This document shows positions 1-59,619 of a stretch of DNA of 59,619 nucleotides, in pieces. A program made the position numbers and the translations under genes. The stretch covers positions 1 through 59,619 of the IMG/VR virus record IMGVR_UViG_3300046170_000404, one strand, 5' to 3'. The notes under the pieces are model-generated. The model ran no database searches. It was given only the letters and a program-made list of their open reading frames with translations, and was not told where the DNA came from. The stretch's first letter is position 1, and each line of letters begins with the position of its first letter. This DNA comes from a virus.

Positions 1-3
1 CCT

Positions 4-144
4 CACATGCAATCTCAAAGTTTACGCACGTATAAAGGTATATATGAAGAAGAAAAAAACCCACATGCAATCTCAATATTTACGCACGTATAAAGGTTAA
101 TGAGTATTGTAAAAATTCCACATGCAATCTCAAACTTTACGCAC
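4..144. repeat. Direct repeat array 1 (3 copies, iteron-like)
   Basis: Three copies begin at 4, 62 and 119. Copies 1 and 2 are 36 bp long and differ at only two positions; both start CACATGCAATCTCAA and end ACGCACGTATAAAGGT. The third copy keeps the first 26 bp and then runs into a perfect hairpin. About 20 unrelated bases separate the copies. The core CACAT-N3-ATCTCAAAGTTT recurs in a second array at 3321-3413, so it is likely a binding site for one phage protein (replication initiator, regulator or packaging protein). The function is inferred. Confidence 0.8.
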
Positions 145-163
145 TACGAAGTAGTGCGTAAAG
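135..163. other. Perfect 13-bp hairpin with 3-base loop
   Basis: The arms 135-147 (CTTTACGCACTAC) and 151-163 are exact reverse complements around the loop GAA. The left arm is the end of the third array-1 repeat. It lies just downstream of the VRR-NUC gene on the minus strand, so it could end that transcript, although no long T run follows. It could also be part of an origin or a cruciform site. Confidence 0.7.
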
Positions 164-180
164 AAATCGTGAGACGTGGT

Positions 181-548
181 TCAAGCGTCTTGAATTTTTT
201 TGATTGCGTCTTTTAGATTGAGTGATGAGTAGGCACGGATAACAGGTTCTCGGTTCACGAACCACGAAAATTTGTAGATTTTGAGGGGGTCTCTGCGAGA
301 GGTCTTCTCGCAAGATAAAAGATTGTCCACCATTTTTAAAATGTGTTAAAGTGCCAATTAATTTGGTACTTTGATAAACCAATATTCTTGACATCATTTG
401 ACTTGAGTTCAATCCAAATACTTTTGTTGTTTATCAACCAATAAACATCTGGAATTCCATTGATTGTATTACTTTCTATGCGAAATAATTGACCTTTTAA
501 CTTTAATTTTTTTATACGTTGCCAAAGATTATTTTCTGGTTTTCTCAT
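181..548 (-). pseudogene. VRR-NUC nuclease, frameshifted twice
   Basis: The start-proximal 70 codons contain the VRR-NUC core: GIPDVYW, then IWIELKS (the D...ExK active site), then SKYQINWH. VRR-NUC proteins are small PD-(D/E)XK-fold nucleases, Holliday-junction-resolvase-like in phages. The reading frame stops at 336-338, but skipping one base continues it as FKNGGQSFIL, the expected next strand. A second single-base excess at the G run 285-289 is needed to reach the C-terminus (LKIYKFSWFVN...AIKKIQDA, stop at 181). The gene is therefore either inactivated or carries two insertion errors in homopolymers. It is the last gene of the leftmost minus-strand group and follows a terminator hairpin at 571-612. 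Confidence 0.7.
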
Positions 549-570
549 TATGTTATTAAGTCAATAACAT

Positions 571-612
571 AAAAAAAGGGACAACTAAAGTCTCCCGTTG
601 TTGCCCCTTTTA
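571..612 (-). terminator. Rho-independent terminator
   Basis: The arms GGGACAAC (578-585) and GTTGCCCC (600-607) pair with one mismatch. Read on the minus strand the hairpin is followed by a run of seven T. It ends transcription of the minus-strand genes at 656-1896 before the VRR-NUC gene. Confidence 0.75.
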
Positions 613-655
613 ATCAAAATATTTGGTTGTCCGTGTTAACCCAAATATCAAGAAT

Positions 656-829
656 TTAAGAATAATATCTTTTTAAATAATAAGCAAGTGATCTCTCAAT
701 TTTAAAAGAAAAGGCAATTTGAGGTTCAATAAACTCTTCTCTGCAATTACTAAAATCTTTAATAAAATCTTGAAAAGTGCCTTTGTAATTTTTGTTTAAT
801 GCTTTTTTATATATTTCTCGCAAAGTCAT
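656..829 (-). CDS. Small hypothetical protein (57 aa)
   Basis: A 57-codon frame begins at ATG 829-827, overlapping the TAA of the upstream gene (TAATG), so it is probably translationally coupled to it. The protein starts MTLREIYKKALNKNY and is basic and aromatic-rich with no recognised domain. Its stop at 656 lies just before the terminator at 571-612, so it is the last gene of this transcript. The function is unknown. Confidence 0.6.
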   Translation of the reverse strand: MTLREIYKKALNKNYKGTFQDFIKDFSNCREEFIEPQIAFSFKIERSLAYYLKRYYS

Positions 830-1104
830 TAATAAATTACAGGAATTATTGGAAGTTCTTTTATATTTGTATGAATTGCCCCACCATTATTTCCCTCATC
901 ATCACTTGTTGGAGTTAACCAAGTTCCATTGTCTAAAAGAATTTGAATTGGTCTATTATGCCAACCTTGATCTTTACTTAATTCTTGAACGCAATACTCA
1001 ATCTTAACAATAGTTCTTCCAACTAAATATTTATTTATTTTTTTTTGCCATGTTTTACTCAACTCTTCATTATTCATTTCATCAAGTTTTTTTTCTTTTG
1101 CCAT
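829..1104 (-). CDS. Conserved phage hypothetical protein (91 aa)
   Basis: This soluble 91-residue protein has a charged N-terminus (MAKEKKLDEMNNEELSK) and a C-terminal beta-like half containing ILLDNGTWLTPTSDDEG. I recognise this general type from marine phages but know no function. It overlaps the gene upstream by about 30 bp and is coupled to the next by a TAATG overlap, so 1896-656 forms one compact operon. Confidence 0.65.
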   Translation of the reverse strand: MAKEKKLDEMNNEELSKTWQKKINKYLVGRTIVKIEYCVQELSKDQGWHNRPIQILLDNGTWLTPTSDDEGNNGGAIHTNIKELPIIPVIY

Positions 1105-1286
1105 TTTTCATATTCCTTTTCTTGTGTGTAATCCCAAACAGAAATAAATCTTTCAAGCCATTTTTCTTGTTTGAGTGTTAGTGTCATATTCCAAGCCAAC
1201 TCTTCATCTGCACTTCCTAATGGGGAGAGTTCTTCTCTCTCCCCAAAATTATTGTAGATTTTAACAAGTGTTTCTATACTACGCAC
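1074..1286 (-). CDS. Small hypothetical protein (70 aa)
   Basis: The 70-residue protein has the pattern TLTLKQEKWLERFISVWDYT, suggesting helices. It starts inside the end of the 1279-1896 gene (8-bp overlap) and its 3' end overlaps the next gene. No domain was recognised; it is retained because of the tight operon packing. Confidence 0.6.
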   Translation of the reverse strand: MRSIETLVKIYNNFGEREELSPLGSADEELAWNMTLTLKQEKWLERFISVWDYTQEKEYEKWQKKKNLMK

Positions 1287-1896
1287 TTAATTGTTTAACA
1301 GTTGTTTCTGGAATTGTAATTGCAATTTTTGACTTTTGAGCAATCAAAGATATTTGTTTTAATACCTCTGTCCCAATCATGTCAGAGTGCAATAAGTCTT
1401 CTGCTTTTTCTTGCAAGTCGTCAATCATTTGTACTTCTTGACCTTTTTTTGATTGATAAAATGCTTTTTTAGTTTCTTCTAAACATTTTTCTTCTAAGTA
1501 TTTGTCAATCATAGCACAATGTTTATGAGTGCCCTTTTCAAAACAATCAGAGTAATCTGGTAAAGATGAACCATAATCCCAATCTCTATTGTCTTTCCAT
1601 TGTTTGATTTTACTTACTGCTTTTAAAGTTGCGTCTGCAAACTTTTGTCTTTTGTCTTGCAACTTTTTATCTATGCTTGAAAAGAAATCATTAAAATCTT
1701 TTTCTGCCAATTTTAATTCTTTCAACTCTTTATCCAATGCTAATCTTTTTAAAAACATTGGGTAGTTCTTTTCAGAGTTCTTATTGATCTCTGCCAAGTG
1801 CAAACTTTCAACTGCACTTCTTTTTTCTCTAAACTTTTTAGAAAGTTTATTTGACCAATATTCTCTGTTGTCTTTGCTTATTTGTTTATTACTCAT
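1279..1896 (-). CDS. Hypothetical coiled-coil protein (205 aa)
   Basis: The protein is lysine- and glutamate-rich with long predicted helices (KNSEKNYPMFLKRLALDK, KELKELKLAEKDFNDFFSS). A central stretch (DWDYGSSLPDYSDCF...HKHC) contains His and Cys residues that might bind metal. It is the first gene of the leftmost operon and is preceded by the hairpin-rich segment 1926-2049. The family is not recognised; an early-expressed accessory protein is only a guess. Confidence 0.65.
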   Translation of the reverse strand: MSNKQISKDNREYWSNKLSKKFREKRSAVESLHLAEINKNSEKNYPMFLKRLALDKELKELKLAEKDFNDFFSSIDKKLQDKRQKFADATLKAVSKIKQWKDNRDWDYGSSLPDYSDCFEKGTHKHCAMIDKYLEEKCLEETKKAFYQSKKGQEVQMIDDLQEKAEDLLHSDMIGTEVLKQISLIAQKSKIAITIPETTVKQLSA

Positions 1897-1925
1897 TTTT
1901 GCTCCATTGTTAGTTGTTAGTTAGT

Positions 1926-2049
1926 GAGTACCCTCAATGGATATCTTCCAGAGGGTACTCTGTAAGTTTGGTTTTTAAAGTCTATACTAAACTTACAAAG
2001 AAACAGACTATTTGTTTTTATCTTACTTACGAGAGGTAAAAAACAAATA
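1926..2049. other. Three successive inverted repeats in an intergenic region
   Basis: There are three stem candidates. GAGTACCCTC (1926-1935) pairs perfectly with 1951-1960. GTAAGTTT (1962-1969) pairs with AAACTTAC (1989-1996). TATTTGTTTTTATC (2009-2022) pairs nearly perfectly with 2035-2049. They lie between two minus-strand genes, so one may end the upstream transcript and another may act in a promoter or leader for the 205-aa gene. Confidence 0.55.
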
Positions 2050-2058
2050 AAAATTTTG

Positions 2059-2656
2059 TTATCCAATAGTAAAGCCACCAGAATTTTTACAAAACTCTGA
2101 AAACTTTTTTACATTATCAACAGAAAAAGGGATAATTACCATTAAAATTTTTTTTATCATAAATCTCATCCCATTTTCTTTTAAATTGATCTGGAAATTC
2201 ATTTGGTGCAAGATTATATTTACCAAGTTTTTTTTCAACTGCTTTACAAAACTTATCTAATTGTTTTTCAATCTTGTCATTATGCTTTTCAATTATTTTT
2301 CTATTCTTTTCAAATTGATCTTCGTATGCTTTACAATGACCAGATTTAATTAAATGATCTAATTGTTGAGATATCATTTCTGCGTTTTGTTGCGAAACTT
2401 CATAACAATCATTATAGCCCCAATGTTCATGTTCATTTTCTGGAATTACTTTTGTATGTGTTAGAACATAATCTGCTAAAGGTCTCCACCACCAAACATT
2501 ATTTCTAAAATAAGTTCCAGATTGAGAAGTGTAATTATCTTGTTCTTCAAAATATTTATTCTGTATATCTTCTGATAATTCAAATAAATTATCTGGTTTT
2601 TTTGGTTCTTCTATGTGTAAGTTTTTTGGATTCATTCCTGTAATATCAAATCCCAT
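2059..2656 (-). CDS. Conserved marine phage protein, one frameshift
   Basis: The protein starts MGFDITGMNPKN and carries a conserved-looking centre, GTYFRNNVWWWRPLADYV, followed by a long charged helix. The first frame stops at 2117, but one base less in the C3T5 run near 2124-2131 continues it as YPFSVDNVKKFSEFCKNSGGFTIG to a stop at 2059. This ending matches the family I know from cyanophages and other marine phages, which closes with a (V)E-N-V-x-x-F...GGF motif. The function of the family is unknown. It is coupled by TAATG to the small gene upstream. Confidence 0.7.
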
Positions 2657-2820
2657 TATTGCTCCTTTGTTAGTTTTTTTATTATTGATTTAAGATTTTT
2701 TAAAGTTGGTGGAAACATGTCTTGTGATGAAGTTGCAAAATCTTTCCTAGCTATATCTAGATCATCACTTAACCAATTAATTAAAAAGTCTTTTTCTTTT
2801 TTTGTTAGTTTTATAATCAT
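2656..2820 (-). CDS. Small hypothetical protein (54 aa)
   Basis: The 54-codon frame starts MIIKLTKKEKDFLINWL. Its stop overlaps the ATG of the following gene (TAATG), with a clear AAGGAG just before that ATG inside its last codons. The short acidic-basic helical protein has no recognised family. Spacing and coupling support it as real. Confidence 0.6.
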   Translation of the reverse strand: MIIKLTKKEKDFLINWLSDDLDIARKDFATSSQDMFPPTLKNLKSIIKKLTKEQ

Positions 2821-2858
2821 ATCCCACGAATATAAGATATGAGTTTTATTGTCAAATG

Positions 2859-2957
2859 TTAATTTATGCCTAAAAAGGCAATTAAACCAATGATTATTAG
2901 GGTGGGTATAGGGTAAAATACAATTAATCTTACTAAAAACGCTAAAAAATTATCCAT
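2859..2957 (-). CDS. Tiny membrane protein (32 aa)
   Basis: The 32-codon frame begins MDNFLAFLVRLIVFYP and is almost entirely one hydrophobic helix. It closely resembles another tiny protein at 58344-58433, which begins MDAFIAFIMRIIIFYP: the same MDxFxAFxxRxIxFYP start and hydrophobic tail. That similarity between two distant loci is the main reason to call it a gene. It might be a lysis accessory or a membrane regulator. Confidence 0.55.
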   Translation of the reverse strand: MDNFLAFLVRLIVFYPIPTLIIIGLIAFLGIN

Positions 2958-2996
2958 GATTTGAGAGAGATATACGTTAAAAATTTAATTACAAGA

Positions 2997-3320
2997 TTAA
3001 AGTTTTATTTTTTTTATTGATTGAATAACTGATGTTGGAATTATTGTAGTATTACCTATATTATCAAATGTTGGTTTATCTTTTGTTTCAATATAATCAG
3101 TAAATATTCTGGTTATACCTTTTGATTGAGATAATAAATATCCTTTTGAAACGCATATTGGAAGTTTAGAATTTTTTAAATTTTTTGTATCTGACCAACC
3201 ACTGTCCCCCTCTATATCTGCCCATTTAATCTCAACAAATGGATAATCTAAAATATTGTTTCCTAAATTTTTAAAATTAAAATTTAAAATTTTTGATTTT
3301 TGTATTTTTTTTGTTTTCAT
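2997..3320 (-). CDS. Hypothetical protein (107 aa)
   Basis: The start was chosen at ATG 3320 (MKTKKIQKSKILN). An upstream GTG at 3329 lies inside the repeat array. The protein is basic at the N-terminus, then contains VEIKWADIEGDSGW, a beta-strand pattern seen in small phage proteins of unknown function. The three direct repeats of array 2 abut its start codon on the upstream side, so they may control its expression. Confidence 0.6.
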   Translation of the reverse strand: MKTKKIQKSKILNFNFKNLGNNILDYPFVEIKWADIEGDSGWSDTKNLKNSKLPICVSKGYLLSQSKGITRIFTDYIETKDKPTFDNIGNTTIIPTSVIQSIKKIKL

Positions 3321-3413
3321 AATTCCCACATATCACTTCAAAGTTTTGAAAATAATTCCCACATATGATCTCAAAGTTTTGAAAATAATTCCCACATATG
3401 GTCTCAAAGTTTT
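3321..3413. repeat. Direct repeat array 2 (3 tandem 33-bp copies)
   Basis: Copies lie at 3321-3353, 3354-3386 and 3387-3413 (the last shorter), built on AATTCCCACATATGATCTCA then AAGTTTTGAAAAT. The core CACAT-N3-ATCTCAAAGTTT is shared with array 1 at the left end. The array sits directly upstream of the minus-strand gene at 2997-3320, like an operator or iteron array. The 100 bp between this array and the terminase gene hold no convincing gene. Confidence 0.85.
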
Positions 3414-3509
3414 CATTTTTTGTCTTCAGTTAAAATTGAAACAATACCAACAGATGTACTTAAATGACTGTTATGTATTTCGTTAAAAACTGTCATAAAA
3501 TTTCCATCA

Positions 3510-3773
3510 TCAAGTAATTTCTTCTGGCGTAACGTCAATGATATTTTTGGCTTCTCCAATTTTACCTTCAAGTTCGGATAACCGTTTCTCAAGTTGTTCA
3601 CGACTCATACCCTCCAATCCAACATGGGTTACTTCTTTTTTATCTACAAAGAATCCTGCCATTTGACCACTACGATATTCTGCATTTACAGCTACAGAAA
3701 ATTGTTTTTTATCTTCTGCTTTTTTACTTAAGTGTTTCAAATCTTTTATATTTTTTAAGCTTGTCCCCTTCAT
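3510..3773 (-). CDS. terS: Terminase small subunit, C-terminal fragment
   Basis: The fragment continues the 3724-4017 frame after one extra base. It reads ...KHLSKKAEDKKQFSVAVNA, then EYRSGQMAGFFVDKKEV, then MSREQLEKRLSELEG. That is the usual second half of phage small terminases: a helix carrying the A-x-x-A-E repeat followed by the G-x-x-A-G-x-x-x-D-x-K/R-K/E segment. Its own ATG (3773) has no separate function that I can support. See the N-terminal fragment for the junction. Confidence 0.7.
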   Translation of the reverse strand: MKGTSLKNIKDLKHLSKKAEDKKQFSVAVNAEYRSGQMAGFFVDKKEVTHVGLEGMSREQLEKRLSELEGKIGEAKNIIDVTPEEIT

Positions 3774-4017
3774 GTTTTTTTAACTCCTGGTTATATTTCA
3801 TTTCCATATAACGCACTACATGAGGATTTTTATTTGGATTAGTTAGTCTACTTGCAATTTCTGTTGGTCCTTCTTTTTTCTCTGAGGTATAGCCAGCTCT
3901 GGAAGCTGCTTCGGTTTTAGAAATCTCTCCCCAATTACTAACATATATATCCACAAACGCTTTTTGTTTTAAAGTTAGTTCAGATGTTGATTTCAAAGTA
4001 TTTTTTCTTTTAGTCAT
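3724..4017 (-). CDS. terS: Terminase small subunit, N-terminal fragment
   Basis: The fragment starts MTKRKNTLKST and contains LTLKQKAFVDIYVSN, then EAASRAGYTSEKKEG, then the NPHVVRYMEM helix. This is the Terminase_2-type DNA-binding helix-turn-helix (LT.KQ..FV..Y...G....AA..AGY). Small terminases bind the packaging site and recruit the large subunit. The frame should pass into the 3510-3773 frame near the A7 and G4 runs (about 3765-3781), where one base too many is present. On a circular map it lies upstream of the large terminase on the same strand. The intact protein would be about 170 aa, normal for the family. Confidence 0.75.
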   Translation of the reverse strand: MTKRKNTLKSTSELTLKQKAFVDIYVSNWGEISKTEAASRAGYTSEKKEGPTEIASRLTNPNKNPHVVRYMEMKYNQELKKHEGDKLKKYKRFETLK

Positions 4018-4411
4018 CTTGACCTCTTATATCATATAATTTTTCCTAATACGCTTTCTTACAAACTTTTTTTATTTTATTTTTTAGCAGAAAATGGCCT
4101 CAAGCAGAGTATTTTCCTAGAATTACTAGGAATTTTCCTAGTGTTTTCCTAGTCTATTTTGCTCTAGAAGTGTTGTATATCAATGTTTTTCCTAGTTTCC
4201 TAGAAAAAAACCCTTACAAACTTTTTTTTATTTTTTTTTTCTAAGGAAGTGTACTAGGAAACAAGGCCCGTGAACCGTGGTACATGGTACTTGGTACTAG
4301 GTCAACGAACCATTGCCCCAGATAAAAGATTGACGGATCAAGATCAATGCCCTAAAGTTATCTCGAGTAATGTTTGTTATCATTTTCATTACCTCAATTG
4401 TTAGTTATATT
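4018..4411. promoter_or_regulatory. Intergenic region with TTTCCTAG motif cluster
   Basis: About 440 bp separate the small terminase start from the next plus-strand gene. TTTCCTAG occurs directly at about 4113, 4134, 4145, 4188 and 4196, and as CTAGGAA at about 4126 and 4254. A second repeat, CTTACAAACTTTTTTTATTTT, occurs near 4058 and 4210. GGTAC recurs near 4281-4300. It looks like an origin, packaging or divergent control region. No promoter was assigned with confidence. Confidence 0.6.
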
Positions 4412-4453
4412 CTTAGGCTCACGTTTTTGAATTTCCTTTCTAGTGAGCCTAAG
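4412..4453. other. 11-bp perfect inverted repeat at a gene start
   Basis: CTTAGGCTCAC (4412-4422) pairs exactly with GTGAGCCTAAG (4443-4453) across a 20-base loop, just ahead of the ATG at 4461. In the transcript it would form a stem immediately upstream of the start codon and could control translation or mark processing. Confidence 0.6.
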
Positions 4454-4460
4454 TTTTATT

Positions 4461-4658
4461 ATGAGAAATCTTTTCGAAACACTAATTGATGTCGGCTCAG
4501 GCTTATTACTATCAACATTAGTGCAGCTATATATATTCCCCTATTTCGATATGTATCCAACGGTATGGGAGTCCTTTCATATAGCAGTCATATTTACGGC
4601 TATTTCTATTTGCAGATCCTGGTTGTGGAGAACATTTTTTAGAAGAAAAAAATCTTGA
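4461..4658 (+). CDS. Small phage membrane protein (65 aa)
   Basis: The start at ATG 4461 gives MRNLFETLIDVGSGLLLSTL. A GTG 18 bases earlier is inside a hairpin arm. Two hydrophobic helices are visible (VGSGLLLSTLVQLYIFPYF and FHIAVIFTAISICRSWL), followed by a basic tail RRKKS. This matches a widespread family of two-helix phage membrane proteins (N-x-x-V/G-x-G ... Q-x-x-x-FP ... I-x-x-x-FT-x-x-S-x-x-R-S-x-x-x-R-R-x-F), function unknown. It is transcribed alone on the plus strand and ends before a shared terminator at 4721-4762. Confidence 0.75.
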   Translation: MRNLFETLIDVGSGLLLSTLVQLYIFPYFDMYPTVWESFHIAVIFTAISICRSWLWRTFFRRKKS

Positions 4659-4720
4659 AAAAAAATTTTTTACCTATATATTTAATTTACTAACTTAGGA
4701 GAAATCATGAGTTATATGCT

Positions 4721-4762
4721 TTAGCTTGCAGTTTGGCGATTGCTCCCTAGGCTGCAAGTTAA
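4721..4762. terminator. Terminator hairpin between convergent genes
   Basis: The arms TTAGCTTGCAG (4721-4731) and CTGCAAGTTAA (4752-4762) pair with one G-T wobble. The hairpin sits between the plus-strand gene ending at 4658 and the minus-strand gene ending at 4759, so it probably ends both transcripts. Confidence 0.6.
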
Positions 4763-5232
4763 AGTTCAATATTTAAATCCTTTTTAAAATTATCAACATA
4801 AACATTATCAGCGTCCATAATTTGTCTACGTTTGTTTTCTATATTACGTCTAAGCTCACGTCTTAAATCATTATCGGTTTCTACTTTAAGTCTTTGAAAT
4901 AACTTATCGTATTCATACCAAAGAAAATGTTTTCTCTTAAATTTTATGTCCCCGTTCTTCAATGCTTTGTAATACCGGTACCTAACATTATCGGGTTCCC
5001 ATCCTGCCCACCAACAGATCTGTTCAAAATCTTCTGAAGCTGCTATCCAATAATGCGCATCAGTTTTGTGTAAAGAAGCTTTACGATCAGCACTCAAGGA
5101 TCTTGTATCCTCAAACGCATTTAAAATTACATGCCTCCATAACTTCTGTTCATTACAGATGTGATTTTCTTCTATAATATCGGCAGTTATTTTAATGCCC
5201 ATAAGTTTTAATAAGTCTACTGAGTAGAGCAC
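4759..5232 (-). CDS. Conserved phage hypothetical protein (157 aa)
   Basis: The protein begins MLYSVDLLKLMGIK and has a tryptophan-rich centre (AHYWIAASEDFEQICWWAG) followed by EPDNVRYRYYKALKNG, then a charged C-terminal helix. The centre resembles small DNA-binding phage proteins, but I cannot name a family with confidence. It overlaps the upstream gene by 41 bp, so the 5955-4759 genes form one tightly packed operon. Confidence 0.6.
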   Translation of the reverse strand: MLYSVDLLKLMGIKITADIIEENHICNEQKLWRHVILNAFEDTRSLSADRKASLHKTDAHYWIAASEDFEQICWWAGWEPDNVRYRYYKALKNGDIKFKRKHFLWYEYDKLFQRLKVETDNDLRRELRRNIENKRRQIMDADNVYVDNFKKDLNIEL

Positions 5233-5407
5233 GATAATGGCCTTTCGATTTTTTAAAATTTAATCGAGTGGCGACCTCAAAGTGTTCGTGTACATCATCA
5301 ATCAAAGTTGTGATGGCTGCGCCTTCTAAGTTTTCTTCTTCAATATGTTCAGAGATATCTCTAAAATCTAATTGTGCTTCTGCTTTAGTATACTTATCCG
5401 CCATCAT
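5192..5407 (-). CDS. Small hypothetical protein (about 71 aa)
   Basis: The start was chosen at ATG 5407 (MMADKYTKAEAQLDF), with an AGGA about 10 bases upstream; a longer version from 5431 is possible. It is an acidic helical protein with DISEHIEEENLEG and a basic end (RLNFKKSKGHYRALLSRL). It overlaps both neighbours. The function is unknown. Confidence 0.55.
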   Translation of the reverse strand: MMADKYTKAEAQLDFRDISEHIEEENLEGAAITTLIDDVHEHFEVATRLNFKKSKGHYRALLSRLIKTYGH

Positions 5408-5771
5408 TCGTAGCATCCTGTTTGTAATCACTAAATTTGATGACGTTGTTTTTACTTTTATTTTTTCTTTTAAAATTAGAAACCTTTGATGGATCGGGTT
5501 TATGCTTTTTAAATTTTGATAATGTTTTTTCTACTTCATCTAAATCTTTATCTATTTGTGCAAAGAATTCTTTATCATCCTGGTGTATCTCATATATGTC
5601 ATTAGCATCATTTAAGAAACGCTGATCCATCTCAGTATAACCGTAATTAACCCCATGCAACATAGCAAAGATTACAGAAGTAAGTTTACTGTATTGTGTT
5701 TTTGAAAATTTTTTAGAAGCTGCAATAAGCAACTTCGTCAAATCAGTGATACCATCCGTTTTGTTTGCCAT
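5394..5771 (-). CDS. Hypothetical protein (125 aa)
   Basis: The protein starts MANKTDGITDLTKLL and is helical with an acidic middle (DIYEIHQDDKEFFAQIDKDL) and a lysine-rich C-terminal tail (FKRKNKSKNNVIKF) that could bind nucleic acid. It overlaps the zinc-finger-like gene upstream by 29 bp. The family is not recognised. Confidence 0.6.
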   Translation of the reverse strand: MANKTDGITDLTKLLIAASKKFSKTQYSKLTSVIFAMLHGVNYGYTEMDQRFLNDANDIYEIHQDDKEFFAQIDKDLDEVEKTLSKFKKHKPDPSKVSNFKRKNKSKNNVIKFSDYKQDATNDGG

Positions 5772-5955
5772 TAATATAATCCCACGCTACCTTAAATAAT
5801 AATACTTGTTCTGCTTCTGATGATGAGCCGTGAGACGTGCTTCCTGATCCATTGCAAATGATACAAGATACAAAACTATTGACTAGAAGTCTTTTATTAA
5901 CCCTGTACCTTTACAGTCGGTACATATCTTGTAGGTTGCGTAATAGTTTAGTCAT
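5743..5955 (-). pseudogene. DnaJ-type zinc-knuckle small protein, frame disrupted
   Basis: Two CxxCxGxG motifs are visible, CTDCKGTG in one frame and CIICNGSG in another, separated by the usual short linker. This is the zinc-binding repeat of DnaJ cysteine-rich domains and of many small phage proteins. Reading from ATG 5955, one base too many near the start (AAA after ATGACT) and one too few in the A run of GTTAATAAAAG restore a single protein of about 70 aa ending EQVLLFKVAWDYINGKQNG. The zero frame as given is broken by TAA. The start region lies inside the 76-bp repeat at 5942-6017. Confidence 0.5.
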
Positions 5956-6017
5956 ATAAAAAATTTACCTTCATAGGCAAGTACTTATTATAAACTAATC
6001 AGTGTCGTGGGTACAAG
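5942..6017. repeat. 76-bp direct repeat, copy 1
   Basis: It is nearly identical to 6580-6654; differences are confined to about four bases (TTCATAGG against TTAGTGG). The copy spans the last codons of the Mom-like gene, the intergenic space and the ribosome binding site plus start codon of the zinc-knuckle gene. Two copies bracketing one gene point to a tandem duplication or cassette insertion. Confidence 0.85.
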
Positions 6018-6580
6018 GGACAGGAATTATTTTTTTACAGTAAACTAACTTAGGTTTTAAATTTTCTCTATCCCAAATTCTTTTACCATTCTTAAATACA
6101 CCTTTTTCTTTTCCAGATACTCTCTTACAAGTATAGCCATGAGTCTTACCAACAAGGTCCCATTTATCTTTTTTATACAGATCTGCAGTTCTAGGTGGTT
6201 CAATTAAAGATTCAAAACCTATGACCTTATTTTTATATTTATTATACCAATCAATACTAATTTGAGATCTCCATGTAGCTAACACCTTAGAAGTAAAGTT
6301 ACGAGTTGGATACTTTCCATTAACTTTTTCTACATGATAAAAGATATTATTTATAATGTTAGGAAATTTAGATTTATCAATTCCAAAAGTATTCATTGCG
6401 TCCTGGTAGAAACAAAGTGCAGCTCCCACCAATAATATGGCCATAATAAATATCATTATAGTAAATCGCATAACAAATAGATCTTCCTACAAAACCTTTT
6501 GGCTTTGTGTAATGTTTAGCCATTGATTGTTTAAGTCGTTCATCATTCTTTAAAGTTACTTCTAAACGAATCATTCCCAA
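5995..6580 (-). CDS. Mom-like (GNAT-fold) candidate DNA-modification protein, one frameshift
   Basis: Two frames join where one extra T is present (A run 6385-6388 on the plus strand): the first gives HYTKPKGFVGRSICYAIYY and IIGGSCTLFLPGRNEYF, the second continues GIDKSKFPNIINNIF, YPTRNFTSKVLATWR, VIGFESLIEPPRTADLYKKD, WDLVGKTHGYTCKR. The layout resembles Mom/DUF4338-type proteins: an HY start, a hydrophobic strand with a GG, a conserved R-N-F-T helix, and a Y-x-x-x-x-W-x-x-V-G-x-T-x-G end. Mom of phage Mu modifies adenine to protect DNA. The assignment rests on motif layout only and is tentative. The gene lies between two 76-bp repeats and near a halogenase and a cytosine methyltransferase. 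Confidence 0.5.
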
Positions 6581-6654
6581 ATAGTTTAGTCATATAAAAA
6601 ATTTACCTTAGTGGCAAGTACTTATTATAAACTAATCAGTGTCGTGGGTACAAG
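6580..6654. repeat. 76-bp direct repeat, copy 2
   Basis: This is the second copy of 5942-6017, just upstream of the Mom-like gene. It carries the same ATGACTAAACTATT start region on the minus strand and also a fossil of the coding end found in copy 1 (GACACTGATTAG), with no gene body attached. It therefore looks like the scar of a duplication followed by loss or replacement. Confidence 0.85.
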
Positions 6655-6705
6655 TTACAAGAAAAATATTTTTAATTAAAATGTTGTATGTTATATTTAC
6701 TTATC

Positions 6706-7122
6706 ATGAAAATAACTATTTTAGGAAGGGGTAATGCTGGATGTATATCTGCAATGCACCTTGCATATTTTAGAAAATTTAAAAATACTAAAGTAGAAAT
6801 AGATTTAATTTACGACTCTAACATTCCACCAGTGCCTACAGGTCAAGGTACTACGTTAGAATTTCCTGAAAAATTATTTGAAAATTTTGGCTCAAGTATT
6901 TTTAAATCATTTCCACATACTATTAAAGGTGGGATCATGTATGAAAATTGGAATAAAAAAAATAATAAATTCTTTCATTCTTTTCCTGTAGGTAAGTATG
7001 GATTACATATAGAACCTAAGGCATTTCAAGATTATGTATGTAATAATTTAAAAGTAAATTTTATGTCTAAGGATGAAAACATACAAAGCTATGATAGCCG
7101 TGGATTCAGATTACATTATTGA
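6706..7122 (+). CDS. Flavin-dependent halogenase, N-terminal fragment
   Basis: The start was chosen at ATG 6706 (MKITILGRGNAGCISAM). The GxGxxG FAD-binding motif is at residues 7-12, followed by PPVPTGQGTTLEFP and YGLHIEPKAFQDYV, the segment that in tryptophan halogenases precedes the second strand of the FAD domain. The family (PF04820) uses reduced flavin, oxygen and halide to halogenate aromatic substrates. A marine viral member, VirX1 of cyanophage Syn10, is known. The frame is lost near 7098-7105 by one extra base and continues in the 7073-7819 frame. It stands on the plus strand, opposite its neighbours. Confidence 0.8.
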   Translation: MKITILGRGNAGCISAMHLAYFRKFKNTKVEIDLIYDSNIPPVPTGQGTTLEFPEKLFENFGSSIFKSFPHTIKGGIMYENWNKKNNKFFHSFPVGKYGLHIEPKAFQDYVCNNLKVNFMSKDENIQSYDSRGFRLHY

Positions 7123-7819
7123 TTGCAGAGGTAAGCCCTCTGATTTTAATGATTATGCTCCCCTCGTTAATCCACTTAACTGTGCTTTATTATCTGAGCT
7201 GCCACCAAAGGTAAATGATGTAAAATGGACTAGAGCAATTGCTCATGAACATGGTTGGTGTTTTTATATACCTTTACCAAGTAAAACTTCTTTAGGATAC
7301 CTGTTCAATTCAAACATAACTACAGCTGAAGAGGCTACTCTAAATTTTAAGAAAAAATTTGGAATAGAAAAAGTAAACAAAGTATTTCCTTTTAATCAAT
7401 ATATAGCCAAAGATCCCATTATAGATAATAGAGTCCTTCTTAATGGTAATAAATTATTTTTTTTAGAACCCTTAGAAGCTACTGCAATGGCTACTTATAA
7501 TTTTACTATTCAATGTTACTTCGATTATATGTTTCATAATATTGATGGTCAAACAACTAAATTCAAAATATTAGATTATATAAATAAAGTTGAAAATTTT
7601 ATTTTATGGCAATATCGAAACAATACTTTCTATCAAACTAAATTTTGGGATTTTGCTAATAAGCTTTCATTAAATACAGATCTTGGAGATTTAAATAGAA
7701 TAATGACTGTGGTCAAAGATATGACTGCAGAAGATACTAGAAAAAGTATTAAAGACAATGATAACTATGCTCAATGGCAGAATTGGAATTTTAAAATTTT
7801 TCATGACAACAGAATTTAA
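7073..7819 (+). CDS. Flavin-dependent halogenase, C-terminal fragment
   Basis: The fragment joins the N-terminal one as ...VDSDYIIDCRGKPSDF, the expected V-x-A/S-D-x-V/I-I-D-C-x-G motif. It carries HEHGWCFYIPLPSKTSLGY, a variant of the halogenase WxWxIP motif (W-C-F-Y-I-P), and the ending of the FAD domain (LEPLEATAMATYN, matching the family's L-E-P-L-x-x-T). The C-terminal helices (MTVVKDMTAEDTRKSIK) are poorly conserved. Taken together the enzyme would be about 370 aa, shorter than tryptophan halogenases (about 500) and nearer the short marine phage type. Substrate unknown. Confidence 0.8.
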   Translation: MKTYKAMIAVDSDYIIDCRGKPSDFNDYAPLVNPLNCALLSELPPKVNDVKWTRAIAHEHGWCFYIPLPSKTSLGYLFNSNITTAEEATLNFKKKFGIEKVNKVFPFNQYIAKDPIIDNRVLLNGNKLFFLEPLEATAMATYNFTIQCYFDYMFHNIDGQTTKFKILDYINKVENFILWQYRNNTFYQTKFWDFANKLSLNTDLGDLNRIMTVVKDMTAEDTRKSIKDNDNYAQWQNWNFKIFHDNRI

Positions 7820-7844
7820 TTATTTCTTTGGCTCTCTTTGTTTT

Positions 7845-9140
7845 TTACCTTCCTATCAATTCTGCTAAACCTCTACCATAACCTTTTGTAGTTCTACCAG
7901 GTTCGTTTGCTCTAGGAGTCGGATAAAACTTTCTTGATTGCGAGTCCGAAGATTCTTGCCATTTGTGGGACGATTGCGTTTCCGAGACTTTTGATTCTGC
8001 TTGCTCTATCTTTGTCCAATTCTCTGGAAATCCCATTAGGAACTCCACAAAGGTCGGATTCAATTTGCCACCAGGTTTTGGTATTTCGTTCTTTAGCATG
8101 TTGCCCACTACTGTTGATTTCCCCTTCTGACTGATTGGGAACGTCACGTTCTTTGAGTCGTGAGCCGTGGGTGTTGGTATTTGATTCTTGTCTGTGTTGT
8201 AAATCTTGTTCACTACATCGTTCAACTTCGCTCCGAACTTGGTTCCAGTGCCAACCCTCGTTACACTCCAACCTGATGAGTTCTGCTTCACTGTCTCTGG
8301 TGGTGCTACTACATCCATCTGACAACTCGCTGATGGTGTAGGAAACATTTGCATGTGTGCCGTCAGATTGTGTTGAGATGCTGCCTTCTCTCCCTTCCTC
8401 TTGATTAATGTCTCTGCATCCTCCTGTCCCGATGCTCTCGGTGTTGGATACATCTTCACTTGATCTGCTGCTATTCGTTGACCCAGACTGTGACCTCTCG
8501 TTTTCCCTACTGAGGGTGGTACCTTGTTCACTGAGTCCTTCCAATCTCTTGCGTTCGGTGTTGGGTACATCTTCTTTTGTTTCTGTATTTCGTCTGCTAC
8601 TACTCTCATCGATAGATCCATTCCCCTCGTTTTCCCTATTGATGGTGGCACTGTGTTCCTTGAATGATCTTGTGATGTCGGTGTTGGATACATCTTCATC
8701 GTTTCTGGATCCACTTGTTCTCTTAGATTCGATGGTTTGGTTCTGCCCTTCCTGTGTCCCTCCATTAATTTTTTTGTCCCTGCTGAGCTTCTCGGCGGCA
8801 AGTAATCCATTGTGTTTGGAGTGGCCCACAATCCAGACTCTAAATCTTTGGTGCCAAGCACCGATGCCTGAAGCTGGTATAAGGAAACATTGGACTTCGA
8901 AACCTTCACCTTCCAAGTCATCTTGCACCTGTCTGAGGACCATGCCGTTTTGGAGGTTAACAAGTCCTTGCACATTCTCCCCAATAACGAACTCGGGTTT
9001 GATTTCTTTAATGAGTCTAAACATTTCTGGCCAGAGATAACGGTTGTCGTCTCTCCCTTTTTGTTTTCCTGCAACGCTGAACGGCTGGCAGGGAAAACCT
9101 CCGACCACGATGTCTGCTTCGAATTCTTTTCCTTTGACAT
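7845..9140 (-). CDS. Out-of-frame overlapping ORF inside the methyltransferase gene
   Basis: A 431-codon frame begins inside the methyltransferase gene and ends 67 bp past its stop. It contains at least five spaced copies of a (M/F)(Y/F)PTP motif (KMYPTPTSQDHSRN, KMYPTPNARDWKDS, KMYPTPRASGQED, QMFPTPSASCQMD, KFYPTPRANEPGR) and the ending GGKLNPTFVEFLMGFPENWT. I know this ending and the PTP repeats from phage proteins that overlap cytosine methyltransferase genes, so the frame is probably translated. The same DNA in the other frame gives repeated DVSNT or DVPNT. Function unknown; it may act with the methyltransferase. Confidence 0.65.
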   Translation of the reverse strand: MSKEKNSKQTSWSEVFPASRSALQENKKGETTTVISGQKCLDSLKKSNPSSLLGRMCKDLLTSKTAWSSDRCKMTWKVKVSKSNVSLYQLQASVLGTKDLESGLWATPNTMDYLPPRSSAGTKKLMEGHRKGRTKPSNLREQVDPETMKMYPTPTSQDHSRNTVPPSIGKTRGMDLSMRVVADEIQKQKKMYPTPNARDWKDSVNKVPPSVGKTRGHSLGQRIAADQVKMYPTPRASGQEDAETLIKRKGEKAASQHNLTAHMQMFPTPSASCQMDVVAPPETVKQNSSGWSVTRVGTGTKFGAKLNDVVNKIYNTDKNQIPTPTAHDSKNVTFPISQKGKSTVVGNMLKNEIPKPGGKLNPTFVEFLMGFPENWTKIEQAESKVSETQSSHKWQESSDSQSRKFYPTPRANEPGRTTKGYGRGLAELIGR

Positions 9141-9312
9141 TTTTTATATCTCCTTCAATTGGTATGTTTGGATAATTCTTTTTTAAAACCTTTTGACAAA
9201 ACTCATCAAACTCTACAAACTTAATTGTATCAAATATTCCTGTTGAGTGGAGGCCTAACGAGAAGCCTCCAATCCCAGAAAATAAATCTAAAACTTTTAA
9301 TTTATTTTCCAA
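7912..9312 (-). CDS. dcm: DNA cytosine-5 methyltransferase
   Basis: The enzyme methylates C5 of cytosine in DNA using S-adenosylmethionine. Motif I DLFSGIGGF (residues 9-17), motif IV GGFPCQPFSV with catalytic Cys75, motif VI ENV (112-114), motif VIII QRFRVW (155-160), and at the C-terminus motif IX/X DRASRIKSLGNAIVPQM are all visible. The central 200 residues are low-complexity, rich in S, E, R and T with repeated DVSNT, and hold no obvious normal target-recognition domain; this is exactly the part overlapped by the second frame. All catalytic residues are present, so it is probably active. In a lytic phage it most likely protects DNA from host restriction. It overlaps the next gene upstream by 11 bp. 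Confidence 0.9.
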   Translation of the reverse strand: MENKLKVLDLFSGIGGFSLGLHSTGIFDTIKFVEFDEFCQKVLKKNYPNIPIEGDIKNVKGKEFEADIVVGGFPCQPFSVAGKQKGRDDNRYLWPEMFRLIKEIKPEFVIGENVQGLVNLQNGMVLRQVQDDLEGEGFEVQCFLIPASGIGAWHQRFRVWIVGHSKHNGLLAAEKLSRDKKINGGTQEGQNQTIESKRTSGSRNDEDVSNTDITRSFKEHSATINRENEGNGSIDESSSRRNTETKEDVPNTERKRLEGLSEQGTTLSRENERSQSGSTNSSRSSEDVSNTESIGTGGCRDINQEEGREGSISTQSDGTHANVSYTISELSDGCSSTTRDSEAELIRLECNEGWHWNQVRSEVERCSEQDLQHRQESNTNTHGSRLKERDVPNQSEGEINSSGQHAKERNTKTWWQIESDLCGVPNGISRELDKDRASRIKSLGNAIVPQMARIFGLAIKKVLSDS

Positions 9313-9535
9313 TGTATTCTTTTCTACTAGCGTCTCTCATTTTTAAGAATTTAAATTTTGCTATCTTTAACATTCTTTCAAATAAAGACTCTGCTTTAAA
9401 TGTTTTAACAACATTCATTATTTTACCATTCACTATAAATGTAAGTGTGTTGTTTGCATGATCTAACTCAATAGTAAAAAGTTCTTTTGCTTTTATTCGA
9501 GTATCAACTCTTTTTAGATCGTTTTCCGTCATCAT
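9302..9535 (-). CDS. Small hypothetical protein (77 aa)
   Basis: The protein starts MMTENDLKRVDTRIKAKELF and contains a beta-like centre (FTIELDHANNTLTFIVNG). Lysine-rich C-terminus. It overlaps the methyltransferase start and the next gene's end. No family recognised; likely real because of the packed 10008-7912 operon. Confidence 0.55.
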   Translation of the reverse strand: MMTENDLKRVDTRIKAKELFTIELDHANNTLTFIVNGKIMNVVKTFKAESLFERMLKIAKFKFLKMRDASRKEYIGK

Positions 9536-9731
9536 TACTTTCTCCGTTTAATAATTTTTTTCTAAAACTTTCAACAGTTGTTTTATTTTTCTTAGCTTGA
9601 TGTTCTACATAATCATTAAGAAGTTTTGAGACCATAGCTCCTGGTGCTCTAAACTTTGATTTGCAAAGTGATTTTAAAATTTTATAATCGTTAGCAGGAA
9701 TTGCTACTGACTTCCATTTATTGATGTCCAT
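9504..9731 (-). CDS. Small basic protein, ribbon-helix-helix-like (75 aa)
   Basis: The sequence WKSVAIPANDYKILKSLCKS then APGAMVSKLLNDYVEHQAK resembles the strand-helix-helix layout of small phage DNA-binding proteins (a short beta segment, then two helices). This is inference from the pattern, not a family match. It overlaps both neighbours. Confidence 0.5.
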   Translation of the reverse strand: MDINKWKSVAIPANDYKILKSLCKSKFRAPGAMVSKLLNDYVEHQAKKNKTTVESFRKKLLNGESNDDGKRSKKS

Positions 9732-10008
9732 CTTTGACCTCCATATCTTCAGTTAAAACTAAGGGCTCTTGTTCTACTTCAATTCCATAAGTTCTATATT
9801 TTGTTTTTTCAAGATCTAAAGGCTCTATTGTTTCAGTAATACCTAAAGCATCTTTGAGTCTTTTATTTTCTTCTTTTAATTTATTTATGTTTTCTTCTAG
9901 TAATTTCCAACTACTCATTAATTTATTAAATGCGTTTTGCATTCTAAGTAATGAATGTAATTCTCCTTCAGGCTTTTGTCCTAAGGGTAGTAAGTTATCT
10001 TTGGTCAT
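9718..10008 (-). CDS. Coiled-coil hypothetical protein (96 aa)
   Basis: The protein contains a clear coiled coil (KLLEENINKLKEENKRLKDA) in the middle and an acidic tail ending KDGHQ. It is the first gene of the operon leading to the methyltransferase; the 70 bp upstream are shared with a divergent plus-strand operon. The role is unknown. Confidence 0.6.
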   Translation of the reverse strand: MTKDNLLPLGQKPEGELHSLLRMQNAFNKLMSSWKLLEENINKLKEENKRLKDALGITETIEPLDLEKTKYRTYGIEVEQEPLVLTEDMEVKDGHQ

Positions 10009-10078
10009 TTTGTCTCCTCATATTGTTGGTTTGTTTTTATTATGCTATCTTAAATATATGGGATGTAATTAGAAGTCA

Positions 10079-10291
10079 ATGAAAATAATTTTAATAATTT
10101 ATATCTGTTCAGTTGTAGGTGGTAGTTGTGCAAACCCTATACAAATAGAACCCCTTTATAAAGACTCGTTCGATTGCTATGTTGATGGCTACAAAAAATC
10201 AGTAGACTTATTAGAGGAAATGGGTAGAGATGAAGTAAATAAGTATGAGATATATACAAAGTTTACTTGTAAAAAATTATTAGAAATCTAA
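10079..10291 (+). CDS. Small exported protein (70 aa)
   Basis: An N-terminal hydrophobic segment (MKIILIIYICSVVGGSCANP) looks like a signal peptide. The rest is a small cysteine-containing domain (DSFDCYVDGYKKS, FTCKKLL). It is the first gene of a four-gene plus-strand operon diverging from the methyltransferase operon, with the next GTG start directly at its end. The following gene has the same build, so they may be a pair of periplasmic proteins. Confidence 0.6.
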   Translation: MKIILIIYICSVVGGSCANPIQIEPLYKDSFDCYVDGYKKSVDLLEEMGRDEVNKYEIYTKFTCKKLLEI

Positions 10292-10552
10292 GTGATTATT
10301 AAATTTATACTATTAACATCATTTTGTTTAACATACCCAAATGGAGAGACAAAGTGTGGACAATACCTTAGAGATAACCTCTCAGATGCCTCAGAATGCA
10401 GATCGATAGCTAAAGCCATAGGTACAGCTAAAAAACGTCAAATCGAAGAATTAGGGGGCTCTATGGCCTCTTACAGTGTATTTTGTTATGCTATTGACAA
10501 ACAAGGCCTGGATATTGACCAAACCTTTGAAATATCTTATAATATCTTATGA
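10292..10552 (+). CDS. Small exported cysteine-containing protein (86 aa)
   Basis: It starts at GTG 10292, right behind the previous stop. A short hydrophobic N-terminus (IIKFILLTSFCLTY) is followed by a domain with Cys residues (TKCGQYL, ASECRSI, VFCYAI). It resembles the preceding gene in layout. Its stop overlaps the next ATG (ATGA). Periplasmic location is inferred; function unknown. Confidence 0.55.
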   Translation: MIIKFILLTSFCLTYPNGETKCGQYLRDNLSDASECRSIAKAIGTAKKRQIEELGGSMASYSVFCYAIDKQGLDIDQTFEISYNIL

Positions 10553-10743
10553 CAGCTTATCGTATCAAAGCATACATGGGAGGCTTGCAAGTAGACCAAG
10601 TAGTCGAAGCAGCCGATTGCAAAGAAGCGATTTTAAAAGTGTCAAAACAAGTGGAGGATGGTACTACTGAAGTTATCAATGATGGCTTCACTGGTAATAA
10701 AAGACTTCACGTAACATACGAGGAGATCGTAAATGTTAAGTAA
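10549..10743 (+). CDS. Small hypothetical protein (64 aa)
   Basis: It begins MTAYRIKAYMGGLQVDQVVEA and is a compact alpha/beta-type protein with CKEAILKVSKQ. Coupled to both neighbours by overlaps (4 bp upstream, 11 bp downstream, with GGAG before the next start). No family recognised. Confidence 0.6.
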   Translation: MTAYRIKAYMGGLQVDQVVEAADCKEAILKVSKQVEDGTTEVINDGFTGNKRLHVTYEEIVNVK

Positions 10744-10918
10744 AGAAAAATTGGAGTTGCTTAAAAAACTTCAACACAAAGAGCATACTTGGTCAGCTAG
10801 TCTTATGACAAATGGAATATGTACTACTGAGATGTTAAAGACTGAGAGTGAAATTAAATCTCTTAGAAATGAGTTAAAGCACCAAGATGTTCAAGAACTC
10901 TTAGCTGCAACAGGCTAA
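10733..10918 (+). CDS. Small helical protein (61 aa)
   Basis: The protein is almost wholly helical (MLSKEKLELLKKLQHKEH, EIKSLRNELKHQDVQELL). It is the last gene of the plus-strand operon and converges with the homing endonuclease gene, overlapping its end by a few bases. Function unknown. Confidence 0.55.
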   Translation: MLSKEKLELLKKLQHKEHTWSASLMTNGICTTEMLKTESEIKSLRNELKHQDVQELLAATG

Positions 10919-11361
10919 GTTTTATTTGGTTTTAAAAAACTAAACTTTTTTCCTAGGGATTCTTTCGGCTTAATAAACTCATAATGGTTTATAATTTTTA
11001 AAAGTCTTTCTCTTTTTACAGTAGCATAGGGTAAAAATAATTTTGCAAGATGTAATGCTTTTTGGTGTGAACATCTCCATCTCCATTGATCTACCTTACC
11101 TAATGATCCTTTACCTATACCCTTAAAATGAATACTTCCAACCTTAACAATATCATAAAAATTTTTAATACAATCTAAATCAGTCATTGCAATCTCCATC
11201 GCAACATTCCATTTTAAATAAGTCTTACCGTTTGGTTTATTACATTTATATTGTGCGTAATTAATATTACCTTCACCATCAAACAATCCTGCTGCGTAAG
11301 CCATTAAGTCTTTGTTATCGTGAGGGAAATTTCTACTTAGCATCTCCCCAACTTTTTCCAA
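10915..11361 (-). CDS. LAGLIDADG-type homing endonuclease
   Basis: The single LAGLIDADG motif reads YAAGLFDGEGNI (residues about 21-32), followed by the strand pattern of the fold and basic residues. Single-motif enzymes of this length (148 aa) act as homodimers. It overlaps the last 29 bp of the DNA polymerase gene, the usual freestanding position next to a conserved target gene. No intron is seen in the polymerase, so it is a freestanding element spreading with the polymerase locus. Confidence 0.8.
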   Translation of the reverse strand: MEKVGEMLSRNFPHDNKDLMAYAAGLFDGEGNINYAQYKCNKPNGKTYLKWNVAMEIAMTDLDCIKNFYDIVKVGSIHFKGIGKGSLGKVDQWRWRCSHQKALHLAKLFLPYATVKRERLLKIINHYEFIKPKESLGKKFSFLKPNKT

Positions 11362-13207
11362 GTCCTACATCAACTACTGAAGGTACTTTAAATTCAATTG
11401 AGTCTTCCATAATATTTTTAATATCTTTTGCATGAGCCTCATCTTTTATATTAAAACAAAGTTCATCATGGATCTGTAACATTGGTAAGTGGCCTGCATT
11501 GTAGCAATCTAACATTGATTGTTTTGTTTGATCAGCTGAGGATCCTTGAATTAATCTATTTAAAGCTTTGTATGTAAATGCTCTTTTAATATTATCTTTG
11601 CCATATTTTGCTACTGCATTATCAAATGTTTCAGCTTGGTGTAACCCAAAGTCTCTTGTTTCCCATTTATCAAATCTACACTTCCTACCTTTTTTAGTTC
11701 TTATCACACCCTTCTCATCTGCTGCTAACTTACATCTGTCAGATAGTTTTCTAATAAATGGCACCTTCTTATTATATTTTGTAATTAATTCATCTGCTTC
11801 ATCTTTAGTAACACCTAATGACAATGCTAATTTATTCTTACCCATTCCATACATGATACCAAGGCCAATAGTTTTAGCTTGAGTTCTCTCAATACCCACA
11901 AGATCTGCAACTGTTTGATGAAAGTCTGCACTGTTATCTTTATATGCTTCAACTAATTCTTGAGATCCTGCATAACCATTTTCTCCAATAGATGCTGCAT
12001 AGTGTACAGTCATTCTAGGTTCTTGTTGTGAATAATCAAATGATCCCCATTGATATCCCTCTTCTGGTATAAATAATGATCTTATCTTTGGTCCTAAATC
12101 TTTGTTTCTAGCAGGTACTTGTTGTAGGTTTGGGTTACTCATGGATAGTCTACCCGATACAGTTCCCCCTAAATCAGATCTAAGTTGTTGGATCTCTCCA
12201 TGTATTCTACCTTTGACCTGGTATCGAAGTATTGATGACAGGAAAGTGCTATGAAATTTATTTACCTCTCTGGCTTGCACAATCAATTGGGCTAGTTTAT
12301 GTTTGTTATTTATTAACCAATTTTGTGTAAAGGAAGGCTCTTTTGTTTTTTCAGTTCGTGGATAGTCTAGTTTCATTTTGTCAAAAGCTTTGGCAATCTG
12401 GCGTGATGCCCAAATGTCTACTTCTATTCCTGATTCTTTTTGTATGGCCTCCAGTATTACTTTTTCTTGGCTCAACATTTCTTTTTTTAGTTGTTCAGCT
12501 AATTCCACTTGGACTCTCACTCCTCGTTGACGCATTTTTATCAACACCGGAATTAATTGTTGTTCTAAATCCCACACAGTTTCTAGACTCTGAGTTCTTA
12601 TCTCTTGTTTAAATCTTTGCCATAACTTTAATGTAAGCACTGCATCTTGCTCTGCATAATATCCAACATGCTCTGCAGGTAACTTCCACATCTCTGCTTT
12701 AGGATCTATACCATGAGCCGCGGCAGCTTCTCTTAATTCTGTTTCTGCTTTTATTTCTCCAAGATAATCTACTGACAATGCATTTAATGAATAACTAAAT
12801 CTATTCTCATCTATTAATGCTGCGGCAATCATTGTATCTACTATTGGTCCGTTGACCGTGATCCCAGATGCTTCTAACCATCCTACATCATACTGAGCAT
12901 TATGAAATATTTTTGCACAAGGTAAGCTACAAACTTTTTTCATGTATGCTTTGACTTGTTCAGGTATCATATTACCACCACCTAAATGACCAAACGGAAA
13001 GTATCCTTGCCATCCATCAACGGCTACTGCAAAACCTACAATCTCTCCTTTACCTAAAGCCCAACCAGCTCCAAGCTTTTCATTAATACCATCGTCCCTA
13101 GTTTCTAAGTCGATTGCTATCTCAGTTGCACTAGATAGATCTTTATACTCTGATGGTGTGTTCCACATTGATTTCTTAAATGTTAACGTGAGTTGTAGTC
13201 CGTTCAT
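11333..13207 (-). CDS. polA: Family A DNA polymerase with 3'-5' exonuclease
   Basis: The N-terminal exonuclease domain has motif I IAIDLETRD (30-38), motif II FHNAQYDVGWL and motif III YAEQDAVLTL. The polymerase domain has motif A DYSQQEPR, the O-helix RTQAKTIGLGIMYGMG, and motif C QIHDELCF. No 5'-3' exonuclease domain is present, normal for phage enzymes. The residue matching Phe762 of E. coli Pol I is Leu (K-T-I-G-L-G). The catalytic Asp and His-Asp-Glu residues are intact, so it should be active. It replicates the phage genome; it sits among primase, helicase and nuclease genes. It overlaps the homing endonuclease downstream and the DUF3310 gene upstream by 4 bp. Confidence 0.95.
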   Translation of the reverse strand: MNGLQLTLTFKKSMWNTPSEYKDLSSATEIAIDLETRDDGINEKLGAGWALGKGEIVGFAVAVDGWQGYFPFGHLGGGNMIPEQVKAYMKKVCSLPCAKIFHNAQYDVGWLEASGITVNGPIVDTMIAAALIDENRFSYSLNALSVDYLGEIKAETELREAAAAHGIDPKAEMWKLPAEHVGYYAEQDAVLTLKLWQRFKQEIRTQSLETVWDLEQQLIPVLIKMRQRGVRVQVELAEQLKKEMLSQEKVILEAIQKESGIEVDIWASRQIAKAFDKMKLDYPRTEKTKEPSFTQNWLINNKHKLAQLIVQAREVNKFHSTFLSSILRYQVKGRIHGEIQQLRSDLGGTVSGRLSMSNPNLQQVPARNKDLGPKIRSLFIPEEGYQWGSFDYSQQEPRMTVHYAASIGENGYAGSQELVEAYKDNSADFHQTVADLVGIERTQAKTIGLGIMYGMGKNKLALSLGVTKDEADELITKYNKKVPFIRKLSDRCKLAADEKGVIRTKKGRKCRFDKWETRDFGLHQAETFDNAVAKYGKDNIKRAFTYKALNRLIQGSSADQTKQSMLDCYNAGHLPMLQIHDELCFNIKDEAHAKDIKNIMEDSIEFKVPSVVDVGLGKSWGDAK

Positions 13208-13452
13208 TTTTTTTCTTCTTTCAAATGTTGTTTCTCTAACTCGCAGTAATGAATAATCTTGTCTATATCTTCTATTGTTTTACCTTTAAATAAATATCTA
13301 CATACATACTTAATTACATTTGCTTGAAAAGGATTGAGACCATTCTTTCGTATAAAAGTCCATGGTTGAATAATAAATGATTGATAGTGAGATCCTCCAA
13401 TTTGTTTTTCATCTGCATCTTTAGTTTCATCAAACATTTTTTTATTTGTCAT
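13204..13452 (-). CDS. DUF3310-type protein (nucleotide-metabolism small protein)
   Basis: IGGSHYQSFIIQPWTFI then NPFQANVIKYVCRYLFKGK then DIDKIIHYCELEK matches the DUF3310 signature (GGsHY, the N-x-x-KY-x-x-R helix, K-x-x-x-D-x-x-K-x-x-x-Y). The family includes T7 gp1.7-type nucleotide kinases. The start ATG overlaps nothing important; the stop overlaps the polymerase start. A role in nucleotide supply for replication is inferred. Confidence 0.8.
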   Translation of the reverse strand: MTNKKMFDETKDADEKQIGGSHYQSFIIQPWTFIRKNGLNPFQANVIKYVCRYLFKGKTIEDIDKIIHYCELEKQHLKEEKK

Positions 13453-13453
13453 A

Positions 13454-14089
13454 TTAATTTAAAATTAATTTGTTTATACTTTTTTCATACCCAGCAATTC
13501 CTTTTACGAAAACATTAAAACCTAAACTGACTCTAGTGTAATTTTGTTCATTAATTTCTACATAATGTTTTAAATTTGATGGAAAAATAATAAGCATTCC
13601 CTTGTTTACTGGAAAAATACATTTGTAAGAATTGTAAGTGTTGTATTTTTTTGGTTTACCAAAATAAATTATATCACTAGTATCTCTTCTAGTTGTTGTT
13701 TTAAAATTTATTGCATCATTTTGTTTGTCACTATTTACATAAAAGACACCAGAAATTATAGAGTTTTGGTGTATATGAACATGATGCCCTTGATCTTTGT
13801 TATTATAATTTAACCAAGATTGCAAAATATATGGTTTTAATCCATCTTCAATGGACACTACTTCTTTAAAATAATTATTTAAATGTTCCTCAAAAAAAAA
13901 TTTTAAATTTTTTAATCTCGAATCATTTAAAACATTAGTACATTGAGAAGTAAAATTTTTATATTTGTTTTCATTTGTATTATTAAAATTTTCTTTAACT
14001 GAATTTATTTCTTCTTCAGTCAAATTTCTTTGTAGTTCAGTTTGATACAAAGGCACTGAAAATAATGGATTAATTTTAAAATTTGTCAT
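13454..14089 (-). CDS. 2-oxoglutarate/Fe(II) oxygenase (TIGR02466-like)
   Basis: The predicted double-stranded beta-helix carries the iron triad HVHIHQNS (His-x-His; one coordinates Fe), FPSNLKHYV (second His) and RVSLGFNVF (Arg for 2-oxoglutarate). SGVFYVNSDKQNDAINF is the typical strand pattern. Members are putative prolyl/asparaginyl-type hydroxylases of unknown substrate, common in marine phages. It lies between polymerase and helicase genes with short overlaps, so it is expressed with replication genes, unlike the other five oxygenases in the structural operon. Confidence 0.8.
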   Translation of the reverse strand: MTNFKINPLFSVPLYQTELQRNLTEEEINSVKENFNNTNENKYKNFTSQCTNVLNDSRLKNLKFFFEEHLNNYFKEVVSIEDGLKPYILQSWLNYNNKDQGHHVHIHQNSIISGVFYVNSDKQNDAINFKTTTRRDTSDIIYFGKPKKYNTYNSYKCIFPVNKGMLIIFPSNLKHYVEINEQNYTRVSLGFNVFVKGIAGYEKSINKLILN

Positions 14090-15722
14090 TTTTCTCCTGT
14101 ACGTAAATCAAATAGTCTTGTCCAATTGGGTAGTTAAACTTATAGTCTGTTCTTAATAAATGTAAAGTTTTTCTTGCTCTTGTTGCACCGGTGTACCAAA
14201 CCTTACGTTCATCACTTTTTTCTTGTTTGTTTTTGTTTGCATAATCAGATGGGTAGTTACCTTTACTGTATAAGACAACATGATTTGCTTCACCACCTTT
14301 TACACTATGTATTGTATCTATGGTTATTAATGGATCTTTATCTAATTCTTTTTGACCATACCTTCTTAATAATCTAATAAAGTGTCTTACTTGTCTTGGT
14401 TTAAAATTTCTTCTTAATATCCAATACCAAGGTTTATTTTTTTGTGTATCCTCTAATGCTAAACCACACCACTCTTTTAAAGTTTGGAAATCATATTCTC
14501 TTAGATCTGGTTCATTTCTCCAAAATTTATCTAATCTGTATGCAGGGTCTTCAAGTTCTCTTATATACTTAACCATATTACGTGCTGCTCTTTTATCTAT
14601 CTTCTTATTATTACTTAAAGTTGTCCAAGCTTTGATAGCTTCCCATTGTTTCTGATCAAAACATTTAGTGCCCTTATTATCTTTGTAATATAAACCTGCA
14701 TCCTTAGCTAACATTCTAAGTTCATTAACAGTTTCATTAATACGACCTAGAATATACCAATCTTCTTTAAAAGTTTCGAAAGGAATTTCTTTAAATGATA
14801 AATAACTTTTAACAGATCCTTTAGAGTTTCCTGGTTGATATTCTTTCTCTTCACTATCTCTTATCCCTCTTCTAATTACTTGAGAGAACCTATGAATTGC
14901 TTCTCCAAACCTTTGAGTCTTTCTTAATTTTACTTTTCGACCTGGAAAGAACTTAGTAAAATATTTTGGATCAGCTCCATTCCATTTGTATATAGCTTGA
15001 TCATCATCTCCTGCTAAATATATTCTATCTACTTTAGGTGCCATCTTATATAACACTGACCATTGTAACGGTGTACAATCTTGTGCTTCATCTAAAATTA
15101 AAACTTTAAGTGGTGGAAAATCTACTTCTGTAATTGCTCTTTGAATCATATCGTCAAAGTCTATAAAGGATCTCTCTCCTCCACCTGTCTTATAGTGTTC
15201 GTAAGTATCTATCTTTCTTTTAAATACTGTAAGTGAATCTCTTTTATAACTCTCCATTTTATATGCTTCTTCTGGATCAATTAGTAAATTTCTGGCTTTA
15301 CTATAAACTCCTAATGACCAATCTTTATACATGAAATTATCATCGGCTAATCTTTTATCTGAAGACTTAATTACTTTAGTCTGTAGTGCAAAATCAATTG
15401 TACAATCTTTAGGATCAAATACTTCTTCTGGAAAATATCTACGACAATAGGTATGTAATGTTTTAAATCTTGAAAAGTCTTCTGTAGAATAATTAGGAAA
15501 AGATTCCATGGCTCTTTTAACTGCAGTGTTAACTGCTTTGTTGGTAAATGATAAGTAAGCAATATCATTTGGCCTAATACCTTTTCTTAAATAACTTTTA
15601 AGTACCTTCTCAATCAGTGTGTATGTTTTACCTGTACCTGGAGGACCAAAGATCTTCACTGTCTTATGATAAAGATCTTTAAGTATTTTAAGTTCTAAAC
15701 TTTCCTGTGTGGAATTCGTCAT
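14076..15722 (-). CDS. SF1 (UvrD/Dda-like) DNA helicase
   Basis: All helicase motifs are visible: I GPPGTGKTYTL, Ia YLSFTNKAVNTA, II ILDEAQDCTPLQW, III GDDDQAIYKWNGAD, V/VI TIDTIHSVKGGEANHV and VWYTGATRARKTLHLL. It unwinds DNA ahead of or behind the fork, or acts in recombination; phage homologues such as T4 Dda are accessory helicases. Length 548 aa fits a short UvrD/Rep form without the large 2B domain. It overlaps the primase gene by 35 bp. Confidence 0.9.
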   Translation of the reverse strand: MTNSTQESLELKILKDLYHKTVKIFGPPGTGKTYTLIEKVLKSYLRKGIRPNDIAYLSFTNKAVNTAVKRAMESFPNYSTEDFSRFKTLHTYCRRYFPEEVFDPKDCTIDFALQTKVIKSSDKRLADDNFMYKDWSLGVYSKARNLLIDPEEAYKMESYKRDSLTVFKRKIDTYEHYKTGGGERSFIDFDDMIQRAITEVDFPPLKVLILDEAQDCTPLQWSVLYKMAPKVDRIYLAGDDDQAIYKWNGADPKYFTKFFPGRKVKLRKTQRFGEAIHRFSQVIRRGIRDSEEKEYQPGNSKGSVKSYLSFKEIPFETFKEDWYILGRINETVNELRMLAKDAGLYYKDNKGTKCFDQKQWEAIKAWTTLSNNKKIDKRAARNMVKYIRELEDPAYRLDKFWRNEPDLREYDFQTLKEWCGLALEDTQKNKPWYWILRRNFKPRQVRHFIRLLRRYGQKELDKDPLITIDTIHSVKGGEANHVVLYSKGNYPSDYANKNKQEKSDERKVWYTGATRARKTLHLLRTDYKFNYPIGQDYLIYVQEKNDKF

Positions 15723-17238
15723 CCATCTCCGATACAGTTTTAGTTGTTTCTTTTTTCTCTGCTACTTTGTAATCAACAAACTTAGGCATCATTACTGACC
15801 ATACATTCTTAACTCCTTCATGATAATCATGCCTGTCACAATTAAGAAGATTCAATGCTTCACTAGCACTCTTAAATGTTTTATCACTACCTAAAAACTT
15901 TTCAAAAGTAATCTTTTTAAAATAACAAATATTTGTTGAAGAGTCGAGTATAACATAATTATCTTTAAGTTTCTCGAAATCATCTTCTTCAATATGAGAC
16001 TCAAAGAATTTTTTAAGAAAATTATATTTCTCTTCACCAAGTGTGTCTTCAAATTTCATCTTCTCATTCTCTACTGCTTTTCTAACTAATGTAGCCATAA
16101 GCATTTCAAATGGAGATGGTCCCGACTTAGGTTTAGGTAATGTCATCCAATAGATACCATATCTAAGTAACTTAACTCTAAAAGATTTTTCATCTTTCAT
16201 ATCTTCTGGATTAATTATTATTTTCTCATCTTGAAACTTAAATGTGTATTCAATTGATTTAGTGGATCTAATAAACTCTACATCTTCAAAGTCATCAATC
16301 ATATCTGGTACTTGTGAACCAATACCCAGCTTTCTTAATTTACATAGATCCTTATTACATAGGGGTGCAATTGCATTTGTTTTAGGTGGACATTTATAAG
16401 TATAATCTTTTTTAGATATAGACTTAGCAAGTGTCTCTACTTCTTTTGGATCTAACGGGGTTGTAAATATTTCATAGTTTCTTTTCTGTAAAATATTTTG
16501 CATCTCATTTGCATTTAAGCTGCCATCGGCTTTCTTCATTTCAAGAACACCAACATTAAATAATAGTTCGTTACGGTGGTTACCTTCCCATTTTTCTGAA
16601 ATCATTTTCTGAACACAAGGAGGATAATGTTTCCAATCACTCTCTGGTTCATACTCTTTAACTTTAATATTATTTAACTGCTCCAAAGTCACAGTCTTTT
16701 TAGTTATCATTTCTAAAAAATTATTTATCATTACTGGAGTATTGTTATCATTGTAAGCAAACTCAGTAGTTTGATCCATGTTGAAGTAAGGCATGTTCAA
16801 ACATTTGTTCATAGGAAATACTTCTTCAGAATAGAAAAAAGTTTTATTCCACTCATTTAAAACTTTAAGAACTTCTTGAGTAGGATACCAATCATTTAAA
16901 AATAAAAATAAATGTAACCCACCAGATTTAGATCTTACTGCTATTAATGGTAGTTGATTGTCTCTTATGATATCTACAATTTTCTTTTCTGAAAATGTAG
17001 TATAGTTACGAGGATCAATATCAATACATCCCCATTTACACACGTCACCGTTCTCAGGTTTAATCCCAATCCGTGTCTCTCCTTTTAAATGTTTCTTCCA
17101 TAGTTCAAGGGTAACAGGTTCGTGAACCGTGAGTACTTTAACCTGCTTCTTTCCCCGTTCATCAACTTCCCCCGTAAGAGAAGTTGTGATGAACAGTTCA
17201 GAATTACCCTCAAATATTTTTAAGAGTTTTTGCTCCAT
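15688..17238 (-). CDS. AEP-type primase
   Basis: An archaeo-eukaryotic primase core is visible: WGCIDIDPRNYT (metal-binding D-x-D), RSKSGGLHLFLFL (S-x-x-x-H), and LNMPYFNMD. A PriCT-like region follows (HRNELLFNVGVLEMKK), then a C-terminal third of unknown role with CPPKTNAIAPLCNKDLCKLRK (cysteines that may bind zinc). AEP primases make primers in many phages and plasmids that lack DnaG. Residues D-x-D and H are present, so it is likely active. It sits between the SF1 helicase and the ssDNA-binding-like gene. Confidence 0.8.
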   Translation of the reverse strand: MEQKLLKIFEGNSELFITTSLTGEVDERGKKQVKVLTVHEPVTLELWKKHLKGETRIGIKPENGDVCKWGCIDIDPRNYTTFSEKKIVDIIRDNQLPLIAVRSKSGGLHLFLFLNDWYPTQEVLKVLNEWNKTFFYSEEVFPMNKCLNMPYFNMDQTTEFAYNDNNTPVMINNFLEMITKKTVTLEQLNNIKVKEYEPESDWKHYPPCVQKMISEKWEGNHRNELLFNVGVLEMKKADGSLNANEMQNILQKRNYEIFTTPLDPKEVETLAKSISKKDYTYKCPPKTNAIAPLCNKDLCKLRKLGIGSQVPDMIDDFEDVEFIRSTKSIEYTFKFQDEKIIINPEDMKDEKSFRVKLLRYGIYWMTLPKPKSGPSPFEMLMATLVRKAVENEKMKFEDTLGEEKYNFLKKFFESHIEEDDFEKLKDNYVILDSSTNICYFKKITFEKFLGSDKTFKSASEALNLLNCDRHDYHEGVKNVWSVMMPKFVDYKVAEKKETTKTVSEMDDEFHTGKFRT

Positions 17239-17244
17239 GGTTAA

Positions 17245-18060
17245 TTAAAATGGAGTTGCTTCTTTAGGTGCGTTTCCTTGTGATTGATTCTCTTGGGAGA
17301 AGTCAACCTTACCAAAGATATCACTCTTCATTGCACTCTTATAAAACCCTTGAGTAGCCTCTAATATTTTTAAATGATCAGTTGCGTTCAAGAATGAATT
17401 AAATTCTATAACCCAACCATACCATGAGTTCTTAGAATTAGATTCTTTAGTCGTACTCAATTTATAAGTCGTAGACCAAGACGCAGGATTATACATCCCG
17501 TTCTTACCCTGCGTTCTTCTAGATTGAATCATAGAGTTCCAAGTTTTGGATTTCTTTTTTTGAGTTGACTTTAAAGGTATTAAGGCTTGTTCAATTGGAT
17601 TTAAATCTTTATCCAATATGTAAACAAAATGATTACCCGTATCCTCGATATAATTACCATTAGGCAATCTATCCTTATTATCTGCAGACCTAGTAGTCTC
17701 AGACATAATTGCAGGATCCGTGTGTATTGCTACAGGTCTTCCTAAACCTTCACCTTTGTCCTTCCACTCATTAAATGTGTTTATGTAAAGACATGGTGCT
17801 ACTATCAAACCTTCTTTACCTTTCCACACAGTACCAGATGTTTCACTCCATATATCGCCCTGTCTTGCAGATTCGACAAATTTACCATCTGTCTCATCTA
17901 ACACAGGAGAGTTAGCATAAAGTATTTTTAACATTGGAAGTTTTTGATCTCGAGCTGTTGTAAACTCTTGACCTTGTCCCGCCATACTCTCTAAATCAAA
18001 TTGAGCTGGTAGGTTTTCTTTTTTTGTTGCTATCGCTTTTTCTTGTTGCTTTTCTATCAT
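17245..18060 (-). CDS. Conserved phage protein, possible ssDNA-binding protein
   Basis: The 271-aa protein has a beta-rich centre (GLIVAPCLYINTFNEWKD, NHFVYILDKDLNPIEQALIP) and ends in KEATPF after an N/Q/P-rich low-complexity tail. A C-terminal Phe after a flexible tail recalls single-stranded DNA-binding proteins. Its place beside primase, helicase and polymerase fits. I cannot confirm the OB fold by eye, so the role is tentative. The adjacent 18063 gene is 2 bp upstream. Confidence 0.6.
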   Translation of the reverse strand: MIEKQQEKAIATKKENLPAQFDLESMAGQGQEFTTARDQKLPMLKILYANSPVLDETDGKFVESARQGDIWSETSGTVWKGKEGLIVAPCLYINTFNEWKDKGEGLGRPVAIHTDPAIMSETTRSADNKDRLPNGNYIEDTGNHFVYILDKDLNPIEQALIPLKSTQKKKSKTWNSMIQSRRTQGKNGMYNPASWSTTYKLSTTKESNSKNSWYGWVIEFNSFLNATDHLKILEATQGFYKSAMKSDIFGKVDFSQENQSQGNAPKEATPF

Positions 18061-18062
18061 GG

Positions 18063-18608
18063 TTACTCCTTCGTGGTTATTTTAGTTTTATTTGCAACGT
18101 AAGTTCCAAACAATTCTGCAGGAACATCTTTACCTAAATCTGCGATCTGTTCTTTTACGAACGATCTTAGACTACTAGGATGTACTGATGTTTTCTGTTG
18201 AACTGCTAGACCTTTATTCTTCAACTCTTCTACAAGTGCTTTGGCTTCATTGTCTTGCTTCATTTTAAACTCCAAAGATACTTGGTTTTTAATCAAGTCT
18301 CCATGACCGTTTGCACGTAGCCAATCAAAAGCTTCTTCACTTCTAGATGCTGGTATTCTTGCAGAGTAGAATGGTTTAACCTCTACGGATATTCCACCTT
18401 CGAGTTTAATTAACTCTACACCTGCTTGTTGCATTAAGTTTGGAATTGTTTGCTCAGAAAGATTAGTCTCAACTTCTTTTAACTTCTTTAGTTCTTCTTC
18501 AGCCGTTGCTATTTTTTTCTGAGTTTCCAATAACTTTTTGCAAGAGTCGGTAATGTCAGTCGACATCGCCATATCTATATTTACTATAGATTCTGCTTCT
18601 AAGTCCAT
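18063..18608 (-). CDS. Conserved phage protein, coiled coil plus globular domain
   Basis: A coiled coil (ETQKKIATAEEELKKLKEVE) is followed by IPNLMQQAGVELIKLEGGI, a strand segment FYSARIPASRSEEAFDWL, and a C-terminal DLGKDVPAELFGTYV. Proteins with this layout occur next to ssDNA-binding proteins in marine phages; the C-terminus resembles one involved in replication or recombination, but no name is certain. It is the first gene of the replication operon. A start at 18608 was chosen; GGAGG is 3-8 bases upstream of the ATG. Confidence 0.6.
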   Translation of the reverse strand: MDLEAESIVNIDMAMSTDITDSCKKLLETQKKIATAEEELKKLKEVETNLSEQTIPNLMQQAGVELIKLEGGISVEVKPFYSARIPASRSEEAFDWLRANGHGDLIKNQVSLEFKMKQDNEAKALVEELKNKGLAVQQKTSVHPSSLRSFVKEQIADLGKDVPAELFGTYVANKTKITTKE

Positions 18609-18680
18609 AAGAACCTCCTTGGTCGAATCAATATATTATTTGTTTGATCTTTGCAAATAAATAATTTAAATAATTTTACA

Positions 18681-20087
18681 ATGTATAAATACAAAACAGA
18701 ACCCTTCAAGCATCAAAGAAGATCGCTTGTAGAAGGGGCTAAACCTTACAACTTTGCATACTTCATGGAGATGGGAACTGGTAAGACAAAAGTTGCTATA
18801 GATAATGCAGCTTACTTGTTTCAAGATAAAAGAATTGATTTTGCATTTGTAATTGCACCAAACTCTGTATACCAAAATTGGAAAAAAGAAATTAATATAC
18901 ATTGTCCAGAAGATACTAATATTTATATTTGGAAAGTATCAAAGGATAAAACATTTAGAATGGATCCAGATAAACTTACATTTGTACTTATGAATGTTGA
19001 AGCGTTATCCCATGCTTCAGGTAAGAAGTGGTTAGAATCTAAATTACAAAAACATGGTATGAGAAGTATGATTATATTAGATGAAAGTACTTCAATTAAA
19101 AATTTAAGAGCATCAAGAACTAAGACTATAATTAAATTAGGTCAACTTGCTAGATACAAAAGAATTCTTACAGGTTCTCCTATAACTAAGTCTCCATTAG
19201 ATTTATTTTCACAATGTGCATTCTTAGATAAGAAGTTATTGGGGTATGATAATTATACAGTATTTAAAGCTAAGTATGCAGTTATGTTTAGTATAGAACG
19301 GGGTGGATACAATATACAAATACCAAAGTATTATGTAAATCTTGAAGAGTTAGAATATAAATTAAAAAACTTTTCATATAGGGTAAGAAAAAAAGATTGT
19401 TTAGATTTACCTGAGAAGATGTATGTACAAAGATATGTAGATCTACCAGATGAACAAAGAAAAGCTTATGAACAATTAAAAGAATCTGCATTAATGATCT
19501 TGAGAGATGCAGAGGTATCTTACAATAATAAACTTACTGAACTACTTAAATTACAACAAGTTGCTAATGGCTTTGTCAAAACAAATGAAGGAGACATTGT
19601 AGATTTTAAAACTAATGCCAAGCTTAATGAGTTAATGAATATAATAGGAGAGACAGAAGACAAGTGTATTATCTGGGCTAACTATGTTCATAATATTGAA
19701 AGCATCAAAAAGAAATTAGCAGAGACTTATGGTGTAGATTCAGTTGTATCTATCTATGGTAAAGACTCAGTAGATGTTCGTAATCAAGCAGTAGAAAAAT
19801 TTCAAAACAATGATGAGTGTAGATTCTTAGTTGGTAATCCAACAGTAGGTGGTTATGGTTTAACATTAACTGCTGCTAAATATGTTATCTATTTTAGTAA
19901 TTCATACAATCTAGAAGTCAGACAACAAAGTGAAGACAGGGCTCATAGAATAGGACAGAAGTCCCAAGTAACTTATATTGATATAATTTGTAGAGATACT
20001 ATTGATCAAATGGTATTACACAATCTTGAAAACAAAATTGAATTATCTGCTAAGACTCTTGGGGAACAGGTTCAGAAGTGGCTTTAG
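18681..20087 (+). CDS. SNF2-family (SF2) DNA helicase/translocase
   Basis: The start was taken at ATG 18681 (MYKYKTEPFKHQRRSLVEG, the Q-motif-like beginning of SNF2 proteins); an in-frame TTG lies 30 bases earlier. Motifs: I FMEMGTGKTKVAID, II MIILDESTSIKN, III ILTGSPITKSPLDLF, IV-VI ...VGGYGLTLTAAKYVIYFS and RAHRIGQKSQVTYID. The last is the SNF2 signature. It is the only plus-strand gene in this block and its 3' end overlaps the nuclease gene tail by 38 bp on the opposite strand. Likely a DNA translocase in replication or recombination. Confidence 0.9.
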   Translation: MYKYKTEPFKHQRRSLVEGAKPYNFAYFMEMGTGKTKVAIDNAAYLFQDKRIDFAFVIAPNSVYQNWKKEINIHCPEDTNIYIWKVSKDKTFRMDPDKLTFVLMNVEALSHASGKKWLESKLQKHGMRSMIILDESTSIKNLRASRTKTIIKLGQLARYKRILTGSPITKSPLDLFSQCAFLDKKLLGYDNYTVFKAKYAVMFSIERGGYNIQIPKYYVNLEELEYKLKNFSYRVRKKDCLDLPEKMYVQRYVDLPDEQRKAYEQLKESALMILRDAEVSYNNKLTELLKLQQVANGFVKTNEGDIVDFKTNAKLNELMNIIGETEDKCIIWANYVHNIESIKKKLAETYGVDSVVSIYGKDSVDVRNQAVEKFQNNDECRFLVGNPTVGGYGLTLTAAKYVIYFSNSYNLEVRQQSEDRAHRIGQKSQVTYIDIICRDTIDQMVLHNLENKIELSAKTLGEQVQKWL

Positions 20088-20790
20088 TCTTATGGTAGTT
20101 ATCAACTCTCTCTAACCATTTCTCTTCATACTCTTTTAATTTTTCTTGATCCATTTTAAACTCTTGGTAAATTTTATCTTTAGTACAGACACAAATAAGT
20201 CCTTGTGTTATAGGACCATATTGTTTCTTATGTGCTAATGAGTATGCACTAATTTGATAATAATAATCCTCAACATACTCTTCTCTTTTTAATTTGTTTG
20301 ATTGCTTGAAGTCAATGATCGTAGGTTGATCATCATATAAACCAACTACATCTGTTGCACCTGCCCATCTATCTTCATATGCAAGACTAACTTCATTACC
20401 CCATACTTCTTTTAACTTTCCTAAGTTATCTACAATTTCGTGAGCCATGAGTCGTGGTAATGCACCCTCCGGTGACAGGTTAATATATCCTCTACCGTCA
20501 ATATAATTCTCTAATACATAATGCATCTCAGTTCCTCGAGTTGCAGCTTGATTAGTTATACGTTGCGCTTCTTGATAACCAACTCTTTCTCTCCATCTAT
20601 CCAAACCTGCTTTCTTATCTTCTGATTGTGTAGCTGATAATATAGTTGTAACTGATGGTATCTTTATGTCTCCAACATTATAGTGCCGTGAGCCGAGGTC
20701 ATTGTCTCGAGTATACTTAGCATACTCATATTTTTTTTCGAGTTTTAAGTCGGTAATATAAAATGAATTATTTTCTCTAACAAGACGCAC
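20050..20790 (-). CDS. PD-(D/E)XK exonuclease (Cas4/RecB-like)
   Basis: The nuclease core is GTEMHYVLENY, then AGATDVVGLYDDQPTIIDFKQSNK (D ... DxK) and YYYQISAYSLAHKKQYG (the Q-Y motif). These match RecB-type exonucleases used in phage replication and recombination. It comes after the tail/ejection genes on the minus strand and ends against the SNF2 helicase. The active-site residues are all present. Confidence 0.85.
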   Translation of the reverse strand: MRLVRENNSFYITDLKLEKKYEYAKYTRDNDLGSRHYNVGDIKIPSVTTILSATQSEDKKAGLDRWRERVGYQEAQRITNQAATRGTEMHYVLENYIDGRGYINLSPEGALPRLMAHEIVDNLGKLKEVWGNEVSLAYEDRWAGATDVVGLYDDQPTIIDFKQSNKLKREEYVEDYYYQISAYSLAHKKQYGPITQGLICVCTKDKIYQEFKMDQEKLKEYEEKWLERVDNYHKTKATSEPVPQES

Positions 20791-20798
20791 AAGGTCTT

Positions 20799-21014
20799 TT
20801 AGTTTATTTTAAATACAAGGGCAACTATTATTCCTATCATTGATGTCATTAAAAATGCAGTTGAAGATATTAGAATCTTTTCAATTCTATGAATATCTGT
20901 GTGTAATTCTTTTATTTGTTTATTAGTATTTTCTTGCATAATTCTGCATAACTTCTCATGGTCATCCATTCTTTGATGAGCGAGTATATCTTTATTAGAA
21001 GCTTTTCTTGGCAC
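20799..21014 (-). CDS. Small one-helix membrane protein (71 aa)
   Basis: A charged N-terminal helix (EKLCRIMQENTNKQIKELHT) is followed by one hydrophobic C-terminal helix (TAFLMTSMIGIIVALVFKI). It overlaps the ejection-protein gene by about 20 bp. It could be a holin-like or pinholin-type protein; not certain. Confidence 0.6.
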   Translation of the reverse strand: MPRKASNKDILAHQRMDDHEKLCRIMQENTNKQIKELHTDIHRIEKILISSTAFLMTSMIGIIVALVFKIN

Positions 21015-23607
21015 TGACTATCCCTCCCTTACTAAAAAGGTTTAAAGCCTGTGCTAGTTCTGTGTTTGATTGTCCACCCATAGGTAAATTAGATGGTGTT
21101 ACATTTGGTAAAGGTATATCAGATCCAGATCTAACTATTGATCCTGCTCTTTGTCCTGTACCTTGTTGTTGTACTCCAGATTGTAAGTATGGATCTATTT
21201 CAATCGCAGGTGCATTCTCTGGATCAAATTCTCTTTTGGCAGGAGCACCTGGCATAACACCCGTTTTAAAATATTGTTCATAAGCTTCTTTGTTTCCTTC
21301 AACTTTGTTCATAGCTGCTTTTGCTTCTACAGGACCAATTATACCTTCTGAAACTAATGCACTACTTAATTGGCCAACATATCTTGTTAAACCTTGATAG
21401 CTATCAATTCCTTTACTACCTTTACCTAAACCTTCAATTAATGCTCTAGTAGTTGCAGGTCTAGACATTGCATAAGCTAAACCAGCAGGACCTAATACAA
21501 AAAATGTTGCAGCACCTGGATCGATTGTACCTGTACCAAAACCAACTACACCAACTATTTGTGATAATGCACCAGCTTGTTTCATCTGTACAAGCATGTC
21601 TCCACTTGTTCCTGCTGCACCCGGTGGTTTTATTTTACCTTCAATTAATTGTAATCTTCTTGTGTAATCTTTGATACCTTTAATTTGTGACTTTGTTAAA
21701 AAACCAACATCGTCTTTAAGTAACCAATCATAATCTTTTAAAAATTTTTCTGCACCTGTTTTATTTAATTTGAAGTATTGACCAGATTTATCAACACTGT
21801 TTCTTAAAAAATCTTTAAAGAATTGTCCTTGTAATGCTCCTTGAATAGCTTCCCTTTGTGGAAATAAATCGTATTTTTTTCCGCCTGCTTCTATTTTCCC
21901 GTCTCTTAGACTTTTTTGAAAAGCTCTAAAGTAAGTTGGCTTACCTGCACCAATAATATTTTTGTATAATCTTTCTTGTCCAAAATCAGTCTTTAATAAA
22001 TCCCCGACAACTTTACCTTCAAATGCCTTACCTCCTAAGTTTGTAAAATCTGCAGCAGTTCTTCTTGCTTTGTTTAGTGCAGCAGGTAAAGGAGAACTAG
22101 CTAACATAGCTTCCATTCTTTTTGTTAATTCAGCTTGAACTGCTTTTGCAGGACCAACTGGTCTCATACTTGATATTTCACCATAACCTCTAACAAAAGA
22201 ATTATAATCTGTTTCACTACCCATTCTATTTAGAATACCTAACATTTTATTAACATCTTCATTATTTGGAACTATGTTTTCTTTTGTAGCTTTTTGTATA
22301 TAACTACTTAAATTATCTACTGATTCACTTATACCTTTATAAGTATTATTTACATTTATTTTTGCAGAAACTTCTGGTCCTCTAATTTTAACATTAAAAG
22401 CAGGGTTATATGAACCATCCGCTCTAATTGTAGTTTTAGCTACACCGTCATACAAATCATCCCATAGCTTATCTTTTGTAGTTTTATAAATTTGTTGACC
22501 ACCTCTTATTTGTGAATTTAAAAAAGCAGTTACACCATCTGCAGCAGTATCATAGTCTATCTTTGGTAAGTCTTTTGTTAATACTTTTGTAAAATTATCA
22601 ATAGATTCAATTGTCATTAATCTACTTAAACCTTCTGTTTGTCTAATAAAAGCACCACCACCAATAGAGGCAGCAGACAGTGAACTAGCTAACTCAACAC
22701 CAGATTGTTCTGTAACTTTACCTGCAATAATATTAGCATCTTCAAATTTATATTTACCTCTTTTTACATTAAAGAAATCTGGGTTACCTTTTTGTGCACT
22801 TAAAAATGCATCATCAATTAATTCTGAACTTTCTAAAATAGATCTTTGTTCTGGTGTTATAAAAACTTTTTGTGATTCATCTGATAATTTATCTAATACT
22901 TCTTTACTTGGAAGTTTTCCTGTTTCTTTAAACTTAGCAACTTCCTTATAAAATAATTTATCTCCATCTAAACCTCTGATAACATCTTGAGCACCGTCAA
23001 TTGTTTTTAAAGAAAATCCTGTAACTTTATTATAAACTTTAGCTAAACCTCCAGCCATACCAAAACCAAGTAGTTCACCAAAAGCACCTTGAGCTGTACC
23101 TCTTGCAACTTCTTTTACAATATCTTCTTTAGGATCAAAAGTTTGGGCAATAGCAGCACCAGAACCACCCCCGACTGAAGCAGCCACTACACCTGAACCC
23201 ATCTTAGCTACTTGTCTTGCAGAAACATTTAAAAGAGGTCTTGCTATTCTCGCTATCCTTGCTGCCATAGCAGCAGTTCCAATTAATGAACTTCCTCCTG
23301 TAAAAGGAGCTGCAGCGAAACCAGCTATACCACCAGCTATAGATAAACCTACCTCTGTTACAATTCTTTTAAATGATGGAGATGATAAAAATGATTCAGT
23401 ATCTTTATTGTACTTGCCTCTTTCTCCTTCACTTAAAACTTCTTCAGGTGTTATAAATACTCTACCTTCATCTATGTCTTCAATTCCTGTTTTTTCATCA
23501 TCAAGATTTCTTGCTTTTAAAAATGAATCAATAGCTACTTGTTCTTGAGCTGTAGGTTGATCTCCCTTAATTTCAAAAGTCTGTCCACCTTGTACTATCT
23601 CTGCCAT
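20995..23607 (-). CDS. Large internal virion / DNA-ejection protein
   Basis: The 870-aa protein has hydrophobic glycine/alanine-rich segments near the N-terminus (TEVGLSIAGGIAGFAAAPFT, LIGTAAMAARIARIARPLL), a long helical middle, another hydrophobic stretch (FGTGTIDPGAATFFVLGPAG) and a proline/glutamine-rich tail. This build matches ejection proteins of short-tailed phages (P22 gp16/gp20-like), which form a channel across the host envelope. No lytic transglycosylase motif was seen. It clusters with two further ejection-type genes at 24-27 kb. Confidence 0.7.
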   Translation of the reverse strand: MAEIVQGGQTFEIKGDQPTAQEQVAIDSFLKARNLDDEKTGIEDIDEGRVFITPEEVLSEGERGKYNKDTESFLSSPSFKRIVTEVGLSIAGGIAGFAAAPFTGGSSLIGTAAMAARIARIARPLLNVSARQVAKMGSGVVAASVGGGSGAAIAQTFDPKEDIVKEVARGTAQGAFGELLGFGMAGGLAKVYNKVTGFSLKTIDGAQDVIRGLDGDKLFYKEVAKFKETGKLPSKEVLDKLSDESQKVFITPEQRSILESSELIDDAFLSAQKGNPDFFNVKRGKYKFEDANIIAGKVTEQSGVELASSLSAASIGGGAFIRQTEGLSRLMTIESIDNFTKVLTKDLPKIDYDTAADGVTAFLNSQIRGGQQIYKTTKDKLWDDLYDGVAKTTIRADGSYNPAFNVKIRGPEVSAKINVNNTYKGISESVDNLSSYIQKATKENIVPNNEDVNKMLGILNRMGSETDYNSFVRGYGEISSMRPVGPAKAVQAELTKRMEAMLASSPLPAALNKARRTAADFTNLGGKAFEGKVVGDLLKTDFGQERLYKNIIGAGKPTYFRAFQKSLRDGKIEAGGKKYDLFPQREAIQGALQGQFFKDFLRNSVDKSGQYFKLNKTGAEKFLKDYDWLLKDDVGFLTKSQIKGIKDYTRRLQLIEGKIKPPGAAGTSGDMLVQMKQAGALSQIVGVVGFGTGTIDPGAATFFVLGPAGLAYAMSRPATTRALIEGLGKGSKGIDSYQGLTRYVGQLSSALVSEGIIGPVEAKAAMNKVEGNKEAYEQYFKTGVMPGAPAKREFDPENAPAIEIDPYLQSGVQQQGTGQRAGSIVRSGSDIPLPNVTPSNLPMGGQSNTELAQALNLFSKGGIVSAKKSF

Positions 23608-23615
23608 ATAAATCC

Positions 23616-24477
23616 TTAATTTGGTGTAACATCGTATTTGTTACCATCGTATTGTTTAATACTAACACCTTCACTTAAATCTACATAGTTAGAGGCACCT
23701 CTTCCAGAAGCCTCCATAATCTCAAGTGCAGTTGTAAAGTCTGCATTATTATCTTCTGCAATTGCAATAGCATCTGCAAAGTAACTATCTAATGCTTGTA
23801 GCTTTGCCTCAAACGTAGCTTCAGTGTCCCCTACTTGTGGGATAAGTTTTGTAATTCTTTCTGCTTCTTGCTCTGATACTGCAGCACCAGAGATCGCTTG
23901 TGTTACGAATGATGTTGCTTGTTGTATTCTACTTTTAAAAGCACCATAGTCTTTTGAAAATTGTGACCCCCCTACTTTACCAAGTGATGCTCTAATTCTT
24001 GATAGATCCCCAAACCCTACTGGCTTACCTAATTTATAATAGTCATCACCAATTCTAGATAAAATAGTTCTTACTCTTTTACTAACCTCTCAGTTCCTTC
24101 ATCTGTTCTGCAGAAGGCTTAGATACAACTGTAATTTTACCATCACCGTCTATTTGAGCCACAGTGCCAGTTGGTAGTTTATAGTTTTTTAATTCTGATT
24201 CAGTTAAAGTTCTAAGCCCTTTACCAGAACCCTTTGCTTTTTCTACAGATAGAATAGTTGCAGGTAATTTAGCAACACCTTCTCCTAATGCTGATAGTGC
24301 AGGAGAAAGTCCTTTACCTTTTGCTTGAAGTAATGGTGCAGCCAAAGTTGCGGCATAGATAGCTTTTTCTTTAGGAGTTAATGCAGATATACCTCCAGTT
24401 TGAAAATGTTTTATAGTTGGTTTCAATGACTTGAAGTATCTATCTTTAAACATTTTTCTTGTTAATACTTTATCCAT
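23616..24477 (-). CDS. Internal virion protein, split by a frameshift
   Basis: The first frame (24477 to stop at 24082) has MFKDRYFKSLKPTIKHFQT and an alanine-rich segment (AIYAATLAAPLLQAKGKG). The stop TAG at 24082-24084 interrupts it; skipping one base gives SKRVRTILSRIGDDYYKL...ASLGKVGGSQFSKDYGAF...SGAAVSEQEAERITKLIPQV to a stop at 23616. The second part is a good 155-residue helical domain with no start of its own, so both belong to one protein of about 285 aa. Position between ejection-type genes suggests an internal virion protein. Confidence 0.65.
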
Positions 24478-24479
24478 AC

Positions 24480-25343
24480 TTACCTCGGTTGCATCATGTT
24501 ATAAGCAGAATATCCTGCTAAACCAGTTCCCACTGCTTGTCCTAAAGGATTAGCTCCGGGAGCCGTGGTTGCTGTAAGTGTACTCTGTGTAGTAGGTAAA
24601 TTAGTCATGATACCTTTTAAGAACTCAACTCTTTGGTATGGCTCATATGCTCTTTGTAAAGCAGTAGCTCTTTGAGCATCTAATGCTGATTGACCAATAC
24701 CTCTTTGTAGTGCACCTGCTTGCATCTGTGCATTAATATCTGCTAATGACATCGCTTGTTGTTGTGCACCTAACTGACCTAAACCTTGACCTGCAGCCAA
24801 TTGAGTTGAAGTTTGTAAACCTTGTTGTTGTTGAGCTGCACCTAAAGCAGTTTGAAACCCTGCTGCTTGTGCTTGACCTATACTTGCTAGTCTTGCTCTT
24901 TCTATTTCTGCAGATTGAATACCTTGTCTACCACCACCAAAAGCACCTGCATTTACTGCTTGTGCCGCGGCTTGGTTTTGTGCCATTCCTGCTTGTCTAG
25001 AAATTTCATCAGTAACATAAGATTGATATGGATTTAAAAATTGATTTATATTTGGTCCTGCAGCAGCAGTTTGTTGTGCTCCTGTAAATGCACCAATACC
25101 TCCTGTAACTGAACCAGCACCTACTCCTGTTTGACCTGCTTGTGTAATACCTGCTTGCTCTAAAGGAGTTAAAGGTGCAACTTGAATACCTGGTAATGAT
25201 ACAGGTGACTTAGCTAAGTTTGCTGCTTCATCATATAAGGCTAGTTTTCTAGCCTCTACTCCTGGTGCTTCTCTTGCAATACTTGTTTGTGTCCCTGTAG
25301 AGGTTGTACCTCCTCCACCACCGCCACCGCCAAAAATACTCAT
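24480..25343 (-). CDS. Glycine/alanine/glutamine-rich virion protein
   Basis: Begins MSIFGGGGGGGGTTSTGTQ and is rich in A, G and Q with helical repeats (AAGFQTALGAAQQQQGLQT). Ejection-type and head-internal proteins of short-tailed marine phages have this composition. It overlaps the acetyltransferase-like gene by 1 bp and lies between ejection genes, so an internal virion role is inferred. Length and start are well supported. Confidence 0.65.
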   Translation of the reverse strand: MSIFGGGGGGGGTTSTGTQTSIAREAPGVEARKLALYDEAANLAKSPVSLPGIQVAPLTPLEQAGITQAGQTGVGAGSVTGGIGAFTGAQQTAAAGPNINQFLNPYQSYVTDEISRQAGMAQNQAAAQAVNAGAFGGGRQGIQSAEIERARLASIGQAQAAGFQTALGAAQQQQGLQTSTQLAAGQGLGQLGAQQQAMSLADINAQMQAGALQRGIGQSALDAQRATALQRAYEPYQRVEFLKGIMTNLPTTQSTLTATTAPGANPLGQAVGTGLAGYSAYNMMQPR

Positions 25344-25801
25344 TAGTTTAACTCCTTTTCAAATTCAACATGTCTAGACTTATAACCATATTTAGGCATA
25401 ACTTTTTTATAACCTGGTCTCATATAAGCTTTAATTTTTTTACAACCATTTACTTTAGCAAAAGTTTCTAAAGTATTAATTAATTTTTCTTCCCATAAAT
25501 TCATTTTCTTACCTGTACAAATTAAACCTTGTAATTCTTTAAAGTTAGGGTTGTTAAATATTCTAGTTGTAACAACACCGTAAACCTTATTTGACTCTTC
25601 TCCTTCTGAACCAAATACTAAAAACAATTGATTCTCTCCAGAGAGAAGTAATTCTTTAATATCATTAGGCTCCGCATAACCACCACTATAAACCAAAGCT
25701 TCCTTAATCATAAAATGAACTAAATCCCAAATATCCTCTACCTTAGAAGGAATGATTGGTAATACTTCAATTTCGTTTTTAATTATCTTTTGTGTTTGCA
25801 T
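25343..25801 (-). CDS. GNAT-like acetyltransferase-family protein
   Basis: The 152-aa protein has LFLVFGSEGEESNKVYGVVT and ICTGKKMNLWEEKLINTLE then FAKVNGCKKIKAYMRPGYKK, which follow the strand-helix order of small GNAT proteins carried by marine phages next to ejection-protein genes. The classic acetyl-CoA loop is not clear. Many such proteins are virion-associated. Overlaps the next gene by 23 bp. Confidence 0.55.
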   Translation of the reverse strand: MQTQKIIKNEIEVLPIIPSKVEDIWDLVHFMIKEALVYSGGYAEPNDIKELLLSGENQLFLVFGSEGEESNKVYGVVTTRIFNNPNFKELQGLICTGKKMNLWEEKLINTLETFAKVNGCKKIKAYMRPGYKKVMPKYGYKSRHVEFEKELN

Positions 25802-26717
25802 CGACTAAATCATAAATTCGTTTTAATTTTTTTTGTTGATCATAAAAGAAATTAGCGCCTGCTTTTCTCATACTCTTATAACTTTTAGGATCTCCACCTG
25901 ATAAAATACCTGCACCTAATACGGCATCAGCACGTGATACAAATTCTCCATCAGCCAATTGTGCAAGCATTGTATCTTCATCCTTGTCACCGTTACCTGC
26001 ACCATCTTCAACATAACCTTCGGCTCTTACATAATTGTTGTAATCGTTTTCATCATGATCTGTTTTAGACGGTAAATAATTTACTCCACCTTTATTAAAT
26101 TTTTTTACTGCACTTGCTAGACCACCTTCATTTGCATAAAACATATTTGATCCATAAGTTTCAGCTCTAGTCGGCATAGCGTTTGTTGCTGGTGTAAATG
26201 CACCTTGTAATTTATCAGATTGCTCTGCGTATGCTTTTGTATAATCTTCTTCAGTAAACGGTGGATCTACAACTTCCTCTTCTTCTAATAAAGGTAAAAC
26301 ACTTGAAGCTAATATTGCAGTTTGAAAAGGATTATCTTTTGCTTTTTTTAGTAAGTTAGCAGCTATACCTTTGTTTTCTGTTGCCTCCACTACATTTAAT
26401 CCAGATAACTCTCCACCTCTTGATATAATATCTCTACCTTTTTTATCTACACCTATAACTGTACCTTCAGGCATGTTTGCTTTATTTAAAAAACTTGTAC
26501 CTAAATTTCCTTTAGGCATAGGTGTTGCTGGCTGTGCTCCTCCTAATCCAATACTAGATAATGGAGCATTTTGAAATGATGCAGGACCAATGCCTGATGC
26601 TCCTAATGCATAAGAACCACCACCAATTAAGGCAGCATCTCTTAATGCTCGTTTTGTAGATTTTCCTCTAAGTTTTTGTACGCCAAATGTGGCTAACGCT
26701 AATGTAAATGGATCCAT
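25779..26717 (-). CDS. Virion protein (internal/ejection-type)
   Basis: The protein begins MDPFTLALATFGVQKLRGKS and has glycine/alanine-rich hydrophobic patches (AALIGGGSYALGASGIGP), then an acidic domain (VLPLLEEEEVVDPPFTEEDY) and NEGGLASAVKKFNKGGVNY, a segment common near the C-termini of phage ejection-region proteins. It is followed by glycosyltransferase genes. Role inferred from neighbours and composition. Confidence 0.6.
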   Translation of the reverse strand: MDPFTLALATFGVQKLRGKSTKRALRDAALIGGGSYALGASGIGPASFQNAPLSSIGLGGAQPATPMPKGNLGTSFLNKANMPEGTVIGVDKKGRDIISRGGELSGLNVVEATENKGIAANLLKKAKDNPFQTAILASSVLPLLEEEEVVDPPFTEEDYTKAYAEQSDKLQGAFTPATNAMPTRAETYGSNMFYANEGGLASAVKKFNKGGVNYLPSKTDHDENDYNNYVRAEGYVEDGAGNGDKDEDTMLAQLADGEFVSRADAVLGAGILSGGDPKSYKSMRKAGANFFYDQQKKLKRIYDLVDANTKDN

Positions 26718-26752
26718 AGTCTATTTTCCTAATAATAGCATATAATACCATT

Positions 26753-27628
26753 TTACTTAGCTGATATCAACTCATCGTAGAACTTGCCTTGATATTGATG
26801 TTCTCCAACATGAACAATAGCATCATTAACATAGGCATAACATTTACCACCAAGATCTCTCCAAAGTTTACAGAAAGCAAAATCTTCCCCGTTATATGTT
26901 TTTTCTTTGGGATCATGTAATGTGTCAAAAAAATTCCACATATTAGGTTTATTAACATACTCACCATTAATGACTGTTTTTTGAACAATTTCTTTGTCTG
27001 GATATTTTTCTATCATTTTTTCAATGACTTCTCTTTTTATTAACATACATCCAGTAGGAGAATCTGTTACCTCCATTATACCTTTATCTAATTTAATATC
27101 ATTAGGGTTAGGAACTTTCATAGGATAAGTATGTAAAGCCTTCCTTATATCATCTGGTGTTTTAATTCTTCCCTCTTGCATTTTCTTAAAGGCTTTATCC
27201 CACATCAAAGTTTTTAATGGGTAAGGTACAGATATAATATGTTTATCTGCTTTAAGCATAGTAAATATAGACTTACCTTGAAAATATATATCTGAATCAA
27301 TAAATAATAAATGAGTGGCTTTAGACTCAAGAAAGCCTGCAACTGATAAATTTCTACCTTGTGTAACTAAGGATGATTTGACTAGATGAAAAGATACTTT
27401 TAATTTTTTATAAAAACAATCTTTTTGAAATTCTATTAAGGCTTGTGTAAAGTGAATTGAAACATCACTGTGTACAGGTGTTGCAACAAAAACTTCAAAA
27501 TTTTTAAATTCGTCTTGTTGTTCCTTCCATAAAGGCTCTATGGCTTTTTCATAATCTGATTGTGTTTCTATACTTACCTCTTGTAAGGTTTGATATGTAT
27601 CTTCATTTATATATTTATTGTTTGACAC
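26753..27628 (-). CDS. GT-A fold glycosyltransferase
   Basis: FEVFVATPVHSDVSIHF is followed by RNLSVAGFLESKATHLLFID then the DxD motif IDSDIYF; DSPTGCMLIKREVIEKM and NGEDFAFCKLWRDLGGKCYA follow, the E-D-F-x-F-C acceptor region. Transfers a sugar from a nucleotide sugar to a phage or host glycan; acceptor unknown. It is co-transcribed with a GT-B enzyme and a carbamoyltransferase, suggesting together they build a decorated glycan or modify a virion or DNA component. It overlaps its upstream partner by 14 bp. Confidence 0.8.
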   Translation of the reverse strand: MSNNKYINEDTYQTLQEVSIETQSDYEKAIEPLWKEQQDEFKNFEVFVATPVHSDVSIHFTQALIEFQKDCFYKKLKVSFHLVKSSLVTQGRNLSVAGFLESKATHLLFIDSDIYFQGKSIFTMLKADKHIISVPYPLKTLMWDKAFKKMQEGRIKTPDDIRKALHTYPMKVPNPNDIKLDKGIMEVTDSPTGCMLIKREVIEKMIEKYPDKEIVQKTVINGEYVNKPNMWNFFDTLHDPKEKTYNGEDFAFCKLWRDLGGKCYAYVNDAIVHVGEHQYQGKFYDELISAK

Positions 27629-28544
27629 GTAAGGCTCCTTTCAAAAAGTTTGTCCATTCAATACCCTTTTTTTCCCAGCTATAAAATTTTTTATAGTATT
27701 TTTGTTGTTCATCTAAATGGTTTTGTATTGTATCTGTGTGAAGATAATCTGCACAGACATCAATTGCCCCTGCAATACTACTAGCTAAAAGTTCTAAATT
27801 TTTAGTGTAAGATACATATACCGGCCACTCTGCACAAGTTTCTGGTAGTGCTCCAAAGTTTGTTGTTATTACATGAACTCCTGCAGCTAAAGCTTCTAAT
27901 GCTGATGCACAAAATGTTTCTTCAAAAATGGATGGATACACAAAAAGATTATAATCAGACATATGCTCTAAAATATATTCATGAGGCTTGTACCCAATAT
28001 AGTTCACGTTAGGTAATTTACTTGCTTGTTCAAATAATGCTTTTGTATCTTGGTTTGCTTTTTCAGCAAATTCACTTCCATATATTTCATTTGAACTATA
28101 CACATCTAAAGTAACATTTGGGTTTTTTATTAATTGCATTGCTAGCAACAAAACATTTAAACCTCTCCAAGGAGTACAATGATGTAAGATTCTTATTGAA
28201 TCTCCTTTTTTATATATTTTTCTTTTTGGAAAATGACTTGCTCCATTTTTAATAACTATTGATCTGTCCTCTGGTATTTGGAAAAAATACCTAAACTTTT
28301 CAAAAGTCCAATGTGAATTAAAAACATACCAATCATATTCACGATGTCTATCTTTGTTTCTAAAAAAACTTTGTAAGTTAGGTTGATCCCAAGAATTTTT
28401 TTGCCAAAGTATATTTATTTTATTTGGATCTAGTGGAACTTTACCTGGTATTGATGTACAAATTTGAAATTTACTTAACAAATCTTTAGAAACATATTTT
28501 TCTAAAAATTCATGTTGTATTTCTGTAGCGCCTCTAGGTTGCAT
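27615..28544 (-). CDS. GT-B glycosyltransferase (family 4-like)
   Basis: The C-terminal donor domain has the family 4 pattern: YPSIFEETFCASALEALAAG then VHVITTNFGALPE. The N-terminal acceptor half is visible too (WYVFNSHWTFEKFRYF). The residues for nucleotide-sugar binding are present. It is one gene of the 26.7-30.0 kb sugar cluster. Sugar donor and acceptor unknown. Confidence 0.8.
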   Translation of the reverse strand: MQPRGATEIQHEFLEKYVSKDLLSKFQICTSIPGKVPLDPNKINILWQKNSWDQPNLQSFFRNKDRHREYDWYVFNSHWTFEKFRYFFQIPEDRSIVIKNGASHFPKRKIYKKGDSIRILHHCTPWRGLNVLLLAMQLIKNPNVTLDVYSSNEIYGSEFAEKANQDTKALFEQASKLPNVNYIGYKPHEYILEHMSDYNLFVYPSIFEETFCASALEALAAGVHVITTNFGALPETCAEWPVYVSYTKNLELLASSIAGAIDVCADYLHTDTIQNHLDEQQKYYKKFYSWEKKGIEWTNFLKGALRVKQ

Positions 28545-28565
28545 TTAAGTCTTATATTTCATAAT

Positions 28566-29129
28566 TTATGGTTTGTAAACATGTTTAAATTCAGAATTGT
28601 TAGCTGTCCACTCTAAAAATTCTTCACTCTCTACAATAGGGTAGCCCGCTAAATTAAAAGAAGTATTTAATAGCATAGGGACATTTGTTTTTTTAAAAAA
28701 CATTTCTATTAAATCATAATAATTTTTATTATCTATTTTTTTTAAGGTTTGTATCCTGCAAGTATTATCTACATGCACTATAGAAGGTACTTCTTTAATT
28801 GCTTTCTCTTTAGCATAAACTGCAAACGACATGTGTGGACTTTCTTTTAATGTACCTAAATCAAAATAATCATGTGCGTGTTCCAACAATATTGTCCCTG
28901 CAAGTGGTCTCCACCATTCTCTTTTTTTAAATTTATTAACAATGTTTTTAGCTTCAGGATTTCTAGGATCAAATAAAATAGAACGATTACCTAAAGCTCT
29001 AGATCCCCATTCGCTTTCATTTTGAAAAATAACTAATGGTTTTTGTTCCAGTAGTATGTCTACTGCTTTTTCTTTAGTTTCTATAATTATCATAATACAA
29101 TGCAGCTCCAATAGCTGTTCCACCATCAT
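28566..29129 (-). CDS. Carbamoyltransferase (NodU/TobZ), C-terminal fragment
   Basis: The fragment holds NESEWGSRALGNRSILFDPR and LLNTSFNLAGYPIVESEEF, the strictly conserved E-x-G-x-RALG-x-RS and NTSFN motifs of NodU/CmcH carbamoyltransferases. These use carbamoyl phosphate and ATP to carbamoylate hydroxyl groups of sugars or antibiotics. It is separated from the N-terminal half by one extra base near 29074-29090. Its own first methionine is out of context, so it should be read as the second part of one gene. Confidence 0.8.
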   Translation of the reverse strand: MMVEQLLELHCIMIIIETKEKAVDILLEQKPLVIFQNESEWGSRALGNRSILFDPRNPEAKNIVNKFKKREWWRPLAGTILLEHAHDYFDLGTLKESPHMSFAVYAKEKAIKEVPSIVHVDNTCRIQTLKKIDNKNYYDLIEMFFKKTNVPMLLNTSFNLAGYPIVESEEFLEWTANNSEFKHVYKP

Positions 29130-29997
29130 GTGGTATAGGGTCTACAAAAAAATTTAATTCAGGGTATTGTTTAACATATTTAAAATTATTAGAGCAATTT
29201 AAAAAATAACCACCAGATAATACAATATTTTTACTTCTATGTTTTACTTGATTTATTAATTCACAAGTTTCTACATAAGTTTTTTCTTGTACCTCTTTTG
29301 CAATATTTACATTATCATAATCTAAATTATACTTTTTATCAGTATAAGCATATGAAGATAATCCCATAACTTTACCAGAATTTTCACCATCCTCTGCATA
29401 ACCAATTTCACCACATGCTTTTGTAAAAGATGCACCACCTCTTATTTCATTACTAAATTTATTTCGAAAGCCATCAACGTATTTAAAAAAACTAAAAGGA
29501 GACATATCTTTAGATATTTCTGCTTTCATACAAGTGCTGTGCTTATAGAAAGGCACAACATTTTTTTTATTAATTAAATAAATTGATTCTATTTCTTGAT
29601 AAGGAATATAAGAAGCGCAAGCACCTCCACCGTCAACTATAATAGCTGCCGCCTCATCAAAATCTGAAAAATAAAAAGAACTTATTGCGTGATAAATATG
29701 ATGTTGTTTTTCATTAAAATAATAAGGAGGATTATCTAATTGTTTTTGTAAACAATTTATAATGTCTTGATCATTACCACATTCATAAGAAAAATTTCTA
29801 CCATAAGATACATAGCAAACAAAATCTGGTTGAAAGTTTATTTTTTGTAAAATAGATTGATATACTTTTAAATTTTTATCTGGGGTATAACCTTTTTTTA
29901 AAACAAATCTTGTTTCGTCAAAGTAGTGTGTAATTCTTTTATTTTCATACACACAAATAGATGGATTATGAGAAATATTAATAGAAAGTATTTTCAC
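29074..29997 (-). CDS. Carbamoyltransferase (NodU/TobZ), N-terminal fragment
   Basis: MKILSINISHNPSICVYEN is the typical start (IxxxHxxS). KQHHIYHAISSFYFSDFDEA supplies the metal-binding histidines, and AIIVDGGGACASY and IVLSGGYFLNCSNN are the conserved glycine-rich and lG-G-x-x-N-C motifs of the N-terminal ATPase-like domain. Reading into the 28566-29129 frame needs one base fewer, just before the TAA at 29074-29076. Complete, the enzyme would be about 475 aa, short but plausible. Lies with two glycosyltransferases. Confidence 0.85.
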   Translation of the reverse strand: MKILSINISHNPSICVYENKRITHYFDETRFVLKKGYTPDKNLKVYQSILQKINFQPDFVCYVSYGRNFSYECGNDQDIINCLQKQLDNPPYYFNEKQHHIYHAISSFYFSDFDEAAAIIVDGGGACASYIPYQEIESIYLINKKNVVPFYKHSTCMKAEISKDMSPFSFFKYVDGFRNKFSNEIRGGASFTKACGEIGYAEDGENSGKVMGLSSYAYTDKKYNLDYDNVNIAKEVQEKTYVETCELINQVKHRSKNIVLSGGYFLNCSNNFKYVKQYPELNFFVDPIPHDGGTAIGAALYYDNYRN

Positions 29998-30011
29998 AGA
30001 AAATATTTTAA

Positions 30012-30212
30012 TTACTTTTTAGTTAAAGCTCCCATTTCACCAATTCTTGTAACTTTTATTTCAAGGTCTTGCCTAAAGTCATCCACAGTAGTATCAGTAT
30101 TGGGATCAGCAACATCAGCATCAAAATCAACTTTGCTAGCATACACTTTGCCTGTTCTTTTATTTTTAATAATTTCTTTTGCAGTTGCTGGTATTTTAGG
30201 TAAATCACTCAT
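30012..30212 (-). CDS. Small hypothetical protein (66 aa)
   Basis: Begins MSDLPKIPATAKEIIKNKR and has DFDADVADPNTDTTVDDF, an acidic patch common in small phage structural-region proteins. Its start overlaps the previous stop (ATGA) and it lies just before the carbamoyltransferase. Function unknown. Confidence 0.6.
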   Translation of the reverse strand: MSDLPKIPATAKEIIKNKRTGKVYASKVDFDADVADPNTDTTVDDFRQDLEIKVTRIGEMGALTKK

Positions 30213-30343
30213 TGCGTACGTCCCTGTCTATTATATTTTTTATTATGTTGCAACTTCTTTTTTTTATTAGGACTCTTACAATGTCTTCTAGGTCTTTTCC
30301 TAGGTTGATCTCTTTCTACAAAATCTTTAAATTTTCTAGCCAT
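30209..30343 (-). CDS. Small basic protein (44 aa)
   Basis: Starts MARKFKDFVERDQPRKRPRR at 30343 and is almost all K and R with a Cys (HCKSPNKKKKLQH). The TGA overlaps the next ATG. It was missed by length cutoffs but its overlaps with both neighbours support it. Likely binds DNA or RNA or is a small virion protein; unproven. Confidence 0.65.
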   Translation of the reverse strand: MARKFKDFVERDQPRKRPRRHCKSPNKKKKLQHNKKYNRQGRTQ

Positions 30344-30671
30344 TTTCCTGTGATCGGTCTATAAGAGCGTAACTTACAACACCTGTTATTTCGTTCGCTG
30401 AACCTGCTTGCATTGATAAAACATCACTTGCTTCCATTGCTAAAGTTTCTTCGATCATATTTGCTTGAGCTTTATTAAGTTCTTTATAACCTATTTTTAC
30501 AGCTGAACCTCCAGACTTTGTTAATAAAGCATGTGTATCAACATTGCTTGCAGTATCGTGAACTGCTTGTAAATTTTTTACAAGTATAGTTGCATCTGCA
30601 GGGCACGTCAAAACAGGAGTAGCATCTGTAGTTGTTAAATTAAATGTTTCGCTTTTGTATCTAATTGTCAT
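30336..30671 (-). CDS. Structural-region hypothetical protein (111 aa)
   Basis: Start chosen at ATG 30671 (MTIRYKSETFNLTTTDATPV), overlapping the previous stop by ATGA. The protein is beta-rich (ATPVLTCPADATILVKNL, VVSYALI), like small virion or tail accessory proteins. It lies directly downstream of the large tail protein gene. Function not known. Confidence 0.65.
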   Translation of the reverse strand: MTIRYKSETFNLTTTDATPVLTCPADATILVKNLQAVHDTASNVDTHALLTKSGGSAVKIGYKELNKAQANMIEETLAMEASDVLSMQAGSANEITGVVSYALIDRSQENG

Positions 30672-30832
30672 GATATAAACCAATTAAAAGTATCTTGTTC
30701 ATTTTTTAATTCTTGTTGATAAGAAGTGTTTAACTTATCTTGCATCGTTCGTAAAGACTGTGCTACTTGTCTTTGGTTTTCTTGAGTATAAGCAGGGGTA
30801 GGTTCGGGTATAACAATATCTACTCTGGCCAT
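30668..30832 (-). CDS. Small hypothetical protein (54 aa)
   Basis: Starts MARVDIVIPEPTPAYTQENQ at 30832 and ends EQDTFNWFIS. Its start overlaps the tail protein stop, and its own stop overlaps the next start. Highly helical. It is typically found in this position next to the large tail protein. Function unknown. Confidence 0.65.
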   Translation of the reverse strand: MARVDIVIPEPTPAYTQENQRQVAQSLRTMQDKLNTSYQQELKNEQDTFNWFIS

Positions 30833-32982
30833 TATCTCATTCCATCTGGTTGAACATCTACTCTAAAAGTTCCATATCTCCAATTTTGATCTGTAGAAGT
30901 ATTTGCTATTTTAACACTAGCAAACCTAGATCTCGCTCTTGTGTCTACCTTTTGTGTTGATCCGGTAACCGTGAATGGTCCTAAAGGAGAAGATGTTTCT
31001 GTATCACTAGGGAAGTCTCTAAGTAAAATAGTTACTTGGGCATCACCCTGTATAAGTTTAAAATCTGGAATAAACCTTCTCATACTCATAAACATTTGTG
31101 CTTCACCCTCAACGGCTAAACTAAAGTCCCCTGATTCAATAAAAGCTGCAATAGCTGTTTTGTTTCCTGCAGTATCTACCTGATCTGTTCCAACTTCGTG
31201 AGCATAATAAATAGTCCCACCATTTAAATTTGTTACACCTTGAATTAAAGGGAAAGTTGGTGTTGTTGTTGAATTAAATTCAGTTGCATAAGGAACATCG
31301 TATAAATTGGCATCTGTCCAAGTAGTTCTTGATAAAGAACCTGTTGTCCATGTTCCACTTTGATAATTAAAAGTAACGCATCTATCATTAAAATCTGAAC
31401 CTGCTTTAGGATAAAACCAAGTAAGTTCTTCATATAAATGATTAAGTCCTACGTATACTGATTCACCGTTTTGATAATTAACCCCAAGGTTATCTCCTTT
31501 ACTTGTAAATACAAAGTCTTCAACTTGGCATGGTAAAGATTTAACGGTACCATCGTATACAAAGAATCCACCAGATTCCCCCATCCAATATACAGCTCCA
31601 TTTACATATTTTATAGAGTGTTGTCCAATAGCTCCACAATTAGAACCTACTTGTCTTATAGAAAAAGTGAAAGGTGGTCCTACAAATTGAATTACATAAG
31701 CTGAATTATCGGTTAAAACTAACGTATAATCTTTTCCTTTAACTGCCCCTACTATTTTTGTACCTGCATCTATTCTAAAGGTACCAGCCGTGTTTACTGA
31801 AGTTGGTGCATAGTCACTAATATTTTCTTGATCAGAAAACCTTATAAACATTTTATCTTGCGTGCCCCCACTTCCAATTGTAGTTTCAGTCCCTAACATT
31901 AATAAATGCCTATCCCTATCTGATACAAGAGACATAACTGATTTTTCTGGTGCTCCACTTACAACAGTTGCTCTTGTAGTTAATGCATTAGGATTTGAGT
32001 TAATGGGATTCCATTCAAATGTTTTACCATTTTTAATTGTAGCAATTAATTTTTCTCCAAAATTATCTAAAGACCAAGATGCAGGATCAATTGTCAAAGT
32101 CGAAGCTAAAGAAGCTTGTCCCCAACCAGTGTAGTATTCAACACCAGACCCAGATGCATGTGCAGATCTTGTACCTGCAGTTGCTCTAGTAATTCCTGTA
32201 AGATCATTTGTAGATACACCAGTGTAAGAAATAAATTCTGCGCCAACTTTTATTGTTCCAGAAGTTGGAAACCCAGTTGTTGATGCAAGTGTAATAGAAG
32301 TTCCAGACCCCCCAGTACCTGCAGTGTCATCTAATAAAGCTCCGTTTAAAGTTCCAAATACTTGTTGACCTCCACCCCATAGTCCTGTTCCCCAACCAAA
32401 ACCATAAGTAAAACCTAGAGCACCTGCACTAATGTACGGATTGACAGTTGCAGACCCACTTCCGTTGACCGTGGTTCCTGCTGCGCTTGCCATTGTAATA
32501 GTAAAAGAATCACTATCTGGAACAGTGACTACTTGAAAAGTATTTGTTTCAAAATTTCCAGCAGTGTATCCAGCACCAGACGGAGGAGTAACTGAAGTAA
32601 ATGTAAATAAGTCTCCAGGTTGTAATGTATGAGCTGCTTTATTTACCGTAACGGTAGCCGAAGTATTTACAGTATCAAATGTACAACCAGTTATAGCTGT
32701 ACCTAATGGTGTTATATCGTAAAAAGCACCTTCATAATAAATAATTAAAACTTTGTTTGTGCCTATGGCTGCATATCTTCGACCATCTAAATCAGCCCAT
32801 ATAAACTGTTCTCTTGCTGCACCTACTAAAGATGAATTAACAAGTTGTTCCCAACCTCCTATTTTTTCAGGTAGTCCGTATCTAAAACGTACAAAGTCCC
32901 CATCAGTCCACTGACCTTGAGCTCCTGTTTCAGTTACCTGTTTGTTAAATCCTGGTGCTATTTGTACTTTTGTTAGAGGCAT
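30832..32982 (-). CDS. Large tail/stabilisation protein (P22 gp10-like)
   Basis: Starts MPLTKVQIAPGFNKQVTETG and TDGDFVRFRYGLPEKIGGWE, a beginning I recognise from marine short-tailed phages and related to packaged-DNA stabilisation proteins (P22 gp10). The 716 residues are beta-rich with repeated strands and several Ig-like-looking stretches (GSGTSITLASTTGFPTSGTI). It would sit at the tail hub. It heads the 30-33 kb tail group and is followed by small accessory genes. Confidence 0.75.
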   Translation of the reverse strand: MPLTKVQIAPGFNKQVTETGAQGQWTDGDFVRFRYGLPEKIGGWEQLVNSSLVGAAREQFIWADLDGRRYAAIGTNKVLIIYYEGAFYDITPLGTAITGCTFDTVNTSATVTVNKAAHTLQPGDLFTFTSVTPPSGAGYTAGNFETNTFQVVTVPDSDSFTITMASAAGTTVNGSGSATVNPYISAGALGFTYGFGWGTGLWGGGQQVFGTLNGALLDDTAGTGGSGTSITLASTTGFPTSGTIKVGAEFISYTGVSTNDLTGITRATAGTRSAHASGSGVEYYTGWGQASLASTLTIDPASWSLDNFGEKLIATIKNGKTFEWNPINSNPNALTTRATVVSGAPEKSVMSLVSDRDRHLLMLGTETTIGSGGTQDKMFIRFSDQENISDYAPTSVNTAGTFRIDAGTKIVGAVKGKDYTLVLTDNSAYVIQFVGPPFTFSIRQVGSNCGAIGQHSIKYVNGAVYWMGESGGFFVYDGTVKSLPCQVEDFVFTSKGDNLGVNYQNGESVYVGLNHLYEELTWFYPKAGSDFNDRCVTFNYQSGTWTTGSLSRTTWTDANLYDVPYATEFNSTTTPTFPLIQGVTNLNGGTIYYAHEVGTDQVDTAGNKTAIAAFIESGDFSLAVEGEAQMFMSMRRFIPDFKLIQGDAQVTILLRDFPSDTETSSPLGPFTVTGSTQKVDTRARSRFASVKIANTSTDQNWRYGTFRVDVQPDGMR

Positions 32983-33016
32983 GGCTTATTATACCATGAC
33001 AATATTAAGAAATCTA

Positions 33017-33235
33017 TTATTCGCCCTTGATTTCAGTTTCTTCCCTTGTTTCCAAGTTTTTAATTTCATCATTAAAATTAAAATTCCAATCCATTACAAT
33101 CTTAGCTATTACATTACCAAAATGTTTTAAAGTTAAAGCTGGTAAATGTAGTTTTTTCTTTTCTTGTATTATTTTTACTTCATGATCTTCAAAAATAATA
33201 TCACATGATCCATCTTCTTTTTGTATAAATTTCAT
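33017..33235 (-). CDS. Small hypothetical protein (72 aa)
   Basis: MKFIQKEDGSCDIIFEDHEV suggests a short beta sheet followed by a helix (LTLKHFGNVIAKIVMDWNF). It sits between the tail protein and the oxygenase genes and abuts the upstream oxygenase by a single base. Unknown function. Confidence 0.6.
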   Translation of the reverse strand: MKFIQKEDGSCDIIFEDHEVKIIQEKKKLHLPALTLKHFGNVIAKIVMDWNFNFNDEIKNLETREETEIKGE

Positions 33236-33787
33236 CTAAACCTCCTTTCTAGTTCCCCAAAGTTTTCTTTTATCTCCAAAATGATCTGCATATAAACCAT
33301 TTGCATCAACATAATGAAGAAATGTTTGAGCACACCAATCTCCTTGAAATTCATTTCTCCAATGAGTGAGGTCACAACCTAAATATATTACTCCATCTCC
33401 AGGATTTAAGTCTATTGCTTTGTCTTCAATAAAAATAGGCCACTCTGTTCCATCACTTCCAATATTTACTGTAACACTTATTTCACATGACGGTCTATCT
33501 TTGTGTGCCGACAGTTCAGAAAATTTTGTATACATTCTCCAAAAAGAATAAGTTGGTAATAGTGAAAGTCCTGTAAGTTCCTCCATTTTAGATTTTTTGT
33601 TACATAGTAAAGATTCCATAATAGGATCTCCGTAAATAGAAGTATCCCAATTTGTTGATTGTTCCATGTCAAATTGACTATCGTTAATTCTATGTTTTAT
33701 TTGACAGTAAGTATTTAAAATATTTTTTTCTTCTACTGTTAGAATATTTTTAACTTTTTTATATTTAAATTGTTTTATGTTGTCCAT
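33236..33787 (-). CDS. 2OG-Fe(II) oxygenase
   Basis: The iron motif is SAHKDRPSCEISVTVNIG (His-x-Asp, first two ligands), with the second His in IYLGCDLTHWRNEF and an Arg in the final strand region. The strand pattern fits the double-stranded beta-helix. Marine phages carry such hydroxylases next to structural genes; substrate unknown. It overlaps the next oxygenase gene by 13 bp, so two oxygenases are co-translated in tandem. Confidence 0.75.
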   Translation of the reverse strand: MDNIKQFKYKKVKNILTVEEKNILNTYCQIKHRINDSQFDMEQSTNWDTSIYGDPIMESLLCNKKSKMEELTGLSLLPTYSFWRMYTKFSELSAHKDRPSCEISVTVNIGSDGTEWPIFIEDKAIDLNPGDGVIYLGCDLTHWRNEFQGDWCAQTFLHYVDANGLYADHFGDKRKLWGTRKEV

Positions 33788-34335
33788 GCTGCAATACTAT
33801 ACCTTTCTCCGTTTTTGACAGGGGCTACTGAGTGTGGAAACAAAAAACAAGATGGCCAAATTATAATTCTATTTTTCTTTTTTTGAATTTTAAATTCATT
33901 AGTACCATTAGGGTTTCTAAAACAAAGTTCTCCCCCTTCATAATCTTCATTTAAAAAAATTATACAACTTAAAGTTCTCGACATTTGTGGTGCATGATCA
34001 TAATGCCATACATAATAATCCGATGATTGGTACTTTAAAAATTGAATTGATTCAATACCACTTGTATAAATTGTTTTAATTTTGTTTTCTTCTGTATATC
34101 TAGACACAGTATTTGCAACAATATCTTTAATTATATAAAACCAATGTACTTCAGTCATTGATTCACTAGAAGGATGCACACCACAAATATTTACTTTTCT
34201 AACTTTTTTGTTAATTTCACCCTGTCCAACTTCTCCTTCTTTCCAAGTAAAATTTTTACATACTTTAAAAAGTTTGTTTAAAACTTTTTCTGGAAAAACA
34301 TCATCATAAACATTAATGTAATTTTTTAAGTCCAT
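33775..34335 (-). CDS. 2OG-Fe(II) oxygenase, prolyl-4-hydroxylase-like
   Basis: YYVWHYDHAPQMSRTLSCII provides the His-x-Asp iron site, IFLNEDYEGGELCFRNP the typical L-N-x-x-Y-x-G-G-E-L strand, and IIIWPSCFLFPHSVAPVKNG the second His; ERYSIAAWTT gives the Arg. This is the closest match to prolyl 4-hydroxylases in the window. In phages these may hydroxylate proteins or nucleic acid. Substrate unknown. Overlaps the next oxygenase and DUF6065-like genes. Confidence 0.85.
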   Translation of the reverse strand: MDLKNYINVYDDVFPEKVLNKLFKVCKNFTWKEGEVGQGEINKKVRKVNICGVHPSSESMTEVHWFYIIKDIVANTVSRYTEENKIKTIYTSGIESIQFLKYQSSDYYVWHYDHAPQMSRTLSCIIFLNEDYEGGELCFRNPNGTNEFKIQKKKNRIIIWPSCFLFPHSVAPVKNGERYSIAAWTT

Positions 34336-35069
34336 TTTTTTTTATTCCAAAATTTATTTTTATACTTATGTAATATTCCTAGACTATAAAATATTTTGTT
34401 TTTAATTATATCATCTGTCGATGCACTTTTTATTTTCATATTCCAAGAATCTCTTTTAAAAGGTATTATTTGAACATAAGGTGTTCCCTTTTTTATTGTT
34501 GTTTCTAAATATGGATATTTATCTCCATTAATCACAATTGGAAAATTAATTTCATTTTTAAAACTATCTGTATCGACTATTCCAGAAATTATAGAAAACC
34601 TATCATCAGTATTATTTAAGGGTGGCACAAATAAACATGAGTAACCAGGAGGTGTTTTTATTATCCATGGATTTAATATTTTTAAAAAAGGAAGTTTTTT
34701 ATTTTTTTCTACATATGGAGATTCTCCTAATTGATGCGGAGGGTGCATATTTGGAGTGTTTCCAGTTAAATTAATTGATTTTTTATATAGTAAAGAATCA
34801 TCTGCTTCGTTAGGATGCCAAATAATATCCCCACTTCCGTCTTCTTTTTTAGAGTTATGTATAAAAGAATAATCTTGAGGTACCTTTAAAAGATAACCAG
34901 TTGTTAAGGTATCTAGAAAAGGCATACAACCTTTTACGGTTTGGCTTCCTACATTATGGTTTAATTTTTTAAACCAATCTGGAATATTTAATTTTATTGG
35001 AGTGGGATAATCTTCTTTAAATTTAACGTAATCTTCATGTGCAATAAATTCTATATTTTTAGAAAACAT
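34326..35069 (-). CDS. DUF6065-like hypothetical protein
   Basis: The 247-aa protein has IKLNIPDWFKKLNHNVGSQT, TVKGCMPFLDTLTTGYLLKV and NMHPPHQLGESPYVEKNK; it resembles a family often found beside 2OG oxygenase genes in marine phages (DUF6065). Beta-rich and cupin-like, with several conserved His. It overlaps the oxygenase gene by 10 bp, so the three genes may act on the same substrate. Function not established. Confidence 0.6.
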   Translation of the reverse strand: MFSKNIEFIAHEDYVKFKEDYPTPIKLNIPDWFKKLNHNVGSQTVKGCMPFLDTLTTGYLLKVPQDYSFIHNSKKEDGSGDIIWHPNEADDSLLYKKSINLTGNTPNMHPPHQLGESPYVEKNKKLPFLKILNPWIIKTPPGYSCLFVPPLNNTDDRFSIISGIVDTDSFKNEINFPIVINGDKYPYLETTIKKGTPYVQIIPFKRDSWNMKIKSASTDDIIKNKIFYSLGILHKYKNKFWNKKKWT

Positions 35070-35105
35070 AAAACCAAACTATATTTTTTTTATAAAAAGT
35101 AAACC

Positions 35106-35591
35106 TTAAATAAGTTCAAGTACACTCAATGATTCTTGACCTTGTTGAGTAGCATATTTTTCTAAACTTATATTCAAGGGAGCTAAAGATGATGTATCTA
35201 ATGCTTTCATCCAACTTACATATGAATTTATAATAGATATAATAGGTTTACCAGAATTATATTTAGTATAATTTTCTAGTTGTTCTATTTGTTCTTTAAT
35301 ATAATCTTTTAATTCTGCTTCTGTTTTAAATTTAGGTTCAGTAGTATTTCCCGCAGGTGCTGCAGGTTCTGTAGAAACTATATTTTCAAAAGTTATTGTT
35401 GAACCATCATGACTTATAACTTCTAATTCTTGGTTTTTTATGCCTTCAAATTGTTCCGTTGTTATGTCAAAAATAGTATAGCTAGAACTATCAAAATTTT
35501 TATTTGCATTTAAAAAATCTTCATCTCTCGCTATTCGGTACAATGAATGCATTTCATTTTCACTATTTAAATTAAAAATTGCTTTAGCCAT
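35106..35591 (-). CDS. Structural-region hypothetical protein (161 aa)
   Basis: Soluble, with an alpha-helical start (MAKAIFNLNSENEMHSLYRI) and a central beta patch (EVISHDGSTITFENI) and a helical end (DYIKEQIEQLENYTKYN). It directly follows the fibre gene and is 1 bp from it. It may be a fibre chaperone or tail assembly protein (that position is common for such), but there is no domain evidence. Confidence 0.6.
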   Translation of the reverse strand: MAKAIFNLNSENEMHSLYRIARDEDFLNANKNFDSSSYTIFDITTEQFEGIKNQELEVISHDGSTITFENIVSTEPAAPAGNTTEPKFKTEAELKDYIKEQIEQLENYTKYNSGKPIISIINSYVSWMKALDTSSLAPLNISLEKYATQQGQESLSVLELI

Positions 35592-35592
35592 A

Positions 35593-36867
35593 TTATTGTC
35601 CTGTATTTTCTAAAATTAATATTAGCCCTTGTTTTCCAGATGTTCCTGCTGTGGCTTGATTAGGGCTTATTGAAATACCACCCGGACCTCCTTCGCCATA
35701 TGATACAACAGAAGTACCAGTTGCTCCAGATGATCCATAAATTCTTGAAGGTAAAGTAGTCAAAGTAGCGGGGGCTGTTACAGAAGTAGCACCATTGTTA
35801 CCAGGGTTTCCTACAGGTTGACCATGCCAACTTCCACCTTGTCCACCATTTCCTGCAGTGAAACTAAAAACATTAGTTAAAGAAGTTGTACCACCAGCAC
35901 TACCAGCATTTCCTCTTGGGTTTTGTGGATTTCCTCTTGAACCTCCAGCTCCAACACTAAAAGGTTGTGAAAAAGGTTGCGTTATTGGTTTGCTTACAAA
36001 TCCAAAAGCACCGTTTCCTCCGTTTCCTCCTCCAGGCCCTGCACCTGGATTATAAGCTCCTCCGCCTCCGCCTCCGCCTGCGTAAGCATATATTCCAGCA
36101 AAGTTTGCGTTTGCACTAGCTGTATAAGTTCCAGAAGAAGGTCCTGCATTAACTTGTTTGAATATCATGTTAGCACCACCACCTGCTCCATCTGCAGCAG
36201 CAGTAAGTCTTCCTTGAGCATCAACTGTAATAGCCGCTGACGAGTAAGATCCTGCAGTTACTGCAGTGTTTGCTAATTTGTCAGCAGTCACAGCATCGTC
36301 TGCGATTTTTGCAGTGCTTACTGCTGAGTCTGCGATTTTAGCAGTAGTTACATTTGCATCAGTAATTTTAGCAGTAGTTATAGCATCGTCTGCAATTTGT
36401 GCGGTTGCAATTGTACCTGAAATATTTGCAGCAGCAATAGTTCCACCTAGAGTGTCTAATGAAATTTCATTTAAGTTTGTTCCATCAGAATATGCTGCGT
36501 AAATTTTTGCTTGGTCTAAAGTAAATCCAGTTCCTGATGCAGTTTTAATTGTAAGGTTAGTTGGATTAGTTAAACCTGTTGCATCAAATATATAAAATTT
36601 TTCTATTGAATCTGGGATAGTACAAATTGTACTAGCAGCAATAGTTGCTGATGCAAATTTAATTACCATGTTTCTTGCGTTAGATAATGCACCATCTGAC
36701 ATTACAAGTGCTAAAGTACCACCACTTGAAAGTGTTACTTGTTCGAAACCAGCGATAGCTTGTTGAATTACATTTAAGTTTGTGTTTGTTTTATCTCCCC
36801 ATGTACCAGCGTTTTCGCCAGTCACCATTAGTTCGAGTTTTAAATCTGTAGAATAACTAGATGTCAT
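35593..36867 (-). CDS. Tail fibre-like protein with glycine-rich end
   Basis: The N-terminus (MTSSYSTDLKLELMVTGEN) is a common start of tail-fibre-like proteins in marine podoviruses. The middle has the periodic pattern TAQIADDAITTAKITDANVT repeated, typical of a triple-helical or beta-stranded fibre shaft. The last part is rich in G and N (YAGGGGGGGAYNPGAGPGGG), forming a receptor-binding or spacer tip. It likely binds the host surface. Confidence 0.75.
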   Translation of the reverse strand: MTSSYSTDLKLELMVTGENAGTWGDKTNTNLNVIQQAIAGFEQVTLSSGGTLALVMSDGALSNARNMVIKFASATIAASTICTIPDSIEKFYIFDATGLTNPTNLTIKTASGTGFTLDQAKIYAAYSDGTNLNEISLDTLGGTIAAANISGTIATAQIADDAITTAKITDANVTTAKIADSAVSTAKIADDAVTADKLANTAVTAGSYSSAAITVDAQGRLTAAADGAGGGANMIFKQVNAGPSSGTYTASANANFAGIYAYAGGGGGGGAYNPGAGPGGGNGGNGAFGFVSKPITQPFSQPFSVGAGGSRGNPQNPRGNAGSAGGTTSLTNVFSFTAGNGGQGGSWHGQPVGNPGNNGATSVTAPATLTTLPSRIYGSSGATGTSVVSYGEGGPGGISISPNQATAGTSGKQGLILILENTGQ

Positions 36868-36903
36868 AAATTTTATCTCCTAAATAATCTAATAATACCT
36901 TAT

Positions 36904-37884
36904 TTAAGCTGCTCTATCAACCTCTGTCCAATTATTATTAACGCCTGGGTTTACTTCAGCCCATGCAGTAACAATAGGACTTCCTACTGAAGCTGCCAAT
37001 TGTATGCCTGTAACATCTATATTTGCAGTACCTTCAGCTACCACAGAGCCTATTGAGGTCGCTAATTGTAACCCGCCTACACCTATAATTTGACCTGGTA
37101 TATCTGCGTGTTGGCCAAGAGTCAATGTCAACTGTTGTCCCGTAACCGATTCATTAGTTGATTGAATTAGGGTTATAGAACCCAAAGTCATTGTAGCTTG
37201 GATACCTGTAACATCTACTGGAGTTTTAAGACCTCCTGTAGTATTTCCTTGAGACATTGTAGCTTGAACACCAGTGACACTAACATTCGCATCTGCAGAT
37301 ACTGTTGAGGCTGAGGTTAAAGCATCAAGCTGATCTTCCGAAGCTAGTACAAATATATCTTGATCAATCTGAATCGAAAAAGATGGATGAGAGAAAGAAG
37401 CAGCTAGTTGTTGTCCTGTAACAGATGCAGTAACATCTGTAAATGCTGTCTCTTCACCAATTGAAGATGTAAGTGAAATACCTGTAACTTGAATTGAATA
37501 ATTATCGCCCCAAGCAAAACTTCCCCAAGCATCTCTACCCCAACCTTCTCCAGTTAGTGTTGTGTCATCAATGGTTACTGCTCCTTGATTAAATTGTATC
37601 TGTGAACCAGATACACCAACCTCTTGTCCAATAGGTGTTGAAACACTTCCAACACCAATAGATTCTAGACTACCGGTGACTGAAACTAAAGCAGAGGTTC
37701 CCCCTACAGCAGATCCTTGAGTTGATGTTAATTGTAATCCAGTGAGAGTTACTTGATGATCAATTACGTGGGTTTCGTTCCCAATAGTTGATGTTAATGA
37801 TAGGCCACTTAGGTTAACGGATGTATCGCTTAGATCTCCCCAAGCTTCTGCACCCCATGTCTTCTTACCCCATCCAGTGGCCAT
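36904..37884 (-). CDS. Repeat-rich virion protein
   Basis: The 326-residue protein has about a dozen loose repeats of (V)TG(I/Q)Q(L/A)(T)x(T/S)xG (such as VTGIQATMTLGSITL) separated by short linkers, plus the motif GWGxxxWGxxxWG at residues 4-17 and again in the middle. Beta repeats like these form fibrous virion parts. It lies between two structural genes. Role inferred from composition and position. Confidence 0.65.
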   Translation of the reverse strand: MATGWGKKTWGAEAWGDLSDTSVNLSGLSLTSTIGNETHVIDHQVTLTGLQLTSTQGSAVGGTSALVSVTGSLESIGVGSVSTPIGQEVGVSGSQIQFNQGAVTIDDTTLTGEGWGRDAWGSFAWGDNYSIQVTGISLTSSIGEETAFTDVTASVTGQQLAASFSHPSFSIQIDQDIFVLASEDQLDALTSASTVSADANVSVTGVQATMSQGNTTGGLKTPVDVTGIQATMTLGSITLIQSTNESVTGQQLTLTLGQHADIPGQIIGVGGLQLATSIGSVVAEGTANIDVTGIQLAASVGSPIVTAWAEVNPGVNNNWTEVDRAA

Positions 37885-37901
37885 ATCATCTTATTCCTTT
37901 A

Positions 37902-38345
37902 TTAAGCTATTCTTAAAATAGCAGCAGAAGTAGTAAATGCAGGAAACTGAATTGTAAATGTTCCAGCTGTTGCAGTTTTATCACTTCCAAAATCTAACAC
38001 AGCAACTGCATCAGTAGTGTTTGTACCACCGTTTGTTTGAGTGTTATAGATTAATGCACCTCTTGCAGTAAGAGTTACGTTTTGAAAACTAAGATCAGCA
38101 AAATCAGTAATAGCTACTGAAGATGAAACTTTAACACCTTGATTTACTAAGGCAGCTCCACCAGCTGTGTAGTTTGATGAAGTCACTTCATTTGCAGTAA
38201 TATAGTTTGTTGTTGATTTTCCTAAAGTCGCTGAACTAGTATACATCGCTAATTTATATGTGTCTGTTGATGCATCAAAATCGTGACTTCCTTGAAGTAA
38301 TTCTTTTTTAAAAGAATCACAGATTGCGTTTGTTGTTATTGCCAT
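37902..38345 (-). CDS. Tail protein (147 aa)
   Basis: Starts MAITTNAICDSFKKELLQGS and contains TYKLAMYTSSATLGKST and AAILRIA at the end, a strongly beta-rich pattern seen in small tail proteins of this type of phage. Tightly placed between connector-region genes. Function not established beyond virion. Confidence 0.65.
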   Translation of the reverse strand: MAITTNAICDSFKKELLQGSHDFDASTDTYKLAMYTSSATLGKSTTNYITANEVTSSNYTAGGAALVNQGVKVSSSVAITDFADLSFQNVTLTARGALIYNTQTNGGTNTTDAVAVLDFGSDKTATAGTFTIQFPAFTTSAAILRIA

Positions 38346-38363
38346 AATTATTCTCCTTTAAAA

Positions 38364-39023
38364 TTATTGGTTTGGAGAGGGAGAGGGCACTACCATTCTT
38401 GGTACACCATCATCAAACTCCGCTCGTCTTCTTCTGCCCATTTGTTGTAGAGCAAAATTCTGTACTTCTTCAGTATACTTTGTATTGTAGATGTTGCCAA
38501 GACTGTCGGGTCCTTTTAAAAACCTAAAAGCTTCTGCTAGAACACCATGTAATAACATTGATTCTTGATAAGTAGATAAAAAAGTATTGTTTGTAGAAGT
38601 AAAATTAGGTGGATCAATGATATAATTTATTTGTACTTGTAAAGCTGAACTTGGAACTGGAGCTACCAAAAGGTTAAAATCATCCCAATTAGCCCAATAT
38701 TTAGGAGTGCCGGTTGCACCTTCGTTATTGTATTCTGATATAAAACTTGTGTCTCTTTTTTCTAAAAAAGTTCTGTTTCCACTTCCATCTATTGATTGAA
38801 CTGATCTTATAATTGTTAAATCTGAAGGTAATGAAACATATCTATTGTCAGCAGTAAAATTAGATGTAGAGTATTTTCTTAAATCATCATAGTCAACTTT
38901 ACCTGCAACATCTAATTCAACACTTCTTATAAAATCTTGAATAATTGCATCCGTTAAAACATTAGCGTCTACTTCTGTGTAGTTTCTAACTTGTGTAAGA
39001 AAAGATGAGTGTGTAATAGCCAT
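38364..39023 (-). CDS. Head-tail connector-type protein (219 aa)
   Basis: MAITHSSFLTQVRNYTEVDAN, then DFIRSVELDVAGKVDYDDL and a C-terminal helix (NFALQQMGRRRRAEF) are the usual features of a connector or adaptor protein of short-tailed phages. It overlaps the next gene by 1 bp, in the gp4-like cluster. Name is tentative. Confidence 0.65.
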   Translation of the reverse strand: MAITHSSFLTQVRNYTEVDANVLTDAIIQDFIRSVELDVAGKVDYDDLRKYSTSNFTADNRYVSLPSDLTIIRSVQSIDGSGNRTFLEKRDTSFISEYNNEGATGTPKYWANWDDFNLLVAPVPSSALQVQINYIIDPPNFTSTNNTFLSTYQESMLLHGVLAEAFRFLKGPDSLGNIYNTKYTEEVQNFALQQMGRRRRAEFDDGVPRMVVPSPSPNQ

Positions 39024-39460
39024 TATGATATACTAACTCCTACTGATCCAATTGTTGAAATTAATTCTCTACTTCTATTTTGAAGTGATGGGTCTTCTGG
39101 AACCATACTGTGAATTGTAGTTGTAATACCGTTTGATGTAACATTAAAATCTTGTGTTCTAAAAGCAAAGTCTCCAGGTAATGAAAGATTTGCTACTCCA
39201 ACATGAATACCACCAGAATCTGAAATAGTTTGATCGTTTGAAAATTCTTGAGTTGGTTGTTGTACCGTCATAGTTCTTGGGTTTCTCAATGCTACTGCAT
39301 CTGCTTTATGATAAGGTGGATCAAGTTGTGGATGTTTAGGTTCAAACTCAGATATGTGTACTAGAGAACCATTCCATTCTTTAACCATCTCCTTATAAGG
39401 AAATGCTTGTCCAGATCTATCAGAAATAGCTTTTGATCTTTTACCAGTTGCGAAAGACAT
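39023..39460 (-). CDS. Structural protein (145 aa)
   Basis: Begins MSFATGKRSKAISDRSGQAF and has YKEMVKEWNGSLVHISEFEP, known from marine phage structural genes located between connector genes; beta-rich C-terminus. It is one gene of the connector cluster. No function assigned. Confidence 0.65.
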   Translation of the reverse strand: MSFATGKRSKAISDRSGQAFPYKEMVKEWNGSLVHISEFEPKHPQLDPPYHKADAVALRNPRTMTVQQPTQEFSNDQTISDSGGIHVGVANLSLPGDFAFRTQDFNVTSNGITTTIHSMVPEDPSLQNRSRELISTIGSVGVSIS

Positions 39461-40155
39461 TATACTCCATCTCCAAAATAAGTTTGTGGAGAGATATAAA
39501 CTGAAGTTCTTGAACCGTCTTCGTTTAATGCTCTAAGTAATTCATCCTCATATAATTGTTTTAATAATTGTATTCTATCTGGTGCTCTTTTTTGTGATAA
39601 ATAATATGCAAGGCCAGAACACATACAAGGTAAAAATCTATAAGCGACATCAGCTGTTTTTGTAAAACCACCTGCATCTTCGATTCTGTTTATTGTGTAA
39701 AATTTTAATGTTGTATAAGTAGTTGCATCTGGAGCTAAATACAAACTTATAGTAGGTGTCGTTTGTCTGTCGACAAAATACTGCGAAGGTTGTCCTGTTT
39801 GTAATTTATTTGGAATTGCAGCATAAGCAGATCTATCAATTTTTGTTAATGATATATCGTTTGTTGATGAAGTATTTCCTGCTGCTGCAGTTGTAGAAAT
39901 ATATGCTTCAAGAACATCGTTAACATCTGTTGCAACAGTATAAGTTGCAGTTCCTGCAGTTAAAACTTGTTCATTAAGTTGAACTTTCCAAAGGTGTATA
40001 CCTCTGTTGCCCCATTCTGAAAATAAAAGATTTAAACTTCTTCTTGCGCTACGTAAGTCATTCCCACTATTAGTCCGCATACCACATCGTTCGTATGCTT
40101 CTTCAATAATGTCATCGATCTGAAGATCGAATGATGTAGTTCCTGACGTAGCCAT
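39460..40155 (-). CDS. gp4-like head completion / tail accessory protein
   Basis: MATSGTTSFDLQIDDIIEEA with YERCGMRTNSGNDLRSARRS is the classic start of P22 gp4-like or tubular adaptor proteins of short-tailed marine phages; a C-terminal helix (LKQLYEDELLRALNEDGSRT) follows. The 231-aa length fits. It sits next to the connector proteins and helps join head and tail. Confidence 0.75.
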   Translation of the reverse strand: MATSGTTSFDLQIDDIIEEAYERCGMRTNSGNDLRSARRSLNLLFSEWGNRGIHLWKVQLNEQVLTAGTATYTVATDVNDVLEAYISTTAAAGNTSSTNDISLTKIDRSAYAAIPNKLQTGQPSQYFVDRQTTPTISLYLAPDATTYTTLKFYTINRIEDAGGFTKTADVAYRFLPCMCSGLAYYLSQKRAPDRIQLLKQLYEDELLRALNEDGSRTSVYISPQTYFGDGV

Positions 40156-40161
40156 AATTCA

Positions 40162-40512
40162 TTACATTATGTCTTTGTAATAATCCAAAGACTTATCTAG
40201 TGGTAAACTTTCATCTTGTAAGCCCGAACCAGAAGTTCTAGCTGCACCATAACCTTGAGTAGATTTCATTTCGCCACCTATGTTTTTTTTCTTGATATCT
40301 TTAGAAAGACGACTTGTACCTTTTCCTTTTTTAGCATCAAGTTTCATTTCTCTGACTTGTTTTGCATACTTGTCTTCTTCAGCAAATTTACCTTCTGTGG
40401 CTTTCATCATAGTGCCTTTTTTAGCGTAACCCATTTTATTTCTTACATCAGTTGGTAATTTACCTAGCGATTTTTGTTTATTTGCCGGTACTTCTTTTAA
40501 ATTCTTATCCAT
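40162..40512 (-). CDS. Lysine-rich hypothetical protein (116 aa)
   Basis: Almost all helical with many K (MDKNLKEVPANKQKSLGKLP and MKLDAKKGKGTSRLSKDIKK); ends KSLDYYKDIM. One of several small basic proteins in the 40-42 kb block. They could neutralise DNA in the capsid or bind the connector; no family recognised. Confidence 0.6.
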   Translation of the reverse strand: MDKNLKEVPANKQKSLGKLPTDVRNKMGYAKKGTMMKATEGKFAEEDKYAKQVREMKLDAKKGKGTSRLSKDIKKKNIGGEMKSTQGYGAARTSGSGLQDESLPLDKSLDYYKDIM

Positions 40513-40529
40513 AATTTTCTCCTAAAATA

Positions 40530-40799
40530 TTATACGTCTATCATACCACCATAGTATCTCTTGGTAAAGGTACTGACATTATTTGGCTTTCCTCCAGGAT
40601 TACCTGCTTGTCTTTTCCTTGCAACAGCAGAACGCTTTTCTGAACTTGTCATTCGGGCTGCTTTTGCAGCAGGCACGCATTTGGGGTATTTTCTTTTTGA
40701 TCCACTTGCAGATTTTCTTCCACATTCTTTATATCCTCCCCCTTTTTTTGGTGATCCTATATCAACCCATTTTTCATTGAACCATTTCTTTAGGCTCAT
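40530..40799 (-). CDS. Small cysteine-containing basic protein (89 aa)
   Basis: Begins MSLKKWFNEKWVDIGSPKKG and has GYKECGRKSASGSKRKYPKC then AKAARMTSSEKRSAVARKRQ, a well-known phage/archaeal-type basic module (K-P-x-C). Co-transcribed with its neighbours with 1-bp overlap to the 40799 gene. Function unknown. Confidence 0.7.
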   Translation of the reverse strand: MSLKKWFNEKWVDIGSPKKGGGYKECGRKSASGSKRKYPKCVPAAKAARMTSSEKRSAVARKRQAGNPGGKPNNVSTFTKRYYGGMIDV

Positions 40800-41179
40800 T
40801 AAAATATACCTTTGAAACCTTTGCCTTGAATCGCTGCTCCCGTGCCCCTAGCTTCTCCGCCTTCACTAAATGTTTTAGAAAAACTAAATGTAGCACTTTT
40901 GTTTTTACCAGATTTAGTTCCAGTTAAACTTACTCCACCACTTTCATCATCAAATTTACGAGAAATACCTAATGATATTTCACTATTAATATTTTCTTTA
41001 TCAAATTTACTAATAGGTTTTGCGACTCCACCTTCTATAGTAGTTTTACCTTTTGAAATATTTAGTGTTCCTTTAGGTACTGTAACATATTCAGTATCAT
41101 CAACCCCTAGGCTTCCACCCAATGTTGTTCCTTTAAGTGAGTTTTTTAAATAGTCTGGTATACTTTTTTTCTTTCCCAT
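40799..41179 (-). CDS. Hypothetical protein (126 aa)
   Basis: Starts MGKKKSIPDYLKNSLKGTTL. Beta-rich (VTVPKGTLNISKGKTTIEGG, GISRKFDDESGGVSLTGTKS), ending AAIQGKGFKGIF. The same ending (AAIKGTKFKGVF) occurs in the next gene, so the two may share a C-terminal tag or motif. Unknown function; neighbours are connector genes. Confidence 0.6.
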   Translation of the reverse strand: MGKKKSIPDYLKNSLKGTTLGGSLGVDDTEYVTVPKGTLNISKGKTTIEGGVAKPISKFDKENINSEISLGISRKFDDESGGVSLTGTKSGKNKSATFSFSKTFSEGGEARGTGAAIQGKGFKGIF

Positions 41180-41703
41180 TAAAATACTCCTTTAAATTTA
41201 GTTCCTTTAATCGCTGCTCCTGCTCCACGTACCTCGCCACCACACATCATTTTATTTGTAGAAGGTAGTTTACTAAATTTTGATGATTTTTTCTTTTTAT
41301 TTGCAGCAGAGCCACTACTGTCTGTAGTTGTATCTATTTTTAAACCTCTAGGTAAATCTTCTAAATTATTGTCGTACCTATCTCTTGCCTTCTTTTTTTT
41401 AGCACCCATGTCTTTTCCACCACCATATTTAAGCTTCAGAGTGCTTAAAGTTTCTGCTTGTGCAGCATGTGTTTTAGATGCTTTTTTTAAACCCTTTATT
41501 ACTTCATTTACTTTTACTTTAGTTTCTCCACCAATTTTTTTACCTGCAGGTTTAGGACCTTTAAAATCTTTTCTTTTTACACCTGATGGATCTTTAATTT
41601 TTCCTGCACAAATCTTTGATGCATAAGCATTTGCATATGCGCTTGGATATACTTTGAATTTTCTTTTAGCGGCTGATTTGCCTCTTGCACATAATTTAGT
41701 CAT
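41179..41703 (-). CDS. Basic hypothetical protein (174 aa)
   Basis: Lysine-rich with MTKLCARGKSAAKRKFKVYP and SAYANAYASKICAGKIKDPS, a module common in small proteins of marine phages, ending AAIKGTKFKGVF as in the preceding gene. This module often appears in several copies in phage genomes. Function unknown; probably a virion or DNA-associated protein. Confidence 0.65.
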   Translation of the reverse strand: MTKLCARGKSAAKRKFKVYPSAYANAYASKICAGKIKDPSGVKRKDFKGPKPAGKKIGGETKVKVNEVIKGLKKASKTHAAQAETLSTLKLKYGGGKDMGAKKKKARDRYDNNLEDLPRGLKIDTTTDSSGSAANKKKKSSKFSKLPSTNKMMCGGEVRGAGAAIKGTKFKGVF

Positions 41704-41726
41704 GCAAGAATTATATCATTTTTTAA

Positions 41727-41867
41727 TTAAACAGTAAACGTCTTGGCTAAAGGGTTTTTCTTCTTTTTAATAGCTATTTTGACTCTTTTCTTTTTTTCTT
41801 TCTCGTCTCTCGCCCCTCTTAATTTTCCATCAATTTGTGCTGGTATTTGTCCTCTAGTTATAGCCAT
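41727..41867 (-). CDS. Small basic protein (46 aa)
   Basis: Starts MAITRGQIPAQIDGKLRGAR and is charged with a K run and the tail NPLAKTFTV. It lies between the basic protein gene and an oxygenase gene; the start overlaps the oxygenase end by 10 bp. Too short for standard ORF cutoffs but well packed. Confidence 0.6.
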   Translation of the reverse strand: MAITRGQIPAQIDGKLRGARDEKEKKKRVKIAIKKKKNPLAKTFTV

Positions 41868-42385
41868 GTTTTTATCTCCTTAATTTTATTTAAAAATATT
41901 ACAATAGTTAATCTTTCATTTTTATCTAAGCTAGTAGCTCCATGATAAACATTACCATCATAACATGCAAGAGTATTAAATGAATTTGAAACTTGTATTG
42001 ATGGGTTTTTATCTTTATCGTAAATTGTAGTACCCGTATAAAAATTATTTGTATCTTGATTTAGATAAATTATACCCGCTAAGTCAGTAAAATCTTTATG
42101 AATTCTTGTATTCTTCTTATCATGCAGTAACCAATCTTCGTATGTAATTTTATGAAACTGTATGGTTGTACTTTCAATAGATACTTTGTAACCATTAAAA
42201 TATAATTTTACTATTTTCTCTACTATGTCATCGTGAAGTTTTTGGTTAATTTCAAATAGATTGTCTGATCTTAATCCAGGCCAGTTGTCTTGGTTTGATG
42301 GTTTTTTCCATGTAATTTGTTTCGAATATTTTATAACTTCTTCTGGGTTTTCAAAAAAATTATTTTTAATTATTGTTGGTTTCAT
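41858..42385 (-). CDS. 2OG-Fe(II) oxygenase (DUF6445-like)
   Basis: The iron-binding residues are TRIHKDFTDLAGIIYLN (His-x-Asp) and YDGNVYHGATSLDKNERLTI (second His and Arg). The double-stranded beta-helix strands are visible. It belongs to the cluster with a sulfotransferase and another oxygenase. Substrate unknown; acting on a small molecule or glycan is plausible. Confidence 0.75.
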   Translation of the reverse strand: MKPTIIKNNFFENPEEVIKYSKQITWKKPSNQDNWPGLRSDNLFEINQKLHDDIVEKIVKLYFNGYKVSIESTTIQFHKITYEDWLLHDKKNTRIHKDFTDLAGIIYLNQDTNNFYTGTTIYDKDKNPSIQVSNSFNTLACYDGNVYHGATSLDKNERLTIVIFLNKIKEIKTWL

Positions 42386-43145
42386 TTAATTTTTTTAAAG
42401 ATATTGGGTTATTATATTTAATAAATTGAATCATATCATAATTTAAGTAGTCTTCCACAACGTAATTTAATTTTTCAATTTTATCTGTTCTTATTTTATG
42501 TAAGTTATCAATATAGTTATCTTTGTAGTAAATTTGATCTATTGAAAATTGTTTTAATTTTTTTGGTTTTTTTATATCGAAGCCAAGAAAAAGGCTTAGG
42601 TTTTGAAGAAAATAATCTGTATTATTTATTAAATCATCGTAATAAAATATTTTATAATTTTCATTTTCTTTTATTAAATTATTAATACTCCATATATTTT
42701 TACCGATTACCTCGTCTTGTCTTAGTAGTCTCAATAAATAATTGTTGATGTTATTTTTTGTATAATTTTTGTTATCTATTTGTATTTTTGCAAATGAAGC
42801 TAAACATTCCTCTAACGGTCTTAAAAGTATTAAAAATTTTGGATTATTAATAATTTTTTTTAGTATATATAAATTATCTGGTGTTCCCCATGGTCCTCTA
42901 TCTATTATTAAGTCACAGTTCCAATCCTTATAATAATTCTGTAAACTTAATTTAATTAAGTTATCTAAAGAGCTATGTTTAGGAAAGTTTTTAAAAATAT
43001 CATCATTTTTTAATTCATGTAGTTTATATACAATATCCAAAGTAATTGAATTTGGACTAAGTTTTATTTTTTTATTTTCATTTATTATTGACCCAAGTAA
43101 TGTATTACCTGCTCTAGGTAGAGAACATAAAAAATTAATATTCAT
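42366..43145 (-). CDS. Sulfotransferase
   Basis: The PAPS-binding 5'-loop is CSLPRAGNTLLGSIIN (residues 6-21) and the 3'-phosphate site is PKFLILLRPLEECLASFAKI. These two motifs define sulfotransferases. The middle IIDRGPWGTPDNLYIL follows the fold. Transfers a sulfo group from PAPS to a hydroxyl or amine acceptor. It lies between two oxygenases and overlaps one by 20 bp, so the three may modify the same compound. No sulfate-activation genes are in the window, so PAPS would come from the host. Confidence 0.8.
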   Translation of the reverse strand: MNINFLCSLPRAGNTLLGSIINENKKIKLSPNSITLDIVYKLHELKNDDIFKNFPKHSSLDNLIKLSLQNYYKDWNCDLIIDRGPWGTPDNLYILKKIINNPKFLILLRPLEECLASFAKIQIDNKNYTKNNINNYLLRLLRQDEVIGKNIWSINNLIKENENYKIFYYDDLINNTDYFLQNLSLFLGFDIKKPKKLKQFSIDQIYYKDNYIDNLHKIRTDKIEKLNYVVEDYLNYDMIQFIKYNNPISLKKLNETNNN

Positions 43146-43147
43146 AA

Positions 43148-43642
43148 TTATTTTATATAATTAAAATTTATTACAATTCTATTAGATGTATTTGTATGTG
43201 TAACCGCTTGGTGTTTTATAGAACCATCAAACTCAATATAAGAATTTTCAATACTGTAATTTTTAGTTCCATCTTCAAATAAAGTGTACCCATCATTTGT
43301 ATTTAGATAATATAGTCCAGTAAAAATTTTATAATTTTTTGCATTTTGTATATCTATATGTAAACCAGTTTCTTTATTTTTTTGAGTTGGAAAGGTAAGA
43401 TTAGCTTTTATTCTAATTAGTGTAAAAGGATTTATATTTGTAATTAAATTTTTAAGTAAATCAAAATAGTTTGAATTAATATAATTTTTTTGATTATCAA
43501 AAAAGTTATGGGTCATCATTACATTGCCATCATTTTTATACAGTACACCCTTGTGTAAATACCAAGGAAAATAATTTGAAGTAAGATTTTCTTTTAAATT
43601 GTTAAAATCTTCAACTTTTAAGAAATTTTTAAAAACTTTCAC
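43148..43642 (-). CDS. 2OG-Fe(II) oxygenase
   Basis: TGLHIDIQNAKNYKIFTGLY carries His-x-Asp, YLNTNDGYTLFEDG the typical strand, and SIKHQAVTHTNTSNRIVINF the second His and the Arg. All ligands are visible, so activity is likely. It is directly upstream (1-2 bp) of the sulfotransferase gene. Confidence 0.8.
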   Translation of the reverse strand: MKVFKNFLKVEDFNNLKENLTSNYFPWYLHKGVLYKNDGNVMMTHNFFDNQKNYINSNYFDLLKNLITNINPFTLIRIKANLTFPTQKNKETGLHIDIQNAKNYKIFTGLYYLNTNDGYTLFEDGTKNYSIENSYIEFDGSIKHQAVTHTNTSNRIVINFNYIK

Positions 43643-43651
43643 AAAAGATAA

Positions 43652-44128
43652 TTATATTAAATCTTTTGCTTTGCCAATAATTGGTTTGTATTTTGTTTTA
43701 CCTTCAAATTTAAAAACATGCATAAACTGTCTTCTAGGTTGATAAGGTATCCAACTGGCGTGAATCCATCCAGAGTTAGGTTCTCCTGGTGTATAAAACT
43801 CAAGCAACAATTGATCTGTCTCACAGTTCATATGTACCCAATCAGCTACCTCAGCGTTGTCGACCCCTATACATTCGAAATCAACGGCCTCAGCTTTTGC
43901 ATGCTGCGATTTTTCTGAGCTACCGATGGCACGGCAAAGCTCAATAGTACGGAACCCTGATGTGACTTTTACTCTACCAAAATGATCTCTGACCGGTTGC
44001 AATACATTTTCACATAATGCTTTTAATTTTTCTATTTGATCTGCATTAGGATTATTATCAATGCCCAAACGTATAGCTGTATCTGATTTAATTAACTCTT
44101 GAAGAGTAAAATTTTGTGAAAGGTTCAT
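43652..44128 (-). CDS. M15-family peptidase endolysin
   Basis: The protein has the zinc-peptidase motif SSEKSQHAKAEAVDFE (S-x-H-x-x-x-x-A-x-D) and GWIHASW (second His), with the N-terminal LSQNFTLQELIKSDTA binding-like segment and TSGFRTIELCRAIGSS. M15 D,D/L,D-peptidases cut peptidoglycan cross-links and are common phage endolysins. 158 aa is the normal length. It is near the holin-like genes at 44.1-44.9 kb and 51.9-52.3 kb. Confidence 0.9.
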   Translation of the reverse strand: MNLSQNFTLQELIKSDTAIRLGIDNNPNADQIEKLKALCENVLQPVRDHFGRVKVTSGFRTIELCRAIGSSEKSQHAKAEAVDFECIGVDNAEVADWVHMNCETDQLLLEFYTPGEPNSGWIHASWIPYQPRRQFMHVFKFEGKTKYKPIIGKAKDLI

Positions 44129-44133
44129 AATTA

Positions 44134-44346
44134 TTATTCTAATATTAACTTCTTAATTGAAAAAGATCCATCTATATTTTTTTCGAGCTCTGCTATTTGC
44201 TTCAGGCATTGATACTTTACGTGCGATTTAGAATCACGTCTAGCTGTACGTGCTCCTTTAAGACAATCAGACATTGAAGTCTGGATACGTGCCTCCTTTA
44301 TCTCTCCATGTACAATCATAAGTAATGCTACCACTAACTCTGTCAT
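44134..44346 (-). CDS. Small hydrophobic-start protein (70 aa)
   Basis: The N-terminus MTELVVALLMIVHGEIKEAR is hydrophobic enough to be a signal or anchor, and the rest has Cys residues (SDCLKGARTARRDSK, YQCLKQIAELEKN). In the lysis region, so possibly an outer spanin or regulator; not proven. Confidence 0.6.
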   Translation of the reverse strand: MTELVVALLMIVHGEIKEARIQTSMSDCLKGARTARRDSKSHVKYQCLKQIAELEKNIDGSFSIKKLILE

Positions 44347-44735
44347 TAGTATGCCTTACCATTTTCTCTTACTTTATCTTTCAGTCCTTCAATATCTTCT
44401 AATGCTTTATCTAATTGTTCTCTTAAAAATTCTATGTTGACTTTGTTAGTCATGTTCATCTCTTGAGTTTCTTCCATCTTCTCAACGGTTTTGTACAAAT
44501 CCTCAATTAAAAAATGTTGCTCCTGGTCCGTAGGCACTTGTTCAGATTTTTTTAATAAATCATTTTCAAATAACTCACGTGATGTCTCTAACGATACTAA
44601 CCTCGCAGTCAGCTCCGTATAAGCGAACACGCCCATTGCAACGAGCACGATCAGGCTAGCAACCGTCTTCATCGGCATCTGTACTCTTGCCTCTTCTCCG
44701 ATATCTAAAGGTTTATTGGACACTTGGTCCCCCAC
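44346..44735 (-). CDS. One-helix membrane protein with coiled coil (129 aa)
   Basis: A membrane helix (TVASLIVLVAMGVFAYTEL) is followed by a long charged coiled coil (NVEFLREQLDKALEDIEG-type). This is the layout of an inner spanin (one helix plus periplasmic coiled coil) and it sits by an endolysin gene, so a spanin-like role is plausible. The start overlaps the 30-aa gene upstream. Confidence 0.6.
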   Translation of the reverse strand: MGDQVSNKPLDIGEEARVQMPMKTVASLIVLVAMGVFAYTELTARLVSLETSRELFENDLLKKSEQVPTDQEQHFLIEDLYKTVEKMEETQEMNMTNKVNIEFLREQLDKALEDIEGLKDKVRENGKAY

Positions 44736-44805
44736 AAAGAGCTAATATGACTAGCATTAATATCAATAAACCTGTCGCATAATAGTTCATTCTTTGATAC
44801 CCCAT
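44713..44805 (-). CDS. Tiny membrane protein (30 aa)
   Basis: MGYQRMNYYATGLLILMLVI forms a single hydrophobic helix, ending GGPSVQ. It lies between the coiled-coil membrane gene and the 31-aa gene and overlaps the former by 23 bp. Evidence is position and hydrophobicity only. Confidence 0.4.
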   Translation of the reverse strand: MGYQRMNYYATGLLILMLVILALCGGPSVQ

Positions 44806-44807
44806 AA

Positions 44808-44903
44808 TTATTTCTTTTTATTTTTCCTGTTAAATATATTATCTATCTTATTAAATAACTTGTCTAGTAGCCCAAAAAAATTATATATAAACCTATCAAT
44901 CAT
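44808..44903 (-). CDS. Tiny basic helix protein (31 aa)
   Basis: MIDRFIYNFFGLLDKLFNKI with a KKK tail makes an amphipathic helix. Its ATG lies in the stop of the 44896-45675 gene (8-bp overlap), a coupling seen repeatedly in this genome. Possibly a lysis or membrane-associated peptide; weak evidence. Confidence 0.4.
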   Translation of the reverse strand: MIDRFIYNFFGLLDKLFNKIDNIFNRKNKKK

Positions 44904-45675
44904 TTTTATTACCATCGTTTTCAAATGATAAATCGTGTGCATATTCCTTATAATTTAAATAAGTTCTTTTGTTTTTTTCTTCCTCTTCATACATTTTTTT
45001 CTCTTCTTCAAAACCCTCTCTAAGTAACTCAGATGTTGTTTTTTCTTTCATTTCGTAAAACATTTTGTCACTATCTTCTGTAACCATATTTGAATCTTCT
45101 GCATCCCAGTATGTAGTTTGAACTTTGTAGTCAGGCCAACTGTCATCAGTAGTGTAACTATTAACATGCCACAAAATACGATTATTAGGCTGAGCTGCAT
45201 AATTACCGTTAGTAAGCTCCAATATATGTGCACACTTATGTTCCTGAGGAATTTCAGAATGCTCTGTGTCCAAAATATTAGTTTCTGGATGAGCCCAATC
45301 AATAGTAAATAAATATTTTCCATGGTAAAATTTTTTGTCTAAACCTAAAAATTTACCTTTTAAACCAGCCAACCAATCAAAACAAGTAACACTAGGGTAG
45401 TAACTAAAACAGTTCCACAGTTCCAACTCGTGCGTCTGCATATTCGGCACAGTGGCTCTATCATGTGATTTTTGGAAAAACGCTGAGATAGGCAAGCGCC
45501 AAAAGCATGCACCATTTGGTAACATGATGTTAAATAAGATTGCACGTCCCGATATGGATGTGATACTGAAGACCACACACTCTTCACTTTCTCCTTGATG
45601 TTTTTTAAGATCATATAAATACTCCTTTTTTACTTTACAATATATAGGTGGTATATTAGCATTTAGGTAAGACAT
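44896..45675 (-). CDS. Conserved phage hypothetical protein (259 aa)
   Basis: Has beta-rich FSITSISGRAILFNIMLPNG, TDDSWPDYKVQTTYWDAED and a charged C-terminal tail (EEEKKMYEEEEKNKRTY). I have seen this type in marine phages near structural genes with no function assigned. It is in the structural operon between virion proteins. Likely a virion or morphogenesis protein. Confidence 0.6.
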   Translation of the reverse strand: MSYLNANIPPIYCKVKKEYLYDLKKHQGESEECVVFSITSISGRAILFNIMLPNGACFWRLPISAFFQKSHDRATVPNMQTHELELWNCFSYYPSVTCFDWLAGLKGKFLGLDKKFYHGKYLFTIDWAHPETNILDTEHSEIPQEHKCAHILELTNGNYAAQPNNRILWHVNSYTTDDSWPDYKVQTTYWDAEDSNMVTEDSDKMFYEMKEKTTSELLREGFEEEKKMYEEEEKNKRTYLNYKEYAHDLSFENDGNKND

Positions 45676-45678
45676 AGT

Positions 45679-45987
45679 CTAACACTTCCATCTACGTCTA
45701 GCCTGTCTTAATCTTGAATTAGGGTCTTTTGCAGCTTTAGGAAACTTTTTCATTTGTCCTGCGCTTCTTGCACAATATGATTTTCTCCGAGCTGCTCTTT
45801 TCTTACCTGGTTTATCTTCTGTGACTGCAGTTTTTAATTTACTTCCAGGATTTTTTCTTCTGTAAGCCATGACTCCAGCTTGAGTCATTCCCGCTCCACT
45901 TTTTGTAGAACGGAAATTCTTTTTATTTCTAGGTGGCATGCCACCTTTTTTTAATTCGATTATATCAGCGTAATAATCTAAATCCAT
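45679..45987 (-). CDS. DUF6321-like basic protein (102 aa)
   Basis: GMTQAGVMAYRRKNPGSKLK, KRAARRKSYCARSAGQMKKF and DPNSRLRQARRRWKC at the C-terminus match a family common in marine phages, including cyanophages. Strongly basic, so DNA-binding is likely. Clear family membership, unknown role; lies in the capsid-region operon. Confidence 0.7.
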   Translation of the reverse strand: MDLDYYADIIELKKGGMPPRNKKNFRSTKSGAGMTQAGVMAYRRKNPGSKLKTAVTEDKPGKKRAARRKSYCARSAGQMKKFPKAAKDPNSRLRQARRRWKC

Positions 45988-45988
45988 T

Positions 45989-46291
45989 TTAAGTAAATGA
46001 AATAGTTACACCTGCAGTTCCAGCAATAGTCGCATGAATACCATCTGCGAAAAAAATACCATTACCTGGTAAGTACATATCTAAACCTTCAGTTCCAAAA
46101 AGATAAGTTGCAATAACATCTCCTGTAGCGCCACCAGATCTAAATATAATTGAACCACTAGCATTTCCTTTTGCTTGAATAGAAGTTAATCTTGTTCTAT
46201 TTGTTTTACCTGTTCCACCTACTGCTACCATTTGAGCTGTACCAGTTGCGTGTGCAACCGACTGATCCGATGAAAAACTTGATCCACCCAT
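45989..46291 (-). CDS. Small structural protein (100 aa)
   Basis: Beta-rich with MGGSSFSSDQSVAHATGTAQ and GNGIFFADGIHATIAG. In the capsid-side operon, 48 bp from the next structural gene with a hairpin terminator between. Probably a virion decoration or tail protein; unproven. Confidence 0.6.
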   Translation of the reverse strand: MGGSSFSSDQSVAHATGTAQMVAVGGTGKTNRTRLTSIQAKGNASGSIIFRSGGATGDVIATYLFGTEGLDMYLPGNGIFFADGIHATIAGTAGVTISFT

Positions 46292-46309
46292 AATTTTCTC
46301 CTTTAATTT

Positions 46310-46329
46310 GTGGCTCCCGAAGGAGCCAC
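46310..46329 (-). terminator. Hairpin between structural genes
   Basis: GTGGCTCC (46310-46317) and GGAGCCAC (46322-46329) form a perfect 8-bp stem; on the minus-strand transcript the loop is TTCG, a very stable tetraloop. It separates 46340-46861 from 45989-46291. There is no strong T run, so it may stop or stabilise the transcript. Confidence 0.65.
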
Positions 46330-46339
46330 TAGTTTATTA

Positions 46340-46861
46340 TTACGTGTCGCTAAACGGTGTAACGATAGTTCCTGATCCAAGCAACATTGAGCTATGAACC
46401 AAATAGTTAGCTGCTTCAATAGCAGTCACTGAAACTATAGATCCAATGATACCACCTTGAGTAGTTCCATTCATAGTAAGAACATCATTAGATGCTCCTG
46501 GAAAGAAAGCTTTTTTAGCTCCATCATCTACAGCAACCATAGCTGCACCTGTGAACTTATCAGTTCCATCAGTTACGATTTGAACATCAGTTGCAGTTGT
46601 GTCTACGTAAAAAGTAAAAGTTGCACCAATATTATTTGCATTATTTAAATCACTTCCTGGTCCTGCCACTGCTGAATCAGCTGTTGCAACAATTGAAGGT
46701 AAAGTGAAAATACCATCTGCATCTTGTGTTAAAAGGATTCTTCCTGCGTGAGCATTTACAGTTAACGATGTGTTAGCTGTTAGTGCTACAGTTGATCCTG
46801 GTCCAGTACCTATAAAGCCATTTTTAGAAATGACTGGTCCTGAAAAAGTTGTGTTTGCCAT
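46340..46861 (-). CDS. Structural protein (173 aa)
   Basis: Starts MANTTFSGPVISKNGFIGTG and has long beta-rich repeats (ATADSAVAGPGSDLNNANNI, VVDDGAKKAFFPGASNDVL-type). Proteins of this build are abundant virion proteins in similar phages. Just upstream of the hairpin terminator. Confidence 0.65.
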   Translation of the reverse strand: MANTTFSGPVISKNGFIGTGPGSTVALTANTSLTVNAHAGRILLTQDADGIFTLPSIVATADSAVAGPGSDLNNANNIGATFTFYVDTTATDVQIVTDGTDKFTGAAMVAVDDGAKKAFFPGASNDVLTMNGTTQGGIIGSIVSVTAIEAANYLVHSSMLLGSGTIVTPFSDT

Positions 46862-46994
46862 AATAGTTTTCTCCTGTATAGCGGTTAAATTTTGTAGTCT
46901 CTATACCGTCTGCCTAGCCAGTCTACAAAATTATATTTTCTAGGTCTTTTTATTATATTATACTTATTAGTTTAGGTAAATACTACTTGAATTA

Positions 46995-47516
46995 TTAAGC
47001 TTTTAATTCATTAAAATTAAGACTCATTCCAAATTTTGAAATAGTATCTGTATTTTTTTTACATCCATGACTTAAAAATGAACTAAAAATACAAAAAGCA
47101 CCTTTTTGTGGTTTACATTTTTGTTCAATATCTTTAAATTCTAAATTTTGTTCACAATCATTTAAATATACTACTGCCGACCATAATGCTTCATGGTGAT
47201 CATGAAATATTGTTTTTTCTCTAGGTCTTAGCTCAAATCCCCAAGCATCTCGAAGACTATAGCTTATTTGTTTATAGTTTTCGTCAACATAATCCATAAG
47301 GGGATGAGCAATTTCTTTTATAAATTTTTCATCATTTACAAAAAAATTATAAGGAGTCATTAGTCCTAATATATTAGTGACATAATTGTTATTATCTTTT
47401 GAAGAGCAACTTTCCTTAATTTTTTCAATAAAATATTGACAGTCTATGTCTAAAATGCCTTTAATAAAAAAATATTCTTTTTCTACCTTACGATTAATTT
47501 CTTTATTAATAATCAT
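46995..47516 (-). CDS. 2OG-Fe(II) oxygenase
   Basis: KTIFHDHHEALWSAVVYLND gives the His-x-Asp pair, FSSFLSHGCKKN the second His, and KFGMSLNFNE the last strand. The start was taken at MIINKEINRKVEKEYF because the earlier Met run looks like an extension. It lies alone between the capsid gene terminator and the other structural genes. Substrate unknown. Confidence 0.7.
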   Translation of the reverse strand: MIINKEINRKVEKEYFFIKGILDIDCQYFIEKIKESCSSKDNNNYVTNILGLMTPYNFFVNDEKFIKEIAHPLMDYVDENYKQISYSLRDAWGFELRPREKTIFHDHHEALWSAVVYLNDCEQNLEFKDIEQKCKPQKGAFCIFSSFLSHGCKKNTDTISKFGMSLNFNELKA

Positions 47517-47532
47517 AATTATAATTAACATA

Positions 47533-47566
47533 AAAAAAAGGGCAGTGCAAAGTTAATGCACCGCCC
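47533..47566 (-). terminator. Rho-independent terminator after the major capsid gene
   Basis: GGGCAGTGCA (47540-47549) pairs with TGCACCGCCC (47557-47566) with one mismatch, followed on the minus strand by eight T. A textbook terminator placed just after the capsid gene, which is expected to end the high-level capsid transcript. Confidence 0.85.
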
Positions 47567-47588
47567 TTAATATAATCTTTAAAGACTA

Positions 47589-48506
47589 TTAACTAGTTGG
47601 TAAGTTTCCGTTACCAAAGATTGCTCTAGGATCTGAGAATCCAAAAGAGTATCTTTCTCTAGCTTTAAATCTTACGTTACCAGTATCGAAGTCACCTTCA
47701 ATCGCAGTTTTGATTGGTGATCTAACGAAATGTTTCATTCCATTAGGTACATCAGTCATTAGGAAGAACGAGTCAGTATCAGTTAAGAAATTATTAACTG
47801 AGTATCCTTCTGGTACCATCCCCATTGAAGCGATTGCGTTGATATCGTTATCAGCTGTTCCAACTCTTTGAGGAGTTTTCATCAATCTCTCAGCAGTAAA
47901 TTGTAATTCTTTTGGAATTATCATCTTTCTACCTTGAGTAGCGATTCTTAGACCTCTTTCGTCTACGAATCCAGCGATGTCGATTAACGACTGCTCTAGT
48001 GAAGTTTCGTTAAGATCTGCAGCTACAGTAAGTCTATTCGAGAATGTACCGCCTGTTGCTAGTGGGTGAGAAGCCGAAATTAACGGTACACCGTCACCAC
48101 CAGTTACAGCATTGAATTGTGCTTGGTTAAGCACGTTTGCAGCTTTAACTTGCTTCGTGTTTGACATAGATCTTGCAAGAGCTCTTGTGTATCTTGCAGC
48201 TAATCTGTCATACAGGTTGTCTTCGATTGCTTCTTCAGTGATCGAAAATGCTAAAGCGATTGTTTCGTGGTTGTATCTAGCAGTGAAAGTTTCACCAGCT
48301 GTATCAAACACAACTCCAGCACCCTCTTGTTTAGTTGGTGCAGAAGCGAAACCACTTAACATTACTTCTTCTTCAAAAGCTCTGTCAGATGTTTCAGTTA
48401 CGAAAATTTCAGCATGCTGATTTTCGTATCTATTATATTCCAGGCCGAATAAAGCATTCAAACCTGGCTCTAGTTCTTTGACTAGTTGGGATCGTGATAT
48501 TGCCAT
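47589..48506 (-). CDS. Major capsid protein
   Basis: The 305-aa protein starts MAISRSQLVKELEPGLNALF and has the HK97-type features: an N-terminal helix, SAPTKQEGAGVVFDTAGETF, LARSMSNTKQVKAANVLNQA, TLVAADLNETSLEQSL-type helices and a C-terminal beta domain (ARERYSFGFSDPRAIFGNGN). It stands between the scaffold/decoration genes upstream and its own terminator downstream, the standard layout. No Mu-type protease motif was seen. It forms the capsid shell. Confidence 0.85.
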   Translation of the reverse strand: MAISRSQLVKELEPGLNALFGLEYNRYENQHAEIFVTETSDRAFEEEVMLSGFASAPTKQEGAGVVFDTAGETFTARYNHETIALAFSITEEAIEDNLYDRLAARYTRALARSMSNTKQVKAANVLNQAQFNAVTGGDGVPLISASHPLATGGTFSNRLTVAADLNETSLEQSLIDIAGFVDERGLRIATQGRKMIIPKELQFTAERLMKTPQRVGTADNDINAIASMGMVPEGYSVNNFLTDTDSFFLMTDVPNGMKHFVRSPIKTAIEGDFDTGNVRFKARERYSFGFSDPRAIFGNGNLPTS

Positions 48507-48521
48507 AGTATGTCTCCTTTA

Positions 48522-49100
48522 TTACGCTATACCTGTGCCACTTCTATAGAAGTGATTGTTGATTCTAACAAGAATGTTCGCATTAGCTGAACCTGTGTCA
48601 GAGTTTTCTGGGTCTTGCGAAATATCAATCGCTTGAATAGCGAATGTAGTTGCAGTTCCTGAAACACTAACATCAAGTTGTTGTTTTGATATTCCTGTTT
48701 GTGTTACACCTGTTGTGTTAGTAACAGAGTAGTTCTTGTACAGATCGGCTCTAGTAAAAGCTTCGTCAGCATCAACTAAAAATACTGCATCTGGATCATC
48801 AACAACAAATGCTGTGATGTCAGAAGCAGCAATACCACCTGGGTAGTAGTTGCTGTAAGTCGGCTTTTGAGTAGTTGGGTCTGTGTAAAAACATCCGTTA
48901 AAAACACCCACAACAGCGTCCGAAGTGTTCGGGCCGTGTCTCTGAATATTTCCAGTGCCTAATGGTTCAACCATTTCGCCTTGGAAAATTGCAGAAGCAT
49001 AACCTGAAGCAATCGTATATCTGTTTTGGGCTCCAACAAGAGGTGTTCCATCTAGTTTTCTGTAAGGTCTTAGACCAAACTTTTCTACTTGATTTGACAT
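48522..49100 (-). CDS. Head decoration/structural protein (192 aa)
   Basis: MSNQVEKFGLRPYRKLDGTP followed by NRYTIASGYASAIFQGEMVE is the start of capsid-proximal decoration proteins in marine phages; beta-rich throughout (QLDVSVSGTATTFAIQAIDI). It lies just upstream of the major capsid gene. Decoration is inferred. Confidence 0.65.
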   Translation of the reverse strand: MSNQVEKFGLRPYRKLDGTPLVGAQNRYTIASGYASAIFQGEMVEPLGTGNIQRHGPNTSDAVVGVFNGCFYTDPTTQKPTYSNYYPGGIAASDITAFVVDDPDAVFLVDADEAFTRADLYKNYSVTNTTGVTQTGISKQQLDVSVSGTATTFAIQAIDISQDPENSDTGSANANILVRINNHFYRSGTGIA

Positions 49101-49158
49101 ATTTGTTTTCTCCGTTTTAACAGTTTATTTTAATAACCCGGTAGGTATTGCAAAAATA

Positions 49159-49629
49159 TTATTTTTTACGACTACCACCAAAGGTCACTCTTGACTGTCT
49201 ATCAATATTGATAGGCATGTCAGGGTGCTGTTCCTTCATAAGATCATTGTCTACCGCGTTCATTCTGTCTTGAGTAAGTTTTTTAAAATACTCAGCACGT
49301 GAAACCAATATCTCTTCTGGTATCCTTGCCAGCACAAGGCCTCCAATTCCTATACACCCCTCGTATTTGCCTTCGGTATAGAAAGGATATTTATTAGTGC
49401 CGATCTCATCTTTGACTTGTTCGACTGTAACAAAATCCCATCCTTCCCTTAATTTTTTAGATACATTAGCTGTATCTTCAAAACCTTGAACGGTAGTACG
49501 GATCCATCTGTGGGCGTAACCGTTCGGTGCGGGTGGTGCATCCAAACTGGATGGTGGAGTCCAAGCTTTTGGAGCTTCTTTCGTTGCTTTATTCTCTGAC
49601 TCCCGTGAAGTTCTCTTAATTGTACTCAT
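49159..49629 (-). CDS. Structural-region protein (156 aa)
   Basis: Known as a conserved pre-capsid gene product: GYAHRWIRTTVQGFEDTANV and SKKLREGWDFVTVEQVKDEI. Predicted alpha/beta. It is between the scaffold-like gene and the decoration gene. It may be a capsid assembly protein; unproven. Confidence 0.65.
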   Translation of the reverse strand: MSTIKRTSRESENKATKEAPKAWTPPSSLDAPPAPNGYAHRWIRTTVQGFEDTANVSKKLREGWDFVTVEQVKDEIGTNKYPFYTEGKYEGCIGIGGLVLARIPEEILVSRAEYFKKLTQDRMNAVDNDLMKEQHPDMPINIDRQSRVTFGGSRKK

Positions 49630-49630
49630 A

Positions 49631-50698
49631 CTATTTATCCTCCTTCACGTATCTAGCATATTCCTCTAGTGGCACATTTAATCTTTTAGCAATCGCTACC
49701 TGTGACTTTGTGAGTTTCACAGTTCTGCGTCCTTGTTGACTACGACCAGCCGAGGCAACCGTTTGGACGGGTTTGGGTGTCTCTTTTTTAGGCTCGTCAT
49801 TAGTGTTACTAAAACTCTCTGGAAAATATCCTTTAAGTCTTGAGTTAACTTCATTATAATACTCATCACTGTCGACTTCAATACCCTCTTGAGAAATATT
49901 GTTGTGTATAGTAATAGCAGCATTAGTCATGACCTCATCAGTCCCGAACCACGTATTTTCCTCAGCCCATTTCTTAGCTCTAGGTGTAATTTGTGGTGCC
50001 GTTTGTGATGTTTCCGCTGTTTGAGGTTCAGCTTGTACGTTTTGTTGTTGTTTACTTTTTTCTTCTTCAACTTTCTTTTTTTCTTCACGATTATTCATCT
50101 CTAATCTAGCTTTTTCTTTTTCGACAGCTAGTTGAGTTAATTTATCGTTAGCCTCCATAATTTTAGAAGCGTCTTGACTTTCGATTGCTGATTGAAGAGC
50201 TACTTTGACCTGTTCTCTCTGAGCGTCTACTCTAGCATCTAATTCTTTTAGATACTGATCGTCAGTAGAATTTAACTTTTTAAGATTAGTGTCAAATTTC
50301 TTTTGTATACCTTGTGCAAAATCAAGTGCTGCTTTTTCTCTTCTTTCAGCTTCTTTTTTTTGAAAGACAAGTTTATCAATTCTTTTTTGATAATCTCTTC
50401 TCGACTCATTAAGGTTTGGTTTTTCTTCTTCAGTTTTAGATTCAACTTTTTCCTCAACAGGAGTTTCAGGTTTATCTTCTGTAACTTCTATTTGTGGTTT
50501 TTCTGTTTTATCTTCTTCTGGTTTATCGTGTCCTGTATATCCTAAATCAACTTCACCAACATTTAAATTTGGTGCTTCTTCTTTTTTTGATTTTTCTTCT
50601 ACAGATACATTTTCTTCTTTAACATTATCGGTATCTAACTCTACCTCATGTTCTTTTGCCATAAGTGCTTCTGCACTATAGTCTTTTACTTCTGCCAT
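49631..50698 (-). CDS. Scaffold-like protein
   Basis: The 355-aa protein is highly charged and helical (VELDTDNVKEENVSVEEKSK, LNESRRDYQKRIDKLVFQKK, a long coiled coil) with a C-terminal basic RRTVKLTKSQVAIAKRLNVP. Low complexity, long coiled coil, and position between portal side and capsid gene match internal scaffolding proteins. A basic C-terminus that binds capsid is typical of scaffolds. Confidence 0.7.
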   Translation of the reverse strand: MAEVKDYSAEALMAKEHEVELDTDNVKEENVSVEEKSKKEEAPNLNVGEVDLGYTGHDKPEEDKTEKPQIEVTEDKPETPVEEKVESKTEEEKPNLNESRRDYQKRIDKLVFQKKEAERREKAALDFAQGIQKKFDTNLKKLNSTDDQYLKELDARVDAQREQVKVALQSAIESQDASKIMEANDKLTQLAVEKEKARLEMNNREEKKKVEEEKSKQQQNVQAEPQTAETSQTAPQITPRAKKWAEENTWFGTDEVMTNAAITIHNNISQEGIEVDSDEYYNEVNSRLKGYFPESFSNTNDEPKKETPKPVQTVASAGRSQQGRRTVKLTKSQVAIAKRLNVPLEEYARYVKEDK

Positions 50699-50714
50699 TT
50701 TTATTCTCCTTTAT

Positions 50715-51155
50715 TTAAAATAAATGGAGAATATCTTCTGGCTTACCTATAGTTCCTATGATCTCGTCATCATTGAGTATTCGGTGCTCACCGAATTTAG
50801 TTTGAAATCTACTTCCAGAGTATCTGCCATAAATAACAAATTCTCCTTCTTTACACCAAGCACCTTTAGGAAATTTTTCTTTATCTTGATAACAAAGGTC
50901 ACCCTGTTTGACAACTAATCCAACGACAGTTGTCATTTGAATTTTGTCTTGAGTTTCGTCTGCTAAGATTACACCGCCTTTTGTTTTTGCTTGTCCTGAC
51001 CAAGGTCTAACAAGCATACGGTATCCTACTGGGTTGGGTATGATTTCAAGATATTCTTTGATGCCTTTGGGATCTGTTGGAATCTGTGATTTAACCTCTT
51101 CCTTGTTTTTTTCGTTTCCGAAATCAGTAAGTTTAGGTTTTATCAATTGTACCAT
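50715..51155 (-). CDS. GroES-like co-chaperonin
   Basis: VGYRMLVRPWSGQAKTKGGV, ILADETQDKIQMTTVVGLVV, EGEFVIYGRYSGSRFQTKFG and IGTIG follow the GroES fold: the mobile loop (KTKGGVILADET) and the final dome strands (RILNDDEIIGTI). T4 gp31 and other phage co-chaperonins replace host GroES to fold the capsid protein. Located directly downstream of the TerL-portal block and before the scaffold and capsid genes. 146 aa is longer than GroES (about 97). Confidence 0.8.
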   Translation of the reverse strand: MVQLIKPKLTDFGNEKNKEEVKSQIPTDPKGIKEYLEIIPNPVGYRMLVRPWSGQAKTKGGVILADETQDKIQMTTVVGLVVKQGDLCYQDKEKFPKGAWCKEGEFVIYGRYSGSRFQTKFGEHRILNDDEIIGTIGKPEDILHLF

Positions 51156-51336
51156 CGTTATCCTCCTTTTGCAGGTTTTTAATATCCTGAAGCAGCGTTT
51201 CTAAGGCGCTGAGTCTGCCCCTACCATACATCAGTTGTTCTACCGTTTCAACCCCATAGCAGAGATGATCTTTTATATCTTTAATTTGTTTATTAATTAC
51301 ATTAACAATCTGTTCTTTAGTGTGATAATCCAACAT
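51133..51336 (-). CDS. Small hypothetical protein (67 aa)
   Basis: Helical, MLDYHTKEQIVNVINKQIKD and RGRLSALETLLQDIKNLQKE. It overlaps the GroES-like gene by 23 bp. A related small helical gene precedes it; the pair may be connector-associated. Function unknown. Confidence 0.6.
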   Translation of the reverse strand: MLDYHTKEQIVNVINKQIKDIKDHLCYGVETVEQLMYGRGRLSALETLLQDIKNLQKEDNDGTIDKT

Positions 51337-51339
51337 TAA

Positions 51340-51546
51340 TTATAATTTGAATTGTTGTAGTACTTCTAACTTTTCTTCTGCTTCTGAAATTTTTGTAATT
51401 AATTTATCTATTTCATCTAAGTGTTGAGGATGCTCTCCGATTGCTACAGGTTTTTCTAAATATATTTGAATAGTAGCATCGGCTTCAGATATCTGAGCAT
51501 TATATCTATCTTCTAAAGCTTGTAAAAGTGTAGATCGAAGATTCAT
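51340..51546 (-). CDS. Small hypothetical protein (68 aa)
   Basis: Helical (MNLRSTLLQALEDRYNAQIS, DKLITKISEAEEKLEVLQQF), with a 3-bp gap to the next gene. No recognised family. Consistent with a small structural-region protein. Confidence 0.6.
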   Translation of the reverse strand: MNLRSTLLQALEDRYNAQISEADATIQIYLEKPVAIGEHPQHLDEIDKLITKISEAEEKLEVLQQFKL

Positions 51547-51560
51547 ACAGAATCTATATA

Positions 51561-51719
51561 TTAATTATAAGGTTTGTAAATACTTTTTATTTTACCTTGT
51601 GCCTTTAATTTTTTAAGGTCGCCTTTTGATAGTTTTGAATAATCAACTTCCTCAAATTGTTGAATATGAGGATCAGTTTGATTTTTAGGTTTAAATAAAT
51701 TTTTAAGCCACTTCCACAT
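51561..51719 (-). CDS. Small conserved protein (52 aa)
   Basis: Starts MWKWLKNLFKPKNQTDPHIQ and ends KIKSIYKPYN; resembles the small MWKW-starting proteins common in marine phages. Its ATG overlaps the TAA of the previous gene. Amphipathic start may associate with membrane. Confidence 0.6.
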   Translation of the reverse strand: MWKWLKNLFKPKNQTDPHIQQFEEVDYSKLSKGDLKKLKAQGKIKSIYKPYN

Positions 51720-51874
51720 TATATTTTTTGCATCTCTGGGTTAGTTGATAAAATATTTTTTTCTGCTCTAGGTCTAGCTACTGAATCTTTACTTCTTTTT
51801 CTAAGTTGAGCAATAGCAGATTCTTTCATCTGTTTTTCTTTTTTAAGTTTTTGTAGATCTCTTTCTAGATTCAT
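51719..51874 (-). CDS. Small basic coiled-coil protein (51 aa)
   Basis: Charged helical sequence MNLERDLQKLKKEKQMKESA, ending STNPEMQKI. The stop overlaps the next start (TAATG). It follows the holin-like gene by a 4-bp overlap. Function unknown. Confidence 0.55.
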   Translation of the reverse strand: MNLERDLQKLKKEKQMKESAIAQLRKRSKDSVARPRAEKNILSTNPEMQKI

Positions 51875-52266
51875 TTTTTATCCTTATTCATTCCGCCTCT
51901 GAAGATTTGAGTTCCCTTAATACCATAGATGCTCGCCACGACAAGGATCCACAAATTTGTAAACCATGATGGGAGCTGCGAGAACATCTCGAAGAACAAT
52001 TTAACCTTGTCCATAGCGGACGGATCATCGCTGACAACTGCCCAAGCTAAAATTGCTATGGGCAAACTTAAAATTAATAAAACTGCCTCGTCCTTCCAGT
52101 CCGATTGACGTGCTTCTAAAAGTTTTCCTTGGTAAGCTTCCTTACCCTCGGCCATACGAGATGCATGCATAAGCTGTGCATCTGACATAGCTATTTTTGT
52201 CTTCTGCTTGTTAGCATAAATTTTACTTCCAGCAGAGACTGCGAGTTTGATAGCTGATAACCACAT
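51871..52266 (-). CDS. Holin of the GTA_holin_3TM type
   Basis: WKDEAVLLILSLPIAILAWA and LPSWFTNLWILVVASIYGIK are hydrophobic helices, with an N-terminal charged portion (SDAQLMHASRMAEGKEAY). The W-K-D-E start before the first helix is the signature of the 3TM holin family of gene-transfer agents and phages. Holins permeabilise the membrane so endolysin can reach peptidoglycan. 131 aa fits. Confidence 0.75.
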   Translation of the reverse strand: MWLSAIKLAVSAGSKIYANKQKTKIAMSDAQLMHASRMAEGKEAYQGKLLEARQSDWKDEAVLLILSLPIAILAWAVVSDDPSAMDKVKLFFEMFSQLPSWFTNLWILVVASIYGIKGTQIFRGGMNKDKK

Positions 52267-52880
52267 TATTTTTTATATCCTCCTCTTTTCATTTTTATTG
52301 GAGGTACTTGAGGGTTAGGTCCTCTCTTTGGTGGTGGTCCATAACTTATACCACCTGATAAACCTCCAACTTTGTAAGCTACAAAATTAAAAAAATTATC
52401 TTTAGGTTTTATTAATAAGGGATCAACTGGTTTAGTTGCTGCGATTGGAATAATTGAAGAGTTATTATTGTCTCCTCCTCCACCTCCAATAGGAGTTATA
52501 GGTGCGTTACCACCAAACCCTGCTTTTTTTAAATATTTTTTACCCTCTGGTGAATTAGGTTGCAAAACCTTACCTGTGGTTTTGTATTTGTCTCTGTACA
52601 AGCCTTCTTTTTTCGCAAACTTCTGTCTACCTTTATAATTTTGTTTAGCTGCAAAATTTATTGCAGTACCTAAAAAAGGAATTCCTAAACTTCCTACAAC
52701 AGTGGATGCAACAGTACCTAAAGGTTTTTTAAATGGAACATCTTTGACTGCAGGACCAATTTTACTTCCTCCACCATTTCCACCTCCTTGATTAGCACTC
52801 TTATTTACGGAAGGACTTTTAAAATCTGATTTTGAAGCATCCATTCCTCCACCACGAAGTTTTCTAATTTTTCTTTTCAT
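52266..52880 (-). CDS. Basic glycine-rich virion protein (204 aa)
   Basis: Starts MKRKIRKLRGGGMDASKSDF. Hydrophobic patch VASTVVGSLGIPFLGTAINF in the middle, then glycine/proline-rich tail. Between holin and portal genes. A structural or DNA-ejection role is likely from composition; unproven. Confidence 0.6.
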   Translation of the reverse strand: MKRKIRKLRGGGMDASKSDFKSPSVNKSANQGGGNGGGSKIGPAVKDVPFKKPLGTVASTVVGSLGIPFLGTAINFAAKQNYKGRQKFAKKEGLYRDKYKTTGKVLQPNSPEGKKYLKKAGFGGNAPITPIGGGGGDNNNSSIIPIAATKPVDPLLIKPKDNFFNFVAYKVGGLSGGISYGPPPKRGPNPQVPPIKMKRGGYKK

Positions 52881-53737
52881 TATTTACTTTGTCTTTTTTT
52901 AATTCTAGCAATCTCAAGTTTCTCATCAGCAATTCTAATTCTTTCTGCTGCTTGATCTTCATTGTTTTCTAGTTTCATTTTTTCAATATCTAATCTTTCA
53001 TCGATTTCATTTTCTCTAATCTCATTAGAATTCATATCTTGTTCTGCTCTTCTTTGAATATCAATTGCTTTTAGATCTAATTCTCTTTCTTTTAATGCAA
53101 CTAGTGGATCTTTCTGTTGACCCATAGCTTCACCTTGAGCAAGTTGTGTTGTTATCTCTGCAACTCTTTTTGCAATCATAGAAGCAACTTGAATCTCTGC
53201 TCCTTCTGGATCTTGTTGTAACATCTGTTGCATTTGAGGATCATTTTGAATCATTGCACCAACTTCTCCTTGTGCTTTTAATGAAACGTGCTCAGATATG
53301 TGTGCTTGTAGAGCTGAATACACTTGAGGATTAATTTGAACCATTCTTGTTTGCATAAATGCTACATGAGCTGAAATATGTGCGTCATGATCTTGAGTTG
53401 GAAATGCTCTTAAAGGTTTTTGCATTAAAGCTTCCATATTCTCGGTCGCTGGATCTTTAGGAGTTGGTTTTTCTTGTGGAATAAGTAATTGATCTATGTC
53501 TTGAGTTCCTAATGCTTCATATACTCTACGATATGCCTCTCTCAAGTTGTGCATCATAGGATTTGACATAGCAATCTTTAAATTTTCGTTAGCAAGCGTT
53601 ACTCTTTGTGCCATACTCATAATATTTGGGTCGGCAACCGGTATTACATCTACTCTATCATCGAAATCAGTTTGTTTTACTGCTTGATCAGGCACCATAT
53701 ACTGAATATGGGTAGATCGGTGGTAGATATGTACCAA
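52880..53737 (-). CDS. Portal protein, C-terminal fragment
   Basis: The fragment continues the portal frame: DQAVKQTDFDDRVDVIPVAD then PNIMSMAQRVTLANENLKIA, the conserved back end of P22-type marine portals, followed by a glutamine-rich helical tail (QMQQMLQQDPEGAEI, DEKLEIARIKKRQSK), the barrel-like region. Its ATG and the first 15 residues (MVHIYHRSTHIQYMV) are an out-of-frame extension. The join is at 53687-53693, where one base is in excess. Confidence 0.75.
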   Translation of the reverse strand: MVHIYHRSTHIQYMVPDQAVKQTDFDDRVDVIPVADPNIMSMAQRVTLANENLKIAMSNPMMHNLREAYRRVYEALGTQDIDQLLIPQEKPTPKDPATENMEALMQKPLRAFPTQDHDAHISAHVAFMQTRMVQINPQVYSALQAHISEHVSLKAQGEVGAMIQNDPQMQQMLQQDPEGAEIQVASMIAKRVAEITTQLAQGEAMGQQKDPLVALKERELDLKAIDIQRRAEQDMNSNEIRENEIDERLDIEKMKLENNEDQAAERIRIADEKLEIARIKKRQSK

Positions 53738-55211
53738 ATACTTTTGATAAAAGTCTAAATTCTCTTCTCATTGAGTAGTAACATCGCTTGTGTATTGCGC
53801 TCATGACCCTCGATCCACGTTCCAATAAGGACACAGTGGTACCAACAGCTCTATTTTGCATGTCATTACCTGTATCCATGTTAGTAATTGCTGCAAACTT
53901 CTGTCCTGCGTTAACAACAAAGCCCATTAATTGATATAATGTAGCTGATGGCTCTTTAAAAGGTAAAATTTGAAATTGATCTTTGATGTTACCCCCAGGT
54001 GCATCCACATCTCTGAACTCTCCTGGTTGAAATGGTTGGTCATCGTCTCTAATTCTTATACCTCTAGACTTAAATCCTGCAGGTAAGTTAGATAATGTAC
54101 CTGCATCTAGTAATTGTCTTAGTGATTGTGTTGCAGTTCTAGATAATCCACCTATCATGTGTGTTAATCCAAAACCATAAAAACCTAATCCTGGTAAAAA
54201 TTTAAAATGTACAAAGTATTCTTTTCTTTTTTTAGTTTCATCTGCCATATCATAGTTACGATAGATAGATAAAACTTCTCCAGAGCCTTCATCAATAGTT
54301 ATGATGTAAGGAACCTTAACTTCTTTTTCTGAATTAGTGTTTTCAAACTCTTGTAAATTACAATCAACGTGCATCTCAAGAACTGAGTATGAATATTGTT
54401 TATCAGTTGAAGGAGTAACCCCTTCTAACTCTTGATATTTTTTTTCAATTTCTGTGGGACCACTTGAAGTTGGTTTTAATTCTACATCTCTATAAAATCC
54501 TGCTGCTTGTTTTTTAAGTATTTCATTCTCTCCCATTTTTATAACATGGGTAATTCTTTCACATTCTAATAAATCGCTAGCATAGTATGGAACCACTAAG
54601 TCTTCTGCAGGAATAAATTTAGATACAGCTCTTTGCATCACTTCATCATAGTAAACCTTCTTAAATGCAGAACCTGCTAATGCTAAATAAAATAATAACT
54701 GATCAAATTCTGGAGTGTACTCTTCCATCTCTTCAGTAATCATGTAGTTCATAAAATCTTGAACACGTTGTGCTTGATTTACTTTTTCATTATCTTCCAT
54801 TCCAAGAACTCTAGCTCTTACAGGTCCTTGAGACGGGAGTAATTCTTTATAGGCTTGTGCTTGAAATTGAGTTACAGCTTCTGATAAAAGTGGATGAGTC
54901 ACGGATGCCGAACCTTTAAACGGTCTAGTCATCTCTGTGTGTTTAATTCCAAGTAAATCTAAATTATTGGTATAAGAAGTTTCCCAATCTTTTCTTGAAA
55001 CTCTATCTTTTTTATAATCATCTAATAGCTGATTTGACATTCTTTGAAGAGTCTCGTCAGACATGTCTTCTGCAAGATTCTTAAAAAATTCTTCAGTCTC
55101 GTTGACAGCTTCTTCTACAGTTGTCGGTTCCTCACCTTCAATTTCGATATCAACTTCTTCTGAATCAGGAGTTATTACTTCCTCTTCAATTGCTTTGTCA
55201 ATTTCAGCCAT
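53688..55211 (-). CDS. Portal protein, N-terminal fragment
   Basis: The acidic N-terminus (EEVDIEIEGEEPTTVEEAVN) precedes the portal fold: RPFKGSASVTHPLLSEAVTQ, FDQLLFYLALAGSAFKKVYY, GLGFYGFGLTHMIGGLSRTA, QLMGFVVNAGQKFAAITNMD and a final IYPYSVYGA. The frame ends GCC-TGA at 53688. Dropping one base gives GAT CAA GCA and continues the portal (DQAVKQ). Portals form the dodecameric DNA channel and are essential, so the gene must be intact in a working phage. Intact length would be about 770 aa. Confidence 0.85.
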   Translation of the reverse strand: MAEIDKAIEEEVITPDSEEVDIEIEGEEPTTVEEAVNETEEFFKNLAEDMSDETLQRMSNQLLDDYKKDRVSRKDWETSYTNNLDLLGIKHTEMTRPFKGSASVTHPLLSEAVTQFQAQAYKELLPSQGPVRARVLGMEDNEKVNQAQRVQDFMNYMITEEMEEYTPEFDQLLFYLALAGSAFKKVYYDEVMQRAVSKFIPAEDLVVPYYASDLLECERITHVIKMGENEILKKQAAGFYRDVELKPTSSGPTEIEKKYQELEGVTPSTDKQYSYSVLEMHVDCNLQEFENTNSEKEVKVPYIITIDEGSGEVLSIYRNYDMADETKKRKEYFVHFKFLPGLGFYGFGLTHMIGGLSRTATQSLRQLLDAGTLSNLPAGFKSRGIRIRDDDQPFQPGEFRDVDAPGGNIKDQFQILPFKEPSATLYQLMGFVVNAGQKFAAITNMDTGNDMQNRAVGTTVSLLERGSRVMSAIHKRCYYSMRREFRLLSKVFGTYLPPIYPYSVYGA

Positions 55212-55219
55212 GTTAAAAA

Positions 55220-55816
55220 TTAATAAAGTTTAGTTGGTTTATTTCTCGCCATTCCACCACCACGAGCTTTAACCATTGTGCCTTTGTTAAATAATTTTTT
55301 ATCAAATGTAAAACCAAATAAACCTGGATTTTTGCTATCCGTGCTTTTTTTCATTGCATTAGATTTTTTTGATCTTGCAACTTTCATTGCAGATGAATAA
55401 GCTTTTTTATTTTCATAAGTCTTACCACCACTTTCAATTTTCCCATCTTTTAAAACATTAATAGATTTTTGATTCAAACCACTAACTTTTTTACCACCTT
55501 GATAAATTCCAGATCCACTTCCTTTACTTGAATCTAAATTTACAAATTTAGTTTTAGTATTACCAACTCCTTTGTTAACACCATCTTTAAAAACATTACC
55601 TGTTGAATCTACTTTTAATCTTGGAAATTTTGTTTTAACTTTTGTTGGACCAACAGCAGTTTTAAATTTTTTAGCTGTACCTGTAAACAATCTTTTATCT
55701 GTACCTGTTGCTCCTGTAATTTGTGATTTTCCTCCTAGCATTCCTAACTTAGATGCACCAAATAATGCTGCCCCAGCTAGAAGAATCTTATTTCGTCTTC
55801 TTGATTTTTTTGACAT
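55220..55816 (-). CDS. Lysine-rich hypothetical protein (198 aa)
   Basis: Starts MSKKSRRRNKILLAGAALFG (basic then short hydrophobic), then K/G/T-rich stretches (KSKITG-like) and ends RGGGMARNKPTKLY. Located between terminase and portal. The tail resembles that of other marine phage basic proteins. Function unknown. Confidence 0.6.
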   Translation of the reverse strand: MSKKSRRRNKILLAGAALFGASKLGMLGGKSQITGATGTDKRLFTGTAKKFKTAVGPTKVKTKFPRLKVDSTGNVFKDGVNKGVGNTKTKFVNLDSSKGSGSGIYQGGKKVSGLNQKSINVLKDGKIESGGKTYENKKAYSSAMKVARSKKSNAMKKSTDSKNPGLFGFTFDKKLFNKGTMVKARGGGMARNKPTKLY

Positions 55817-55831
55817 GTCTTTAACTCCTAA

Positions 55832-57316
55832 TTAATAATATACGTATTTACGTTCTTTATAACTTTGAACCTCATCCTCGTCAGCATAAGTAGTTACAAA
55901 AGAACCTTGTCGATATCTTAACATAGCTTGGGTAGTGCTGTCCACATAATCGTCATGTTCTCCATGAGGAAACGCAGCACATTCCTCAATCACTTCTTGA
56001 GCCCAATGTTCGTCTCTAGGAAAATATACTTGTTTAGATTCAAATAATGGAGCACAGGCGTTGACCCGTGAGTGTTTGTCCTGGCCTCTTCCTGGTGTGT
56101 AATCCATAACCGGTATACCCATTCTTCTTAATTCTTGTAATAAACTTTGTCCACTAGCTTTAGCTTCTATAATAATTGTTTCTGGTTGCCAATACTTATA
56201 TTGATCGAGTGCAACCATTTTTAATTCTGGAAAATCATATTTACCTTTTACGGCATCAATTAACATAATAGCATCAGGCATGGATTCGTGAGGCGTGAAT
56301 ATTCCCCATGTAGTAATTGCACTATAATCGGCAGATTCTTTTTTACTGAATGCAGTATCATAAGATTGAATAACATGTTTTAACGTAGGAAGATCCCCGA
56401 CCCAAGGCTGCCACCATTCTCTTTTAAGAATTGCTCCTTCCTCTGACGTGGGGTTTTGCATGTATTGAGCTGACCAATTTCTAATTGATATGGACGCTTT
56501 AACTTTTTCTAATTCATCTAGGCTCCAATATTCAGGCCACACGGGTTGGACATTGTCATCTTCTCCAAGCAAAGCAGGAAAAGAAATTGTTTCCCATTGG
56601 TCTGACTTAGGTTCATTTTGTGATTTAATTAATCGACCTGTCAAATCATCTTGAGCCCATCTTGTCATTACAAGTACAATTGAGCCTCCAGGTTGTAGAC
56701 GTTGTCTTGGTCCTGATAAGTACCAATCAAAAGTTCTCTCCATAGCACTATCGGATAACGAATCTTGCTCCGTGTGTGGATCGTCAATAATAAGTAAGTC
56801 CGCCCCTCGTCCTGTGATAGAACCGCCAACACCCGCTGCAAAGTATTCCCCACCTTGATTGGTCTCCCAACGTCCTTTTGCCTTACTATCTTCTCTTAGT
56901 CTAACATCTCCAAAGATCTGTTTATACTCCGCACTATCAATTAAGTTTCTTACCTTAGCACCGAACCTTCCTGAAAGTTCTGCGTTGTGAGATACCTGCA
57001 TAATTTTCATTTTAGGATTCTTTCCGATCATCCAAGCAGGAAAGTATATGGATGCAAATTCTGATTTGGTATGTCTAGGAGGCATATTCACTATGAGCCT
57101 TCCTTTTTTATTTTTAGATATCTTAGTAAACTCGTGTGCTATGTGTTGATGGTGTCCCCACTTATCTGGATCTTTATCAGTTCTACAAATGAAATCTGGC
57201 CAAACATTCTTTACAAAATACAAGAAGTTGTCTTGGCATAATTTTATATGTTTCAACCATACTTTTTCGAGCCTCTCTCGTAATTGATCGGTGGTCAATA
57301 ATTCTGTATCTGTCAT
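55832..57316 (-). CDS. terL: Terminase large subunit
   Basis: The ATPase domain has a Walker A-like motif VNMPPRHTKSE (77-86) and Walker B LLIIDDP (174-180). The nuclease domain has VIQSYDTAFSK, EAKASGQSLLQELRRMG and HDDYVDSTTQAM with the catalytic Asp residues of the RNase H-like fold. 494 aa is typical. It cuts concatemers and powers packaging. It lies just before the portal on the same strand. Confidence 0.95.
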   Translation of the reverse strand: MTDTELLTTDQLRERLEKVWLKHIKLCQDNFLYFVKNVWPDFICRTDKDPDKWGHHQHIAHEFTKISKNKKGRLIVNMPPRHTKSEFASIYFPAWMIGKNPKMKIMQVSHNAELSGRFGAKVRNLIDSAEYKQIFGDVRLREDSKAKGRWETNQGGEYFAAGVGGSITGRGADLLIIDDPHTEQDSLSDSAMERTFDWYLSGPRQRLQPGGSIVLVMTRWAQDDLTGRLIKSQNEPKSDQWETISFPALLGEDDNVQPVWPEYWSLDELEKVKASISIRNWSAQYMQNPTSEEGAILKREWWQPWVGDLPTLKHVIQSYDTAFSKKESADYSAITTWGIFTPHESMPDAIMLIDAVKGKYDFPELKMVALDQYKYWQPETIIIEAKASGQSLLQELRRMGIPVMDYTPGRGQDKHSRVNACAPLFESKQVYFPRDEHWAQEVIEECAAFPHGEHDDYVDSTTQAMLRYRQGSFVTTYADEDEVQSYKERKYVYY

Positions 57317-57617
57317 CTTAATTTACTATACCCTCGGGTCCCCTTTAAATCTACCCCCTAATTCTAGGAAGCCTTACTACTTCTATCTGCCATACAATGT
57401 TAAGGTAAAGTAAGTTAAATATCGTAAAAAAATCGTAAAAAAATAGAAATAAAAAAATTTCTATTTTTGGATTTTGGTTGGTACCTCTATCGAGTACCAC
57501 GCCCCACGGATCACGTGGGGCGTTTGTTATTAGATTAGTTTTTTATTAATTGTGATTGTCTTGTTTTGACTTGACTATCTATAAAAGATTTATGTTGATC
57601 TTGTAAGAGATAGTTTT
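57317..57617. other. Intergenic gap upstream of the large terminase
   Basis: About 300 bp with an A/T-rich stretch and a strong GC hairpin at 57499-57523. No convincing gene was seen. It probably holds the promoter for the terminase-portal operon, but no consensus could be assigned. Confidence 0.5.
57499..57523. terminator. GC-rich hairpin
   Basis: ACGCCCCACG (57499-57508) pairs perfectly with CGTGGGGCGT (57514-57523) with a 5-base loop. A weak T stretch follows on the plus strand. It separates the small-gene group at 57.6-59.4 kb from the terminase operon. Confidence 0.7.
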
Positions 57618-57716
57618 CTAGGCTTTTATTAACTCCTCGGGTTTATACTTAATCATAAAATCTTTATGACATAAGTTGCTATAATCTTTTAATAGTTGTT
57701 TTATATAGTCGCTCAT
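57618..57716 (-). CDS. Small hypothetical protein (32 aa)
   Basis: Starts MSDYIKQLLKDYSNLCHKDF and ends KPEELIKA at 57618. Only weak support: it lies one base after the stop of the next gene upstream. Function unknown. Confidence 0.35.
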   Translation of the reverse strand: MSDYIKQLLKDYSNLCHKDFMIKYKPEELIKA

Positions 57717-57717
57717 G

Positions 57718-57870
57718 TTAAGCCCTCGACATTGTTCGAATTGATAAGATAAGCCCACCCACGGACAGGCCAAAGCCTGTCCACGGATCAACCGTAAATA
57801 ATACAATCACGCCTAAAAATGCGATTGTAAAACTTACAATTATTAAAATAATATATAATGCTAATTCCAT
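57718..57870 (-). CDS. Small membrane protein (50 aa)
   Basis: Two hydrophobic segments, MELALYIILIIVSFTIAFLG and GFGLSVGGLILSI, with a short hinge. Its ATG overlaps the TAA of the previous gene (TAATG), so it is coupled. A palindrome within it (GGACAGGC-CAAA-GCCTGTCC) is coding, not a terminator. Function unknown, perhaps lysis. Confidence 0.55.
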   Translation of the reverse strand: MELALYIILIIVSFTIAFLGVIVLFTVDPWTGFGLSVGGLILSIRTMSRA

Positions 57871-58202
57871 TATAATTTATTTACGTTAACTTCTAACGTT
57901 GTAGACTCAACCTTTTTGACTTTGTATTGTTTATATATTTTAGGTTGCTCCTCTTTTAATTTAGCTAAATCAATCGTTAAATATTCTTTAAACATTGTTT
58001 TAGCGTGGACGTTGTGACCTTTACAAAGTGTAAAGACTTGCCCTCCATGTTTTGCCACAAGCTTTACGGCATCCTCTTTAATGCTTTTTTCTAGATCCGT
58101 GAAAGCCTTTTTTTTAATTTTTACTTCGGAATAGTTAAATAAAAGTTTACTATCTAAAGTAGACAAATTATTTAATTTTGTCTTTTTTTTAAGTGTACTC
58201 AT
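57870..58202 (-). CDS. Hypothetical protein (110 aa)
   Basis: Basic, with LFNYSEVKIKKKAFTDLEKS and VKLVAKHGGQVFTLCKGHNV. Coupled to the membrane protein downstream by TAATG. No family recognised. Confidence 0.6.
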   Translation of the reverse strand: MSTLKKKTKLNNLSTLDSKLLFNYSEVKIKKKAFTDLEKSIKEDAVKLVAKHGGQVFTLCKGHNVHAKTMFKEYLTIDLAKLKEEQPKIYKQYKVKKVESTTLEVNVNKL

Positions 58203-58304
58203 TTTTTTACCTCGTTTTTAGTTATATCTAACTTATGTTAGATAAGCCCAATTTAATGGGATATTATGGGAAGTCAAGAAAATAATTTATTTTATTTTGA
58301 GCTG

Positions 58305-58331
58305 CTACAGCCCCAGGTTGTGGGGCTGTAG
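58305..58331. terminator. GC-rich hairpin
   Basis: CTACAGCCCCA (58305-58315) pairs with TGGGGCTGTAG (58321-58331) around a 5-base loop. It follows the tiny 58344-58433 gene on the minus strand and probably ends that transcript, although no T run is present. Confidence 0.7.
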
Positions 58332-58343
58332 TTTAGAATAATT

Positions 58344-58433
58344 CTAAAAAAGGATTAACAATAATAATATAAAACCTATTACGCCTGGATAGAATATTAT
58401 TATCCGCATAATAAAAGCTATAAAAGCGTCCAT
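58344..58433 (-). CDS. Tiny membrane protein (29 aa)
   Basis: MDAFIAFIMRIIIFYPGVIG is a hydrophobic helix, paralogous to MDNFLAFLVRLIVFYPIPTL at 2859-2957. Its ATG overlaps the TAA of the gp88-family gene. Very small, so its function is unknown, but the repeated sequence makes it credible. Confidence 0.55.
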   Translation of the reverse strand: MDAFIAFIMRIIIFYPGVIGFILLLLILF

Positions 58434-59137
58434 TATGATGCGATCTTAATGAAACTATTCTTTGTTACTTTTTTTCCTAGGCCTTTAGCAACTAAGCCCA
58501 CAATCACGCCTGACGGATCCTTAAAGCGTAAGTCGTGAGCATCGCCATCTATAACGGGGCGACTCATCCAGGTACGGGGCAACTTATCCTTAAACACAAC
58601 GGCAACGTTAGCATAGTACTCAGCCATCGCCTTAACTTGGTCCTGGTAATTAGTGCCTGAGTCGCTAAAGGTAACATGATAATTTTTTTTACCATGATCA
58701 AGGTAATTGAGTACCTTAGTATAATCGTAAAAGGTCACTTTAGGGTGTATATCCATTAAGCTGCCACCTCCATCAACTTTATATTTAAACCATGGAAGGT
58801 CACTCGTCCCGTTGAGTCGAACGGCAAATTTAAATCCTGCTCGAGCTGCCCTTTTCCTTAGCAGCTCAATCTCGTTTGATAACTCATAAAGAAAACCGTT
58901 TTTATTATTCCAAAAATAATTAGTTTTATTTATTCGAGCTTGCTGCACGCTATTCATTTGACCCCGACCCGATGTATTTAAACAAGGTTTAACACATCCA
59001 CCAGGCCCCAGGGTAGCTTTAGGACAGACATTTTTGCCACTCATATCATATGGCGCAAAATGCAAGATAGCCGTTTTATATCCATGAGCTTCACCCTTTG
59101 CCATTTTAGTTTGGCTGTAATAATTAAGCAATGCCAT
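58433..59137 (-). CDS. gp88-family protein
   Basis: ILHFAPYDMSGKNVCPKATL, GGCVKPCLNTSGRGQMNSVQ and FKFAVRLNGTSDLPWFKYKV match the mycobacteriophage gp88 family: conserved cysteines, the C-L-N-T-x-G-R region and R-L-N-G-T-S-D. The cysteines suggest metal or FeS binding. The family is common in phages but its function is unknown. Coupled to the tiny membrane gene downstream and overlapping the 82-aa gene upstream. Confidence 0.75.
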   Translation of the reverse strand: MALLNYYSQTKMAKGEAHGYKTAILHFAPYDMSGKNVCPKATLGPGGCVKPCLNTSGRGQMNSVQQARINKTNYFWNNKNGFLYELSNEIELLRKRAARAGFKFAVRLNGTSDLPWFKYKVDGGGSLMDIHPKVTFYDYTKVLNYLDHGKKNYHVTFSDSGTNYQDQVKAMAEYYANVAVVFKDKLPRTWMSRPVIDGDAHDLRFKDPSGVIVGLVAKGLGKKVTKNSFIKIAS

Positions 59138-59372
59138 GAGTTACCGCCTTCCAGCTTCCATCAACTTCAGCTAATTTTATATTATGACTGTATACGCTGC
59201 CAGCTTCATCGAATAAGCCAACTTCTGAGCCCTTAGCATCTATTAGAATAGTTTTTTTAATTCCTTTTCCTTGCTTAGGCGACTCAAGAAGCTCACCGCT
59301 GATTAGTACACCAGGGCCTAGCTGATCGCTTTTTATTTTTTGTCCTTTTTTTAGATCTTTAAAGTTTATCAT
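59124..59372 (-). CDS. Small hypothetical protein (82 aa)
   Basis: MINFKDLKKGQKIKSDQLGP then KKTILIDAKGSEVGLFDEAG indicates a small beta-barrel, like phage proteins of unknown role next to gp88-family genes. It overlaps the gp88 gene by 14 bp. Confidence 0.6.
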   Translation of the reverse strand: MINFKDLKKGQKIKSDQLGPGVLISGELLESPKQGKGIKKTILIDAKGSEVGLFDEAGSVYSHNIKLAEVDGSWKAVTHGIA

Positions 59373-59619
59373 TTTTTTTCTCCATGTTAGTTAATGAGTC
59401 TTATTAACATGGGATGGGCTGAGCTGTCAAATCTTTTTTAGATCCTGCTGCTAGATCTTGCTGCAATAAATAAGGCTCGACCTGGAAGCCAGGCCCTGGA
59501 GATCTTAGAACTTTAAGCTGCCATCGAGCTGCACGACTCACGGGACCAATTAAAAATATTTTTTAAAAAAATGTTAATGTAAACAATTACAAAAAAAGCC
59601 ATATATATAGTCAACGATA
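59373..59619. other. Right-end intergenic segment
   Basis: About 250 bp without a gene. It contains a short inverted repeat CCTGGAAGCCAGG and a reverse copy of the dispersed heptamer (CACGACTCACGGG near 59532), then an A/T-rich end. No direct repeat with the left end of the window was seen, so no terminal repeat is supported. Confidence 0.5.

Follow-up and report, generated by a model that had tools for sequence, protein, structure and literature searches.

A compact flavin-dependent halogenase in a relative of pelagiphage HTVC023P, with a reading-frame break that is most likely a record error

The IMG/VR virus record IMGVR_UViG_3300046170_000404, analysed here over its whole length of 59,619 nucleotides (the window), contains a halogenase-like gene lying in two reading frames, and this raises the questions of what kind of enzyme it encodes, whether the gene is whole in the phage, and how the phage came by it. 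TerL and PolA of the window phage are 91.9% and 87.9% identical, respectively, to those of pelagiphage HTVC023P, a virus of the ocean bacterium Pelagibacter, and mark the phage as a close relative of it. We consider it quite probable, taking the three answers together, that the product is a compact flavin-dependent halogenase (FDH) of a class of 350-400 aa with a non-tryptophan aromatic as its probable substrate, that this HTVC023P relative gained the gene singly, and that the slip in its frame most likely arose as a mistake in the record.

The gene occupies window positions 6706-7819 on the plus strand, and a one-base slip close to 7096-7099 divides it between two frames. Its features are as follows.

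6706..7122, plus strand: N-terminal part of the halogenase (start at 6688 or 6706), frame 1, with the FAD-binding motif and the catalytic Lys; homology reaches to about residue 130 (7095)
6724..6741, plus strand: GxGxxG dinucleotide motif, GRGNAG, residues 7-12
6925..6927, plus strand: codon for K74, the catalytic Lys, which aligns with K79 of PrnA and is found in all 64 members
7073..7819, plus strand: C-terminal part, frame 2, homologous from about 7100, with DCRG, WCFYIP and LEPLEATA; stop codon at 7817-7819
7090..7102, plus strand: point where the frame slips by one base from the first part to the second; in relatives the gene runs on unbroken here
7256..7273, plus strand: WCFYIP, the equivalent of the WxWxIP motif, residues 184-189; all 64 members have its Phe
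7475..7477, plus strand: codon for E257, the catalytic Glu, in the context LEPLE-ATA; it aligns with E346 of PrnA and does not vary among the 64 members

The first open reading frame (ORF1) carries GRGNAG and the Lys motif TIKGGIMYENW, and the second (ORF2) carries VDSDYIIDCRG, WCFYIP and LEPLEAT. Each half alone scored above the curated cut-off of 21 bits for Pfam PF04820 (Trp_halogenase), ORF1 with 47.7 bits (E 1.4e-12, profile positions 1-113) and ORF2 with 58.6 bits (E 6.6e-16, profile positions 203-413), and both matched phrog_2928, 'tryptophan halogenase' (E 2.8e-18 and 9.6e-46, respectively); none of these matches can be put down to chance. The sequence matches in the PDB were FDHs of PF04820 type (PrnA, PyrH, Thal, RebH, VirX1 and BrvH), apart from a single insignificant one. 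When the four bases 7096-7099 are read as one step, an uninterrupted protein of 370 aa is obtained, which is colinear with intact relatives of 370-375 aa. A sequence-only reading made before this study had given the same coordinates, strand and motifs, all of which proved exact, and it had also called for a correction of the frame, rightly, as the slip is there and the two ORFs join across it.

With regard to the slip itself, an uninterrupted ORF of at least 350 aa was observed in 148 of the 149 relative loci with a located gene. The close IMG/VR relatives L001, L003, L014 and L015 (370-375 aa, 60-75% identical) are unbroken. Other genes that are single ORFs in HTVC023P are split in the window record, namely the portal (52883-55211), the small terminase (3513-4017) and a gp82 homologue (23619-24477), along with, less clearly, the homologues of gp23 and gp25; sister contigs have the portal and the small terminase uninterrupted. 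The two domains of a carbamoyltransferase (28566-29997) also lie in different ORFs, and the upstream neighbour of the halogenase (5995-6580) is broken as well. These breaks suggest a notable indel error rate in the record. The stretch 33769-34437 is likewise among the genes split between reading frames, and an exact DNA pattern search found no near-identical contig across the slip. The dN/dS of the two halves of the halogenase is about 0.10 and 0.16-0.19 against relatives 74-75% identical (dN about 0.1-0.2, dS about 1), a sign of purifying selection on each. Since 148 of 149 relatives are open, at least five other conserved genes are broken and selection on both halves is purifying, a mistake in the record is the most economical account, and on these sequence comparisons the slip is most likely not a property of the phage. 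A genuine slip in the phage itself, which would make the gene a recent pseudogene, is unlikely; the record does contain the slip, and the loss of an accessory gene that sister phages lack would be tolerated, but this reading is opposed by the frame breaks in other conserved genes, such as the portal and small terminase, and by the low dN/dS of both halves. Programmed +1 frameshifting was also weighed, as the two frames overlap at 7073-7122, and was rejected as extremely improbable, considering that it is used by none of the unbroken relatives and that the record is widely broken at unrelated places.

The fold and active site of the read-through protein agree with the family assignment. An AlphaFold model built on a five-sequence alignment was unusable (pLDDT 39.5), a problem solved by an alignment of 64 sequences (pLDDT 92.2, pTM 0.91), and all 50 of the PDB matches listed by Foldseek for this model were FDHs, with TM by query length of 0.71-0.81. 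In the profile alignment K74 falls on PrnA K79 and E257 on PrnA E346, PrnA numbering being counted from the printed alignment. Across 64 diverse members of the compact class, G7/G9/G12, K74, H101, D139, C140, G142, W184, F186, N246-G247-N248, E257 and W314 are invariant, and K74 and E257 are unchanged down to 34% identity. Lys, Glu and Ser occupy equivalent positions in PyrH, Thal and PrnA, and in Thal the replacement of the catalytic Lys by any other residue abolishes tryptophan halogenation (PMC7948982); the position after the catalytic Glu, Ser in these three enzymes, is Ala or Ser in the compact class, followed by T/S and A/S. Neither WxWxIP nor Fx.Px.Sx.G is present to the letter, their places being taken by WCFYIP and FLEPLEATA. 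WxWxIP is typical rather than universal and is reported to be missing from some active FDHs (PMC8407142), so the altered motif is no bar to membership, though the two changes leave some room for a neighbouring flavin chemistry. An FDH had been called from the motifs before, to be given up if the catalytic Lys were missing or the best structures were non-halogenases; as the alignment places both the Lys and the Glu, and the structures listed are FDHs throughout, the call is borne out by profile, sequence and fold.

A flavoprotein that has kept the FDH fold and acts as a monooxygenase on its substrate, no longer halogenating, is an improbable alternative to this halogenase. It draws on the second Trp of WxWxIP, which has been suggested to hold the substrate away from the flavin (PMC8407142) and is Phe in all 64 members, and on the Ala or Ser after the catalytic Glu; it is opposed by the persistence of K74 and E257 at low identity and by those active FDHs that do without the WxWxIP motif.

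As to the substrate, the window halogenase has neither the stretch of about 50 residues that PrnA-type enzymes insert behind the HxF strand nor the C-terminal region holding Trp4 and the lid. By the definitions of PMC8269204, no Trp4 motif (YYxxF..NFW or (Y/H)YHG) occurs in the 56 residues after W314, and residues 48-53 read GTTLEF where Trp1 would read AT(I/V/F)(P/S). Trp4 contacts tryptophan, and FDHs without it are expected to take other substrates (PMC8269204). Because the compact class is without the Trp4 and lid region, free tryptophan is an unlikely substrate, and a non-tryptophan aromatic is our best guess from sequence. That the protein is a genuine tryptophan halogenase of the PrnA or PyrH kind (groups A/B) has in its favour the Pfam and annotation name and the conserved HxF of the Trp2 region, but we regard it as very improbable in view of the missing Trp4, lid and Trp3-bearing insertion, the divergent Trp1, and a length of 370 aa against 497-554 for solved PF04820-type FDHs. 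The sequence-only reading had taken the altered W motif as a sign of a substrate or halide range unlike that of tryptophan halogenases; since F186 is invariant across the class, WCFYIP says nothing special about this protein, and a substrate other than tryptophan is made likely by the missing Trp3 and Trp4 regions instead. VirX1 has no helical lid, and PMC7948982 accounts in this way for the wide range of substrates and halides that it accepts; by analogy, the pocket of the compact class would be expected to be open.

In short, the gene probably encodes a small flavin enzyme that attaches a halogen to an aromatic molecule. The analysis shows its family and fold, the catalytic residues, the absence of the lid, purifying selection, and the pattern of presence and absence among related phages; that the enzyme is active, which halide and substrate it takes and how the phage profits from it are inferred. 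The enzyme would consist of the PF04820 FAD core without the insertion and C-terminal lid that help to bind tryptophan in PrnA-type enzymes. By the example of characterised FDHs, it would bind FADH2 from a flavin reductase of the host, which with O2 would give C4a-hydroperoxyflavin; this would oxidise the halide to hypohalous acid, which would pass through an internal tunnel to K74, and K74 with E257 would direct electrophilic halogenation of an electron-rich aromatic, probably not free tryptophan. A profile search of the window found no match to the Flavin_Reduct family.

The window halogenase is a further member of an abundant compact FDH class of marine phages and is ordinary in kind. The class is defined by 350-400 aa, colinearity, WxFxIP and NGN before FLEPLE, all of which the window protein shows. 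In IMG/VR, a profile scan established 495 contig relatives that belong to the more distant compact class (80 were retained), and a wider scan yielded 71 loci related to the window halogenase; one pelagiphage halogenase has matches in 82 phage records. Lists of cyanophage genes have included prnA from 2010 on, T4-GC 212 having a short form of 1104-1167 nt and a long one of 1437-1593 nt (PMC3037559, PMC2984593), and a 2023 survey reported tryptophan-halogenase genes in 20 of 153 cyanophages (PMC10452541). These numbers do not bear out the earlier statement that only a few viral FDHs are described. No published assay of a compact-class enzyme was found in the literature searched, and a scan of bacterial and archaeal genomes returned no close relative and identified no cellular donor.

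The surroundings of the gene were compared with those in sister phages, and comprise the following.

5995..6580, minus strand: upstream neighbour, one ORF of 194 aa in L172, two ORFs in the window (6377-6580 and 5995-6471) with a frame break
6580..6681, minus strand: non-coding repeat of about 96 bp between the halogenase start and a divergent small gene; a copy 91% identical to it lies at 5942-6037
6581..7823, no strand: stretch of 1.24 kb differing from sister contig L172, with the halogenase as its sole gene, replacing 417 bp
7912..9312, minus strand: gene for a C5 cytosine DNA methyltransferase (PF00145), convergent with the halogenase; sister phages that have no halogenase carry it too

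In six sister contigs (L166, L167, L168, L169, L171 and L172), whose PolA is 95-98.6% identical to that of the window, both flanks and the methyltransferase are present and no halogenase lies between them; HTVC023P has neither gene at this site. The counterpart of 6581-7823 in L172 is 417 bp (L172 3907-4323) carrying most of an ORF of 153 aa. Because the six contigs are without the gene and the site in L172 is replaced by a one-gene stretch, we infer that the halogenase was gained as a single-gene replacement, the direction and mechanism being likewise drawn from these comparisons. Separate acquisition and separate regulation had both been read from the orientation of the gene. The neighbours are indeed on the minus strand, including the methyltransferase, and the six contigs favour the first claim; opposite strand alone is no evidence for the second.

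One copy of the 96-bp repeat abuts the edge of the insertion, in a promoter-like position upstream of small genes, and in sister phages the repeat is found upstream of a 69-aa gene. The methyltransferase is almost wholly overlapped by a second long open frame, 7845-9140 on the minus strand, whose 431 aa include repeated Y/F-PTPxA units. Five sister contigs keep these two frames long and open, with many stops in the third. Relatives of the second frame, at most 37% identical, go under the label 'cytosine methyltransferase' in Paenibacillus and other phages; from these sequences the locus looks like a dual-coding, two-polypeptide methyltransferase. A different halogenase of 506 aa was noticed in L174 (2736-4256, minus strand; the same contig as L166, PolA 97%), which has no compact one. 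Its best PDB match is VirX1 (E 2.5e-108), and it occupies the place of the carbamoyltransferase of the window and adjoins a glycosyltransferase.

The closest homologues (60-76% identical) lie on IMG/VR contigs with HTVC023P-like tail genes, between homologues of the window tail/structural genes (30832-32982, 35593-36867) and of 2OG-Fe(II)/ferrochelatase-type genes (33236-33787, 33775-34335). In the window this module sits 25 kb from the halogenase, and there is no second halogenase. HTVC023P-type phages carry several 2OG-Fe(II) and ferrochelatase genes (PMC9599517), and the main text of that survey makes no mention of a halogenase. The idea of a constant pairing with 2OG-Fe(II) oxygenases was weakened, as about one third of the downstream neighbours of non-redundant close relatives are 2OG-type by Pfam, making the association common and not universal; other downstream neighbours are M15 peptidase/endolysin and carbamoyltransferase genes. 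In the distant compact class, the commonest identified neighbours are capsid and segE endonuclease genes of T4-like phages. As a speculation to which we give little credence, the lid-less compact FDHs and flanking 2OG-Fe(II) oxygenases of tail modules might tailor a macromolecular or surface target, such as a virion protein or glycan; if true, they would constitute an unrecognised phage system of protein or glycan tailoring.

This study extends an abundant and biochemically uncharacterised class of phage enzymes to a pelagiphage of HTVC023P type, and the comparison with sister phages shows the gain of its gene as a single unit. With 370 aa and no tryptophan lid, such an FDH core would offer enzymology a small and open scaffold, and as long as its substrate is not established, the gene is an ordinary accessory gene.

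Among known systems, the nearest in form are the compact 'tryptophan halogenases' of cyanophages (the short T4-GC 212 of S-ShM2, S-RIM14, S-SSM5, S-SSM7 and Sf-CH8) and of Marine virus AG-345-E15, which at 359-390 aa are 27-39% identical to and colinear with the window protein over most of its length, and keep the Lys and W-x-F. The cyanophage members differ in belonging to T4-like cyanomyoviruses, with capsid, transaldolase and phoH genes as neighbours, and that of S-SSM7 has Gln where the window protein has E257. VirX1 of cyanophage Syn10 (PDB 6QGM), the first viral FDH characterised (PMC8407142), is likewise a lid-less PF04820 FDH of a marine phage with conserved Lys and Glu. It had been named as the established viral example, but taking it as the model for this gene is not supported, as with 531 aa (PMC8407142), WVWNIP and FIEPLESTG it belongs to a different, long class (about 500-530 aa, WVWNIP, EPLESxG), whereas the window protein has 370 aa, WCFYIP and EPLEATA and is only 21% identical to the 507-aa paralogue of Syn10. 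The halogenase of Pelagibacter phage HTVC008M is also a pelagiphage FDH, and its gene adjoins one for a phytanoyl-CoA/2OG-Fe(II) dioxygenase, but it has 464 aa and WVWKIP, comes from a myovirus and is only partially similar. PrnA, PyrH and RebH share the FAD core fold and the equivalents of K79 and E346, and differ in having the insertion of about 50 residues, Trp4, the lid and an unaltered W motif. BrvH and other group C FDHs (PMC8269204) resemble the window protein in being without Trp4 and in a likely non-tryptophan substrate, although BrvH is bacterial and, with 511 aa in the solved chain 6frl, about 140 residues longer.

What the first reader, a model, noticed from the sequence alone, without database searches (positions are those of the whole stretch)
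33236..47516. Six 2OG-Fe(II) oxygenases with sulfotransferase, two glycosyltransferases, carbamoyltransferase and halogenase in one phage
Oxygenases are predicted at 13454-14089, 33236-33787, 33775-34335, 41858-42385, 43148-43642 and 46995-47516, each with visible His-x-Asp, second His and usually Arg. They are mixed into the tail and head operon, two overlapping each other and two flanking a sulfotransferase. Upstream (26.7-30 kb) are a GT-A and a GT-B glycosyltransferase and a NodU-type carbamoyltransferase; at 6.7 kb is a halogenase. The families are known individually in marine phages. The density, and the oxygenase-sulfotransferase-oxygenase order, suggest a late-expressed modification system acting on virion proteins, a surface glycan or a small molecule.
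Basis: partly seen in the sequence, partly recalled or inferred. Interest (0 to 1): 0.8.

Follow-up and report, generated by a model that had tools for sequence, protein, structure and literature searches.

The report
Marine phage tail-fibre modification cassette
A relative of common ocean phages carries a set of protein-hydroxylase-like enzymes, partnered by sulfate- and carbamoyl-transferring enzymes, near the gene for the tip it uses to grip bacteria, which suggests that the phage chemically decorates its own gripping tip rather than running host metabolism.

Summary
Six oxygenase genes are present, but two lack the reported His-x-Asp, one (13.5 kb) sits in the replication block, the carbamoyltransferase is two genes and the halogenase is a remnant. 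The window is a relative of pelagiphage HTVC023P. Gene 33236 belongs to a family interpreted in print as 'ferrochelatase'; its AlphaFold model (pLDDT 96) is a prolyl-hydroxylase-type 2OG oxygenase. In relatives, all 50 loci holding both the tail-fibre gene and the next conserved tail gene carry at least two oxygenases between them. The fibre ends in a Gly-rich domain predicted to fold like the solved Pam3 fibre. Tip and enzymes are hypervariable and vary together. Loci chosen only by sulfotransferase homology have an oxygenase within 3 kb in 75 of 79 (capsid control 0 of 32), often with a Gly-rich gene upstream. Similar arrays occur in T4-like cyanophages. Best reading: an exchangeable fibre-modification cassette (inferred; no substrate shown). 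Against it: some phages carry the 33236-type gene alone, away from fibres; Pro-Gly enrichment is not general; linkage alone could cause much of the co-variation.

The parts
33236..33787 (-). Oxygenase A (PHROG 2954, labelled ferrochelatase): predicted prolyl-hydroxylase-type 2OG/Fe(II) oxygenase; H95-x-D97, H142
   Evidence: AlphaFold pLDDT 95.9; Foldseek and VIA rows are 2OG-oxygenase folds, top 4iw3, PHD2, SnoN; H95, D97, H142 in 148 of 150 each
33775..34335 (-). Oxygenase B (PF13640, PHROG 61); H111-x-D113, H168, R178
   Evidence: best solved relative by profile is prolyl 3-hydroxylase 1, E 2.4e-10
34326..35069 (-). Gene X, unknown (PHROG 7084; weak DUF6065 resemblance), part of the fibre-tip/X/B/A block
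35106..35591 (-). Gene Y, 161 aa, no family match, next to the fibre gene
35593..36867 (-). Tail fibre: conserved N-terminal part (about residues 1-227) and hypervariable Gly-rich tip predicted to be a poly-Gly-II-type domain; proposed substrate
30832..32982 (-). Conserved tail-region gene T716 that bounds the block on its other side
41858..42385 (-). Oxygenase D; H96-x-D98, H148, R158
42366..43145 (-). PAPS sulfotransferase S; closest full-length solved relatives are protein-tyrosine sulfotransferases
43148..43642 (-). Oxygenase E (PHROG 274, labelled DNA endonuclease V); H95-x-D97, H144, R155
46995..47531 (-). Oxygenase F (PF13759) with His-x-His...His, beside the capsid gene
13454..14089 (-). 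Oxygenase R (PF13759, PHROG 81) with His-x-His...His, in the replication block; link to the cassette not shown
29074..29997 (-). Carbamoyltransferase N-domain as a separate ORF
   Evidence: PF02543 3.7e-15; separate ORFs in 21 of 22 relatives fetched with the C-domain
28566..29129 (-). Carbamoyltransferase C-domain as a separate ORF
   Evidence: PF16861 1.3e-49
27615..28544 (-). GT-B glycosyltransferase, recurrent at this place in relatives
   Evidence: PF00534 1.1e-16; synteny
26753..27628 (-). Possible GT-A glycosyltransferase, recurrent at this place in relatives
   Evidence: weak Anp1 match, PHROG 1574 unknown function; synteny
6688..7819 (+). Remnant of a flavin-dependent halogenase (two ORFs, about 90 central residues missing)
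   Evidence: PF04820 1-113 and 203-413 of 458

Best explanation
The genes form an exchangeable tail-fibre modification cassette. Shown: family A has a prolyl-hydroxylase-type 2OG oxygenase fold (predicted) and does not match ferrochelatase models; oxygenases lie between the fibre gene and the next conserved tail gene in all 50 relatives where both could be seen; the fibre ends in a hypervariable Gly-rich adhesin-like domain; tip, X, B and A co-vary; the sulfotransferase and, in relatives, single-ORF halogenases and carbamoyltransferases sit beside oxygenases. Inferred: during virion assembly the oxygenases hydroxylate side chains of the fibre tip (possibly also other tail proteins), and some of those groups, or Tyr/Trp/Ser side chains, are then sulfated, chlorinated, carbamoylated or glycosylated. 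This would change receptor binding or protect the tip, and would be why enzymes and tip are exchanged together. R (13.5 kb) and F (47 kb) may act elsewhere.
For: 50 of 50 loci holding both fibre and T716 have at least two oxygenases between them, 48 of 50 a family-A gene, 42 of 50 X. Family A: pLDDT 95.9, hits 4iw3, PHD2, SnoN, Z 14.6-16.1 in the 50 rows shown. B: best solved relative prolyl 3-hydroxylase 1. S: TPST-like, PAPS motifs conserved. Fibre tip: pLDDT 88.4, Pam3 fibre and Bxb1 tail tip Z 16-17, then ALK/LTK Gly-rich domains (Z 9-10) and Obg-type proteins (Z 5-8). In 112 close pairs mean identity is T716 0.90, fibre N-part 0.77, tip 0.42, X 0.54, B 0.41, A 0.53; tip-B partial correlation given T716 and X is 0.32 (0 of 2000 permutations reach it). 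S-chosen loci: oxygenase within 3 kb 75 of 79, within 150 bp 56 of 79; of those with 1.5-kb flanks 54 of 54 within 1.5 kb, capsid control 0 of 32. Of 75 Gly-rich ORFs in those loci, 71 have the nearest cassette gene downstream on the same strand, and only 7 of 75 share the window fibre's N-part. S is present in 16 of 79 loci chosen by family A. Eleven of 12 array-bearing named phages have fibre, fibre-assembly or Gly-rich genes within about 6 kb of the array.
Against: No substrate or activity is shown. Physical linkage alone could make neighbours vary together: the tip-A link vanishes once X is allowed for (0.06, 473 of 2000), and the tip also correlates with the fibre's own N-part (0.42, 4 of 2000). 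The collagen-type X-Pro-Gly target is enriched only in this clade's tips (143 seen, 113 expected), not in other Gly-rich ORFs (333 seen, 381 expected). L114, L141 and L148 have a short fibre without the Gly-rich tip yet carry oxygenases, mostly on the opposite strand. In ACG-2014f, S-P4 and S-ShM2 a single family-A gene sits away from fibres, among replication or other genes, and S-SKS1 shows no fibre near its genes. The window's E-S-D group is about 5 kb from the fibre, and its own capsid gene has an oxygenase beside it, so oxygenases are not confined to the fibre. Oxygenases are frequent in the tail region generally (within 1.5 kb of 7 of 20 GT-A and 8 of 14 w39463 genes). Fold similarity also reaches small-molecule oxygenases (SnoN, EctD).
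Confidence: 0.55

Rival explanations
1. Auxiliary metabolism: the oxygenases, with a ferrochelatase partner, adjust host iron, heme, nitrogen or 2-oxoglutarate metabolism.
For: Published view: partner AMGs (PMC9599517, passages), seasonal enrichment of phrog61 and phrog2954 (PMC11561400, passages), 2OG/NtcA hypothesis (PMC3037559, passages). Host iron-uptake genes rise in HTVC027P infection (PMC12753301, passages). Single A genes lie in replication regions of S-P4 and S-ShM2.
Against: The ferrochelatase partner is itself an oxygenase fold and none of 50 members matches PF00762 at E 1 or better. Locked position beside the fibre, presence in 50 of 50 loci and sequence hypervariability are unlike what one expects of a metabolic enzyme.
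Confidence: 0.15
2. Host-surface modification: the enzymes alter host surface glycans or proteins late in infection, preventing superinfection or loss of progeny to debris.
For: Glycosyltransferases, carbamoyltransferase and sulfotransferase are typical glycan tools (families; use recalled); they lie near receptor-binding genes, so the receptor is a logical target. Co-variation with the tip also fits.
Against: B and A resemble protein hydroxylases most and S is closest to protein-tyrosine sulfotransferases over its full length; both are superfamily-level hints only. No signal or membrane parts were looked for.
Confidence: 0.15
3. Small-molecule or peptide natural-product pathway: halogenase, oxygenases, sulfotransferase and carbamoyltransferase build a compound.
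For: Same enzyme kinds occur in natural-product clusters (recalled); SnoN, EctD and CurM are among the structural or sequence relatives.
Against: No scaffold-making gene was named among the proteins scanned (not every ORF was scanned); the halogenase in the window is broken; enzyme sets vary between relatives.
Confidence: 0.07
4. A recombination hot spot: these are unrelated cargo genes that accumulate in the variable fibre region without acting on the fibre.
For: Marine-phage variable islands are known to hold fibres and Fe(II) oxygenases (PMC3909814, section 11). Physical linkage explains part of the co-variation.
Against: Cargo would be diverse; instead oxygenases are present in 50 of 50 and the same enzyme kinds recur beside fibres in T4-like phages.
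Confidence: 0.08

Closest known systems
Partner AMGs '2OG-Fe(II) oxygenase + ferrochelatase' of HTVC023P-type pelagiphages (Wittmers et al. 2022, PMC9599517)
   Same: Same phage group and same kinds of genes; co-location was reported (passages read).
   Different: The 'ferrochelatase' is here an oxygenase by predicted fold; fibre adjacency, co-variation with the tip, and the sulfotransferase are not in the passages read.
Metaviromic islands of marine phages (PMC3909814)
   Same: Lists Fe(II)-dependent oxygenases and tail fibres among genes of variable islands, both under 'host recognition' (section 11 read).
   Different: The section read gives no modification mechanism and no enzyme-tip co-variation.
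P. putida prolyl 4-hydroxylase (4iw3, 4j25) and PHD2/EGLN; phage 2OG proteins resembling EGLN3 (Phold paper, PMC12774648)
   Same: Family A shares the fold and the HxD...H site; the Phold paper notes EGLN-like phage proteins, PHROG 61 among them (passages).
   Different: About 10-17% identity; substrate unknown; no Arg/Lys at His+10 in A (R144 and Q154 are invariant instead).
Cyanophage Pam3 fibre (7ypx, 7yfw)
   Same: Predicted tip matches with Z 16-17 and 28% identity.
   Different: Whether Pam3 carries such enzymes was not examined.
Protein-tyrosine sulfotransferases TPST1/2
   Same: Full-length profile match, E 1e-6 at best, and PAPS motifs.
   Different: Distant; CurM scores better over a shorter stretch; acceptor unknown.

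Membership tests
2OG/Fe(II) oxygenase superfamily | double-stranded beta-helix of the prolyl-hydroxylase kind (family A) | tested here: met
   predicted model, pLDDT 95.9; the rows shown are 2OG-oxygenase superfamily members (HalB and BelL so placed from recall) or uncharacterised proteins, Z 14.6-16.1
2OG/Fe(II) oxygenase superfamily | His-x-Asp/Glu...His metal site in 33236, 33775, 41858, 43148 | tested here: met
   (A 148 of 150; B H111 and H168 150 of 150, D113 138 of 150; D H96 61, D98 55, H148 59 of 61; E 60-64 of 74)
2OG/Fe(II) oxygenase superfamily | His-x-Asp/Glu...His metal site in 13454 and 46995 | tested here: not met
   conserved His-x-His...His instead; PF13759 membership is met
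2OG/Fe(II) oxygenase superfamily | Arg/Lys about 10 residues after the last His to bind 2OG | tested here: inconclusive
   B R178, D R158, E R155, R R186 present; not in A, and not among the conserved positions of F
2OG/Fe(II) oxygenase superfamily | turnover of 2OG | not testable with these tools
   needs enzyme assay
Ferrochelatase (published and PHROG label of 33236) | match to PF00762 / TIGR00109 | tested here: not met
   0 of 50 members list PF00762 at E 1; 1 of 50 touches TIGR00109 at E 0.056, one of 11 chance-level families
PAPS sulfotransferase | 5'-PSB loop and 3'-PB Arg/Ser | tested here: met
   PRxGNT loop, R109 and S117 invariant in 14 of 14; site roles recalled
PAPS sulfotransferase | Pfam PF13469 cut-off | tested here: not met
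   23.3 bits against 27
NodU/CmcH carbamoyltransferase | N and C domains present | tested here: met
   PF02543 and PF16861
NodU/CmcH carbamoyltransferase | one polypeptide | tested here: not met
   two ORFs, also in 21 of 22 relatives fetched with the C-domain; one-ORF forms of about 500 aa exist in other loci
Flavin-dependent tryptophan halogenase | full-length PF04820 domain | tested here: not met
   about positions 113-203 of 458 missing, frame change
Poly-Gly-II adhesin-like fibre tip | Gly-rich domain matching solved Gly-rich fibre domains | tested here: met
   (predicted model)
Collagen-type prolyl hydroxylation system | X-Pro-Gly enrichment in the substrate | tested here: inconclusive
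   enriched in this clade (143 against 113 expected, highest shuffle 136), not in other Gly-rich ORFs (333 against 381)

The most novel reading that the evidence does not exclude
Abundant ocean phages build receptor-binding fibre tips with non-standard chemistry: hydroxylated, and in various lineages sulfated, halogenated, carbamoylated or glycosylated. The enzymes are swapped together with the tip as one host-recognition cassette, and they include a three-His branch (PF13759) of the 2OG fold.
Probability: 0.45. Interest if true: 0.88.

Novelty: new variant of a known kind. Interest (0 to 1): 0.66.

Why it matters
[quoted passage not shown] If they modify the fibre, an auxiliary-metabolic-gene interpretation in use changes, sequence-only prediction of host range misses a chemical layer, and phages become a source of protein hydroxylases, sulfotransferases and halogenases with a candidate substrate next door. 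The correction of the ferrochelatase label stands whether or not the fibre is the substrate.

Tried and rejected
Ferrochelatase for 33236: rejected by sequence models and predicted fold. 'DNA endonuclease V' for 43148 and 'minor coat protein' for 41858 (PHROG labels): rejected because iterative profiles join them to oxygenases and the metal ligands are conserved. Frameshift or sequencing error for the carbamoyltransferase: rejected, because the two-ORF form recurs and in L254 and L255 an oxygenase ORF lies between the two parts; the query was the C-domain ORF, which may favour split forms. Collagen-like X-Pro-Gly target: tested, not general. PDB sequence search with the family-A profile found only chance hits (carbonic anhydrase, E 0.6).

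The tool's notes say that absence from a VIA list excludes nothing: gp38-type phage tips and ferrochelatases were not in the rows shown, which I do not count as a test. First capsid control used 30 loci picked by hand and a looser rule (1 of 30 with an oxygenase); one search repeats it on the 32 of 80 capsid loci with 1.5-kb flanks (0 of 32). The window itself would count against that control, as F lies beside its capsid gene. Halogenase ORFs lie within 1.5 kb of an oxygenase or sulfotransferase in 21 of 23, but most of these loci had been chosen for an oxygenase or sulfotransferase, so the closeness is partly built in and I give it no weight as a test. Named phages: 15 records with family A were read, chosen by hand for genus spread out of 156 and 152 matching records; they are not a random sample. 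The sulfotransferase itself is rare in named phages: 6 of 50,697 records match at E 1e-3. 'Late expression' could not be checked: the passages and the section read of the transcriptome paper give no time class for the oxygenase. The answered paper searches listed no paper on fibre modification by phage oxygenases that I recognised from titles and abstract openings; I read only named passages or sections of nine papers, and preprints and most subscription journals are not held.

Full report
What the window is. It is a 59.6-kb virus record. By DNA its nearest named relatives are Pelagibacter phages HTVC023P and HTVC027P, and HTVC023P has a similar gene order with annotated oxygenases next to tail genes. 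Nearly all large ORFs from 20 kb to 59 kb lie on the minus strand.

Checking the six oxygenases. All six ORFs exist. Four are supported by Pfam or nearly so. 43148-43642 (E) is tied in by PHROG 274 and by iterative profiles, which also join B, D, F and R. 33236-33787 (A) matches no Pfam family; PHROG 2954 calls it ferrochelatase. None of 50 aligned members lists the Pfam ferrochelatase family at E 1, and one of 50 touches TIGR00109 at E 0.056, one of 11 chance-level families. The AlphaFold model of A (50-sequence alignment) has pLDDT 95.9 and pTM 0.91. Foldseek ranks P. putida prolyl 4-hydroxylase and human PHD2 first (E 1e-7 to 4e-7), and in the second aligner's 50 rows (Z 14.6-16.1) all named proteins belong to the 2OG-oxygenase superfamily, beside a few uncharacterised ones. 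H95, D97 and H142 are each kept in 148 of 150 homologues (identical sequences removed). A is therefore predicted to be a 2OG-oxygenase fold with its metal site. In print the same label is used for a partner gene of the oxygenases (PMC9599517 and PMC11561400, passages).

R (13454) and F (46995) do not have His-x-Asp. Their conserved pattern is His-x-His...His. R keeps an Arg 11 residues after the last His in 142 of 150. A three-His site in this fold is unusual as far as I recall; activity is untested. R also sits in the replication block, so its part in the cassette is unproven.

The fibre neighbourhood. I fetched 80 relatives by the 716-residue tail gene. The order fibre - Y - X - B - A - small gene - T716 - ... 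- GT-B - GT-A recurs. In 50 of the 80 both fibre and T716 are held; 50 of 50 have at least two oxygenases between them, 48 have A and 42 have X; 27 have two, 20 three and 3 four oxygenases. Between T716 and GT-B relatives carry different extras: the two-part carbamoyltransferase as in the window, or oxygenases. In three loci (L114, L141, L148) the fibre ORF is short, without the Gly-rich tip, and the oxygenases lie mostly on the other strand.

The fibre tip. The window fibre has a conserved N-part and a Gly-rich tip. The tip model (36 sequences) has pLDDT 88.4 and pTM 0.86. It matches the solved cyanophage Pam3 fibre and the Bxb1 tail tip (Z 16-17), then the Gly-rich domains of ALK/LTK (Z 9-10) and Obg-type proteins (Z 5-8). 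That these are poly-Gly-II domains is recalled.

Co-variation. 36 of the 80 loci hold all six parts at full length; 34 remain after dereplication, with 112 pairs at T716 identity of 0.85 or more. Their mean identities are T716 0.90, fibre N-part 0.77, tip 0.42, X 0.54, B 0.41 and A 0.53. Tip identity correlates with B, X and A after allowing for T716 (0.56, 0.55, 0.40; 0 of 2000 permutations each), and with the fibre's own N-part (0.42, 4 of 2000). The fibre N-part does not correlate clearly with B, X or A (133, 299 and 318 of 2000). After also allowing for X, which lies between fibre and B, tip-B stays (0.32, 0 of 2000) but tip-A does not (0.06, 473 of 2000). So tip and enzymes behave largely as one exchanged block; linkage explains part of it.

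The sulfotransferase. It misses Pfam's cut-off but keeps the PAPS-site residues in all 14 aligned members, and over its full length it is closest to protein-tyrosine sulfotransferases (CurM scores better over a shorter stretch). Loci chosen only by its profile: 79 counted of 80 returned (L195, fetched earlier by family A, was left out). 56 of 79 have an oxygenase within 150 bp, 73 within 1.5 kb, 75 within 3 kb; dereplicated at 90%: 36, 49 and 49 of 53. With 1.5-kb flanks on both sides, 54 of 54 have one within 1.5 kb. Controls under the same rule: capsid 0 of 32, w24483 0 of 14, w37905 0 of 21, GT-A 7 of 20, w39463 8 of 14, and T716, which bounds the block, 37 of 37. 57 of 79 have a Gly-rich ORF within 6 kb. 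Of 75 Gly-rich ORFs there, 71 have the nearest cassette gene downstream on the same strand, and only 7 resemble the window fibre's N-part. Sixty of the 79 loci carry T716 or t326 homologues, so they are not independent lineages throughout. In the reverse direction, 16 of 79 new loci chosen by family A carry the sulfotransferase. In named phages it is rare: 6 of 50,697 records.

Halogenase and carbamoyltransferase. The window halogenase is a remnant. In L278, whose sulfotransferase is 92% identical to the window's, and in L109 and L280, a single-ORF halogenase of 492 residues lies directly after the sulfotransferase. 21 of 23 halogenase ORFs in my loci lie within 1.5 kb of an oxygenase or sulfotransferase, but most of those loci were chosen for such a gene, so this is description, not a test. 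The carbamoyltransferase is a genuine two-gene enzyme in this group: 21 of 22 fetched relatives show separate N and C ORFs (the other, L264, is cut by the contig end), and in L254 and L255 an oxygenase ORF lies between them. One-ORF forms occur in other loci.

Other phages. In 15 named records with family A read here, chosen by hand, 12 carry three or more detected oxygenase or sulfotransferase genes. Eleven of these 12 have tail-fibre, tail-fibre-assembly or Gly-rich genes within about 6 kb of the array: HTVC023P, EXVC030M, S-CREM1, S-RIM44, syn9, S-PM2, S-SSM5, S-MbCM6, S-T4, S-SCSM1 and S-SM1. S-SKS1 does not. ACG-2014f, S-P4 and S-ShM2 carry a single family-A gene (in ACG-2014f fused to a B-like part) away from fibres. 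A Gly-rich ORF as defined here was found in 8 of 15. syn9, S-RIM44 and S-CREM1 have halogenases, and S-SSM5 a carbamoyltransferase, between fibre genes and the array.

What it most likely does. The simplest account of position, presence in all 50 loci, shared hypervariability with the tip and company with sulfotransferases is modification of the fibre, probably its tip. Steps shown: predicted fold and ligands, synteny, co-variation, association. Steps inferred: that the enzymes act on the fibre, which residues they change, and the effect on binding. The collagen-like Pro-Gly idea was tested and is not general.

Novelty. The genes and their co-location are known: as partner AMGs (PMC9599517, passages), as members of variable islands under 'host recognition' (PMC3909814, section 11), as EGLN-like folds (PMC12774648, passages), and with a sulfotransferase of unclear function among AMGs of OM43 phages (PMC10580990, passages). 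In ten answered searches of the held library I saw no proposal of a fibre-modifying cassette and no correction of the ferrochelatase label. I file it as a new variant of a known kind.

Noticed in passing
window 13454-14089 and 46995-47531: PF13759-type oxygenases have a conserved His-x-His...His pattern in place of His-x-Asp...His; possible three-His metal site.
   Followed up: partly
window 28566-29997: Carbamoyltransferase split into overlapping N- and C-domain genes; the split form recurs in 21 of 22 fetched relatives.
   Followed up: yes
window 44896-45675: Strong match to PHROG 3704 labelled ferredoxin (4.8e-78) but no Pfam match; the label looks doubtful.
   Followed up: no
window 34326-35069: Gene X, kept between fibre and oxygenases in 42 of 50 loci, weakly resembles DUF6065 (E 0.015); fold not predicted.
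   Followed up: no
window 7845-9140: DNA methyltransferase-like gene next to the halogenase remnant (PHROG 1008, 1.3e-32).
   Followed up: no
L168 1575-15317 and L213 1-9055: Contigs with four halogenase ORFs each near oxygenases.
   Followed up: no
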